DNA of 64,000 bases from Tamarix chinensis. Lineage: Eukaryota > Streptophyta > Magnoliopsida > Caryophyllales > Tamaricaceae. Location of the stretch: contig CM060174.1 of NCBI GenBank assembly GCA_030549775.1, positions 40,653,086 to 40,717,085 of the forward strand, in the 5' to 3' direction. How positions within the stretch are numbered: position 1 is the stretch's first letter; the number at the start of each line of letters is the position of its first letter. Below the pieces are notes generated by a model. It did no database searches. It worked only from the letters and a program-made list of their open reading frames with translations, and was not told the DNA's origin. The position numbers and the translations under genes are program-made. Shown here piece by piece: positions 1 through 64,000 of this stretch.

Positions 1-998
1 TTTATGTGCTTTAGTTTGGATAGAATTCCATGATCTATGAGACCAAGGGATGGTACATATTCCATTACTCATTAAGAATAAGGAAATAATAAGAATAGGG
101 ATAAAGTTGTGGATATAGGAAAAAAGAAAAAAAGGCGAAAGAGAGATAATGACTTATAAATAAACAACCTAATGAATTATGCAATCTTGGGAAATAGATC
201 TAATAGGAAATTATGTAAATGGATAGTAGAAGCCCTAATAATTTTTTTGGATAACCTACTTATTAAATTTTATGTTGCTGTCCATGATGTTTATGGTATG
301 TTAATAAGCATGATGAGTTATGATTTGTTTGAGTAGTATATGGCATAAAGTCCTAATGTATTTAATGACCATGATATAGCATGTATATCTAATTTTATGG
401 CATAAGCATGATATATGTTTAGTATGATCTCCACATTATGCCAGAACTATGTATGCTTGTGACTCCCATTGAAGAGGTAACTTAGCTTACTCAATATGAA
501 TCATATTAATGTACTGGTGTTTTTAGTCATTTGCTCATTCCCATGACTAAAGGACCATGTGCTAGTTTTAGGGATTATCTAGTAGTGGGCCTATCTCATT
601 TTAGGATTAGGGCTTTAGAGCATGGACTTTTGGAGTTTGTCGTTCATTCCATGATGCAGTAGGGTTTGGGATACACCCTACTATTTTTTTTCTATCATTG
701 TAATTCTATACTTTAGTTTAAACTTCTTCTTGTATTTGAATATTTTGGGGATCATAGAGGTCTCATTTTGCAAACAAGTTTATTTAGAATCTATGTATCG
801 TGTTTCTTGCACAGTCTACACTTGTTTTGGTTAGTTTTATTTCTCAACCTTGTAACTAACAAGGGACAGAGAACTGATGCCTATTCTATGTTAGGTGTGA
901 TGGTAGGTCCTCTATTTTTATAGGTTTGTTTAGTATTTTTCTTCTTCCACACTATTTTAAAATAAATTTTATTAGTGGAGAAAAATTGGGCTATTACA
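1..998 (+). repeat. 3' part of 5' LTR
   Basis: The segment ends in CTATTACA directly before the primer site, matching the LTR ends elsewhere in the window (TATTACA/TGTTACA). About 433 bases before the end there is an AG (564-565) in the context GTGCTAG, preceded by CTCATTCCCATGA. The same block sits at the same distance in the other giant LTRs here. The LTR start is beyond the window. Confidence 0.75.
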
Positions 999-1000
999 GG

Positions 1001-1012
1001 TTGGTATGAAAG
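1001..1012 (+). promoter_or_regulatory. Degenerate tRNA primer binding site
   Basis: TTGGTATGAAAG follows the LTR end by two bases. Ty3 elements primed by initiator-Met tRNA carry TGGTATCAGAGC at this place; this copy has drifted. It marks the LTR/internal boundary. Confidence 0.6.
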
Positions 1013-1317
1013 TTTGTTCTTAAAATTATTTCATTTTAAGGTACTTTTAACTGACACTATAGGTTGATTTTTTAGACATTGCTTTGAATTTCTTAACCCT
1101 CAAAATAATTAATTTTGGCATGAAAGGTTGTTTTAATGATTTCCATATGATTTGTGGATTTAATTGAATGTTCAAGTATTTTCAAACCTAGAATATCCCT
1201 GAGTGAGAGTGGGTTGGGAATGTGATATAGATAATCTCTATGTTGATATGTTGCATGAGTCTTAGTACATGGTAAATTGGCTGTTTCTGATTAATCCTTG
1301 TTTTTAGAATTTAATGG

Positions 1318-2270
1318 CCACCAACCACCATCACGAGTGCATTGAGGAATTTATGGAGACTATTAGTACTTATATGGAGGGTTAGATCTAAGAACTACAT
1401 CCACCGCTGATATAAGTACTCGCACTAGTTTTGGAAGATTGGCTCAAGAGGGACATGCATCATCACCCACTATTTTTGTAGGGTCCGAAGGACTTTGAAA
1501 TCATTTAGAGACTTGGAGAAGACCTTCACCACTTGTGGTTGTCTATTAGACAAGAGATTTGACTTGGTAGTGTACTACCTAAGGGGAAGAACAAATGATT
1601 GGTGGAGGAGTGTTTAATGTAGAGGCGGAGAACCTACTATTTGGGGACTCTTCCTTGAGGTTCTTTGAGCTTTATTCTACCCCACTAATATTTGTATGAA
1701 GAAGTATGGCAAGTTTCCACCCCTTCTACTAGGAATGTCAATAGAGGAGTGCTACATGAGGTTTATAACCTTAGTTCATATTACTTCAGAAGTGGAGGCT
1801 AGTAAGGTGATGTAAGTTTATAATTTCAAGATTGGACTAGGGATTAGATATTAAGAGTTGTTGGTGGGAGTTACCCCATTGGACATGGTTTGAATATACA
1901 AGTAGGCCTTAGAGGCTTCCTAAGTAATAAAAGTAAGGAGTGACTAGTTGGATGATAAGAGGAAGTTTGAGGGTTGCCATTATCCAAGCGATAGGAATAA
2001 ATCCTAGTTTAGAGGTAGCATGTCACCTAGGTATAGTTGGAGTATAGGGTTAACTCTTTGATGTGGAGGTCTATCTTAGGGATGTGTTGAGGTGAATCAT
2101 TACCACAATAAGCATTTTGAAGCAAATCATATAGGAGTGGACCGTAAAGGCAACAAGGTGACTTGCCATGGATGTGGTATGGTGGAACACAAAGCCTATG
2201 AGTATCGTATTAGATGTGGTAATGTTTACAGAGGTAAGTCTCAATCTCAAAGCACTAGATCGATATAACA
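1318..2270 (+). pseudogene. gag: gag (broken)
   Basis: Capsid/nucleocapsid polyprotein remnant. An ATG at 1318 starts a frame with many stops. Recognisable pieces are a retrotransposon gag core near 1480-1900, with DLVVYYLRGRTNDWW, a motif style of plant Ty3 gag. Near 2160-2215 there is a zinc-knuckle relic CHGCGMVEHKAYEY, in which the last cysteine of CCHC is a tyrosine. The knuckle would bind element RNA in the particle. Several frames must be combined, so no product is expected. Confidence 0.75.
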
Positions 2271-2399
2271 ACTGTAGCTATAGACTATGAGATTTTTTCC
2301 ATCACCAACTAGTGGTGTTAGCTGTACCATTCTACCCATGGGTTGGGAGTCTTAGTTATTTTAGTAGGGTAAGGGGTCAGGTAGTGCTATAAGGATTCC

Positions 2400-2766
2400 T
2401 TTATAAGGATTCTTGAACTTAATTAACTAAAATAAGTTAGATCATTGGGCTAGTGTGGTAGCCAGTATGCTTATTTTCTCTACCTTTCTAGCATGCGTAG
2501 TGTTTGACTCTAGTACATCACATTCTTTTGCGTCATCCATATTCGTAGCTAAAGCTATGTTATCTCCTTCCTATCGTATTTTCACTTCTTTTATGTTAAC
2601 TTTGGGAGATAGGATTGCATGCTTTAGGCTTTATGAAGGGGTATCCTTGATAATGGGGGCAATAGAGTTTCCCATAAATCTTATAGAGCTTGAATTATGC
2701 CACTTTGATGTGATTGTCAGAAAGGATATGATGGGGAAGTACCAAGCATTGATATATTATACGTAG
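2400..2766 (+). pseudogene. Retropepsin (aspartic protease) remnant
   Basis: The 103-codon frame from 2455 to 2766 matches the plant Ty3 retropepsin pattern. It begins with a hydrophobic strand and VVFDSSTSHSF, where active members have D-S-G-A-S-H-S-F. The catalytic D survives but the following G is S. It ends in the strand pattern ELCHFDVIVRKDMM (usually a conserved LGMDWL-type motif). This domain would cut the Gag-Pol polyprotein; this copy is inactive. Confidence 0.75.
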
Positions 2767-2869
2767 GAGCATGTGGTTCTTCGAGGATCAAAGGGTGTTT
2801 GATCTCATATTAGAAATGTAATCCTAACCCCTTTATAAAGGTTATATTAGCAATGATGGTGTGTAATCT

Positions 2870-3420
2870 TATTTACGAGGCTAGTCTTGTTCCTTAAGAA
2901 AAAGGACAGGAGCTTGAGACTTTACATCTATTATCAAGGGTTGAATCAAGTTACTGTAAAGAACTTTTATCCATTACCAAGGATCGATGATCTATTTGAC
3001 CAAATCAGAGGTGCCTTAGTGTTCTCTAAGATTAATCTTTAGTTAGGATACCATTAGTTGAGGATAACATAGCAATATGTTCCAAATAAAGCATTTTAGA
3101 TAAGATATGGCCACTAAGAGTTCATCATAATGCCTTTTGAACTTACTAATGCACCAACAACATTCATGTCTCTCATGACCTAGATTTTTTTGATATTTTT
3201 TCAATTATTTCATCATAGTATTTATCAATGATATCCTTATATAGTCCACTAATTGAGAGAAGCATGAAAAACATTTGAATAATATATTGGCATTGTTAAG
3301 GACACCCAAGTTGTATGCCTATCTTGTGGGTTTTGGTTAGAAGAAGTGGTTTTCCATAGGCATGTAATTTTAAAGGATGGTGTGGTAGTGGATCCTTCCA
3401 TGTTTCAAGTAGTTTTGAAA
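2870..3420 (+). pseudogene. pol: Reverse transcriptase remnant
   Basis: The segment begins with a K-K-K-D motif and continues with [30 protein letters not shown], and then MPFELTNAPTTFM, the usual MPFGLTNAPATFM box. These are the canonical palm and finger motifs of Ty3 RT. The catalytic YxDD region near 3215-3235 reads FINDIL, so one aspartate is lost, and several codons are TAG or TGA. The frame moves more than once. Confidence 0.8.
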
Positions 3421-4225
3421 TGATTAGCTCCAACTTCTGTCAAGGAGGTGCAAAGTTTTCTAGAGTTGACCAACTACTATTGTAGGTGTTTCATGGACTC
3501 CTCTAAGATAGCTCGTTTGTTGACTACTTTGTTGAAGAAGGACACATGGTTTTAGTGGGATGAGAAGTGCGGTGAAGCCTTCAAGTATTTGAGCATGCAT
3601 TTGATTACAACTCTATTTCTCATGTTACCTAGTGGATCAGATGGTTTTGAAGTATATAACAACACTTCTAAAAATGGGTTAGGTTGTGTGTTAATGCAAC
3701 ATGGGAGAGTGTTAGCGTATGCTTCTTGATAACTGAAGCAACATGAGAAAAACTACCCAACGCATAATTAAGAGCTTGTCGTGGTGGTATTTGCCCTAAA
3801 TATTTAGAGGCATTACCTCTATGATGTTTAGTGCAATTTCTACACCGATCACAAGAGCCTAAAGTACATTTTCACATTATGAGAGTTGAATTTGAGACAA
3901 TGCCAATGGTTGGAATTATTTAAGGATTATGACCTGGAGTTGACCTCCTATGAGGGTAAGAATAATGTGGTAGCATAAGCCCTTAGTCAGATTATATCAC
4001 ACTTTTTGAGCATGATTGTGTTACCAGATCATTTGCGTTAAGAGACTAGGGAGATGGAGATCGAGTTGATCACCGCTGATAGTTTGGAAGCAAGGATGAA
4101 TGCACTCACCATCACATCTTCAATATTTGAGGAGATCCAAACTAGTCAACTTGGTGATGTTAATCTCGAGAGGATCAAGTAGGGTATATTAAAGAGGGTA
4201 TAACTAAGGGGTTTCTACTCGATTC
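3421..4225 (+). pseudogene. pol: RT connection and RNase H remnant, end of surviving pol
   Basis: After the RT thumb the sequence shows W-D-E-K-C-G-E-A-F, the start of the Ty3 RNase H linker. It continues with GSDGFEVYNNTSKNGLGCVL, HGRVLAYAS, LKQHEKNYPTHN and FYTDHKSLKYIF, the standard order of RNase H motifs. The domain would degrade RNA in the RNA/DNA hybrid. It is followed by a short linker that precedes integrase in intact elements, and recognisable similarity ends near 4225. The zinc finger and catalytic core of integrase are absent. Confidence 0.75.
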
Positions 4226-4656
4226 TATGACTCTAATCTTGCTTTTCATATTGTACTTATTTTCCTTTGTTATTAGCCCAAATTACCTAAATTTTATATT
4301 TTTCTGTAAAACAAAACCAATAGAGAAAACTCAAGGAAAATGGTTAAATTGTCATAAAAAATATAGAATGTTGGGTCAACATATGTCAAATTATTCCATA
4401 GAATATGTACCTATCAAATACCTCTATGCTTGAACCGTTGTATGCCCTCAAGCAACACAACCAAAAAAAAGTATGAGAAGTTTTAATTATCAAGCAACAC
4501 ATGATCCCCCCTTCTAACAAACAAAAACTAAGAATTGATAAGTGACATTCCAAAATTTTAAGTTATCAACATGAATAAATAAGAATAATTAGGCTAATAG
4601 ATTCTCACTTTAGGCATGTGAAATCACTATACTCTCAAGTGTTCCATGATTGTGTT
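4226..4656. other. Unassigned AT-rich spacer
   Basis: About 430 AT-rich bases with no motif I recognise. The last five, GTGTT, are the target duplication of the solo LTR that follows. With that LTR removed the spacer would join 12276-12973. Confidence 0.5.
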
Positions 4657-5049
4657 TGAAATACCCCAAAACCTAATTTTAAGAATTATAGCTAATTTAG
4701 GATTTATTTAGAAATTTATTAAATAAAATATTTTTATTAAAATAAAATGGAATTAATTAGGGCTATTCAAAAAGAAAATAATAAATATTTTTATTAGAAA
4801 ATTTTAGTATTTTAGCTAACTAAGGATTTTATTTTGGAAATAATTAAATAAATTATTTTATTTAAAATAAGAAGGAGAAAATAGTTTCAAATTATTATTA
4901 ATATTGTAAATAATTTAATTGGAGGAAATTAGAGTGATTTGCTAATTAAAATGAAATTTATGAAAAATCTTTCAAAAATCTTAAATTTGTCTAAAAAGGG
5001 ATTTAAATATTATTATTTTTAAATATCCCAAATATTCAAATTAATTTAA

Positions 5050-6330
5050 TGATCCCAACCCTCCTATTTTTCTTTTCACTTTTTCCTTTTTCTTTCTTTC
5101 TTTCTTTCTTTTTCTTTTTCTTTTTCTTTTTCTCTTCTTTTTCCCCATTTGGGCCTGCCCTCTCTCGTGGCCCGTTTCCTCTTTTCTTTTTTCTTCTTCG
5201 GCGACCTCAGCTACCCCAACGACCCAGTCCCCCTCCCTCCTTCCTTGCCTTTGGCGCGACCTAACCTGCGCGACCGACCCCTTTGCCTTCCCCTCTTGCG
5301 TGACACTTTCCTTCATTTGCTATTGAAACGCATCGTTTGATTTAAACAAAAAAATTAGCCCGTCGCCCGGCTGGTCTCCCTCTTCTTTTCTTCCTCAAAC
5401 TGCCACTCTAGCCCCCATCTTCTTCTTCCTCCCCAGCCCATCAACCACTTGCAACTCCGTCGACTGCAACCTCCAAAAATGACACTGCCGATCTCGCCGT
5501 TTGATCGGCCATTTCTCCTCTATTTTTATTGCTGATCCATCCACCCCGTCGTCCAACCACTTCTCCCCCTCTTCTTGCACAATCTCCTCTCTCTCTCCTA
5601 TGCACAACTTCAACCATTTGAATTTTTTGTTGGCCAACCGTTACCAGCCGGTGCCTTGACCCCCTACCATATCCTCTCTTCTTCCCTTTGACCTTATCTC
5701 CTCCTTAGGCATATAAATACCCCTTACCAACCCTAGAGTCCAATTTTATTTTTCGAACCCAAGAAATCATTCCTTATGCGCTGCCTTCCCTTTAGACGCC
5801 GTTGCCGCCACCATCGACCAACGTCGCCACCCACTTCACCTACCTAATCCTTCCCTGCATTGTCCTCTACCCAACTAAACCTCCCATATCCCTTGATTTT
5901 CTTGCACAAGCCACCATAGCTGTGTAAAGTTTGCTTCCCAATCAACCTATTCCTCCACCTCCGCCACCCTTCGAACCACGTTTAACCACCAATCCCGCCA
6001 CTACCATTGCCACCTACACCTTCCAACCTATTCTATAGACCACCCTCCGCCTTCTCCTACCTTTCTTTTCCTCTAACTCCCTCTCCTTCTCTCTTTTTCT
6101 TCTTCTTCGCCATTCGACCACCACCGCCACCGCCGTGTGCTGCCACCGTCATTCTGCTCCTCTCCTTCTAGGTAACCATAATCACCTCAACCCCCACCTT
6201 CATTCTACCTCTCTTTTTCTCAGCATTCAACTTTTCCTCTTTTCTTCTCTTTTTTGGGTCACTGCCGCCACCGCCGTGCACTACTGCCAGTGTTGCCTGT
6301 CACCACCAGCCTAAGGTTGAACTCTAACCC
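5050..6330 (+). other. GC/CT-rich promoter-leader segment of the LTR
   Basis: Strongly pyrimidine-rich on the sense strand, with CCGCCACC-type runs and a (TTTC)n/(CTTTTT)n tract at 5090-5140. The same strand-biased island lies at the same place in the LTRs at 21260-22020, 29440-30540, 34030-34440, 43380-44680 and 47180-48330. Short open frames here (63-91 codons) are products of the composition and are not called as genes. Confidence 0.6.
5712..5719 (+). promoter_or_regulatory. TATA box of the solo LTR
   Basis: TATAAATA in the context CCTTAGGCATATAAATACCC, 1055 bases from the LTR start. The minus-strand LTR 39836-44992 has the nearly identical context CCTTAGCCTATAAATACACC about 1025 bases from its start. 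Conservation between two copies supports the retroelement Pol II promoter, with transcription expected about 30 bases downstream. Confidence 0.7.
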
Positions 6331-6389
6331 CCTAAACCCTTTTTCACTATTTATTCAAGCCTTAATCTATTTTATTTCATTTATTCATA

Positions 6390-6450
6390 ATATTTACTAA
6401 TAATACTACTACTACTATTATTATTACTATTATTAATGTTATTCTTAATG

Positions 6451-6481
<31 letters not shown>

Positions 6482-6960
6482 TTTTATTATTATTTCTATT
6501 AAGGGTGGAAGCCCTACTATATTTTTATTTCGATTTTATTATTATTATTCGTATTTTTTCTATTATTACTACTATTATTATTAATATGTGATTATTATTA
6601 TTATTACTATTTTAAAATTATTATTATTATTATTCCATTATTATTATTACAACTATTTTACTATTAGTGTTGCTATTATAATTATGAGTGTTTTGTGACT
6701 ATTATTATTATTATTATTATTATTATTTTCAATGTTAGTATTATTATTTTATATAAGGCTGAAACCCTATTGTGCCTGTTTTGAATTATAGTAGTAGTAT
6801 TATAAATATGAAGTCTTATTATTATTAATATTATTAATACTTTTATCATTAGCATTTATTATTATTATTAGTGTTATTATTATTATTATTGTTATTATTA
6901 TTATTATTATTTATTAAGTTTATTATTATTTAATATAGGGTCAAAACCCTACTTCATTTA
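6390..6960 (+). repeat. ATT/TTA microsatellite field with interspersed spacer motif
   Basis: Runs of TTA repeats are separated by a spacer of the form AGGGT..AA.CCCTA at about 6505, 6755 and 6940, so the field has a coarse higher-order period near 200 bases. It continues at 9580-9780 beyond the hAT insertion. The related LTR 39836-44992 has the complementary AAT field at the same position (42720-43360), so this belongs to the LTR subfamily. Confidence 0.75.
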
Positions 6961-6983
6961 ACTTCAATTATTATCATTATTAC

Positions 6984-7913
6984 TAGAGTCGGTAAAAGTT
7001 GACCCGACCCTAAAAATCTGATGAATATCGACTCGATCCGCCCGAAATCAGGTCCGATTTTATCCGAGTAATTAAAATCCTGAAACCTATCTGACCCGAT
7101 CCGATACATATCCGATATCCAATATAACCCAAGAAATCATAAGCTCGAAATAAACCCGACCTGACCAGCTATTTACCTGAAATCTAATATAACCCGAAAA
7201 ACTATAAATCCAAAATGACCCGACCCGATCTATTATTTATCTGAAATCTGATATTATATGAAAAATTATAAATCTATAAATATTCAACTTGGGACTACCC
7301 AAATAACCTATAACTCAAAATTTTTAAAACTTTAGAAAACATGAAATAATATAGATGTGCAACTAATCCATACTAGCATTTACATCAAAATCTAGAAACA
7401 ATATACTTTCATAAAATTTATATCACTTATGTTTATACAAATACAATATCCATTGATACCAATAGAAATAAAAGTAGAAAAAAAAAAGAAAAACACTATG
7501 CCATTTAAATATTAGTTCACTTCCATTATTCCATCTAGTACCATAAGATAATAATAGTGCGGCCTTGAACACTATATGTTAGTAGTATCTATACGACCAT
7601 ACCTTGCAATATAGCACCTACAACATAAAAAAAAAAGTAGGAAAAATCTAGAGTGAGAATGTTAGTTATTTATTATAAAAATTGAAGATTAATATTTTTT
7701 TATTACATCAACAGTGTTAAATAGTAAGAAGTCAATATTAGTTGGTCTTTTGTCAATAATAGTCATTATTACTTACTTTATCTAATTTTTATCTTATTTA
7801 TCTTGATATGATCTAATCAAAATATATAATAAAAAAAAGTAATATGTTGTTATTATTATTTTTGCCATAATTGATATTCATTGATTACTATTATTATTGT
7901 TATCATTATTTTT

Positions 7914-7958
<45 letters not shown>

Positions 7959-9579
7959 TTATTAAAATTATGTTGATATGATGTGATCAATCTATTTTAA
8001 AAATAATATGAGAAGTAGAACCTTAGAAGTCTTCATTTGTTATCAATTATCAATGACTATTATAAGTTAATATCATGTAAGGAGTGTATAAGATATAAAT
8101 ATAATATAAACTTAAAATAATACTAGATGATGGAAACCTATTAGGGTTTCTCGAAAGGATCGAAAGATTAATCGAGCACAATGTTCGATTCGCCGGTTCA
8201 GCCTAAGGAACAACTCCAAAGGAAGACCAAAAGATTCAGAGGCACAGTTTGTACAACGGTAACTGAAATTTGAAGAGTGAATGATCTAGATCGATCAAAG
8301 GTGAGAGAGCAGATTCAGAAGAACGAGCAAATGAGAGAATCGCCGAGAGAGAGAGAGACAAGTCGCGAGAGAAGAATCGAGATTCAGCCAAAAAAGTCAA
8401 TCAATAATAATCGTCGTTACTGTACATATTTGACCCAGCTATATATAGGCATATTACAGACCGTATGTCGATGTACAAAATACACAATACAGACCTTCTA
8501 ATACACGCTATACTTACAACGGGAAGGCCGAATGGCCTGCTTGTATTGGGCCACAAAATAGTCGATCAGCCCAATCGAACCCCACAATAAAAATGTCCCA
8601 AATACAATTAAGTTTGGGACTTAATTCCCATCAGCTAAAATAACACTTTAGCTAATCATGGCTATTAAGGATTGATTAATCCACAATCCATCTAGTCCAA
8701 ATTAAGGACCGGGTGGCGGATTATACAACCGACCTAATTTCCATTAGCTAATTTCGACCGGCGAATGCATCATATGGGATTACAATTTATTAACAAAAAT
8801 TTACATAATCGGCACACTTCAAATACATAATCTGCATATCCCAGCAACTGCATCCAAAGTTCCACAGAATCCATATGCTGCATTACACTCCTATTTATTC
8901 ACCAAATAAGACAAACAATTATAAGTAAATAATTCACAACATCTTTTGAAATTAACTAAATATAAATTCTTAAGATTCACATCACTAGAACTCAATATGA
9001 CCAAGCTAATAATGGAGTTGAATTATAAGTCATACCTTACCATAAAAAGAAAAGTGATATGACTTGAAAACTTTTAAATTTGAAACATCAGATACATCTC
9101 CAAAGATAAAATAATAACAAAAAATTCTAAGGCACCAAAACAATTAATATAATAATTCACTTTTAATTGAATAAGATAAATTAAAATAAATGATCTCAAA
9201 ATAATTAGCTTTTAATAATATCTTGGAATAAAAAGGAAGAAAGAAAATGATACAAGCACGGCTCAACTATGAAATGACCTAAATCCAATCTAAATTCGAC
9301 CCGAAAATATAATAATTCAAACTCAACCAAGCCCGATCCGAACCTGAACCGAAATTAGAACAACCCAAATTTACCTGAATCCGAGTCCATCCAATCTTAA
9401 GCAGACCTGACCCAAAAGCTTAGAATGACCCAAGATTATCCGATACTGAGTTGATCCAAATCAAACCCAACCTAGCCCGACTCGACAAAATGATCCGAAA
9501 TTATCCGAAACCGATATGACCCGATTATCATGTTACCCGATCCGATAGTGACCTGACCCGCCTGATTGCCAGCTCTAAT
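6984..9579. mobile_element. Non-autonomous hAT-type DNA transposon
   Basis: The left end begins TAGAGTCGGTAAAAGTTGAC. The right end, read inward on the minus strand, begins TAGAGCTGGCAATCAGGCGG, so the tips are imperfect inverted repeats of the TAGRGNTGGCAA hAT style. Both ends are flanked by ATTATTAC (6976-6983 and 9580-9587), an exact 8-bp duplication as expected for hAT. Both subterminal zones are dense in ACCCGA/ATCCGA motifs, typical of transposase-binding regions. No transposase frame is present; the longest frame is 74 codons (8277-8501). Caution: the target is ATT-rich, which raises the chance of a fortuitous match. Confidence 0.7.
8128..8633 (-). repeat. Possible nested solo LTR or TRIM-like unit
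   Basis: A block of about 506 bases, richer in GC and CG than its AT-rich hAT host. It starts TGATGGAAACC and ends TTCCCATCA, which gives TG..CA ends and a short terminal inverted repeat. A TATATATAGG promoter-like box lies near 8450. The flanks CTAGA and GCTAA do not make a clean duplication, so the boundary is uncertain. It may instead be part of the captured interior of the hAT element. Confidence 0.3.
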
Positions 9580-10299
9580 TATTACTATTACCATTATGAT
9601 TACTACTATTTTTGCAATATTATTATGGTTTTTATCATTATTGTTATTTTTATTAGGGTAAAGTCTTCAACCTTATATTATCAAATTTTATAATATTACT
9701 ATTATTTCTTATATCTTTAGCAAAGTTAGTAATTATTTAATGTCATTATTACTAATATGTTATTATTTTATTAAAAACTTAGTTTTAGAATAAATTAGGA
9801 GTAATAGTATTTTTGGTAGGATGGAATCTAATTGTAGTTTGTTCCTCATATAGGTGAGACTAGTCAAAGCCCTAAGGAGGCGTAGGAGCATGCTCCAAGA
9901 CCGGTGTCATTTTAGGTAAGCGTGTTACCAAGGCCTTATGTGTGTTTATGTGCAGTATATGTTTTGAATGCTTTATATTCTATATTTATCATTATAATTA
10001 TTTCATATGTGGTATGATGTGGAGTTCAAGTATATTTTTTGTGTATTTATATGGCATGTGTATTATATATATGTGATGAAATATTGTGGTATGTGATGAT
10101 ATGTGTTGTGACCCTGTAAGACATGCATGTGAGGATGTTAATGTTGTTTGTGAAGGGGAAAGGATGGAAAAGAAGAATGGGGAAGGAAGTTGACCAAGGG
10201 AAGTAAGTTGGCTAAAAGGGGAACAATTTTACCAAAGGGGAAAAGTTGACCAACAGATGTGAGTTGACCTTAGTATTTTAATGATCCATGAGTAGAAGA

Positions 10300-10920
10300 A
10301 TAAAATGGAAATTTATGGTTTTGTATGAGATAATATAATTTAGGGTTTTTTTATGGGAGAATCTACTTTATGGTTTTGTGTGCGAGAATCTAATTTATGG
10401 TTTTATATGGAAGAATCTAATCTATGGATTTGTATGGGAGTATCGAATTTATAGTGTTACATGGGAGAATCTAAACTAGGGTTTGATATGGACATAAGGT
10501 TTTGCATGGCAGATTCTATGGTGTTGCATGGGAGGATCTAACCTAGGATTTTGTATGGATGGTATCTAGGGTTTGCATGGTTGAATCTAAGGTTTCACGT
10601 GAGAGTTTTAGGGTTTGCGTGAAAAAGTTTGAAGGTTTACATGGGGAGGTTAGCGTCTGTATGGGAGTAAAGTTTACATATGAAAAGTTAACTTGGGATG
10701 TAAGGAAGGTAATAGAAGAGTTATTTGCGTGTTTGGAAGTTTTGGGTAAAAAATAGTATGTAGGACATTATAAGGGTATGGAGGAGACCGAGTTATGGTT
10801 TGGAGTGATTAACTATGGGTTGTTGTGATTAACTAGGGTTTGGAATGGCTAATAGGGTTTGGTGTGGTTAACTAGGGTTTTGATATGGCTAACTAGGGTT
10901 CGGTGGTAACATGTGTGTAC
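10300..10920 (+). repeat. Degenerate tandem array, about 30-bp unit
   Basis: Repeated units of the type GGTTTTGTATGGGAGAATCT, later shortening to GGTTTGGNNTGGNTAACTAG. It lies within the putative LTR intron. A related array (TTTGTATGGTGGTATTAGGG read on the minus strand) sits at the same place in LTR 39836-44992. The 65-codon frame at 10559 is an artefact of the array. Confidence 0.65.
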
Positions 10921-11304
10921 TTGGGGAGTAAAGTATGATGATGAATATGGGATCGATGGTTGTAAAAAATGGAGTGTCAAAATGATTTGGGTTGTGTGAG
11001 GTGGAGTAGGATGGGACACCTAGGCCTAAATTAGGGTTTCTACGAAAAACCTAGAGTAAGGAAGTAAGTGGACTTGGAGGTGCATAGTAGTGGGCCTTGA
11101 ACTACATATTTTAGTGTTGGAATTCTAGTATGAATTTGAGTATAAGGAAAAGGTTGTTGGGCAATATAGGAGGTGCACGCTTCTCATGGTATAATACGGA
11201 TTGGTTGGAGGATAAGTGTAGAGGGAGTGATTCATGCTTGTCTAGGGTGAAAGTTTCTAAATAAGACATTGTAATAAATTAATCATTTAAAGTGGAAGAT
11301 TGTT

Positions 11305-11535
11305 GAGCCAGGCCAAGACCGATCCACCGGTGAATAATAGTGGTTAGGGTATAATGTCCTATATGTGATCAGTCCACCGGTAATAATAGTGGTCTTTATG
11401 CCCTGCGTATTTCCGGTCCACCGGCTATAATAATGGTTAGGAGCTTTATGCCCTGTGTTTTTCGGTCCATTAGTTATAATAGTGGTAAGGAGCTATGTGC
11501 CCTATATGTATCCAGTCCACCGGCTATAATAGTGG
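11305..11535 (+). repeat. CCGGTCCACCGG repeat cluster
   Basis: Five units about 50 bp apart, of the form GGTCCACCGGCTATAATAGT. The complementary unit occurs in most other giant LTRs here, always just upstream of the acceptor-like site. The core CCGGT-CC-ACCGG is an inverted repeat with a 2-bp centre. Confidence 0.8.
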
Positions 11536-12275
11536 GGTTCCTGTACTCCCATAGATTTGATAAAAAGCATGGTGCGAATCGATTTTTGATCAGAGATTAA
11601 TTAAGTAATTAATTCGGATTATAAATGGAATTTTATTTATCTACTCATATGACTGTTTGATATTACGTTATCATATTGGACTATATGCTTCTTTATTTTT
11701 TCTCCATTATTTATGTGATTTTATGTGTTGGCCTTAGTGCATGGTTACCTTGCTCAGTAAGTAGCATACTGATCACCCTTTATGGGTGCTGCTCATTCCC
11801 ACGAGTAATAGGCACTTCTGACTTTGTGTAGGTTAGTGAGGCATCAGGAAGAGATGTATGTTGAGTATTTTTGGCTCCAAGTTCTAGAGTAGTGTGGCCA
11901 GATTCACTCTTCTTATTATTTTATCTTCTTCTGCTATTTCCTTTTTATCGGATTTACTCTCTTATGATTTATTACTTTTATTTTGTATTTTAAAATGAAT
12001 CTTTTATCGGTTGTAAGTATATCTTTCTTTTAAATATGAATTACAATCCTTTACGCATACTCTGATCTTTGGTGTTATGATCCTTCTAGTTCTTTCATGA
12101 ATTCTTGGTTTAAGTTTAATGTTAATCTTTTCTCAGCCTTATCACTTGGTACTGAAATGGTTGGAGCAAACTGGTTTGGTACTAAGTGTGGTGGTGACAT
12201 CCCCAGAATTTATATGTTTCTAATTTTAAATTCTTCCTTTTTAAAAAACAATTTAGTGAATTTTGGTGTATTACA

Positions 12276-12973
12276 GTGTTTACACTAAAAAATTCTACCA
12301 TTGATAATGATTAACCATAGGCTTTTCACTTTTCTCTATTATCCTCTATTTATAAACTAAGGCATACGAAAATCAAGAGGTATTTTATTTGGTTGTAATG
12401 GGGCTATAGGTGAAGGTCAAAAAATTCTAGGATTGTGGTGCAACATCTATCACTAATGAAGCACCCAATTTCCACAATTCCAAATCTTTTTTATTCTCAA
12501 CTTCACCATTTCTTCAATGAATTTTCTACCTCTAATAATCACCTTATATACTACTGACATCTACTATAATTCTATTATGTTATTGTTTTTTACTTGAGCC
12601 ATGTTTCACCAAGTAGGTGCATTTTACACTCCACCCTACTCGCCACATGGATTTAGTGCTTTTATAATCCATGTGTGTGTGTGTATTACTTTCTTTCTTT
12701 ATTTATAATAACTCTATTCACTACAAAACAAAAAAAACTAACACACCACCATGCTTAGATTTTCAACATCATAAACAACACATTACCAAATTGTACTATA
12801 CTAAAGACAAACTAGGTTAAATATCTAGAAAATAGGCTTAAAAGCTCAACATAATTAGATAAGAAAAAAAATATAATAGGTAGTTTATTTAGCTAAGTAG
12901 TTTACAAGAAGAAACTTGTGCCTCAATCATCTTAACGTATGTAATAGTTTCATGTATACCTGAAGAGAATAAT
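12276..12973. other. Unassigned AT-rich spacer
   Basis: Starts with the GTGTT target duplication and runs to the CRM-like element. It contains a short TG microsatellite near 12673. No coding or RNA feature recognised. Confidence 0.5.
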
Positions 12974-13749
12974 TGATGTAGGAGCATCTACATCTCAAGA
13001 GTTAGCATATTTGGATGTAATACCAATTTTTCTTGAAAATTTTGAACACATTCATAATAACCCTAATAAATTTTTACTAAATGATTCTTATAGGTATTAC
13101 ACATGTTTTCAAGAAGAGGAATTCAGTAGTGATATCTAATGTGTAATACAATGACAATAGAGGTGTTAAAATGTTGCATGGGGGAAAAATCTACAATACA
13201 TGAAGCTTAATTATTGATTATTTCATGTATTATCATTATTAGGTTTTATGTATCTTTGATATTTTATGTAAACTTTGTAATATCTTATCATTGTAATTGT
13301 AACTCATTATGTATACCATATGGACATAAGTTTGTTTACTCTTATATAATTAAACCATTTGATTTGGGCTTAAGTAAGGAGAGTTATGCTCATCATCATT
13401 GTCATATTAGTAGATATATAGATATTTTCCTTGTACATTTAGCAGAGGGAGAATAATGAAAGAACTAAACACTTAATGAACAAGAGGGAACAAGAGTCAA
13501 AACTCTTCGCCATCATTTTTCCTATTTTTCTCTCAAGTGAGGACTGAACATTAGGAGCTACTCTCTATAAAAGTTAGAGGTTTCTCTTTAGAATTTATCT
13601 TGATATTAGATCATAATTTACCTTTCAAACCAATATTGAAATTTTCCATCTTCAAGTTTCCTTCTTCTTTAGTCGACTTTATTGTTCATAAAAAAAAACT
13701 CAACGGTCATAAATTTGTGAAATATATTCATCTATTATCATACACATCA
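12974..13749 (+). repeat. 5' LTR of the CRM-like element
   Basis: 776 bases, from TGATGTAGGAGCATC to CATACACATCA. It aligns along its whole length with the 3' LTR and with the two halves of the solo LTR around 39836-44992. The interval before the primer-like TTTGGTATGAAA at 13772 is about 22 bases, longer than usual, so the copy may have gained bases there. Confidence 0.8.
12975..13139 (+). other. pol reading-frame extension encoded in the LTR
   Basis: From the first codon of the LTR, 54 codons are open up to TAA at 13137. The frame carries GASTSQELAY, PIFLENFEH and NNP. The independent solo LTR has the same frame open for 41 codons (45546 down to 45421) with GASSS, LAFLEM, PIVIKNIEH and NN. 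The 3' LTR keeps ASTSQELAYFEVI. The similarity is at protein level in otherwise decayed DNA, which points to past coding function as the C-terminal tail of integrase. Confidence 0.6.
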
Positions 13750-13771
13750 AATTTCGGTGACATAATACAAG

Positions 13772-13785
13772 TTTGGTATGAAAAA
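13772..13785 (+). promoter_or_regulatory. Degenerate primer binding site
   Basis: TTTGGTATGAAAAA resembles the Met-tRNA site TTGGTATCAGAGC. It is offset about 22 bases from the LTR end, whereas the relative at 61956-61967 is only 4 bases from its LTR. Confidence 0.45.
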
Positions 13786-14588
13786 AGTGGCATAGGATAC
13801 AACTTGGAGAAGAATCAAGCAACACCTTCCTTTGACTTAAAAGAAAAGAGGTTCTTGTTATTTTTTATTTTGATTCATTTAATCTTGATTTCTTTTCTTG
13901 AATTGTTGCTTGAATGATATTAATATTGGATGTTCAAATTCATGATTAGAATAAGAATTATAGTGATCTTGAAGTGAATCTTGGAAATTGATATTTCAAG
14001 AATCGAGTTAAAGATGATTGAATGAAATCAATGTGTTGAATAGTTAAAAGAGAATAAATGTGTATATGTGCTACTTATGTAATAATGATTTGTTTATGCA
14101 TGATATGTACATGTCTAAGATATATTTTCATGTATAATTTTACCTTTCTATGAGTGTTTAAATGCATGGAAATGGATTGGATGATAAAACACTAGCTGGT
14201 ATGTATAAGGTTGCAAGTAAGTTGAATGTGTGCTAGTGTACATGCTAATATAAGTGAAGTGCAGTCCATCAATTGGATCAGTTTTTTTGTGAAATACTTA
14301 TACCTTATACATCTAGTATAGTGTTTCAAATTATCTTTAATCATATTGCATGTTAGAACATAAGATACATGCATAAACATAGTCAGAAGTTGTCCAATAT
14401 TTGCTGTTTTGATTTAATTATGCATGTGATAAGATTTATTGTTGGTTTTGTTTCTGATTCATTGGAATCAAAAATTTGTGCAACAACCAACTTGAAAATT
14501 GAAGGAAAATCCTTAATAGATTCGGGTTCTAATTGAACCCTAAGGAGTTACTCATCTTTTTTTAAGTGTGTTCGTAAAGTTGATTTAT

Positions 14589-15690
14589 ATGGAGGGAGGA
14601 CCAAATGTTCAAGCCATTTTTGAGGCAATCCAAAATCTCTCAACCAAATTGGAAAAAAAACCAATGCTTAACTTTAACAAATTTCTATAATACACACTGA
14701 ATTGCAAAGGATAAAGCATTACTTTGCCAAGAAATATTCAGTGTAAAATTTGCAAGAACAAAAGGAATTCTTTGGAGATTAATTGGGGAGTGATGCAAAG
14801 CCCATCGATCCACTCAGTAGAAGATATTTGAAATCCAGATCAGAGAATGAAGAAAAGTAACAAGGTACTATAAGTATTATAAGGACCAATTATTATCATA
14901 TAAGGCATCATCATAAAGAATATATAGGCATTAATCTTAATCTTCCTAATTTTGATGGTAAATATAACATTAGATTATTTCTTGAATGGTTATATTAGGT
15001 AGAGGCTATTTTTGAATTCAAGGTTTGTCATGATGAACACAAGTATAAATTATCTACTCTTAAGTTTACATATTTTGCTAGGATATGGTATGATAACTTG
15101 AAGAGAACTAGAGAAAGAAAAGGTAAATCTAAAATTAAATCATGGGATAACTTAAGAAAAAAGTTGAGAAGAAAATTTATACCTAAATTGAATAATGAAG
15201 AAAATTACATTAGATTAACTACACTTAGACAAACAATTTTAAGTGTTGAGGAATATGTTAGAAAATTTGAGAGGTTATAACTTATATGTGATATCCATAA
15301 GAGGAAGGAACAAACATGTGCTAGATTTCTAGGTGACCTTAACATAATGATTCGAGATAAAGTTGAAATTTGTATATATGAATCTCTTGATAATATGTTT
15401 AAGGTATCTTTGAAATTTGAAAAGAAAATCAAATATATTTAACCTCATGTTAAGAAAAGTAATTCTTCTGCAAAGTACTAATCAAACACTCAAGCTACTA
15501 AGCATAGGATGGGTAACTCAAACTCTATAAATGTTGAGACATAACAATAGATTAATCGATAGTAGAAGGTCAAAGCTAAGGTCAATGAAATCTGTACAAA
15601 ATAATGTTTTAAGTGATGGGGATTTGGACACTTCTATAGAGAATGTCCCAACTAAGGAGTATTATCTGTATAAGAGATTGAAGCTATGGA
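14589..15690 (+). pseudogene. gag: gag of the CRM-like element (broken)
   Basis: ATG at 14589 opens MEGGPNVQAIFEAIQNLS, a coiled N-terminus. The capsid core includes NLPNFDGKYN, LKFTYFARIWYDNL and LRRKFIPKLNNEENYIRLT. Near 15604-15650 a zinc knuckle reads C-F-K-stop-W-G-F-G-H-F-Y-R-E-C-P: the second metal-binding cysteine codon is now TGA. The relative at 59996-61096 has the same gag core. Multiple stops make it a pseudogene. Confidence 0.75.
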
Positions 15691-15849
15691 GACTTGTGAT
15701 GAAGATCTTGAGTTAGAGTCAAATGAAGAAGTTTTAAATGTGTTGGAGGATGAAGGTGATGCTTGTTATGTGGTGCAAAGAGTAATTTTAGTTCAAGCTA
15801 ATGAGAAACCTAATCAACGAGAGAAGATATACAAGACTAAAGGTAGAGG

Positions 15850-16150
15850 GGGATATGGTTTATCAGGTTATCATTGATAATGGATCTAGTGCAAATGTGG
15901 CTAATGAGAGGATGGTGAAAGAACTGGGTTTAGATATAAAACCATAGTAGAAGCCTTATTCCCTTCAATGGATTAACAAGGACAAAGGAGTTAAGGTAGA
16001 AAAGCAAACCCTAATCTCATTTAGAATTGGTAAGTATCATGATGATGTGCTATGAGATATTTTTCTATGGATGCATGTGGAATCTTATTAAGAAGACCAT
16101 GGTAATATGATCAATGTGTTATTTATAATGGTATTAGTAATCAACATCTT
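15850..16150 (+). pseudogene. Protease remnant of the CRM-like element
   Basis: The frame contains VYQVIIDNGSSANVANERMV, the retropepsin active-site strand with D-N-G in place of D-S-G. It is followed by KELGLD, KPYSLQWINK and KYHDDV. The relative at 59544-59890 keeps D-S-G and the strand LLLGRPWQYDR; here the latter is decayed. Inactive. Confidence 0.7.
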
Positions 16151-16379
16151 GTTGAAGAGGATAAGAAAAAGCATAAAATTAAACCTTCTAAGTATGAATA
16201 TGATAACATAATCAAAAATAGAAAGATAATTTTTTTTTTGCATGTAAAGGTTATGATAGAACGTATTAAGGTAGAAGGAAATTGTTATGCCAAAATTATC
16301 AAGGAATCTCTATAAGAGGAGAAAAATGAGCATAATCCTCAATTATATGAGCTTATTTATGAACATAAAGATGTGTTTT

Positions 16380-16740
16380 CCAATAACTTACCACAATAAT
16401 TACCGCCTAAAAGAGGGATAAAACATGTTATAGACCTAATGCCTAATATGTCTTTAGCTAATCGACCTATTTATAGATGTAATCCAAAAGAGGCTAAGAA
16501 ATTAGAGAGTCATATGCAAGAGATTATAAAATGTTAAAAAATAACCCTTACATTTTTTAGTGAAAAACTAGATGGTGCTAATATGAATTATATAACATAT
16601 GAAAAGGTATTTTATGCCGTCATATGAAGCTTGGACACATGGACTTATTATTTAAGACCTAAGCTATTTGTTTTTCATTCAGGTCTTAAAAGTCTAAAAT
16701 ATTTGTTCGGGAAATTGAAAATTAGTCTTGGGATTGCAAA
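16380..16740 (+). pseudogene. pol: Pol segment with RT deleted
   Basis: RT pre-motif sequence (PPKRGIKHVIDLMP, ANRPIYRCNPKEAKKLE) reaches about 16540. The next readable piece, from about 16560, is already RNase H: FFSEKLDGANMNYITYEKVF and YYLRPKLFVFHSGLKSLKYL. The whole RT palm with YxDD, and the start of RNase H, are missing, so a deletion of roughly 1 kb is inferred by comparison with the minus-strand relative. Confidence 0.7.
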
Positions 16741-16765
16741 ATGAGTTAGTTTCTTACAATCCTTT

Positions 16766-18087
16766 GTGCTTTCTGTTAAACATTTCTATGGTAGAGAAAA
16801 TTTCATAATAGATGTGCTATCTATAATACCTATAATAGTTGTTATGTTGGATGATAAATTATTAGGCTCTGAGATTTTGAAAGAATTATATGCAAAAGAT
16901 GAAGATTTATTAAAGTTTATAATGAATGTAAGAAAAATCACAATTGTGGTAATTTGGTGCTTCTGGAAGACTTTTGTTTTAAACTTAATAAGTTATGAAT
17001 ACCTCACTCTGATGTACATGATTTACTTTTTAAGTACATAGTTGGTGATTTTGGTGTTCATAAAACCATGGAAATATTACACAAAAATTTCTACCGGCCA
17101 CAAATGATTTAATTTATACAAGCTATTATTGGGAGAGGTGTGACGTATGAAAAGAGTAAGAGTTTATTCCATAAAGGTTTATAGACTTCTTTAATAGTAT
17201 CTAGTCAACCAAGGGAGAATGTTAGTGTGGAATTTATCTTAGGTTTACCAAGAACACAAAGGGGAAATGATTTTATTATAGTGATGGTAGATAGGTTTTC
17301 TAAAATGACATATTTTTCCTCGTAATAAAATAGATGATGCTACCTATGTAAAAACATTTTATTTCAAGGAGCTAGTAAGGCCACATCGTATTCACAAAAG
17401 TATAGTATTGGATAGAGATGTGAAATTTTTTAAATTATTTTTGGAAGACACTTTGGCATATGTTAGGTACTTAGTTATTTCTTAGTACATCTCATCATCC
17501 ACAAATGGATGAACAAACCGAAGTGATTAATAAAACCTTGAGAACTTTACTACAGGGGTTAGTTAGTAAAAGTATAAAAGATTAGGATATAAAACTCTCA
17601 TATCCATAATTTGTATACGATAGGAGCCCTTCTAGTACAACCCACTCAAGTTCATTAGAGGTTTTTTATGAAGTTAATCCTTATTTAAATATTGATATGT
17701 TCACATTAAAGAAAGGTGATATTAAGAACTATGACACTAAATAAATATTAGAATAAAAATTTCATGAGATAATAAAGAATAATATTTAGAAATCTAATGC
17801 TAAATACCAAAACAAAGCTAACAAAAATAGAACCACACAAATATTTTCACTAAGAGACTTAGTATAGTTACATTTAAGAAAAGAAAGATTTTCAAAATTA
17901 AAAAAGAATAAACTACTACCAAGAGCATATAGACCTTCTAAAATCTTAAGAAAAATTAGAAATAATGCTTATGAATAAGAATTATAAAATTCTTATGGAG
18001 GAATTTCTAGTTCATTTAACATTGGTGATTTATCTTCTTATTATAGTGACACTAATTTGAGTACAAATTCATCTTTACAAGTGAAGA
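16766..18087 (+). pseudogene. Integrase of the CRM-like element (broken)
   Basis: The N-terminal region (16766-17041: MLSVKHFYGRENFIIDVLS, ELYAKDED) leads to a decayed HHCC finger, a catalytic-core relic near 17220-17560 ([14 protein letters not shown], VDRFSKM, then TSHHPQMDEQTEVINKTL), and a C-terminal region near 17850-18060 with LRKERFSKLKKNKLLPRA and SFNIGDLSSYYSDTNL. The C-terminal style is that of CRM chromoviruses. The frame then runs through the purine tract GTGAAGAAGA into the 3' LTR. Confidence 0.7.
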
Positions 18088-18697
18088 AGATGCAATAGCA
18101 TCTACATCTCAAGAGTTAGCATATTTTGAGGTAATAACCCTAATAATGTTCTATTAAGTGATTCTTTAAGGTACTACATAAGTTTGTTAGAAGAGAACTT
18201 CACCAGTAATAAATAATGTATAAGACAACGACAATGCAAGTGTTAAAATTTTACATGGTAGATAAAGCTACATGACATAAAGTTTGATTATTGATTATTT
18301 CATGTATTATAATTATTAGGTTTTATGCGGCTTTGATATTTTATGAAACTTTGTAATATCTTGTCTTTGTAATTATAACTCATTCAGTGGAGGGAGAATA
18401 ATGAAATAACCGAACACTTGATGAATAAGAGGGAATAAGAATTGAAACTCTTAGCCAAATTTTTTCCTTTTTTTCTTGAAAGTAAGGAGTGAACTTTAGG
18501 ATCCATTATATAGATCAATTAGAGGTTTTATTTATAATTTATTTTGATCTTGGAGTAGATCAAAAATTACCATTCGAATTAACATTGAAGTCTTCCATCT
18601 TCAAGTTTCCTTCTTCTTTAATCAACTTTGTTGCTCATCAAACCAAACTTAAAGGTCTTGCATTTGTGAAAGATATTCATATATTACCTTACACATA
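18088..18697 (+). repeat. 3' LTR of the CRM-like element
   Basis: Related to 12974-13749 along its length but with several internal losses (about 610 against 776 bases). The first base pair is AG instead of TG. The right end is set by homology to the 5' LTR and may be off by a few bases. Confidence 0.7.
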
Positions 18698-19269
18698 AAT
18701 ATTGACAAGTTATATTATAACACCCCAATTTTTACTACTGAAAAATTTCATTTTGTAGTAGAAGTAATTACATAAAATAGTGGAGGTTACAGCCGTGATC
18801 AACATAATACTGGCTCAGCAACCATCTTTACATCAATCTCAAGGCTAAAACATTTAAGGTAATACAAGAAAATTATAAAACAAAATAAAATTTATAGTAC
18901 AATACTGAATTTAACATTACAAAATACAAAAAGGGGACACCATTGACTAAGAGTCAAAAAAGAGTATCCAGTTAAATTTATAAACCGGATAACAAATACT
19001 CTTCACCCAACCCCAACATAAATGAAGTCACTCATCCCCACATAAGGTTTCATAGGCTGTAAAATTATCTAACTGATCTTTTGAGACTTGCACATAAGAT
19101 TTAGGGCCTTTTTCTCTTGATAATGAGCAGTACCCATAAAATAGGTAGTGAGTACGCTATTTACAAAGTAAGGGAATAATACTATCAAAATAGGGATATA
19201 AATAGCACATGATTTCACATTAGATAATAAGGGAATAACCAAATAAATGAAACATCTCATAGGATAGAA

Positions 19270-19745
19270 TAGACCACATTGAGTGCAGGAACCCCACTAT
19301 TCTTAAATCCATTTTCCTTTTTTTATATACATTGAGTGCAGGAACCCCACTATTCTTAAATCAATGGAATGATCTAAAAATCTTCTCGAGGACAACACAT
19401 AAGAGCCACTATTCTTTCCAATGGAATGAAGATTAAAAACATCCTCTCTGGAAAAAAATGCTCTCGACCCACTATTCTCCCTAGTGGAATGGGATACATA
19501 CATATACATAGAAAACTATATCATCTTGGTCCTAACTCACTTATTATTCTCCTGTAAATCATTAGCATTTTTCCATAAGTTATAACGATAAATTTTCATT
19601 TCATGATGAGTAAGGACCCCACTATTCTTAATTCAGTGGAACAGATTGAAGCACTTTCTCAGGGAAAATTTCTCCTGAGCCACTATTCTCTTTGGTTGAA
19701 TAGGATACATACATACATACATATATATATATATAGATAGATAGA
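19270..19745 (-). repeat. Degenerate CCACTATTCT repeat cluster and TA/TAGA microsatellite
   Basis: About six copies of CCACTATTCTT..CAGTGGAA, the eroded form of the CCACTATTATA-CCGGTGG unit, at irregular spacing. A TACA/TA/TAGA microsatellite follows at 19705-19745. The 68-codon frame at 19303-19509 falls inside the repeat and is not a gene. Confidence 0.6.
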
Positions 19746-20470
19746 CCACATTGGCCTTGCTCACGTACTGTTTCACTTTAAGTAATTAGTATCTTATTCA
19801 AGATTGATTCTCAAGCATAGGACATATTAAAAACAGATATGCATATAGCATAGGTTTAAGTCTTAAGTTCTTTCAAACCCTAATTACACACCCATTAGTA
19901 TTCATTATCTTATATTGATTAATTCACAAACCTTATATTATATCATCTCCAAATGCCCTCATTTTTATCATACCCAACATGCATGATCTAATTCCCATAA
20001 TTATACTTTAATAATCTCATTCCCAATATGTTAATCACGATAATGTCCAAGACCCAAATTCCATAGAACTGTCATAACACCTCCCATGAACTTTTTATGA
20101 ATGTTAATCCCAATAGATAACCTATAAAACTTAAACATAGAATAATGGTATTATCATTACAAGATAGATTGTCCCAAATTAGCCATTAAATCATTTAATA
20201 ATCCCAGATAACAATAATACTTCCATGAATTTCTCATGCTATTGTTATTGTATTTTAAACATCCTAACACATAAATATCAAAATTTCCTTATTATCCCAT
20301 AATGACCTAGTTATGCATAACAAAAAATAAAAACCTTTATTTTTCCACACATATTATTTTCCAAGTTCATAATTAGTCATCATACCTCATGAGAATTCAA
20401 GTCCATTTATCAAACTCACTTAGCTAAAATTTTATACCTTAACATATATATATTTTCACAAGTATGGCAT

Positions 20471-20760
20471 TATCACAACAAAATAATGATGGTACCTCTT
20501 GCCCATTCTTACTTTCTTTTAATAATGTAATAGCCTTAGGTCCATATTTCATGCCATATGACATATTTTCACAAATATGACATTATCACTTCAAAATATT
20601 AATGGTACCTCTTACCTATTCTTACTTTCCTTCAATAACATAATATTCGTAAACCTGTATTTCATACCATAATATATAATTCCCCAAACATTTCATTATC
20701 ACAAAAAAATATAACGAAATGGTACTTCTCACCAATTCTTACTTTCTTCCAACATAACAT
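20471..20760 (-). repeat. Three tandem copies of a 112-118 bp unit
   Basis: The segment GGTACCTCTTNCC.ATTCTTACTTTC recurs at 20491, 20603 and 20721. The sister LTR 46961-50227 has only one recognisable copy (near 48605), so the amplification is specific to this copy. Confidence 0.65.
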
Positions 20761-22263
20761 TCATATCATCACAAAATATCAAGATCAATAAGTGTTACAT
20801 CATGTATAAACAATATCATGAAAAACACATATAACCATACAAGCAAATAAAATCGAAAACCCTAAACATCAAATAATATCCTTAACAACTAGGAAACTAG
20901 GCTCTAAGCATGCAAATCCTAGACTTCCTCCTCCAAAGCTACTAGAATACCACCGTAGTCAAATGGGAGCTTGAAATGTGTGGATGTGTAGAGGTATGTG
21001 AGGATGGTTAAATTTTGGTGGCCTTTGGTTGAAGTTTAGGGGTGAAAATAGGGGTGCCTGGAAAAATAAATGAAGTTGCATAACTATGTAGCAGACGGTG
21101 CAGCTCTTGGTCGAGAGAAAATATGTTGCATGGCCAAGCGGTGCCAAAGTTGCATGTATGTGCAGCAAGAGGCCGAGAGAAAAAATCAGACATGGTTAGC
21201 TGGTGCAAGGGTTACACAGTTGTACAAAATAAGATTTTAGGTGTTATACAGCCATGCAACAGGTGATGCGCAGGCCGTACACTCTAAAATGTTGCAACAC
21301 ACAAGAGGAAGAAGAAGGGAAAAGAGGTGGTGATAGGTGGCAATAGCAGGTGACGGCGAGGAGGAAGGTTAGTGTGACCTTGATGGTTGATCCACCGACC
21401 AAAAGGTAGCAATTGGTGGCCTAGGTGGTGCTCGGTGGTGGAGATGGTGGTGCGCAAGCCAAAATAAGGGAAAGAAAGGAGAAGAAGAAGAAGAAAAGAG
21501 AGAAAGAGGAAAGGAGAAGGGAGATCGAGCTTAACAATGGCTTTTTGACACAAATATGGGTAGAATGAGGTAAAACCAAATAGGAAGGAGAGTGCACAAG
21601 TACATACATGTGTGCATGTGTGGTGTGAGTTAGGAAGGACGATAAGAACAAGGGGACTAGTGTGAGACAGTGATGATGGTGATGGTGCAGCTGCAAGGTG
21701 AGGATGATGGTAATGGCTGTCGAGGAAGGTTAGGGTACGTTAGTAGCTGTAGGTTCAGGGTAGTGATGGTTGATGAAGGTGTTGTGTGAAAAGGGAAAAT
21801 GGTAGGGTTGAGTTTGTGTGGAGTCTACGTAAGGGGTGCAGTTGGGCATGGAGAAGGAAGTAGAAGGAGAAGAAGAAAAAGAAGAAAGGAGGTAAGATGA
21901 TGGGTGATGGATGTAGAAAGGTGATGGTGCAAGTTGCAACAATTCAAAAGTTGTAGCTTAAGTTTGACGGGAGGAGGAGATGAAAGAAGAAAAAAAAGCA
22001 GAAAGAAAAGGAAACGAGAAGGGTCGGGGGATTAGTTTAGGGTGATTTTAGATTAGCTAAAGTTATTAGGATTAGTGAAAATTTTTAGTAGATTTTGATT
22101 TTGGTATATGAATTACTATTTATCAAAGTTAAGGTCTCAAAACCATTTAAAATTTTGGGATTAAGGAGTTAGGTTAAGGCTAACATAAGATTTATTGATA
22201 TTAAAATTAAATTAGGGTGGTCATGACGTAGGATTAGGTTAAGAAAATTTTTGGAGTATTACA

Positions 22264-23155
22264 TATATTTTCATACACCATTGAATAATATCGTATAAGA
22301 ATAAAAAGTATACTGGATAAAAAATTATATCCATCATTAAGACTCAAAAGCTCACTAATTTTTATTTCTATTAGGCCTAATCTTTTTTTTTTCCTATGAT
22401 GACTATCAAGCTTTCATGTTCAAGTTCTTTGATAGTGAGGTGCTACCGAAACGTTATAAATCCTTTTTATTTTTTCCAAAATTTTATTGTAAAAAAAATA
22501 GTTCCAACTACTTGTGCACATAAAGGCTATCAATTAGAGATTCCATTCATTTTGTCTATTCTCAAAGTGTTACCTCTAAAATTTTTTATTCCTTCTTTTT
22601 TTATAATAAAAACAAAATAAGTTCACTAAATAAAAATAAAAAAAATGAAAAGCACACTAAAAAGGAACAAATTAAATACAAGACACACTTAAAAAGAAAT
22701 AATAGGAAATAATATAATAAAAGAGAATAAAATTTATAAAATTGAAAAAAAAACATAAACAAAATAAAGATAATACCCCTACTATGCTTAGAATAGGAAT
22801 AGTCCTCAAATAATGGACCATAGAAATAAAAATAAGGGGGAGTAGTAGGGCTTATCAAGGATGAGGATGATAGAGACTATAAGTGTCAAAGTTAGTTAAA
22901 ATCATATTTTCAATTCCTCCACTCGATGTTCTTCATAGACTATAGTAAGTTGATGCCAATTTTTTTTTTCCATTTTTGACATGCCTTAATAATTTTTTTT
23001 TTATAATAATGTAATTATTTAGTGTAGTTGTATATTCATTTAGAATTTAAATAAGATTCTCTTCATGAAAAGACATAAGGTTACTAGAAATGATGATAGG
23101 AATAGTTCCATTATCCCCTATGAAGGTATATCTCAAATTATTAGGTAAGGCTTTC
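22264..23155. other. Unassigned AT-rich segment
   Basis: Follows the TATAT duplication. It includes A-rich stretches at 22590-22770. No conserved domain or RNA feature recognised. The 74- and 85-codon frames here are lysine- or phenylalanine-rich products of base composition. Confidence 0.45.
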
Positions 23156-24056
23156 TATAATACCTCCAAATTTTCACATTTGAATTTTTTTTAATAAAAA
23201 ACCATACACTATGATAGGGAGTGCTACTGTTGTGATCGGCACAAGCTTGACCCCCGACAAGTCTCGTACCAATGACAAGGCTAGAAAATTAACAAGATAT
23301 GAATTTTATTATGGAATAGAACCATAGGGATTTTAATAATTCATAATTAAAAAGAAAAGTAGAGCTCATGATACAAGAGTTATTACAGAAATAGGAAACT
23401 AGTATAGTATCAAAGCCTTTCTGGGGAGAACAATACAATTAACAAAAGATGGTTAAAATAGAAGTAGGTGAGTTCGGATAACACTCGCTCTTGGGCCCCA
23501 TGCTAGGTCCAACAGGCTTTCACTTAGCCTGACCCAACACATCGAATGCCTCAAAGTCATCAAATGCATCATCTTTTACCTACACCAACTTAGAAGGGGC
23601 CATTGCTTATGGGAATGAGCAACACCTATGAAATGGTTGATTAGTAACTACGTACTGAGTAAGGTAACCATATGGGTAAAGCCATACAAGTATAAACAAG
23701 CAAATAAGGCAATATTTAATTTAGGTTTATATCATTATTTGAGATATAGAACATTATTTTTGTCTTACACCTTTCACATATTACTTCCGTGTGAGTGTGG
23801 GGACTTCACTATTATAGTTAGTGGACTGAAAAACACTTTAGGGAAAAGCAGAATTTCCCACTATTATAGTCAATGGACCGAATAACACCCTAGGGTAAAA
23901 TACACCTGACCACTATTATAACCAGTGGACCAAAAATTATCCTCATGGCCCAAACTTACGTGGTGTTCCACTGTAAGTAGTTAGTGTATTTTCCATGATT
24001 TATTTCTATACAAAGTTTTGTTTATCAAGCTTAAAACCCCTACTATTATAACCAAT
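23156..24056 (-). mobile_element. Tekay-like LTR fragment (3' portion)
   Basis: The left end TATAATACCTCC matches the 3' terminus of minus-strand giant LTRs. An acceptor-like TTGGTGTAG|GT lies at 23581-23580, about 425 bases from the end, preceded by GCTCATTCCCATAAGCAA. Then come four eroded CCACTATTATA..GTGGACC units (23800-24056), cut off in the last unit by the Cassandra-type LTR. Sequence differs too much from 25802-30880 to be the other LTR of that element. Confidence 0.7.
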
Positions 24057-24360
24057 TGTAACACCCCGAGTAAATATGACCATGCGGGGGCTACCTTGAA
24101 GCGCTTTTGGATTGATCGTCTGGCCCCACAGATCAACACGAGTCCTTTCAGCACGCTTTGTCCTCACTCACGCACTTCCCGAGAAATTTTCGGAAAATTT
24201 CAGAAACTTCCCAGGAGGTTACCCATCCTAAAATTGCTCCATGGCCAGCACGCTTAACTGTAGAATTCTTAGGATGGAATCACCAAAAGGATGGTATACC
24301 ATGTTGATATAAGTAGCCAGATCAATCCTTATAATACTCTCCTAAATTTGGGGTATCACA
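24057..24360 (-). mobile_element. Cassandra-type TRIM solo LTR with 5S rRNA region
   Basis: 304 bases. The minus strand starts TGTGATACCCC and ends GGGGTGTTACA, with TG..CA ends. Inside are 5S rRNA promoter elements in the same orientation. Cassandra elements are plant non-autonomous retrotransposons whose LTRs carry 5S-derived Pol III promoters. The flanks CCAAT (left) and GCACT (right) do not match. The left side is LTR repeat sequence and the right side is gag, so the LTR sits on a rearrangement junction. Confidence 0.8.
24207..24259 (-). promoter_or_regulatory. 5S rRNA-like internal promoter (box A and box C)
   Basis: On the minus strand AGTTAAGCGTGC (24259-24248) is an exact 5S box A. 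GGATGGGTAACCTCCTGGGA (from 24228) is box C with one change (GTGACC to GTAACC). Between them the 5S sequence has diverged. This could still support Pol III initiation but is not a 5S gene, because the 5' and 3' parts of 5S are absent. Confidence 0.8.
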
Positions 24361-25276
24361 GCACTGTAGCATTCGAAACTTCTATGACCAAGTTGTCCAC
24401 TGCCATGGCACTGAATCAGCTTTCCCATACAATCCTTGCCCGGATGGTCTCTTTTGCAACGTCGGCAGTGGTAGTGTCGATCCCGTCTCTTGCTTGACGT
24501 TGATTTGGAAGTACTTTGATTCCTCTTACGTTGAGCCTTAGTTTGAAGTTGAGGCTGGTCCCCCACAACCTTGCTACTGGGGCGATAACTCTTTGCTTCG
24601 GTCTCGGTCTCTTCGTTCTTTCTCTTGCCTAAGATGGAGGCTTGTTCTTTGATCAAGGCATCAGCGTTACATGCTCGCTCATACACCATACTCAGGTCGT
24701 GGAAAAAGTCAGCGCCCATCATGCTTCGGATGTTGAATCGAAGTCCTTGCTCGAATTGAAAGATTTTCGTTGCCTTGCTAGCTGCTATCCCGGGGGCGAA
24801 CCTCAGCAACTCCGTAAATCGTGCGTAGTACTCTCGAACCGATAGGTTTCCTTGTGTCAGCTCCATAAATTCCTTGAGTTTGGCCCTCTTGAGACTTTCT
24901 GTGTAAAAACGCTTACGGATGGCGGTCATGAAGTCTTCCCAAGATACTGGTCATCCTCCTTGAGTTTGAAGATCTTCCCACCAAGTATCGGCCGACCTCG
25001 AAGTAAATACGTCGCGATGTTTGTCTTTCGTTCCTCAGGGCAGTTGAGCGCCTCAAAGGTCCTATCAAAGTCTCGTATCCAGCTTTCTAAGACCACGGGA
25101 TCTTCTTTTCCATCGTATGTCGGGGGTCGATGACGCAAAACCCTATTGAGCCAATCTTCTCCGATACTTGTCGAGGGTAACGTTTCTTGGGGTTGCGGCA
25201 ACGAGGAACGTTGAGCCATCCCTATGAGTACTTCAAACGCCCTCTCTAAATTGTTAATTCGTTCGTCTCGTTCCAT
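24361..25276 (-). pseudogene. gag: gag (truncated, one frameshift)
   Basis: The start ATG is at 25276. The first 116-codon frame (to 24926) holds the gag N-terminus and RPPTYDGKEDP; a frameshift near 24926-24945 leads to a 195-codon frame. That frame has FYTESLKRAKLKEFMELTQG, SVREYYARFTELLRFAPG and a basic linker. It ends with two nucleocapsid knuckles, CRRCKRDHPGKDC and CHGSGQLGHRSFEC; the latter has S for the second C. The reading frame runs straight into the Cassandra-type LTR, so the C-terminus is replaced. Gag would form the particle and bind RNA. Confidence 0.85.
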
Positions 25277-25469
25277 GTTGAGTTAGCTGTAAAACAGAAG
25301 TCTGTTAGGGAAGGTGCTATTCCTCAAGCTAGGTGATCTAAACCTAGATCACTCAATCTACCCATACCCAGCTCTCAGGACTAATCCGGTTTTCTTGAAA
25401 CAAAGGAGAGATGGTTTGAAAACTCCTTTTAGGAATAATTTAACTTGAAAAAATTATGTGAAATACCTT

Positions 25470-25801
25470 GATACTAACTTGTAGTATCAACTCAAAACAT
25501 TTAAAAATCGAGACAGGTTTTATGAGAATACATGATACCAACTTGTGGTACCAGCTTAAAAGATTAAAACCGAGAGCGTGGTCAAAACCAGTTCTGATAC
25601 CGAATTGTGGTATCAGCTTGAAAGGATTAAACCAAGAACGTGGCCGAAACATGCTTCAAAATCAAATACAAACTTCAAAAACCAAATTTATGTTCGAAAA
25701 TGAGCGTGGCCAAAGGACCAACCGCTCTGATACCAACTTGTGGTATCAGCTTAAAAAGATTAAAACCGAGAGCGTGGTCGAAACCAGCTCAGATACCATA
25801 T
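25470..25801 (-). repeat. 63-bp tandem repeat carrying primer binding sites
   Basis: GATACC..TTGTGGTATCAG-type units start at 25470 (eroded), 25534, 25596, 25729 and 25792, with spacings 64, 62, 133 and 63. The last unit is cut by the LTR end. Each full unit has the palindrome arms TGATACCA and TGGTATCA around a 5-base loop. On the minus strand the unit next to the LTR gives TGGTATCTGAGC, one mismatch from the initiator-Met primer site. The unit 63 bases further in gives the exact TTGGTATCAGAGC. Confidence 0.85.
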
Positions 25802-26514
25802 TGTAACACCCCCAAAATTCACTACTGAAAAATTTCGTTAATTAAAAGGAAGATTAGCGGAAGCAGATAAATAAAACGTGAACTTTGGGAGTATTACCGA
25901 CACACTTAGTACCAGACCGGTTCACTCATACCGTTCCAGTACCAAGTGCTAAGGCTAAGAAAATGAAATACAATTCGAGAGACATTCAACATGCAATAAT
26001 CAGAGTAAATTGCAAGAACTTCAACATATTTAAATCAGAGTAGCGCATCAAATCGTTTTCAGGAATAAAATCCACCAATGGTGGTTACTTTAACAACGTT
26101 AACATTTAAAACCAAGAATTTAAATGAGAAAGAGAAAAAGCCATGATATCGGAAAATTCCTTACTCTCCTTCCCGTAACCCACTTGAGTAGCACCTGAAA
26201 ATACCTGCAAGGGCACTGCCCATTGAATAGGCAGGGGCCCCATAAAGGGAATCCCTTCAGTACTACGGTACTGAGTAACCCTTTAATACCACACTTAAAG
26301 ACAAGCCCGCATACGGCACATAATGCAAGTCACGCACATAAATAATGAGAGGTGCATACGTAACAATAACACGTAACACAAGTTATAATTCACGATTGAT
26401 ATCTTTGGGCCTTAAGCCATGTCATAGTGTAATATCAGTACATTCTGGCCTTAAGCCATTATTCCATCATCATTCAATCAATATCATATTTTATATCCAT
26501 ATGAGTGCGAGAAC

Positions 26515-26905
26515 CCCACTATTATAACCGGTGGACCGGAAAGTATACACTCAGGGCAGAACGCCTCTGACCATTATTATTGCCGGTGGACCGGAAGATA
26601 AACACACAGGGCAGAATGCACCTGACCACTATTATTTGCCGGTGGACCGGTCTGGCCCTGACTCACATGGTGTTCCACTATAAGTGATTAGTATTTTTCC
26701 ATAATCTTATCCACATACATAACCGATTTTATTAAGCTCGGGACCCCCACTATTATTGCCGGTGGACCGGAATACAGATAACTCATCATCCAGGGCACAA
26801 CGCTCCTGGCCACTATTATAACCGGTGGACCAGAATATATAAAGAATCATCATCCAGGGCACAACGCTCCTGACCACTATTATAACCGGTGGACCGGTAC
26901 TCAAT
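26515..26905 (-). repeat. CCGGTGGACCGG repeat cluster
   Basis: Six copies of CCACTATTATAACCGGTGGA plus CCGG, with core starts at 26528, 26583, 26639, 26759, 26822 and 26886. The spacer carries CAGGGCAGAA.GC.CCTGAC. The cluster is interrupted once by ACTCACATGGTGTTCCACT, an element also found in related copies. Confidence 0.85.
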
Positions 26906-27599
26906 ATCATAATCATCTGGGCCCGGCTCATTAATATTTCACTTTTAATAATAGTATCTTTCCTTTCTTTAATCAGCACATCAATCATATTTATTTGCCT
27001 CGAATGGGAGATCGATAACCCGGGACACAAAGGTACACCGGTCGTACCGGTGCATATCAGCTACTCAGTACCCTTTAACCATGAACCCAAGGACGCAAAG
27101 GTACCCTGGTCGTACTGGTGCATAAAGCTAACTCAGTACCCTACTGACAAGGACACCTAATCCATAAGTATGCATACCCCCTAACTAGGTCCGTAGAGCT
27201 AGGAAGAGTAAGATATAGGGCCTGGTTGGGGCACAAAGGCACACCAGCAAATACCAGAATAATCGTGGACTAAACCACGTCCTTAGGGTAGCGACCCCTA
27301 AGGAGTCACCATTCCCGATCTCGAGGTCTTTCACTTTAAGTAATAGTGTCTTAATTAAGGTGATCACGAAAAGCACGATAATCCGATACTTATTCACTTT
27401 CAATCGTTTTGATATCATTAATCGTTTCTTATTCAGATGATTATTCAGGATATCACAGAGAAACCATTAAGGTCATATTAATTATCAAATACTCTTACTT
27501 GGCTAATCAGCATCATTTAATCATATAAATGTTCCACAATCTCAAAGACATATTAGGTACAAATTACTCATTTGCCATTTACTTATATAATTGTTAAGT

Positions 27600-28840
27600 A
27601 TCCGTTCCTTACTTGATAAATTACCACATTACCCTTAAGGTGCATAATTACCAAATTACCCCTTGTCCACTTTAGATTACCAAATTGTCTCCTACACTTT
27701 TTAAATCACCATTCACCCCTCATAATTACTACACTTATCATATTTCCCTTTTGGTTGGTCATATTACCAAATCGCCCTTCTCCTTTGTTATAATGACTAA
27801 ATTTGCCCTTGAGTTGGGTAAATTACTAAATTACCCTCCTTCATTATCATAATTACTATTTTGCCCCTTTAGTTGGTTAAATAATTATCACTTTATCCCA
27901 TAATTGGCTAAATTACCAAATTGCCCCTTTATTTGGATAAATTACCAAATTACCCCTCTCCTTTATCATAATTACCATTTTACCCCTCTCAATTATTTTA
28001 ATTGCCATTTACCCTTTTTAATCATTGTAAATCCCAAATTACCCTTCTTCATAATTACAAATATTAATTTACCCTTTTTCATAATCAAAATTACTATATT
28101 ACCCTTCTCCATTATTAAAATTACCATAATGCCCTTTAATTGGTTAATTTACCAAATTACCCTTCTATAGTATCATACTTATCCAATTGCCCTTCTACAA
28201 TCATAATTCTATTGCTAAATTATCTTTTTCAATTACCAAGTTACCCCTTACTCCCAAGTTTACCATAATATCCTTTCATTTACAAAATTACCATTTTACC
28301 CCTTTCATCCAATTTTACCATAATATCCTTTTATTTATGAAAATTACCACCATACATCTTTTACTTTACAAATTACTATTTTACCCTTTTACATCCAAGA
28401 TTACCATCTTTATCTTTCCTTACATAATTAGCATTTTGCCCTTCTTTTCCAATTTACCATATTACCCCTTTACTTATAAATTTCCGCTTCGCCATTCACT
28501 TATAAAATTTACCATATTACCCTTTACTTATGAAATTATGATTTTGCCCCTCTACCTCCAAAATTACCATAATGCCCTTTTTACTTGAACAATTACCATA
28601 ATGCCCTCCTTCATCCAAAATTACTATTTTGCCCCTACTTCCAAAATTACCATTTTACCCTTCTTTCTCACAACTTACAATTTTATCCTTTACTTATAAA
28701 TTATCATTTAACCCCTTTATTTTTAAATTACCAAAATACCCTTTTACTTATAAAATTACCGAAATACCCTTTTCGCTTATAAAATTTCCATTCAACCCCT
28801 TTATTCACCATTTTTATGAATTTACTAACAATACATAAAA
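27600..28840 (-). repeat. 1.2-kb degenerate AATTACCAAATTACCCCTT array
   Basis: Units of roughly 30-40 bases alternate AATTACCA and TTTTACCCCTTT-type blocks. It accounts for frames of 65-133 codons rich in Pro, Phe, Leu and Tyr on the plus strand at 27904-28838. It is absent from the other LTR copies and lies in the putative intron. Confidence 0.8.
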
Positions 28841-29439
28841 TAATGATATTAATACTTCATTTTTATCATCTAAGTCCACCAACTTGTCATTTTTCAACAT
28901 AATACTCATTAGAAACTACACACATTGATTTATATACCTCATAAGCATAATTACTAAAATACCCTTAAACAATAACATCATTCAACATGGTACATCATAA
29001 ACAAGTATTTAACATTTCTATCCATATTCCAACTCCTTCTTTATTTAACATACCTACATATGGCACAAAAGTTATCATGCTTTTTCTTTTAAAAAAATAA
29101 TATAAGAAACCATAAACATATCATGCTAAGCATACAAAACATGCATAAAATCATACTAAACCCTAAATGTGCTAGCATGCGTTTTTCCACATATTTAAGG
29201 GAGGATTAACGGTTACCTTAATCCAGCAAAATATCAAATCTTACCAAGCATAATTAGCAACTCAACACCTAAAAATAATATCCATCATATTTATGTTAGA
29301 AATAAGAATCCAAGTATAAAACTTTATAAATTTTAATTAATAAAACACTTAACATAAAATACCATTATACCTTAAAAATTAGCCAAATAATTTTTTTAAA
29401 ATGAAGCAAGATTTATCATTTTCGGGGTAGGGTCTTTAG

Positions 29440-30540
29440 GCTAGAAAAGAAGGTGGTTAGGGGAGGTTCTAAGGCAGGGGAATGGTGGATAAGTGTAGAG
29501 GGGGTGTAGGTGGAGGCCAAGGGTGGTTTCACGACGGCTTAAGGAGGCGGAGACGGCGGAGGCAAGGCGGCGAAGTTGGCTGCCGAAAAGGGTCGAGGGG
29601 GAGGGGCTGAGAAGGAAGGAAAAGGAGAGGGAAAAATGGAGGGGTTAAAGGGCTGTTTTTGGCTAACTAATGCATGGTGGTTGTAGAGGGGGTTGCAGGG
29701 TGTCGAACGGTGGGTTTGGTGGCGGCAGAGGTGGCCGGACGGCGGCGGAAGCGGCGGTTGCAGGTGGCTTGGCGGTAAGGGGGAAAAGCTGGGAAGAAAA
29801 AGGAAAAGGAGGAGAAGGGAGGACGTGTAGGGCTCAAGGGGCGGCATGGTGGTGCAGGGTGGTAGTAGGCGGTGGCAGAAGGCGGCGCAGGGGCTGGGCT
29901 TGGTGGTTCAGGCGGCGGAGGCTGGCGGTGATAAAAAAAACGAGGAAGAAAAATGGGGAAGATGGAAGGAGAGAGGAGGGAGCTCGGGGGAAGAGAAGGG
30001 CTCGAAAATGAGGGGAATGGAGGGCTGGGGAGATGGAGAAAAAGAAGAGGGAGAAGGGAGGGGCAGGGATGGCCGACGATCGGTGCTGCAGGTGGCAGGG
30101 GAGAAAGAGGGAAGAAGAAGGAAAGGGAGAGAGCATGCGAGGCGGTGGTCCAGGGCTGGTTTGGCTCGAAAAGGGAAGGAAAACGACGGGGGAAGAGAGA
30201 GAGGGAGAGGGAGCAGGTGGTGGTGGCAGGAAGCCGCAGTTGCAGGCTGGCATGGCGACGGGAGCAGGTCGGGCGTGGGAGAAGGAGAAGGGAAGAAGGG
30301 GCTGGCGGCTGGACCGGCGCAAGAAAAGAAAGAAAAAAAGATGAGCCGGCCGGTCCAGGGGAAAAAGAAGGGTGCGGCTGGGCGGGCACACGAGGGGCAG
30401 GGGAGAAAGATCGGGCCTGTGGCCCAGTGCGCAAGGAGGGGGGGGGGGAAAGTAGGCCGAGGGGTCTGGCGGCCCAAAGCTAGGAAGAGGGGAAAAGAAA
30501 ATAGAGGGAAGGAGAAAGAAAAGAAAAGGTAGGAAAAGGA
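29440..30540 (-). other. GC-rich promoter-leader segment of the 5' LTR
   Basis: Purine-rich on plus and therefore pyrimidine-rich on the sense strand, with GGCGGCGG runs and a G9-10 tract at 30438-30447. Position and strand bias match the islands of the other giant LTRs. I see no convincing TATA box in this copy. Confidence 0.55.
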
Positions 30541-31439
30541 AATTGGGGAAAAATGGAAAAATTGAGAATAATTAAATTTATAAAATAACAAGATGTAATA
30601 TTTTTGATAATAAGTTTATTTAATAATTTAATTTAATATAATTAAATAAATGGGCTTAGAAAGGATAATTATAGTAAACTACTAGTTTGAAAATTTATTT
30701 AAATGAAATAATATGATAAATAGAAAAATATTAAATTTTATTTTATTAAATACTCTTATCCAAACTTACATACTCTAAAATCCATAAAATGATTAAAATA
30801 AATAATTTTAAAAGAAAATTTTATTTCAAATAAAAGTTATCTTTTAGAATTTAGGTTTTCGAAATTTTTGGGGTATTACAATAAGTAGTGCCTAGCTTAT
30901 CCCTCTCTTTTTTGTTCCCCTTTTCCTTTACTTGATAATCAAGCATAATCTTGGATATAAAGGTTGGTGTAACACCCCCAAAATTCACTCCTAATTTTTT
31001 TTTTGAAAGGATAAAGCGGAAGCTAGAAGAGAATTTGGGGAATGTTACCACTACTTCTAACACAAGATAAATGTCCACCATCTATCTCATGCTAGATGCA
31101 AGGCTAAAACCTGTCAAAAAAAACTTCAGACATCTATGTCGTAAGGATAAACTCCCACAAGGAGATATCTACAAGCAGATGGCAAGTGAATCAATTCACT
31201 AAATAAAATCATCGCTGAATCAATCAGCGGAACCTGTGAAATAAATCCAAATTTTAAAAGCTTATCAGAGTACGAGAAATTGAAAGTTAATTACAATACC
31301 CTTGATATTTTAAATACAACACTTGAAACATCCAGACATAAATACAATTAAACCAGAAAAATTCCGATATAACAAATTCCGGATTGCCTACTCTCTTAAG
31401 CCAAGTCTTCCACCCAAAAACAATACCCGATTTAAAACA

Positions 31440-32607
31440 CTTGCACGAGAGGTCTGCTCCCCACCATCAGTGGATCATCACAGGACCCATTCAACCAAGG
31501 TAGCATCAGTACGGGTCCGGTACTGAGTAAATCAAGACAACCCAACTCAGGGAAGGAAACATGAAACACATAAGATATGAAAGACTATAGCTTACAATTC
31601 TTATACTCAATTATACATGTATTACATACAATAAAACATAGGATTATCGATTCATGCTCACAGGTACATTACTAGACATGACAGCACATAAGATACCAGT
31701 GTACAAGAAATCACGATCGCATGCTAAGTAACACCAATCAAGCAATCCAATAATAATCATTACTACATCTGGTTTTATTTATTTATGATGAGTTCAAGGA
31801 CCCCACTATTCTTAAACCGGTGGAACGGTCTGAAGCACCTCTCGGGGACAACACACCCGAGCCACTATTAGCATCCGGTGGAACGGATCCTACACCTCTC
31901 AGGGCAAAACGCTCCTGAGCCACTATTCTGAACCAGTGGAACGGCTTGAAGCACCTCTCGGGGACAACACACCTGAGCCACTATTATCATCCGGTGGAAC
32001 GGATCCTACACCTGGTCCTGACTCACGTAATCTTTCACTTTAAATAATTAGTGTCTTATCCATTACTTATCATATTCTTATTCATGATGAGTATAGGGCC
32101 CCACTGTTCTTAATCCGGTGGAACGGACTGAAGCACCTCTCAGGGACAAGTCACCTAAGCCACAATTATCATCCGGTGGAACGGATTCGACACCTCCCAG
32201 AGCAAAACGCTCCTGAGCCACTATTATCTTCCAGTGGAACGGACCCTACACCTCGGCCCAACTCACGTGATCTTCCACTTTAAATGATTAGTATCTTATT
32301 TAATGATTTTAGCCGACCGTAAACCAGGCCCACATAAAATAATTCTATGGCATAAAGATACAGCATAGGGTATCATATAATATCAATCCATACTCAACCA
32401 TTCATATACTCAAATACATACCATATTCAACGTTATACTAACATGCATTGGTATTGGGGCTATGAACTCATACATACATAAAATTTCCACACAGAAAACA
32501 ACATACACTGGACAGGATTAAATGATCAATAAGCATAGTCATCACCTTCCACTCGGAACAGAAATACATCCAGATTCTATCATAAGTAAAGGTAAGTAAT
32601 GACTTAC
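31440..32607 (-). other. Putative intron inside the solo LTR
   Basis: Donor GATTCAG|GTAAGTC at 32607-32606 is a near-perfect plant 5' splice site. The acceptor homologue is TCGTGCAAG at 31441-31440, 472 bases from the LTR end, aligning with CCTATGCAG|GT of the copy at 39836-44992 through the shared context GGGGAGCAGACCTC. Confidence 0.45.
31795..32260 (-). repeat. CCGGTGGAACGG repeat cluster
   Basis: Seven units of CCACTATT.T.ATCCGGTGGAA with spacers CACCTCTCGGGGACAACACA and CACCTC.CAGGGCAAAACGCT. The right arm is AACGG instead of ACCGG, so the dyad is imperfect in this subfamily. Two larger units of about 300 bases each begin after GATGAGT near 31790 and 32090. Confidence 0.8.
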
Positions 32608-34440
32608 CTGAATCTGAAGCTAGCTAAGCAAATTGAGAAAGAGGGAGAGCTATCGAAAGCTCGACAATCCACGGGAAAGTTTTCCTAGATCGCCGATAGA
32701 AATCGGAACTAGGTTAGAAACTATCTTATCAATTAATAATTCACATATTATAACAAAATCAAGACAACGACCTTTCTTGGAAAATGCGTCCAAAACTTAG
32801 GACTCAAGAGCATAGCTCTATTAAGATTTAAGATTTAAATATAAATCAAATGATTTAAAACCCAAACACAGAAATTGATTAGATAAAAGACACACAACAC
32901 AATCAATTTTATAAAACCATCCCCAAAGATTAGGGTTTTTAAATGCCTAAACTACGAATCGACCAAATCACATTTATTATCTCAAATTGGTAGTTTTAAA
33001 ACACAATTAAACTAATTTTAGATAAATCTAGAAAATCAATTTCAACCAAAACAAATCTTTCGCTTAATCAGTTCAAGACGATCCGTTTTCAAAATTAGGG
33101 TTTTAAAGCCTACGACACAAACTTGGGTAATTCAAATCAATTAATTCCAATTAAAGGTATTAGAATACAATTAGGATCATTTCAACTACTTCTATAAATT
33201 TAATTTTAGAAAAACAACTATACATATAACCAATTTCATAATCTCACTTGAAATCTAGGGTTTTAGGCCCAAAAATGCAATTCGGTAAAATTCTATAAAT
33301 TTAATCAAATTGAAAGTTTAGAAATGCAATTAGACACATTTTATAACATATCAAATAATCAATTGATCAAAACCGCTAAAAGAAATACCCAATTAGCACA
33401 ATTAGGGCTTTTGAGCCCGGAATACAAATCCGATCAATTCTTGCTAAAATATATAAATTGACGGTTCGGAAATGTAATTAAATATATTCTAAAGTAAATT
33501 ATATAATCAATTGAATAAAGCGACCCGATTACACAATCCAATTTAGTTCCGCAAGAGATTTGACTTAAAAATCCAATTCCGATTAATTACATATAATTTT
33601 CCCAAATTAACACTTCCGATATGAAATTAAATACATTTCAAACTATATTGTAAAATCAATTGAGCGGAACAACTCAATTACGCAACCCAATTTCAATACA
33701 CACGAATTTTGACCTAGAAATCAAATTCGATTGATTCCGCATAAATTTCTCAAATTGACGGTTCCGACATGAAATTAGATACATTTAAAAACATATTGTA
33801 AAATAAATTTATCCAAAATTGCCAAATTGGACGGATCCGAAAAATTTGGGCATAACCCGGCCTAAAATTCAATTTTCCAAATTATCCACACAAACCATAC
33901 AATTAACATATCCGAATCAATCTTACAGCACATATATACATAATACAACAATTAATTTAGTTTATCACAAGCTAAATCATACCCAATTAATTAAATTAAT
34001 ATTAGGGTTTTCGAAAATTTATACCAAACGAAATTCAACGAATCGGGACAAAGGAAGGCCGGAGGAGCTTCGTCGGAGGTCGGGGGTGGCTCGCCGGTGG
34101 TCGGGAGATGTCGACGATGGCCGGGCAGTGGCGCGAGCTGCGTGGCTCGTCGCTGCAGCGGTCTGCTGCCGCTGCTGCTCCTGCGCGGCTATTGTGCTGC
34201 GTCGGTTGCAGCTGCTGTGGCTGTTGCCTGCTACGGTGGTCGGTCGTGGTGACGAGGGGCAGTAGGTTGGAGGTCGACGACCGACGAAGGAGGAGCAGGG
34301 AGGAGGAGGGGCTGGGGTTTCTGGCGCGGAGAACAGGTCGGGATTAGGGGAGACGGGAAAAGGAAAGAGAAGAGAAAAGGAAAAGGAAGAGGGGGGTCGA
34401 CTGGTTGGGGTAGGGCTGCAGGTTTCTTTTTTTTTAATTT

Positions 34441-34448
34441 TATAAATA
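34441..34448 (-). promoter_or_regulatory. Probable TATA box of the solo LTR
   Basis: TATTTATA on the minus strand, about 850 bases from the LTR start and followed by the CT-rich leader. Its position is similar to the TATA boxes at 5712 and 43970, but the flanks are not conserved. Confidence 0.4.
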
Positions 34449-35301
34449 CACATATAAAATAAACTACTAAAAATTTAAAAATTATTATTGGGAGATTTTA
34501 TCTAAAATTTATTAAACGAAAATTATTTCGTAAGGTTCCGAAGGCTTAAAATCGATATAAAAGCTACATAAAGAATTTCGGAAACATTTTTAGAAAAACT
34601 TACCAACGTACGTAAAAATTTATATTATTTATGGAAATACATTATAAGACCTCGAAAAATCATTTAAAAGCATATAATAAAATATTTAAGTCAAATTCTA
34701 ATAAACCGAGACTAATTTAAATAATTTCCAAAATCGGTTTTCCGCAAACCAAAAATCGTAAAACGGGAGAAAATTAATTTCGGAAAGAAATTCATAAATA
34801 AACTCCGAAAATCTTTTTAATTTAAAACTTCCCGAAGATATTAACGATTTTCGAAAACGAATAAATTTAAAGTCGGAAATATTTTCTACGGATAAAATTA
34901 TTAAAATAACTTTAAATATTTAAATAGAAATTTTATAATTTAAATAATATATTTCGTTAACGAAATATAACTCCAAAATAAATTCGTAATCACACGACGA
35001 AATTATAATCGAAAACGAATCTAAAATATTAAAAATCAAAACACGAGAAAGAATGGAATTACATATTTTTAACCGAAAATCGAAATCATAAGAATATAAT
35101 AAAATCATGGTCGTGAACGAATTTGTCCAGTATGGTTCGCAACGACGATGATTAATTTAATTCAAATATGAATTCGAAATCGTCGATAAATCCATAAAAC
35201 GAATCGAAATTAAAATAATTAAATATTTACATCAACTTACGCTAATAAAATCATTGGGCTTAATAAAATTAGGTTTCAAAAATACGGGGTATTACAGTTG
35301 G

Positions 35302-38300
35302 TATTGCTCACCATTTTGGGTAGATTCTATCTTCCAGCCTTATTTTCTCCTAAAAAACACCCTAAGTGATTAGTGTTTTAAAGGGGAAAGAGGGAATCTA
35401 TTTATAAGACCCTACACCCCTATTTATTCCATGAATTTTTCTTTTTCTCCTTCATAGCCACTTGAATTGCCCATACTATTTAGATTTTGATCCATTTCCC
35501 TTTATTCTCATCTTCAAATTCCATCACTAATCCTTCCTCAAATCCCTTATCTAATTACTCCATTTTCTTCTTAAACAAAGGAGAAAGTTGAAGGCCTTGA
35601 ACTTCCTTACATTTTTGGATTTTGATTAAGGTTAAGATGGTATACATACTTTTTCCCTCCCTTTTCCACTCTATGATTCATATATTTTGAATAAAATTTG
35701 TCTTATCTAAGTTTTATTTTCCTGACTTTTAAAGGGGCTCAAGAGTTAAGGGTTTCAAAAATGTTAAGTTGAGGAAGGTTTGTGCACTCCCTTTGGGTTA
35801 ATTTTACTTTTCTTTCTTGAGTTAAATAATTGTATTTCCTATTAAATTGAATACGGTATATATGAGTGGAGTGTAATTTTTGTGTTTTGATGAAAGCATG
35901 ATCCTTAAAGATGAAAATTTATTTTGATCTTACTCGGGTTGAGTAACTAAAAACATAGGAAAAAAAAGCTTAACTTGTGATCTTATGTGTATTAACATAA
36001 TGGGAGTTATTTGTATCTATGACTACATTTGGCATTTGAGAATTGTAGTGAACATTAGCATGTGTATTATGGTGTATACATTACTTTACAAAATGTTTTA
36101 ACATGATGTAGGTCTCTTTATTTTTTTTAATGCTTTTGATAAAGGTATAATAATGATTTCAATGTACTATTAAGATCCTAATCATGGATTAAGTACTAAA
36201 AATGTATATTCATTAATATTAAAATTTTAGAACCTTATTTAATGTATGGTTGATATTTGAATAAAGTGAGAAAAACTTGAAGAACTTGATTGTATATGAT
36301 TATACACGACAAGGGTTTTTTTTTGCCCCAATCCATTGACTGGTTTGAAAGACCGATCAGTTAGTTTTTTTTATGATATTAGTGGTTTTAGCCTCAACAT
36401 AGAATAGCCGATTAGTTTGATTAAAACCATTTGTTGGTTCCTACAACATCAATTGGTTGGATAATCGGGTTAACTATTCAATTGGTTCATAGCTATTGTG
36501 AATATTAGAAAGTGAAAAGACCGATCAACTTTTTTGTAGAATCTATCAGTTGGTCTCATTCAAAGCTTCCCTTTTCATGTATATTTTTTGAAGCTGATAT
36601 CTTAAATTATCTTACTCTTAGTTAGTTACCTGAGATACTAGTATATATGAATTAACTTAGATTAATTAAATTTAGGTAATGGATTAAAGTTTGTTAAAAC
36701 TTAACCCTCAGCTAATAAATTCCAACCTTAACAAAGAACCATAGCCTCTCACTCTACCATAAAATAATTAGATGTGTAAATGGACAATAAAGGATACTTC
36801 CTATGGCTTGTATATAAGTAAAGACCATAACATTGGTTAATGGATTTCTAATGGCTTATACCTTGGTGTTAAAATGTGGAACCATGTAACTTTGGAAGAC
36901 ATGGTATGCTTAAAGTAAGTAACATGGACACATAAAATGACCTTAAATTCACTTTACTTTAACTTTAGTTGTAAACCATAACCTATGCTTAATTATCTAA
37001 ATAAATAGACAAATGATAAGATTTAATTATAGAAACTAGTTCACCTCCATTTTAACCTTTGAATTTATCTATTGGGACTAACTTCAAGTGTTCTTTATGG
37101 GATGATAAGACTACGATTAAGCAATGGAGTTATCACTCTAAAGTACCCTTATTTAGAATAATAAATAAGGAGATAAATTTATATGGTTGTGTTTGGATTT
37201 TTTGTGGCATGTTGTTTTGATATGGTATTTAGATCTTGAAGTGATATGAAATCTTAACCTACTAAGATTTAAATTACCTAATATGAAATAATCACTATAT
37301 GGGTTTAGATTTTTTTATCATCAATTGACTAAAGGGGTTAGTAAGCCTTCAAGAATTATTATTATCATTGCCTTTGAGTAGAATTTGAATTGGTCATGAC
37401 GCATTTCCTACTCTAGGTGTTAATGATGTACTAAGGAGCATCGATACTAAAGGGTTTGGTTCCAAATTTAGGTTTATTTAGCTTCAAACATACTTATCTC
37501 CTTCAAATTTCTTTACATGAACCAAATTTTTTGTCCATTCAATTACTTTATTTTACTTTCATGGGTATTGAGAGGCCATGAGTAAATAATCATGCTCATT
37601 ACTCAAGAAATTGGTATTTAGAGTTCTATATTCACTATAACGAAATATAATAATTGGTTGTTTCTAAGCACACTATGTAACATTTTCTTAATTTCTTTCG
37701 ATTTCCATCATTAAAATGTTCCTTGAATTCATATTGTGGTATATCTTACATGATATACCCATATGCAAAAAACACGTGCTACCGTGTACTTAACGCTAAG
37801 TGTTCCATTGTTAGATGTTTCTCTTGTTCTCGCATGTTCCCATACACCATTGTATGATATATATATATTTTGTAATCATGATATTCCCACCATATTAGTC
37901 CATGGTTATAGTATTATTTGTCTATCTAAATGATTTCTACATTATGGGTTGCATCCTTGCACTTCTATAGGGGTAACCTAAGTGATCCATGTTCCCTAAT
38001 GAATCTGGCATATATATCAAAATTTATTATAGAATGTACTTGTATGTTTTTATAGTTACAATCAATCATATTTTGAATGATAGAGTTAAGTGTATCTAAA
38101 AATGACCATATGTGAATAGTATGTGGATGGCATAAAGGGCTCATTCATGTATGTCTTGGAATATTATAGCATAAGCATGATCTGAGGGTCTCATATGTGT
38201 CATGACCTACATGTTAAGGGTAAATTCATTTTCTTGTTATATATGCATATTTAAGATGTTGTTATTGTGATCCCTATGTAATCCCACAAGTGAGAAGACA

Positions 38301-38742
38301 TGTGCAGGTATTTGAGGATAAATAGTGATTGTTCTATCCCATATTTCTTAGATAGTTGGGTTATCTGAACATAGGCATTTCATAAGGTGTTCCCATTTGA
38401 TGGTTCTTAAGTTGTCGAGGCATCTTCCATTGTTTTCTTTTCATTTAGCCATTTTTCCTTCACTTATATTTTTCATACCTTTTTTAAGGCTAACATGGAA
38501 TTGTTTTGTAAACCTTAATTCTCTTATCTTGTGAGTAATTTATCATGTGTTCTTAGGTTTATCTTGTTGTTTTGTGCCTTTGAAACTTATCATTGTGTCT
38601 ATCATAAGATGGATGATGGGATGCCTATCTAATGTTAGATGTGGCTGTAGTACCTCATATTTCATAATATTTTTTTACTATTTTTCTTTCATTAAATATT
38701 TTAAAACAAAGTATTTGGTAGTAAGAAATCGGGATATTACAT
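35302..38742 (+). mobile_element. Tekay-like LTR fragment
   Basis: Ends GGTAGTAAGAAATCGGGATATTACA-type (CGGGATATTACA at 38731-38742), the 3' end of a plus-strand giant LTR. A TATA-like CTATTTATAAGACC at 35398-35410 and a pyrimidine-rich leader follow the left edge. An acceptor-like CATGTGCAG|GT lies at 38306-38307, 436 bases before the end. Its head is only 30881-30967, interrupted by the solo LTR 30968-35296; the first kilobase is missing beyond 30880. A repeat of GACCGATCAGTTGG type at 36340-36560 replaces the CCGGTGGACCGG cluster. Confidence 0.7.
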
Positions 38743-38925
38743 TGAGGACCACATTAGAAATGCAAGGCATATAAGACAATGTAACTAGTTGATTAGTTGT
38801 CAGACTAAAAAGTTTGTAGGTCTCACCCTAAACCAATTAGATATAAATTCACAAAATGAAGCACGAAAGGTTCTTGAATAAGAAAATTGGTGGCTTAAAC
38901 CAGTCGACTACTATTTATAGAAATA
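38743..38925. other. Short segment left of the copia element
   Basis: Carries CTAGTTGATTAGTTG and CCAGTCGACTA motifs like those at 51999-52280, so both sides of the copia element probably come from one LTR split by its insertion. Confidence 0.4.
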
Positions 38926-39409
38926 TGTGGATTGAATGGAGCTAAACGAATCTGAATAAAACAAGAATATGAACAATTAATAATTTAATCACAAAATAAA
39001 AAATTTAAGGGAGAAATAAAGATATTTATTGGTGCTCTTGTGTAGTTCCAAGATGATTTAACAAAGCAATCAATCAAGTATATAAATCTACAATTCTCTT
39101 TTAATAAAGAAATCTACTGAGAAGAAGAAGTTGGGTCGCATGACTTGACGAATAGAGTTATCTTATATCTCTTTAATACAAGAAAAAACCCTACGAGAAA
39201 AAGTGACATGTTTCAGAAATAACAAGATAATATGGCCCATGTTCAGGAAAATTAACATCAACATGTTCTAGGAATAAACATAGCTCCTGTATATAAACAT
39301 AGGCCCCATGTGTTTATTCTAGGACTTACAAATCTACATATAACTTCTCCAATACCTTCACAAACAAATTTAATGTTATGTTAAGTAAATAATACCGAGT
39401 TAAAGATCA
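38926..39409 (-). repeat. 3' LTR of the copia element
   Basis: The minus strand starts TGATCTTTAACTCGG after the purine-rich AAAGTGGAGAATTA (39423-39410) and ends AATCCACA. Shares CATGTGTTTATTC and AATAAACATAG.. blocks with the 5' LTR. Confidence 0.7.
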
Positions 39410-39574
39410 TAATTCTCCACTTTGACATAATATTTATGATGCATGAAATGTAAAGACCTATACAAAAACTTCCATCCCCAACAAAGTGCCTCACGGCTTA
39501 TGAACACCAGTCAATCTGAGAAATACTCAAACTTAACAATTGTTAGTGGTTTTGTAAGTATATCAACTAGATTA
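39410..39574 (-). pseudogene. pol: copia RNase H C-terminus and polypurine tract
   Basis: The frame carries LDNLVDILTKPLTIVKFEYF, the diagnostic end of copia Pol (usual form N-x-A-D-x-L-T-K). It joins directly to the segment beginning at 45548 once the CRM-like solo LTR is removed: the five bases TCCAA are present on both sides. The LTKP box, the stop and the polypurine tract follow in normal order. Confidence 0.8.
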
Positions 39575-40524
39575 TCCAATGATATATAACATAATAGATG
39601 AATTATCTTTAAAAAATGTAGGATAATTTTTCTTGAATTGAAAACAAAATATGTTAACCAAAGTTGGAAGAACATTGAAGTTGTGGACGTTTTAATGCAA
39701 TATAAAATATGAATTTTTTTATCTTCTCCAAAATAAAATGAATTTTTAAGAAAAACCACTAATTTCTCTATAGAAAAACTCCTAAACTCTCTCAAGATTA
39801 ACCTCACTTGAAGAGAAAAAAAGGAAGATAGAACTTGTAACACCCCCAAATTTCACTCCTGAAAAATTTCGTTTAAATCAAAAGGTTTAGCGGAAGCGGA
39901 AGAATTAAAACCATAAACTTGGGGGTATTACCGCCACACTTAGTACCAGACCGGTTCACTCCTACCATTCCAATACTAAGTGCTAAGGCTAAACTAAACA
40001 ATCATTAAGTAAGAGTCATCAAACATAGGTCCATAGATAACATAGACCATTCACGAAAACCACGAGTCAACAACAGTTAAAATATCGTTTAGGAATACAA
40101 CTTCGAGTACGGTTTCAAAACAATAAGCGTAGTACAAAATATAGCCAAATAAAACAGATCCCAAGGGACCAATATCCGGATCGCCTACTCACTCAAGCCA
40201 AGCCTTCCACCCCACAATTTGTAACCGATCAAACCTGCATAGGAGGTCTGCTCCCCACCATTGGTGGATCATCACAGGACCCATTCAATCAAGGTAGTAT
40301 CAGTACGGGTCCAATACTGAGTAAGGGCGCTGGTGCGCTAAGGCCAAGCATACAATCATACCACATAGCACACATAGCACGCAAGACCCACATTCAACAC
40401 ATAAATAACATACGATGACATGCATGAATAGATCTAATCACTTTCTGATGTCTTATTCTGTATTCTCATTAATGAAATAAGTCCATTTCACGCATTCTTC
40501 AATAATCCATGTGAGCACGGGGAC

Positions 40525-41010
40525 CCCACTATTTTAGTCGGTGGACTGGAAATAAAAACACAAGGCAGAACGCCTCTGACCACTATTCTAACCGGTGGAC
40601 CGGACTGGCCCCGCCTCAACATGGTGTTCCACTGTAAGTACTTAGTATTTTTCCCATGGTTTAACTTATTTACTTTGGGTCTATCGAGCCGAGATCCCCC
40701 ACTATTATAGCCGGTGGTCCGGAAATAACGCACAGTGCTGAAGGCCTCTGACCACTTTTATAGCCGGTGGACCGGAACGAAACGCACAGGGCAAAATGCC
40801 TCTGACCACTATTATAGCCGGTGGACTGGAACGAAACGCACAGGGCAAAATGCCTCTGACCACTATTATAGCCGGTGGACCGGAACGAAACATACAGGGC
40901 AAAATGCCTCTGACCACTATTATAGGCGGTGGACCGGAACGAAACGCACAGGGCAAAATGCCTCTGACCACTATTATAGCCGGTGGACCGGAACGAAACG
41001 CACAAGGCTC
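40525..41010 (-). repeat. 54-bp CCGGTGGACCGG tandem array
   Basis: Core starts at 40711, 40764, 40818, 40872, 40926 and 40980 are 53-54 bases apart, plus two outlying copies near 40538 and 40592. The unit is CCACTATTATAGCCGGTGGA, then CCGG, then a 30-base spacer with AACGCACAGGGCAAAATGCC. Since 54 is divisible by 3, open frames of 81-129 codons appear on both strands with an 18-residue period; these are not genes. Confidence 0.95.
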
Positions 41011-41387
41011 GGCTCAACAGTCTTTTGCTTTACGTTATTAGTGTCTTATCCATGTCTTATTGAATCACACATCACCCTTGACATGCATAAATCATTCTCT
41101 TCATACTGTACTCGACACAACTAATAAAATCTCACATACATAACTACCCTTCAAGCAATGGGTACACATGATAACACTGAACAACTCTAAGCAGCCATAA
41201 CCAACCCTAGTTGTCCACACCAACCGTGGTTAGCCACTCTTTTCCCTATTTTACCATAACCACCATACTTAGCCATTCCCAACCTTAATTGTCCTCAATA
41301 ATCACGATTGGTTACTCCATCCCTACTTAGTCACAATGCCCCAGAGTTAATCACTCCAAACTCTGATTCCATACGATCATTAACTCC

Positions 41388-42135
41388 CATGCAAAACCCT
41401 AATACCACCATACCAACATTAATACCACCATACAACCCATAACACCACCATGTAAACCCTAATACCACCATAAGTCATTAATACCACTATACAATCATTA
41501 ATACCGCCATACGAATATTAATACCACCGTACAAACCCTAATACCACCGTGCAAACCCTAATACCACCATACAAACCCTAATACCACCATACAACATCAT
41601 TACCTCCATAAAATCACAAATACCACCATACAACATTAATACCTCCATAAAATCACAAATACCACCATACAACATTAATACCTCCATAAAATCACAATAC
41701 CACCACACGAACACGAATACCACCATAAGCCATTAATACCACTATAAAATCATTAGTACCACCATGCGAACATTTATGCCACCATACAAACCCTAATACC
41801 ACCATGCAAACCCTAATACCACCATACAAACCCTAATACCACCATACAACATTAATACCTCCATAAATCACAAATACCACCATACAACAGTAATACCTCC
41901 ACAAAAACACAAATACCACCATGCAAACCCTAATACCACCATACAAACCCTAATACCACCATACAACATTAATACCTCCATAAATCACAAATACCACCAT
42001 ATAACAGTAATACCTCTATAAAATCACAATACCACCATACGAACCCGAATACCACCGTAAGCCATTAATACCACTATGAAATCATTAGTATCACCATAGG
42101 ACATTTATGCCACCATACAAACCCTAATACCAACA
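41388..42135 (-). repeat. AATACCACCATACAAACCCT tandem array
   Basis: About 35 degenerate copies of a roughly 20-base unit, with a 48-base higher-order period in 41590-41700 (ACCACCATACAACATTAATA plus CCTCCATAAAATCACAA). CCCTAA strings occur inside units but are not consecutive, so it is not telomeric. Confidence 0.85.
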
Positions 42136-42719
42136 TACAAACTTCAAGACTCCCATGATGGTTCCCAGCTCATATTACCATTTATCTTAACATGCATGTC
42201 CTAGTGGGCCATAACATATTACATCATAAACATCATACATATAAATGTCATGCTCATATCACAGAAGCACATACAACATACCTCAATCTCCAAGCTGCGC
42301 TACACAAAAGACAAGTTATACACAAATCATATAATACATAGCATAGCATGACATACACAACATTCAACACATCCACGTTACACATAGCACAAGGCCATTA
42401 GCTTCGTCCTTACCTAAGGCGACGCCGGGCTTGGAGCACGCTCCTCTAACTCCTTAGGGCTTTGGTCGGGGTTACCTATAAAAGGGGAAAATGCTAAGTA
42501 TTAGTTTCCCTTATAATTACTATCAATCCTCATTCTAGTTTAAGGTTAGGGTTTTTATTACTAAAAAGGGGTTTTATACAAAACTAGGGTTTTTACCTTA
42601 GAATTAGTATACTAAATATTAGTAGTCAAAGTATAGTTATTTATGATACTTATTGTTACACTTATTTTATTAAGCCCATTAGTTCCATTCTTATAATACT
42701 AGTGTCCACTAGTCATAGT

Positions 42720-42728
42720 AAAATAGTG

Positions 42729-42777
<49 letters not shown>

Positions 42778-42975
42778 GACTACTAATAGTGATAATAGTA
42801 ATAGCTAATAATAGTGTCATAGTAATGAGGTTAGGGTTAATGTTAAATGGTATGGTAATAAGGTTCAAGTACTCTTCTTAGTTAACAACCACATGATATT
42901 TGCTAGCTTGAGTTAAGTAACATGGATAAGAACAAAAGTAGTATTATTTTTAACAATAGTGATAAATGTGTTAAG

Positions 42976-43019
<44 letters not shown>

Positions 43020-43232
43020 TAGTACAACCAAGTAAGGTTAAGTAATAATAATAATAACCATAGTAAGGATAATAGAAGTAATAATAGTAATATTATTAAT
43101 AATGTTAATACTAACAATTATAAGAATTAAGATTAAAGTTAAGTATAATAAAAGTTAGGGTTCAAAAGGGATGTTAGTATTAGTAAGAAAATAAGAACAT
43201 TAATAATAAAGACAATAATAATGGTAATAATG

Positions 43233-43274
<42 letters not shown>

Positions 43275-43360
43275 GTAATAAAAATAATAAAATTAATAAT
43301 AATGATGATAATAATAATAAGTATATTAGTATTAATATTAGTAGAAAATAGTAGCAGCTA
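42720..43360 (-). repeat. AAT microsatellite field
   Basis: Three long AAT runs (42729-42777, 42976-43016, 43229-43275) in AT-rich sequence between the TATA-proximal leader and the donor-like site. It corresponds to the ATT field of the plus-strand sister LTR. Confidence 0.85.
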
Positions 43361-43962
43361 TATAAAAAGGGGGTTAGGGTTTGGATGGGTGGAGAACCAC
43401 CTAGGGTTGGTGGTGGTCCGGCGGCGGCGGCGGTGGAGGAGGAAGGGAAGGGAAAAGATCAAGGTGGGGGCTGGATGGCAGGAGGAAAAGAGAAGTTTGA
43501 GGTGGGGGGAGAAGCAGCAGGTGAAGGGGAGTGGAGTGAGGGTGGTGGTGTGGCAAGGGGCGGCGGCGCGCGACGGCGACGGCGGCGACCGAGGGTGGTG
43601 GAGAGAGGTGGAAGATGAGGGAGGAAGGAGGAGAGGGAGGCAAGGGAAGTTGAAGGTAGGGAAAGGTAGAGGGAGGTCTGCTGGGCATTTTGGAGGGTGG
43701 AAGAGGCTCTGGTGGCGGCTGGGCTGGCGGTGGGAGGCGGCGCAAGGGCGGCGAAGGCTGGAAGAGGTGGTTTCGGGCAGTGGACTTTGCACGGCTAGGG
43801 CGGCTTGGTTTTGTCGAGGGAGGTGCAAGGATGACAACGGTGGGAAGCGGTGGTTTCGGCGGTGGCTGGGGGTGGCAGGAATGGCGTCTGTTCTGGCGGC
43901 GGCGGAATAGAGTTTCAGCAAGGTCCAAAGGGAGGGACTTGCTGTGGCTGTTCGGGAGGGTG

Positions 43963-43970
43963 TATTTATA
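43963..43970 (-). promoter_or_regulatory. TATA box of the solo LTR
   Basis: TATAAATA on the minus strand in CCTTAGCCTATAAATACACC, nearly identical to the context at 5712. It is followed by the CT-rich leader of the LTR transcript. Confidence 0.7.
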
Positions 43971-45547
43971 GGCTAAGGGGGAAGGAAAACGACGAAGGGA
44001 GAAGGAGGCGTGCGAGGCAGGTGTGCAGGTGGCCGGCCGGTGGCAGGCGGTGCAGGTCCTGCCATAGCAGGTTGGGTTGGGGAAGGGGAGAGGAAAAAGG
44101 GAAGGAGATGGCACGCGGAAAAGGAGAGAGGGACTTGGTCGGGGTCGAAAAGAGAAAGAAAACGACGGGAGAGAGGCAGGGAAGGGCAGGGGAGGACGGT
44201 CGGCATGCAGAGGTGGCCGGCGATATTCGGGGGTTGCAGGGTCGAGTTGCAGGTCGGGGAGGAAGAAGGAAGGGGAAAGGAGGAGGACCGGCGGTCCAGG
44301 GGAGGAAAAGAAAAGGAAGGGAACCGGCCGGTTCGGCGGCGTTATAAAGTTTTAAAAAAAACGCGGCGTTTTGAGGATTGTGGGAGGAAAACGTCGTGTC
44401 GCGTCGTAGGCTGGCAACAGTCATAAGGTCGTTTAGCGTGACGCGGCGTTTCGACGGTACTGAGGGCAAAACGCAGCGCACGGGCGCACAGGGGTTGGCG
44501 TCGCACGGCATTGGGCCGCGGGCGAGAAGAAGGAAGGAGAGGCAGGGAGGGGGTCTGGGCTGCGCAGGCCGGCCCAGTCCCGGGGGGAGAAGGAAAAGAA
44601 AAAAAAGTTGAGGAGGAAGGAAAAAAAGAGAAAAGAAAGAAGAAAAGGAAAAAGGAAAAATGGAGAAATGATAAAATGGTTGGGTTGGAGGTATTTGGGT
44701 ATTTATTTATTTATATAATTAATTTGTATATATAATTTTAATAATAATTATTTTAATTATAATAATTAGATCCATTTTAAAATTAGTTAGGCTATTTTGG
44801 ATAAATTTCCTTAACCTCCATGCTAATTAGAGAAATACCCAAATTTTCTTCCAATTAAATTCTTTATTATTTTCCTCTTAATCTATCTCAATTAACTCTC
44901 TACATTTTAAGTAAATAAATTTTAATAATCAATTTTCCTAATAATTCCTTATTTGGCCATAATTTCGGAAATTAGGATTTTGGGATATTACAGAACTCGA
45001 AAGAGTTTTGACTCAATGCCCTCATTTCATTTCATTAATTGATTCATCATTTCCCTTCACTACCAAATGTACAAGTATATATACACATAAACATATGAGG
45101 TTGAGCTTAACCTCCATTAATTAATCCCAAATCAACTGGCTTAATTAATCAAGAGTTAAACTAACATACACCCTTATAGTGTATAAATATAACGAGTTAC
45201 AATTACAATTACAAGAAATTACCAAGCTTACATAAAATATCAAAGCTATATAAAATTTAATCATGATAATACATTGATTAATCAAGTAATCAAGCTTCAT
45301 GTCTTATATCTTTGTCTTAGATATAACTTTGTAACCCTATCATTGTCATTGTATTATATGCTAGATATCATAGATGAATTAATCTTCTTACAAACACATG
45401 TAATACTTGCGAGAATCACCTTATGAAAAACTAATAGAATTATTATAAAGGTGTTCAATATTTTTGATAACAATTGGTACCATCTCTAAAAATGCTAAAT
45501 CTTGACATTCAAGATGGGAAGAATGTGATGAAGATGCTCCTATGTCA

Positions 45548-46050
45548 TCCAAGGAAGTCACTTTATTCAAAAGAACTTTGCTTACAGTAACAATACCTCA
45601 TATAAAATGATACCTAATGTTAATGTACTTCATTCAGCAATAGAAAGAATTATAATTCTTTACTAAATAGATAGCACTATTGTTATCATCTCAAACAACT
45701 AGAGAATCATAACAAAGCCCTAGCTCATATACTAAACCACCAAGCCATAGGAATTCCTAAAATTCCTCTATCATAGCCATATACTATCTTAGTAGTAGAT
45801 AAAGCCATCACATCCTACAAAGAAGACCGCCGGTTAATATCTAAACTACTAAGATAGAAAACATATTCACTAGTGGTTCTCCCTTTATCAATGTCTCCTC
45901 TAAAATACAAATCCACAAATCTAGCCAACGAATGGGCTGATATCCCATGATCTATACAAGCTAATATCATAACCTTCAAGTACCTCTATATCCATTTCAC
46001 TACTTACTAGTGAGCCTTCCCTAGATTTTCCATATATTAACTTACCACAC
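45548..46050 (-). pseudogene. pol: copia RNase H remnant
   Basis: Read on the minus strand: GDIDKGRTTSEYVFYLSSLD, VMALSTTKIVYGYD, YDSLVVWDDNNSAIYLVKN and YINIRYHFI. This is the copia RNase H order (D-W-A-G-D, S-T-S-G-Y-V-F, A-L-S-T-T-E-A-E-Y, H-I-D-x-R-Y-H-F). The catalytic E of the S-T-T-E-A-E-Y box is K, and stops are frequent. It would remove RNA from the hybrid during reverse transcription. Confidence 0.8.
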
Positions 46051-46960
46051 TAACAACTTGAGTGATATTAGACCGAGTACACATTGTAGCATATATAATG
46101 CAATGGACAACATTTAATTATGGAACAGTAGCCACAAACTCCTCTTCCTTTTTAAATTTCTGATAATCCAACGAACATTATCTAAAGTGAGTATCAAAAA
46201 ACATAAATGTAGAACAAATGAGTGTACCTCTGATCATTAAGATCACAACTAAGATCAGAGTAACCCATTGATAAAATAGTTGACAACACATGCTCAATAC
46301 AAACCAATACTATATGCACCAAGTACCTCATAATCTACACCACAACTAACCAAGTTGTTTTCAAGTCACTCACTACACACATGATCAAAATCTAAGTAAT
46401 ATAATGGTTGGTACTAATCACATCATACATCAAGTATCTCACTAGTATAAAGTATGATCTAATGACTAAGCAAGCCACCATAACCACTTTAGATTTGGGC
46501 ACCTCTAAAATCTTGAGCTTATTCTCCTCAAAAATTTCCTTTGCTACATCAAGCAAAATATAGACATACAACAAAAGAATAACTAGTGAAACAACACCCA
46601 TCAATGTTTGAGTCCATTAAAGAGACCATGTCTCTTCCTTAACAAGAGAAAAAAACCATAAGGCAGAATCAACATCCAAAATAATCTCTAAGTTTAACAC
46701 TGGCCCAACACACTAATACTACTAACCATAGGTAATAAAGAATAACCAGCTCTGCTTAAAGCAACATTCTCCACTTACTAACAAAATTCCTCATCACTAG
46801 AAGAATCTATATCTGCTAGATCCACAACAACCTCCACCTTATCTAAAGTAGTCATCACACTCTCTTACTCCACCTTCTTACTAAGAAGAAATTTATATTC
46901 ATAGAAGGTAATACATCAAGATGTAATCGGGTCAGAAAACAAGGAATCCTGAGTTATGCT
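46051..46960 (-). pseudogene. pol: copia RT remnant and post-integrase linker
   Basis: The 70-codon frame at 46604-46392 contains VILLLYVYILLDVAKEIFEE, the copia catalytic box LLLYVDD with the two aspartates lost, followed by KLKIL. Further right (46780-46960) the frame shows ITFYEYKFLLSKK, matching the linker after copia integrase, and an acidic DLADIDSSSDEE stretch. Most of RT between these pieces is decayed. Confidence 0.65.
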
Positions 46961-49900
46961 TGTAATACACTAAAAACTTACTTAGCCTAATCCCATATCA
47001 TTAGTGCCGTAATTGGATCATAATCTTGAGAAATATTAGTTTAGCCCTAACCGTATTTCTTAATCCCAAAACTTTAACCAAATATAAGACCATGACTCAA
47101 ATAAAGAGTATTTTGTACACCAAAAGAAAACTTATAGCTATTCCTAACTATTTTTGATAATCAAAAATCATCTAAACTAACCCCTAAATCTTTTTCTCTT
47201 TTCCCTTTTCCTTCTCATTTTATTTTCTTTCCTCTCCTTTACACCATGAAACCAAGCTGTAATATTTAAAAAATGTTACAACTTGCACCCTACCCACTTG
47301 CACCATCACCTCTTGTAGACATCAATGACCCATCACCCTACTTCCCTTCTTTTCTTTCTCCTTCTCCTTCTGCTTCCCTATCCCTACCTGACCTGTACAC
47401 CCTATGCACACAGCCTTCCACTTCTCCTTATCCTAATTCAATAAACAAACACAACCATCCCCATTACCTATCATTATTCCAAACACTCAGCCATCTTTTC
47501 CTCTACACCACCCTACACCATTCAGCACACGCCTCCCTCTTCTCTCACTTTTCCCTTCCACAATTCACTCTATAAGCACACATGACTATATATATATATA
47601 TATATATGTATGTATATATATGTATATATGTAAATACACACCACACACTCTTCTTTCCTTCTCATTGTTTTTTCTCCATTGTACCCATTTTGTGTCTGAA
47701 ACTCTACCCGAGACCCCCTCTCCCTTCTCCTTTCTTCTATCATCCTTTCTTCTCCTTCATCCTTCATTGTTCCCCAATTTTTGGCCTACCTACCACCCAT
47801 TCCACAACCACAACCACCACTCACCACCTATTAGCTAGGGGACTAACCACTAAGGTTAACCCAACCATCCCTAGCACCATCACCAACCGTTGCCACATAC
47901 CACCTACTATTTTCCCTTCTTTCTGTCCTTACTTATCTCATGATTACAAATCTCATAGCCTATACACAACCTTAAGCACATACATGTAACACTAAAATTT
48001 CCTACCACACAAACATGCAACCAATTACTTTTTTCCCGTGCACCCTTGCACACTCACACACAACCTAAATGCCCGCCTCTGTGCATCTGTTCATCTTGTG
48101 AAATCTTTGCCCAGTAATAGAGCACAGTCGTGCCTCTTTTCACTACCTAGTCATCTAAGATCCTTTCTCTTAACTAGGGCTGGGCACTTTTAGCTTCCCA
48201 TTCTTGGCCATGCACCATATTTTCACCACCAAACCTTGTTCAAACACCACCAAATTTTTACCATTACTCCACCACACATTCTACTACTTATCCACACATC
48301 CCAAGATTCCATTTGAATATGGTTATTTCTATTTTTACCCTCTTTACTTTAATTTCTTGTTTGATTAAACACTTTGAGCATAACCATGAATTTTATGATT
48401 ATTTAGCTTTGGAGGAGGAAGTCTAGGATTTATGTGCTTAAAGCCTAGTGTCCTAGTTGGTAAGAATCCTATTCAATGTTTATGATTTTTCTGTTAATTT
48501 CTTGTATGGCTATGTGTGTTTTCCATGATATTATTGATATATGATGTAGCATGTGTAGATCATGATATTTTGTGATGATATGAATATTATGTTGAAAGAA
48601 AATAAGAATAGGTGAGAGGTACCATTATAATTTTATTATGATAATGGCATATTTGGAAATACACATATTATATGAAATATGGGCTAAACAAGCTTTGATA
48701 AGTGGACATAAGTATTTTAATGAAGTATGATGATAATTGATAGATTTGGAAAATAATGTGTGTGGTAGGTCCAATATTTTATAAAATAAAGGTTATTATT
48801 GATGCTTAAGTGTAATTAAGTCACTAAGAGATAATAAGGCAAATTTGGTGTTCTATGTATAAGGTGGATTAAAATATGATAGTGATATCATGAAGAGTAC
48901 TTGGAAGTATAATTGTTGTTTTAGGTTTTATAAATGAATTAATGGTTAACTTGGCTATAATAATCTTATTATGATAATATCATTATTCCATGTGTAAAAT
49001 CTATAGGTTATTCGGTAATTGAATATGTTGATAATGTTTGAACCTTCAAGGTTATCTATTAGAATTGGTAATCATTTAAATTTCATGGGAGGTATTATGG
49101 CTAATATATGGAATTAGGGTTTTAGAGATTTCTGTGAGTAAGAAGTTGGAATAAGATTATTAAGATATGTGTATGAAAAAGGAACTAAATAACGCATTTT
49201 GGGTATAATAATAGTGATGATATTTGGAGATGATATAATATAAATTGTGTGGAATAATTAGCATGGGAAATTGAATACTAAAGGGTGTGTAATTAGGGTT
49301 TGAAATGATGTGAGAACTTTGACATATGTGACGTATGTATCTGCCTTATTGTGTTTGATGCCTGAGGATCAATAGTGGCCCGGGAGCATTTTTCCCTAAC
49401 ATGGTGACACCAAGGTGTTGTTTTTATATATAAATCAAATTCGACCAGACAATAGTCGCTCAAGAGCGTTTTGTCCCATGAAGGTGATGTTTTCAGATCT
49501 GTTCAGCTAGAAGATAATAGTAGCTCATGTCTATTGTCCCTAAAAAGGTGTTTTAGGATATTGTGCCTATTTAAGAATAGTGGGGTTCGTACACTCAACG
49601 TATATAAAAAAAATAGAAATTGATTAAGCTTAATAAAGAGATCTAAATCATTTTATATCCTATGAGTTGCTTCATTTATTTCTTTAATCACTTATTACCT
49701 AATGTGAAAGCATGTGCTAATTATATCCCTGTTTGATAGTATTGTTCGCTTTCTCAGTACGTAACAAATTGACCACTAGTTTTATGGTTGCTACTCTTTC
49801 CCACAAGTAAGAGACCCTAATTCTTATGTGTAAGTTTTAGAATATCATGTAGATGATTATTCTACCTATGATTCCTTATGTGGGGATGCGTGATTTCATG

Positions 49901-50227
49901 TATATTAGGGGTTGGGTGAAGAGTAATGTTATCCGGTAGATGTATTTAACCAAATAGCATTTTAGACTCCTAATTAATAGTATACCCTTATTTTTTATTT
50001 TGCGTATTAAAACTTAGAGTTAAACTCCAAACTCATTTTTGTATTATAAATTTCTCTTACATTTCTAATTTCCTTACATTACTTTACTTGTTTTAGCCTT
50101 GTAATTGATGTAAGGATGGTTAAATAAGCCAGATTTATGTCAATTATGATGGTAACATCTAATATTTTACTTATTTACTTCCACTATAAAAATAAAATTT
50201 TTAAGTAGTAAAAATTAAGGTGTTACT
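46961..50227 (+). mobile_element. Tekay-like solo LTR, short subfamily
   Basis: Starts TGTAATACACTAAAAAC and ends AAGGTGTTACT; 3267 bases. Flanks ATGCT and ATGAT differ in one base. Collinear with 18716-22263 in opposite orientation: head, CT-rich leader (47180-48330, with a TA/TG microsatellite 47588-47630), donor-like GTTG|GTAAGA at 48460, eroded repeat cluster 49370-49575, acceptor-like TGTGTAAG at 49833-49834, end. Frames of 72-135 codons at 47273-47989 lie in the CT-rich leader and are not genes. Confidence 0.82.
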
Positions 50228-50841
50228 ATGATAGTGCAAATTCTAAGTCCTAGGTGCATCAAACCAATACTAGTAACATTTGATTCGCACATTTCTAATG
50301 TTTCCTCAACTTCACCGTTAATAGTTGCAACAACAAGCTCCTACATTGTCCTGATCCACTTGTCAAAAATCACCACTATAGCCCTTTTAGTAACCTTTAA
50401 TGTGAAATTCTTAATGACACACCCATAACCTTTTATATGTAAGGAACATAGGGAAATCAAGCTCTTGGTCATATTTGGATCATGATGAACACTATACAGT
50501 GTCCTAACCATAACATCATGCATTCTCGCCCTCATAGTCCCAATCCCAACAACTCTATATGAAGCAAAATTTCCAAAGATAACAACTCCACATCAAAATG
50601 TTTCATATGTCTAGAACTACCGTCTATTGGGACAAACATTGTAGGAGCACCAAGAATCTAGAATCCACCTATTAGCCACTTTTGTATGTCCATCTATGGT
50701 GAATAGTACATCATCATCACCATCATAATCATCCATGGTAACATCACCCTTAGTACATACACCATCAGTAGTATCTATCAATTTCCTATTGGGATAGTAT
50801 CTCCTAATATTGATATCAATGCAACAACCATGACATGTCAC
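50228..50841 (-). pseudogene. copia protease and pre-integrase segment
   Basis: Frames at 50841-50617 and 50535-50341. The first has a ruined zinc knuckle (CHGCCIDINIRRYYPN), an acidic linker, and NRWILDSWCSYNVCPN, the copia protease active site with D-S-W for D-S-G. The second continues GIGTMRARMHDVMVRTL and SLISLCSLHIKGYGC, then EETLEMCES and LMHLGL, the pre-integrase H-L-G-H motif with changes. The integrase catalytic core expected next is absent. Confidence 0.8.
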
Positions 50842-50859
50842 ATTCTTCCACTAACTCTT

Positions 50860-51476
50860 CAACTTAGATCTGGACTACTTCTTGTCACTAGATATCCATT
50901 AAAATATCCTTCCCTAGTTAACTTATTATGAATTAACTCTCATTGCGTTAGTGTGTATTTCACATCCTTAAGGACTAACTCATCCTTTCCATAAAAATAG
51001 TTTTACAAAATTGCTTAAAACTAGCGGGCGAAAAACATAATAACATAATAGCCAAATCTTCATCATGTAATTTGAACTTTATGTTATTAAAATCCATATT
51101 AGTAGAATCAAATTTATCAAGATAAGATTTCAAGTACTAATCCTCACCTAATTTCAGGTTATAATGTCTACTCTTCTATAGTAGCTGATTCGCTACTGAT
51201 TTTGACATGTATAATGGCTAAACTTCAATCGCAAGGTAGCCACTATTAATTCCTTTGCCACTTATCACAATACCTCATTAAAGGCACAACTATAGATTAG
51301 AGAGGGCTTCAAACATACTTCTTCAAATCTCTCTCTAACATCAAATCTTACTTTTTCAAATGACTGGATATCACCTTCTCCAAATTATTGTGAATTAGGA
51401 TCACTCGCATCTTTAATTTCCATGATTCAAAATTAGTAAACCAATTGAATTTATCAATATCAAATATTTTACCCAT
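50860..51476 (-). pseudogene. gag: copia gag (broken)
   Basis: ATG at 51476, 29 bases past the primer site, opens MGKIFDIDKFNWFTNFESWK followed by LKMRVILIHNNLEKVI, the standard copia gag N-terminus. Stops begin after about 43 codons. The downstream part up to about 50860 is poorly preserved. Confidence 0.75.
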
Positions 51477-51504
51477 CCTAATTACCAAATCTCTCCAACA
51501 AATG

Positions 51505-51520
51505 CAACTTTGATACCAAA
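51505..51520 (-). promoter_or_regulatory. copia primer binding site
   Basis: Minus strand TTTGGTATCAAAGTTG, four bases after the LTR end; one change from the initiator-Met tRNA complement within TGGTATCAGAG. Confidence 0.75.
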
Positions 51521-51524
51521 TTTC

Positions 51525-51998
51525 TGTGGAATTACATGGATTGTATATATATAAGAAAAAATTAGAATCAAACAAGATGATGAGCAAGTAATTATTGAAT
51601 CACAAAATAGAGCTATTGAGGGAAAAATAGATATCCTTATACGTGCTCTTTTGTAATTATAGGATGTAATTCTATAAACAAGAAAAAAGTTTAGTTGGCA
51701 TAAATTGATGGTGAGGATTCTCTCATATATCTTTTATATTAGAAAAAAAATCCTATAGGAATAAGACAATATGTTTGAAAAATAAAGGAAAAACATAGTA
51801 TGTGTTTAGGAAACATGGGAACCCCATATTCATTTCATTACTCTCATTTTTTTCCCAAAACTCACATCAAAATATTTTGGGAATAAACATGAGGCCACAT
51901 GTTTATTCCAGAACATATAAACCTACACATAACTTCTTGTATACGTACATGAACAAACAAAATGTCATATTATACATCAAATACCTAGCCAAAGCTCA
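51525..51998 (-). repeat. 5' LTR of the copia element
   Basis: The minus strand runs from TGAGCTTTGGCTAGG to AATTCCACA. Related to 38926-39409 with moderate divergence, indicating an old insertion. Confidence 0.75.
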
Positions 51999-54033
51999 CT
52001 AGTAAAACAATCAATTGATTTTCATTAAAGCAAGATGAATCGTAAACCATTCAACTATTTCTTGCTAAAACTAGTTAACATGTTCGCTGCAATAACCAAA
52101 CATACAAATGTTTTGAGCTAGTTGATAGCCGATCTACACAATTTGATTGGTAAACTAGTCTACTGGTCCTTGCCAAAACTAGTTGCTTGGTTACGCGTAA
52201 CAACTAAGCATAAAAAGTTCCTAAACTAGTTTACTAATAACTTTAACAAGTTGTCTAGTAATCTATTAGGTTGGTTCTTATCAAAACTCATTTATTGGTT
52301 ACTGAAAAACATAACATGCACTCAGTTTGAGGCTAATTTCTACATTTTTTACCCAAACCAAAAGTTAATAATACAAAAATTAATGAATTAATGTGCTTAA
52401 TATCTTTAACTATACTTAGGATCTCATTATCACAAAAAATTCACAATCACACCCTATAGTTTCATGGAGAGCCTTAATGGACTTTATAACATAATTTATC
52501 ACGTTTTAATTCCATATAACACAAGTCATTCTTAATAAACACATACGTCAGCACTTGCTAACATTCTATGATTTTTAAGACAACCACTAATGATACCAAT
52601 CACTAAGATTAAAATACATGCGGAACCATATAAGAGTTTCATTCCATTCCATTCCATTCATGTTTATCATATTCAATAATAACATGCTAACACTCCTACT
52701 TTCTAATACAAGAAATCCTACTAACACAAAATGCTAGACAAACATTTAAACACCACCATCACTCTCCATGCAATAGTAAGACAATGGTTTACTCCAGGTA
52801 ACTATAAAACACCAACAAAAAGAGAAGAAGAAAGAGATTTCCTCTAAGATTGAAAAAAAATCCTCAAAACATCTAACCCTAAAACATCTTTGAAAAAAAA
52901 GATAAGAAACTCTATAAAAACCTCATAAAATCTTGTAAAAAATGAAATAAAAACTTAATAGTAATAGAGAAGGCAAAAGAGGCTCAAGATCTTCCCAAAC
53001 ACCAAATTTGTAAGGAATGAGAATAATTAACCTTCAAATTTATCCTAATTCTAGCAATCTTTATATAGAGAAAATAAAAGAGACCTAGGTAAAGGATTTG
53101 AGGAAGTTGAGATGAGTAGAAACATAGTAGGAATGTGGAGAAGAAAACATAATATCAAGAATGAAAGTGTGAATCTTTGTGGAGTCTAAGAAAAGATTAA
53201 GGGGGTAGCTCAATCGTGGTTGTAAAAAGCAAAAGGAAAGGAAGAATAGGGTTATAGGGTATTATAATAAGTTTTATTTATTCTCCTAAAACCCCTAATG
53301 AACTATAGCCTTTTTGGAGGGAAATTGAGCTAGAAGATAAAGGTTACCTAAATGGTGGAGGTAATACCTTTGTTAATTCCCAAAGTCATTGAAGGTTATT
53401 AAGGTAAAAGAGAAAAAAGAAAAGAAAAGATTGATAGGCCGAGCAACTGGCCATCATGCCAACTTAATTTTAGAGGCAAACCACTTGGGAATCAAATTTA
53501 CAATAAAGAGACAGGAAGGGAAAAAAATAACTATAATGAGATCACCAAAGCCGTTAGATCCATAAATTTGTTTAAGACAAGCTAAAGGTTTAAAATGCTC
53601 TATAAACTCATAAAAATATTTTATAGCTAAGTCAAAGGATAGTTACAAAGTTTTAGAGCTTCTAGCAAAAGTCCCATATTAAAATCAAACACAATTATAA
53701 TCAGGTTAGTCAAATATATTAGATCATATATAAAAACTAATCGACTTGTCAAACCAATGGACCAGCCTAATAGAATTAGGGATTGGTTCTTCAAGACCTT
53801 GAATCCTTGAAAAAGATGAACATGTTGACTAGTTTTTGTAGAAACTAAGTCTTTAAAAAATAAAATTACTATTAAACCCTTTTGAAAACCAAACTAATAT
53901 AACATCTAAGTTACAACTCTACATATGTAAATCACAATCAAACACACCTATAAACCTTGATTAATCTTATTTGAATCATAATCAAATATATAAAGAAGCA
54001 TATATCATATGGCCTATAAACTGGGGTATTACA
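51999..54033 (-). mobile_element. Tekay-like LTR fragment
   Basis: The right edge CTGGGGTATTACA is the start of a minus-strand giant LTR (TGTAATACCCCAG). A TATA-like CTATATAAAG box lies near 53062-53070, about 970 bases from that start, as in sister copies. At 51999-52280 several AAACTAGTTGACTGG-type units recur. The 3' part is lost; 38743-38925 may be its continuation across the copia insertion. Confidence 0.6.
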
Positions 54034-54854
54034 TTCAATTTGGCAAGGGTGTATGTGTATGCATGCTATTTTTCCTAGTATTCAATTTGGTAAGGGTGTA
54101 GGTTCACTAATGACTTTTTATATTTGGAAACCTTATATAGGTTTTTTAAACCTTCTTTTTTGATTTCTTTTATGTAATAGAGTTATGACCTATAATTCTA
54201 GTTGATGTTCCATCATATAGCATTAGAAATGTACCTCATAGGGCTTCCATGTTGGTTCTTATGAAGATTGTTTGACATTTTATAAAGATTTGAAAAACTT
54301 ATATTCTTATGATGGAGTTACAACCTATAACACTACCACATTCATAGATTTTTATTTTTTTATTTTGAAAGAGTATGCATAAGTTAAAAGAAAATGGGGA
54401 TGAAATCATCACATCAAACATGGTGTGAAGTCAAGGTTAACACCTACCCCATGATAATTGTATGGCTAAACTACCCTTATACTCAAAGTATTAGGTATAT
54501 CTTCCACATAACCCAAGTTCAATATGAGATTTATCAAACATAGAATTTAAGCCCAAAAAATATTTTTTAATGAAATAAATAAGAATATAAATGAACAAAA
54601 TTAAACATTTAACATTTACAACTAAAATATTAAACATAGATATAAGAAAATAATTGAGGAAAATAGTGTGGATTGCCTACACAAAACCTAATGCCATTTT
54701 CCCTAGTAAAACTTCTTAAAGATGGTTAACCTACAAAATAAATCTAACTACTCCCTAGCATTTTCCAAATTTAAGAAAGTGCCACAGAGCACATTAGTAT
54801 GATTAGGTATTTAGAAAAATCTAGCTCTTATAAGCACTAAAACTCAAATAATGT
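54034..54854. other. Unassigned spacer
   Basis: About 820 bases between two LTRs. TTCAATTTGG.AAGGGTGTA occurs twice at 54034 and 54082, a short direct duplication. No gene recognised. Confidence 0.5.
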
Positions 54855-55956
54855 TGTAATACCCTAAAATTTTGTACTAAAAATTTTATTTTAACTGAAG
54901 CATAATAACAAGATAATTAGGTGTTACCATCATACTTGATATAAGTAATATTTATTATACCATCCTTACATCAAATATAGTGAAACATATTAAGAGGTTA
55001 AAATAACATAAGTAGAGAATGAATGAACATATCATAAAACTTAGATATTAGTTAGATTAAGATCCAAGTACAGAATAATAAAATACAATAAAAAAGGGAT
55101 CTAATGGAACTAAGACTCCAAAAGGTACCTAGATAAAAACTAGCTACTAGATAACATTAAATCAACATCTAAAACCTAATAAGTATAAATCACTCCTCCA
55201 TGAGAAATGCTTAATAATTTGTGAAATTATCTTAATAGTCCTTAGTAAATATCACAATAAAATCTAAGACAATAGCTTGTAGGAATAAGTAATACCTATA
55301 ACAAGAATGCTTAATCTTTGCATATTAACAAAGGTAACAATAAAATCTTAATAAGAAGACATAAGACACACATAGAGTTATATGGAAGACATAAAAATGC
55401 ACAATAAATATATCATGAGGTGACTAAAGAAATGAGTAGAAATAGTGTTCCTTAATAGGTATACTTATAATGTATTTATTTTATTATGTTGAGTTTAGGG
55501 ACGCTACTATTCTCTTCTAGCTAAACAGATTGGTACAACTCTTAAGGTAGAATGCTCCTAACCACTGTCCTTATCTAATGGATCAAATAGGTAATATCCA
55601 AGGGCATGTTTCCATCCAATAATCTCATCAAGTGAAACAAATTGGTAAAAATCCTAATATATAATATTCTTGACCACTATTCTCATCTAATAGAACACAC
55701 TATAAAACCTTCCCCTAACTTATATGATATTTCACTTTAAGTTTTAATGTCTTTTTAGACTATTAGTTAACTTGATATTATCATGCAGGAATATAATAAA
55801 TAAGAAAGACACATACAACAAAACAAGTAGTGGTTTAGGTTTTTCCTTAAAGGGATTGCCCACAACATCCTTAAAGCCCTAATTTTATGAGATAAGCATA
55901 ACTTCTTCCATAAGGCTCATTTAACCAACACACTTAGCACACCTTCCTAATATACA

Positions 55957-56601
55957 TGGTGTGGATCAAGGTGGCGAGAAGCGTTGGGTTGATCACTTCC
56001 TTGTTCCCATTGGCCACAAGTTGATGCTTGAAGAAAAACACTTGTTTTAAGATGCTTAAACTTGCCACAGAGGATGAAAACTGGTTGAAGTTCTTTGAAG
56101 GTTGAATTTGCATTCAAGATTTGAATGAGGGAAGGAAATTGAAGGAAGTAATGCCTCGGGCTTTCCTAGATATACTACTCCAAAAAGGGACAGACAATTC
56201 ATACTTGAGAAATAGATTCAAAATGATTGCAATTATTATGCGTGTACAACATAGGTATATATATAAGTGAGGGAGTCAACAGTAAGGCTTAAATCAGCTA
56301 GTCTTCCCCCTTAATTCAAGCTAAATTACCTAAATTGAATTAAGCTCATATAATGCCTAATCGTAATCATAATATCATCATCTAAATGATATTAATGACT
56401 AACATTACAAAGCCACACAATCAACTATTCTACATAGATGAAATTACATTAAATCCCTAACTTACATAAAATACACTTAGGGTTTACAACAAGTTTAATA
56501 TAACTAATGATAATCATCACCATATCTTGTTGTAGTGTCATCCCATGTATGCCATAGCCTTGTATACTTGTACACTTTAAGTCTTGTTTGGTGTGTTAAC
56601 A
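55957..56601 (-). repeat. 3' LTR of the CRM-like element
   Basis: 645 bases. The minus strand starts TGTTAACACACCAAAC right after the polypurine tract AAGGAGAAGA (56611-56602) and ends GATCCACACCA. Similar throughout to 61972-62638. Confidence 0.85.
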
Positions 56602-58046
56602 TCTTCTCCTTGCAAAGATGTAATATACCTGCAAGAATATCTTAGATCATTTTCAATTCCAAGCATAGACATGTTATCAAGAATATTTAATATGATTGGC
56701 TCCAATATTAAGAAAGATAAATTTTCCTTACCTTGAGAATCAATAGGAATATGAGGATTAATAGATTCTCCTGCATCATTCTCCCCAAGTTGAGAAGAAT
56801 TTGCCCTCAAATTTTCATCAGCATAATATGGAGACAAATCACCAACATTAAAAGTTCTTGATATTCCATCATAATGGTCTCGAAGTTCAAGTTCATAAGC
56901 ATTATCCCCAAACTTTCTTAGTATTTTAAAAGTACCATCAGCTCTTGGCATTATTTTACTTTTATGTAAATTAGGAAATCTTTCTTTACACAAATGTAAC
57001 CAAACTAAGTCACCAGGAGAAAATAGATGTGTGTTTCTATGCTTATTCGCTTCAGCTTTATACTTGGCATTAGCTTTTTCAATATTAGTTTTGATTTTCT
57101 CCTGAAGCTGTTGAAAAACATTTACTCTATATTCGGCTTCATAATTTTGTAACTCACCTCTTTTCAAGGGAATCATATTGATAGGCATGTGTGGGTTCAC
57201 TCCACACACCACCTCAAATAGACTAGTTTGAGTAGCACTAGATGGACTACGATTATAAGCAAACTCTGCATAAGCTAACTTAACATCCTAATCTTTATTA
57301 CTTTTATTAACTAAGACTCTTAATAATGTACCAAGAGTTCTATTAGTTACCTCAGTTTGAGCATCAGTTTGTGGATGATGTGAAGTGCTAAATAAAAATT
57401 TAGTACCATGCATATGCCATAAAGTTTTCTAAAAATAACTCATAAAATTGACATCCCAATCTGAGGCAATACTTTTAGGCACACCATGAAGTTTAACAAT
57501 CCCTCTAAAATATAAGTCAACAACATGTGTGGCATCATAGGTTTTATTACATGGAATAAAATGAGCCATTTTAGAAAATCTATCTACTACCACAAGAATA
57601 GAATCTTTACCATGTTGTGTTCTTGGTATCCCTAGGATAAAGTCCATACAAACTCTTTCCCATGGTTTATTAGGAATGGGTAAAGGTGTGTATAAGCCTT
57701 TAAGAAAGTAACTCTTTCATTTTTGACATGTAGAACATCTACATATCATAACTTGTACATTTTTAACCATTCGTGGCTAATAGAAATTTTCTTGGAATAT
57801 TTCCATAGTCTTATGTATACCAAAATGTCTCGCAATACTACCTTCATGTATTTCTTTGATTAGAAAGTATCGAATACTAAATCTAGGAATACAAAGTTTA
57901 TTTAGTCTGAATAAAAATCCATCTTGTATGACATAATTTTCATGGTATCCACTCTCTTTACATGCACTAAATATATCCTCAAAATCCTCATCTTTAGGAT
58001 ACAATTCTTGTAACATTTTGAAACCTAAGATTTTTGCATCCATCAT
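56577..58046 (-). pseudogene. Integrase of the CRM-like element
   Basis: N-terminal HHCC zinc region at 58046-57720 (HFGIHKT, then CRCSTCQK). The catalytic core at 57647-57230 starts [20 protein letters not shown] and includes [17 protein letters not shown] and [13 protein letters not shown], so the D, D and E positions are present. The C-terminal 211-codon frame (57212-56577) has LRKERF-like LCKERFPNLHKSKIMPRADG and TFNVGDLSPYY. That frame passes through the polypurine tract (coding G-E-D-V) and ends eight codons inside the LTR. At least three stops break the chain. It would insert element cDNA into the genome. Confidence 0.85.
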
Positions 58047-58059
58047 AACAAGTAACGTA

Positions 58060-59090
58060 GATCTAGAAGAAAGAGCATCTTCTACTACATTTTATTTTCC
58101 ATCTAAATGTTTGATAGAGAACACAAAGGATTGTAAGAAACTCACCCACTTTGCATGTCTTGGATTAAATTTCTTACAACTATGTAAGTATTTTAAACTT
58201 TCATGATCCGAATGTAATACAAAGAGTCTTAGTCTTAGATAATGACTCCATATCTCTAAACTCTGTATAATGGCAAAGCATTCCTTGTCATAAGTTGAAT
58301 AGTTAAGTTTGGCTCCATTCCTTGTGAAAGTACTCCTCCTATTCCAACTCCACTAGCATCACAAGTTACTTCAAAAAGGAGATAAAAGTGGGGTAAGGAT
58401 AAAATAGGGGCTTTAAAAATTTTATTTTTGAGGGTTTCAAAGGCTTGAGTAGCTTCTTGTCCCCAATAAAATTCACCCTTTTTCATGAGTTGTGTAATAG
58501 GTGTAGCTATAGTAGAAAAAATTCTTAATGAATATTCTATAGAAGCTAGATAATCCATGAAAACTTCTAACATCATGAACATTTTTAGGGATAAGTCATT
58601 CTTTTATAGCTCTAATCTTATTAGGATCTACTTTAATACCCTCTCCACTAATAATATAGCCTAGGAAAATTACACTCGGAAGCATAAAATCACATTTCTC
58701 AAGTTTTCCATATTATTTAGCTCTCCTTGTCTTATCAAATAATTTGCTCAAATTCACTAGGTGATCATAAACATTTTTGCTATACACAAGAATATCATCT
58801 AAATATACAACAATGAAATCACCAATAAAAGCTTGGAGAACTTCATTCATAAGTCTTATAAATGAGGTAGGTGTATTACATAATCCAAAAGGCATAACCA
58901 TCCACTCATAAAGACCATATTTAGTTTTAAAAGCAGTTTTCCATTCATCTCCATCTTTAATCCTTAATTGATGATAACCACTTCTCAAATCAATTTTGGA
59001 AAATACTTGGGCACCACAAAGTTCATCAAGCATATCATATAACCTAGGAATAGGAAAATGATATTTGCTAGTAATGTTATTCACTGCTCA
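58060..59090 (-). pseudogene. pol: RT and RNase H of the CRM-like element
   Basis: The RT frame 59084-58713 holds [55 protein letters not shown] and [12 protein letters not shown], a complete palm with intact YLDD near 58800. After stops, the frame 58582-58256 shows EFYWGQEATQAFETLK and VTCDASGVGIGGVLSQG, the RNase H start with its first D. The remaining RNase H, 58256-58060, is in other frames. These copy element RNA into DNA. Confidence 0.85.
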
Positions 59091-59543
59091 AGAATCGATA
59101 CACATACACCAAGTACCATATTTTTTAGGCACTAGTAAAGAAGGAACACTATAAGGACTCATACTTTCTCTCATAAATCCTTTATCGATAAGCTCTTGGA
59201 TTTGTATTTGTAATTCCTTAGCTTCCTCTAGGTTACATCTATAAGCATATTTATTTAGAAGAGGTATTCCAGGGATAATATCAATGGCATGTTCTATACC
59301 TCTTTTAGGTAGTAATCCAAGATGTCAATCATTAGGAAATATATCATTATATTCAACAAGCAACTTGGCTAGATTAGGATTTTCAATTTGTTACTTCTTA
59401 GATTTAGAATCTTTAGCAACTAAAGCATAACAAATACCTTCTTCTTCTATGCATATTTCCATAGCCTTTTCATGTAAAAATAATCTCTTTTTGTCATCAC
59501 TCAAAGGAATATGATTACATGAATAAGATGTTAGCCTATATAA

Positions 59544-59890
59544 TTACTTTTCTTTGTTCACCACATATTCATGAGTTACTCCATCATGAGTTTCTTTTCT
59601 ATCATATTGCCATGGTCTTCCTAAAAGTAATCCACAAGAATCCATATGTAAAACATCACATGGAACTTCATCATGGTAGTCTCTAATGGAAAATGTGATT
59701 TGGGTTATTTTATTTACTTTAGCTCCTTTTTCTTTCATTAGCTATTGTAAAGAATAGGGTTTAGGATGATTAGTAGTATCTAAACCAAGTTTCTTAACCA
59801 TTGCTTCACTAGCAACATTTGTACATGAACCACTATCAATAATGAGTCTACAAACCATGTCACCTATTCTACACTTAGTTTTAAAAATTC
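59544..59890 (-). pseudogene. Protease of the CRM-like element
   Basis: CRLIIDSGSCTNVASEAMV near 59860-59800 keeps the D-S-G active site. It is followed by KKLGLD, KPYSLQ and one stop, then a 64-codon frame with FSIRDYHDEVPCDVL and GLLLGRPWQYDR, the flap and C-terminal strand of this retropepsin type. It would mature Gag-Pol. Confidence 0.8.
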
Positions 59891-59995
59891 TCTCTTTGAG
59901 TAGGTGTCATATTAGGTTGGATTTGTAACACTCCTTGAATTACGAAACATTAGAAGATTTCATTAGGAGATTCAATTTCAAAATTCTTGTCACCA

Positions 59996-61096
59996 CTACA
60001 TGGTTTCTATATGTTCTTTTTCATTCAAGGTTAAGGCTCTTTCGTTAGGACATTCTCTTGCAAAGTGTCCATATTCTTTCCATTTAAAGCATTTTTTATT
60101 AGCCATTTCAACTACCTTATTTTTACCTTTATCATCTCGATTATTATTTTTATCATATAAAGATGTTGATTTAGGTGTAAAGGTGTTAGAATAAGGTTTA
60201 GTTGAAGTTGAAACATTAGACATAACATAGGCTTTGGTTGATTCAGTTTGTCTTTCAAATTTCAAAGCTAACTTAATTAATTCATTAAGAGAATCATAAT
60301 AATACATGTCAACCTTGTCTCTTATCAAGTTATTCAAAACACCTAAGTATCTAGCACTTTTTTGTTCTTTCCTGTCTTGAACATCACAAATAAGGGCTAG
60401 TTTTTTCAAATTCTCTAGTGTATTCTTCTACACTAAATAAACCTTGCCTTAGAGTTGTTATTTTCACATATATATCTTGCTCATAATCTCCAGGAACAAA
60501 TATTTTTCTTAGGTGCTTCTTAAGTTTTTCCTAAGATTTTATTTTTGACTTCTCTTATTTTTCTCTTGTTTTTTGTTTTTCAAATTATCATACAAAATTC
60601 TAGCAAATCTTTTGAACTTAAGAGTAGCAAGCTTGAATTTTCTCTCATAATCATACTCTTTAAATTTAAATATAGCTTCAATGTCATGTAACCACTCAAA
60701 GAATAATTCCACATTCAATTCACCATAAAATTTAAGAAGGTCAAGTTTGATACCTTGATGTTCATTGTATGCATGTCTTACTTGGAATGTATGTGGTCTT
60801 CTTTGGTTGCTTGAGCCAAAGGAACACATATCATCCTCTCCATCTTCATTGTAATGCATGTTTTAATATCCACGTCCTCCTTTTGTATGGAATTCATGCT
60901 TCATTTTTCCTTCCACACTATTTTGTGTGGCCTCCATATGATTTTTCCATGGTCGATACTTCTCTTGATCGGCTAGCTTGGCTTCTACACTTTGTAATTG
61001 TTGTTGAAGCGTTGTTTGATTATGTAGTTGGGCATCTATTCATGTTGTTAGACTCTTGATAGAGTCTACCAATACACAAACCTCTTCACCTGCCAT
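59996..61096 (-). pseudogene. gag: gag of the CRM-like element
   Basis: ATG at 61096 opens MAGEEVCVLVDSIKSL, then a glutamine-rich coiled segment. The core is in frames 60859-60539 and 60409-59996: LDLLKFYGELNVELFFEWLH, LKFKRFARILYDNL, RYLGVLNNLIRDKVD. The knuckle near 60105-60045 reads C-F-K-W-K-E-Y-G-H-F-A-R-E-C: the second cysteine is W, so metal binding is probably lost. Two or three stops and one frameshift are seen. Confidence 0.82.
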
Positions 61097-61955
61097 GGTG
61101 AAGATAGAAACACACCTCTTTCTTTTCACCAAAAGGGTACCACAAATGTGTAGATGCTGGAATGTCCTGCAACAAAACAAAAAAAACAATATTTTACCAA
61201 ATCACAAGCAAATATGGATCATTACCTATTGTATTGGTCACACACAAATGGAAGGAAATGTAGCCAACATAACACTGCATGCACGTTGGAAACAAGCTAG
61301 CTGGAAGGTGGTTTTCTTTGTGACTAACAATCAGTTACATAAAATAACAAAAGGCCATCAACTTCTTCAAGGAAATGAGATCTTCAAGTTGAAGATTTTG
61401 TTGCCATACACCATAGAAGATGTGAATAAGAAAAAGAAGAAGAGCATGTACTAGAATTGGAGAGAAAATTGGATTAAAACCGAAGCACAAAATGTTTTTG
61501 CAAAACCTTCATACCTCCTATATTATACCAGAGTGTCGGGGGTTTTTTTCTTTTCTACCAAGTGTTGGAACGTGTAGAAAAAAATGGATGGATGATTTTA
61601 TGGATAAATGGAAAACTGGGATAGGAAATAGAAGGGAAAGGGTTGGTGGAAGTAGAATTAAAGGCTCGAAGTTAAAATAAAACAAACAGAACTGGTGGAG
61701 TCTCGGCATAATGAAAGGAAGGATGGTCGATCATATAAGGAATTTGCTGGATGGACTGTGTGATATTGCAACATGATTGTTGCTTGATTTGGAATCTTCA
61801 ATCAAGAATTAATTTAAGGTTCAATAAAGGCATCAATACACAAGAAAATGTTGAAGATTACTGGGTGGTGGATCTTCTTGTAGGTTGCTTTCCTGCAGGT
61901 AGCAGCAAGAAAGTGCAAGAATTTGCACTACCAAAGGAAAGCAAAGTTGTGGGGA

Positions 61956-61967
61956 GCTTTGATACCA
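61956..61967 (-). promoter_or_regulatory. Primer binding site of the CRM-like element
   Basis: Minus strand TGGTATCAAAGC, one change from the initiator-Met complement TGGTATCAGAGC, four bases after the LTR end. Between it and gag lies an untranslated leader of about 860 bases (61097-61955) with no clear frame. Confidence 0.8.
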
Positions 61968-61971
61968 AAAA

Positions 61972-62638
61972 TGGTGTGGATCAAGGTGGAGAGAAGTATT
62001 GGATCAATAAATTTTTTTCCCATCATCAACAAGTTGATGCTTGAAGAAAAACACTTGGTTTAAGATGCTTAAACTTGTCACAAAGGATGAAAACTGGCTG
62101 AGGTTCTTCGTAGGTTGAAGTTGCATTCAAGCTTCAAATGAGGGAAGGAAATTGAAGGAAGGAATGTCCTGGGATTTCTTGGATATAATACTCCAAAAAG
62201 GGAGATAAAATTCAAGTCTTTACTTGAGGTTTAGATTCAAAATGATTGCTAGTATTGATCTCCTCTTATGTGTGTACAACATAGGTATATATATAGGTGA
62301 GGGAGTCGACATTAAGGCTTAAATCAGCCGGTCTTCCCCCTTATTCAGCTAAATTACCTAACTTGAATTAAGCCCATATAATGCCTAATCTTAATCACAA
62401 TATCATCATCTAAATGATATTAATGACTAACATTACAAAGCCACACAATCAACTATGGTACATACATGAAATTAAATAAAACCTTAGTTTACATAAAATA
62501 CACTTAGGGTTTACAAACAAGTTTAATATAACTAATGATAACCATCACCATATCTTTTTATAGTTTCATCCCATATAGACCATGGCCTTATATGTTTTGA
62601 ATTCTTGTACACTTTAAGTCTTGTTTGGTGTGTTAACA
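61972..62638 (-). repeat. 5' LTR of the CRM-like element, shared with a second copy
   Basis: 667 bases, same ends as 55957-56601. It is preceded on its right by a polypurine tract and pol 3' sequence, so it is at the same time the 3' LTR of a neighbouring copy. Confidence 0.85.
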
Positions 62639-62815
62639 TCTTCTCCTTGCAAATATGTGATATACCTGCAAGAATATCTTGAATCGTTTTCAATTCCAAG
62701 CATAGACATGTTATCAAGAATATTTAATATGATTGGATCCAATATTAAGAAAGATAATTCTTCCTTACCTTGAGAATCAATAGGAATATGAGAATCAATA
62801 GATGCTCCTGCATCA
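62639..62815 (-). mobile_element. Truncated second CRM-like copy (pol end)
   Basis: Aligns with 56602-56779 with few differences, including the polypurine tract AAGGAGAAGA and the integrase tail. Similarity stops at about 62815, where the interrupted Tekay-like LTR resumes. Confidence 0.8.
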
Positions 62816-64000
62816 GTATCATTATTGAAAACATATCAACAAATGTAGGTATAACTCTAATATCCTATTTATGCAATCACAACCCTACCTCTAGTTTTAT
62901 AATTTCTAATTTAAACTATTTTCTCATTTGATTAGACTTATGTAGCTCATAATTACCATGAATATTTGAAATATCATACTAGAATATTTTAATCCATCAT
63001 CACTTTAGAAATAAAAAAAAACCACATTTAACCTAAATTGATAAGAATACCCCCATCTTACTTAAATTCCTCAAAGTCTCATTTTAATTGACTTATTCCC
63101 TACTCAACCTAGTCTTGATCATATTACTCATGAAATTATCTACAAAACCTTCACCATGCCATATCTTTTTACTATAATAGCACAAAATCCAAATATCCTT
63201 AAGATAGCCTTAACACCTAAACTTTCACAAAAACCGTATGAGCCATAATATTGTGGTATTCTAATCTTCATCATATATTATAATGATAATACTTATCAAT
63301 ATTTAAAAATAATATATCATAATATAATTGATAAATTTTATTAAAAAAATATAATAGGGTCACAAAATAAATCTTAAATAAGCAATAACATGTAAGCACA
63401 CACTTCCCCATCATGCTTAAATTGCTATGACATAATACAAAAATGTTGTAATATGACATAACAACCTAAATTACAAAATATAACAATACTACATTGCGAT
63501 TACATATAAATTTACACAAATCATGAATGCTTTGTAGTAAGGCATGTATTCTTACCTAACTATCACTGGTTTCTAAGAAAGAATAAACCTTAAGTCTCAT
63601 CATCTAAGACTAATAAAAAATCACCCGAAATCCAAAAAATAACCTAGGGTTACAATATAAGTAAACCAATAGGGAAAATTTAATGCAAAAGAGTATGGAA
63701 ATGATTAAGAAGAGATGTAAATGAAGAATCTAAAAGCTAAGGGAAAGTGTGGCATAAATGATGCTGAATTACATGAGGTATAGATGTAAATAAGGGTAGA
63801 AAATATGATATGATCACGTTGGGGTTAAAAGATAACATGAGGTGCTGCCATTACAGGGTGGTATGATGCTTTAAGATATTTTCTGGAGAATGAAGGTTGT
63901 GAAGGGTTCACATTGGTGGCTTCTTGTTGTATGAAGGTTTGGTAGTTTTAGGGATATTACTATATGAAGAGAGTAAGGATGGGAATGAAATGGGGTGGAT

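Follow-up and report, generated by a model that had tools for sequence, protein, structure and literature searches.

Genomic sequence makes it likely that a set of Ty3/gypsy-type long terminal repeats (LTRs) in Tamarix chinensis have a gene-like 5' end with two introns, and that in one family of them (I/C) RNA spliced at the first intron has been reverse-transcribed. The DNA analysed here (the window) is a stretch of 64,000 nucleotides, which occurs at one place in a 1.32 Gb genome. The proposed order within the LTR is that of a gene: a TATA box about 1 kb in (copies H and B), a C/T-rich exon 1, intron 1, an internal exon of 52-77 nt, an intron 2 of 1.2-3 kb that would carry the minisatellites, and then about 400 nt up to the primer binding site. 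The spliceosome would excise intron 1 from a portion of the transcripts; in I/C the spliced RNA would be the template of reverse transcription and, because the RNA's 5' end supplies this region to both new LTRs, would give rise to LTRs exactly without intron 1. Excision of intron 2 would be confined largely to RNA destined for translation, not replication, and this would account for the finding of no intron-2-less copies at the H and E junctions.

The LTRs of the window fall into several diverged, Ty3/gypsy-like families, 3.3-7.6 kb in length. We checked the structure of one element, a relative of H (C11:61942244-61954301), and found TG..CA-type LTR ends (start TGTAAT, end TTACA), a 5-base target-site duplication (ATTAG), a primer site adjoining the 5' LTR (GGTATCAGAGC) and a purine tract (AGGGGGTAGTGA), all as in Ty3/gypsy elements; its LTR pair differs at 15/5123 aligned bases, and with an internal part of 1572 bases it is non-autonomous. 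A Ty3-type gag was found after LTR E only, 3' of that LTR and its primer site (24342..24950, minus strand; PF03732 Retrotrans_gag, 5.5e-13; PF19259 Ty3_capsid, 5e-07; both above cut-offs); a protein search with this fragment returned one relative, and an Rfam search of the window gave no matches. The long LTRs, the primer site and the gag are the only hints, presumably, of the Tekay (Del) chromovirus clade, an assignment that we do not claim.

The layout is clearest in H (39836..44992, minus strand), a 5.16-kb LTR of a young multi-copy family, many genome copies of which can be aligned as far as identical terminal bases (5' end TGTAATATCCC, 3' end GGGTGTTACA). Its TATA box, TATAAATA, lies at LTR position 1023 (43963..43970, minus strand) and is present in 11/11 rows, namely the window copy and those 10 of the 20 fetched H-family loci that align there; transcription would start about 30 nt downstream. 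A branch-point-like CTAAT (42500..42504, minus strand; intact in 20/21 rows) precedes the YAG of a candidate mini-exon of 62 nt, set between TATAG| and |GTAAGG (42414..42475, minus strand), whose GC content is 0.61 vs. 0.29 and 0.37 in its flanks of 100 bases. Next come a candidate intron 2 of 2179 nt (GTAAGG ... TATGCAG; 40235..42413, minus strand), with both minisatellite arrays and 107 ATGs, and a candidate last LTR exon that extends as far as the 3' end of the LTR, ahead of the primer site (39836..40234, minus strand). The candidate exon-1 donor of H, CTAG|GTGGTT, is weak; I/C is the one family in which we could identify an exon-1 donor. LTR B (4657..12276, plus strand), 7.6 kb as it stands, is probably an interrupted copy and shares homology with H over 4809-6931 and again over 9574-11535. 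Its TATAAATA box (5712..5719, plus strand; LTR position 1056) aligns with that of H, and both boxes are located 1.02-1.06 kb into the LTR, 5' of the splice sites. There follow in B a CTAAT (9828-9832), a YAG (9851-9853), a candidate mini-exon of 62 nt (9854..9915, plus strand) and a candidate intron 2 of 1916 nt (GTAAGC ... TGTGTAG; 9916..11831, plus strand).

An earlier note on this DNA had pointed to AG|GTAAG-type donors, and these are present at 9916 (plus strand) and at 32607, 42413 and 63555 (minus strand), with a variant TTG|GTAAG at 48460 (plus strand) and a lost donor in C. The likeness that it reported between the contexts at 9916 and 42413 is borne out by alignment, which shows homology of B with H across the block, and of I with C; J resembles I only by eye. 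The donors of E (GTAACC, 29216, minus strand) and F (32607, minus strand) gave no convincing alignment to those of other copies, so they are identified from position and signal only; an apparent homology of the E donor to the I donor, A+T-rich and starting 17 bases past the latter, was not used. The note had these donors close a promoter-proximal exon; instead, each ends a short internal exon-like block (52-77 nt in the window copies). This block opens with a signature of branch-point plus 3'-splice-site type, CTAAY-N(17-30)-YAG, and therefore the LTR holds two candidate introns. The signature accompanies 4/7 window donors and is absent at 3/7, vs. 6/158 other GGTAA sites and 354/9616 Markov sites (binomial P 6e-5, which is not a clean test because the signature and the exon-length window were set after several copies had been viewed). 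Among genome rows, which are mutually dependent copies, it occurs in 20/21 of H, 27/30 of B, 14/22 of the I-like (I/C) and 5/9 of the J-like family. In GC content, too, the mini-exon exceeds both of its flanks, as measured in H, in B and in a single I-like copy.

These counts draw on 20 fetched H-family regions and, among the matches listed, on 29/39 B-family places (the window copy being extra), 20/39 I-like and 8/39 J-like places. Selection of the B, I and J sets by their likeness to the donor block inflates the conservation measured across it. The donor GT is intact in 72/73 rows, window rows included (21/21 H, 30/30 B, 21/22 I-like). With a background that is high as well (on average a dinucleotide is intact in 19.8/21 H, 26.3/30 B and 17.6/22 I-like rows), the excess within families is modest, and we dropped within-family conservation alone as a proof of splicing.

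At the other end of candidate intron 2, an AG-bearing block some 370-470 bases from the LTR 3' end is common to ten LTR copies, as had been noted. It reads TG(C/T)AG|GT in B, D, E, G and H, AAG shifted by one base in C, I and F, and CTAG in A, and is degenerate in J (55264). The block CTCATTCCCAYRAGTAA, said to precede it in many copies, can be recognised clearly, with 0-1 mismatch, in A, B, D and I, and weakly in C and J (4 mismatches each) and in G (5); it was not found within 5 mismatches at the E, F and H sites. ATG density within intron 2 is 37-49 per kb (H, B, E, I) vs. about 2 in the assumed exon 1 (H, B), and removal of the intron would eliminate these many upstream ATGs. We used only this contrast, depletion of upstream ATGs in the exons being not significant vs. 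shuffles (H, B, E); the last exon of I has 13 ATGs vs. 7.4 shuffled. The claim that all tandem arrays lie between donor and acceptor is not confirmed in that form: of 34 arrays (merged by hand from 53 rows), 30 belong to the seven LTRs that have both a donor and an acceptor, and of these, 15 fall within the interval and 15 beyond it, the interval making up 52% of LTR length. Arrays outside it have periods of 2-28, except for the 149-base array of F (33465-33809).

Together, the splice signals, the homology and these ATGs suggest that intron 2, with a conserved GT...AG save for the lost donor of C and the degenerate acceptor of J, is probably spliced as well. A rival account, which we consider unlikely, is that intron 1 is spliced while the intron-2 sites go unused, the blocks being conserved for other reasons and many copies starting transcription further downstream. 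It fits the 0 genomic matches, at up to 3 mismatches, for the joined intron-2 junctions of H and E, the failure to see a consistent branch point before the acceptors, the CTATAATA-like core conserved in the array units inside intron 2, and site conservation that is only modestly above background. However, GTAAG is intact in 30/30 B rows (the AG upstream of it in 29/30) and 20/21 H rows, and AG|GT at the acceptor in 22/22 H rows (20 distinct places, since two rows from overlapping regions duplicate others); the donor directly closes the block opened by the 3'-site signature, as an internal exon requires; and in H and B a canonical TATA box is found upstream of both sites.

The remaining copies are less regular. 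LTR E (25801..30880, minus strand), followed by its primer site (25798, minus strand; 1 mismatch) and the gag, has a CTAAC (29299-29295), a candidate mini-exon (29268-29217), the donor GTAACC at 29216 and an acceptor before 26204, all on the minus strand. A probe with the E donor matched at least 39 further places in the genome at 98-99% identity; no TATAAATA was found at the matching place in E, and its donor may be misassigned. LTR F (30968..35296, minus strand) has CTAAC ... CTAG, the donor CAG|GTAAGT at 32607, an acceptor-like AG near 31440 and a candidate mini-exon of 77 nt (32684-32608, minus strand) known from the window copy alone. LTR J (54856..64000, minus strand; donor 63555) is split by a nested element (55956-62815; LTR pair 55956-56778 / 61971-62815), so its donor and acceptor are 8 kb apart, or about 1.43 kb without the element. 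Some genome relatives of J have a CTAAY and a YAG|GT upstream of the donor; the window copy is without both.

The most direct evidence comes from candidate intron 1 of the I/C family. This stretch of about 86 nt, some 50% T, has the spliceosomal features GT...AG, a branch-point-like site (CTAAC) 20-35 nt before its 3' end, and U-richness. Its length is 85-88 nt in 11/12 properly parsed rows (T 47-52% in those 11) and 92 in the other. By column, 20 I-like genome copies retain the GT in 13/20, the CTAAY branch site in 17/20 and the YAG in 16/20, a decay that is as expected of old dead copies, yet a weaker conservation than that of donor 2. LTR I (46961..50226, plus strand), with its second donor at 48460 and an acceptor-like AG immediately ahead of 49834, keeps most of the stretch; the AG and first exon-2 bases of its relatives are absent from it. 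LTR C (18717..22263, minus strand), whose intron-2 donor has mutated from GT to TT with loss of the G, keeps the intron-2 region and is without intron 1 exactly: at its exon1|exon2 junction, ...CATTTGACTACG|GTGGTATTC... (20953..20954, minus strand), relatives carry the GT...CTAAC...AG stretch.

Across the genome, the joined sequence is found 32 times, C being one of them (at most 3 mismatches; reversed control 0), and the unjoined, intron-1-bearing sequence 1331 times (reversed control 1). All 10 fetched junction loci, of 31 beyond the window, are without the stretch and have identical boundaries. The I-like set had been chosen also by intron-1 similarity and therefore could hardly include intron-less copies. 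The absence of the stretch is exact, and these copies are what reverse transcription of spliced RNA would be expected to leave; we infer that they arose from RNA. Quite improbable, in our judgement, is their origin by DNA deletion, through end joining at the GGT common to both ends of the missing stretch, perhaps in one subfamily that was then amplified. A 3-base microhomology deletion would yield the same product, and the AU test falls short of rejecting a single intron-less clade at 0.05 (p 0.064), with no more than one change forced by well-supported branches. Yet the next GGT, 3 bases downstream and equally usable, gives the one wrong junction tested, and that was found at 0 genomic places vs. 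32. Random deletions of 60-120 bases matched the GT and the predicted 3' site in 98/240000 draws, and the stretch itself has a GT, an AG, a branch-point-like site, this T content and the usual length of a short intron. The tree comprised 31 rows, of which 10 were intron-less (row L090 was left out because of a deletion of its own); on it the intron-less state changes 9 times, as scattered as a random label (shuffled mean 8.8), and has a single origin in 0% of 200 bootstrap trees. Furthermore, comparison of several families had led us to propose the 3' site before we recognised the absence in C, although the gap could already be seen in earlier alignments.

The inference of the earlier note that the leader is spliced within the LTR is supported, most strongly by the exact intron-1 absences in I/C and also by the TATAAATA box upstream in H and B. 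Where it had a single leader intron there are two candidates, with direct evidence only for the short upstream one, which it had not seen; the 3'-splice-site signature 5' of the donor, the TATA box further 5' and the exact 86-base absence in C had likewise gone unnoticed. That there is no splicing, and that the blocks merely resemble splice sites and owe their conservation to a role in promotion, packaging or processing, is very hard to believe: the evidence is all DNA-based, and short motifs do arise by chance in A+T-rich DNA, as at the few other GGTAA sites with the upstream signature, but this leaves unexplained the 32 exact GT-AG absences against none at the control junction, and the joint presence of branch point, YAG and GTAA in families whose sequences are otherwise hard to align.

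Splice sites inside an LTR have precedent in HTLV-1 and the foamy viruses, which have a splice donor in the R region, 3' of the transcription start; there the LTR holds only the donor, and the acceptors are far inside the element. Unlike in those viruses, the whole candidate introns lie within the LTR here. Among plant elements, BARE1 belongs to a different superfamily from those described here. As far as the available part of its description goes, this barley Ty1/copia retrotransposon likewise has two transcript pools, one that bears the intron and another that is replicated, with a 104-nt intron just past the end of gag that alters the protein made; unlike in BARE1, both candidate introns here are in the non-coding LTR, and intron-1-less copies are present in the genome (PMC3735527). 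In the accessible portions of the relevant papers, Ogre (Tat lineage) is likewise a Ty3/gypsy retrotransposon with a partly spliced intron (PMC6317226, PMC12786077), and the EVADE / shGAG isoforms of plant Ty1/copia elements similarly sort transcripts by use through alternative splicing, with introns within coding sequence, unlike the LTR introns here; a sunflower survey, to the same extent, has no Tekay element among its expressed set (PMC12786077, PMC7730604). The introns of known spliced plant retrotransposons, as these partial sources have it, are in or between coding parts (PMC3735527, PMC6317226, PMC12786077, PMC7730604). We found no plant LTR with an intron inside it in the literature searched, which covered few subscription papers and is no proof of novelty.

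We tentatively raise the possibility that its two introns make the LTR leader a device for sorting RNA, in which removal of intron 1 would be compatible with replication, while intron 2 would be kept in packaged RNA because it carries needed signals, e.g. the conserved array units, and RNA without it would be the messenger. If so, splicing in the LTR would part translated from replicated RNA, and the copies in the genome would preserve, as fossils, the partial splicing of replicated RNA. More generally, an LTR with a multi-exon leader would shift the placement of promoter, R and U5 in such elements, and would give a reason for very long, minisatellite-bearing LTRs. Because intron-less copies sit in the genome, they would also form a natural record of splicing that is countable without RNA; and how one transcript serves as both messenger and replication template, an old question, would become testable through which introns the genomic copies have lost.

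The window is dense with diverged LTRs in both orientations. We placed seven of them with their upstream parts (B, 4657-12276, +; C, 18717-22263, -; E, 25801-30880, -; F, 30968-35296, -; H, 39836-44992, -; I, 46961-50226, +; and J, from 54856 to past the window end, -) and used only the 3' parts of three others (A, D and G). LTR J is interrupted by a separate nested element (55956-62815) with its own LTR pair (~850 bases each, 87% identity), which accounts for the 8 kb between the J donor and acceptor. Downstream of LTR E lie a primer site and then a gag fragment matching Pfam Retrotrans_gag and Ty3_capsid. In the genome searched (1.32 Gb, 28 contigs), we found a complete relative of H (C11:61942244-61954301; loci L009 and L010) with LTRs of ~5.1 and 5.4 kb, a 5-base duplication and a primer site that we take to be tRNA-Met-like; because its LTRs show 15 differences across 5123 aligned bases and its internal part, without long open frames, is just 1572 bases, this element is very young and non-autonomous. 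The first part of the LTR holds a long C/T- and GC-rich stretch in both H (43300-44600, -; much of it at 71-80% identity across copies) and E (29420-30570, -), resulting in spurious open frames.

An earlier note had proposed that the leader of these LTRs is spliced between a donor-like AG|GTAAG and an acceptor-like AG, and both motifs are present where it placed them. Its suggestion that the GT and AG are kept holds for nearly all aligned copies (donor GT intact in 21/21 H, 30/30 B and 21/22 I-like rows; H acceptor CAG|GT in 22/22 rows from 20 distinct places); however, the adjacent bases are mostly conserved too, since the families are of recent origin or their copies were retrieved by similarity, and this conservation agrees with splicing but falls short of proof. 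H and B align at 54% around the donor and at 80% in the 50 bases preceding it.

In the window copies, the donor ends a block of 52-77 bases that starts just past a YAG, with a branch-point-like CTAAY 17-30 bases ahead of that YAG (CTAAT...TATAG| in H and B, CTAAC...TTTAG| in E, CTAAC...TCTAG| in F). This signature, a pattern chosen post hoc from cases already seen, accompanies 4/7 window donors vs. 6/158 other window GGTAA sites, and 354/9616 sites in locally shuffled sequence. The window copies I, C and J are without it; with genome relatives included, 14/22 I-like and 5/9 J-like rows carry it. The GC content of the block exceeds both flanks in H, B and the single I-like copy measured (L076), and one flank only in E. 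The donor seems to belong to a short internal exon, a position that implies a second, upstream intron. At the start of this mini-exon, ~15 bases, different in each, are missing from copy I (48400-48410, +) and from locus L067.

Aligned with 20 genome relatives of I, window copy C is without one stretch of ~86 bases, GTTATTTC through TTTCGTAG, leaving ...CATTTGACTACG|GTGGTATTC...; the missing stretch, candidate intron 1, is ~50% T with CTAAC close to its end. We found the joined sequence at 32 genomic places including C (<=3 mismatches in 27 bases; reversed-pattern control, 0) and the unjoined exon 1-intron 1 sequence at 1331 (control, 1), a joined share of ~2.3% of the places matched by the two patterns. 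Ten of the 31 joined places outside the window were fetched, and 10/10 are without the stretch at identical boundaries, while a random deletion of 60-120 bases fits the GT and the predicted 3' site in 98/240000 draws. Microhomology deletion at the GGT common to both ends of the stretch could in principle produce this absence, but the next GGT, 3 bases downstream, would be equally usable, and its junction occurs at 0 genomic places. Reverse transcription of spliced RNA, probably on more than one occasion, is the simplest account of the intron-1-less copies. With intron columns removed (31 rows, locus L090 left out), the intron-less label takes 9 changes for 10 intron-less rows vs. a shuffled mean of 8.8, a scatter like that of shuffled labels, and a single origin appears in 0% of 200 bootstrap trees; a single intron-less clade is formally not rejected (AU p 0.064), and well-supported branches force only 1 change.

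Candidate intron 2, the donor-to-acceptor interval of the earlier note, keeps its donor and acceptor in most copies. The larger minisatellites lie inside it, except the 149-base array of F, although only 15/30 tandem arrays do so, vs. the earlier claim that all would. In H it holds 107 ATGs vs. 9 in candidate exons 1-3 combined. Array units in H (40699-41008), E (26516-26897), B (11371-11535) and D (23807-23952) have a common core, GGTCCACCGGCTATAATAGTGG, conserved and partly self-complementary, with 0-5 mismatches in the 20 listed units; this element lies within candidate intron 2. Barely inside the interval is a second strong donor-like site, GAG|GTATGT in H (42281, -) and TAG|GTATGT in E (29053, -; immediately past an AG). 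Such sites are reminiscent of nested or recursive splicing. Genome junction searches found no intron-2-less copy for H or E, and copy C retains intron 2. In the available text of PMC3735527, spliced BARE1 RNA is translated, not replicated, a precedent that may apply here. Because its signals are kept, these copies retain it and BARE1 offers this precedent, intron 2 is probably used, yet kept in the RNA that is replicated.

H carries TATAAATA at position 1023 of its LTR; the DNA around it is C/T-rich and variable, and the box itself is unchanged in 11/11 rows aligning there (window and 10/20 fetched loci). B has an identical box at position 1056; E has none at the corresponding place. Judging from this box in H and B, transcription would start shortly past TATAAATA, in which case R begins ~1 kb from the LTR 5' end and transcripts contain the splice sites.

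We infer all of the steps past transcription. RNA starting in the 5' LTR would run through exon 1, intron 1, the mini-exon, intron 2 and the remainder of the LTR before reaching the primer site and the body, and part of it would be without intron 1 and part without both introns. During reverse transcription the RNA 5' end is copied into both new LTRs, and intron-1-spliced templates would therefore give intron-1-less LTRs, with both LTRs of such an element predicted to be without intron 1. Our literature search found no plant LTR element with an intron inside the LTR; in the available text of four reports, introns of plant LTR elements lie in or between coding regions (PMC3735527, PMC6317226, PMC12786077, PMC7730604). 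Spliced plant LTR elements are already known; what would be new here is the placing of candidate introns inside the LTR itself.
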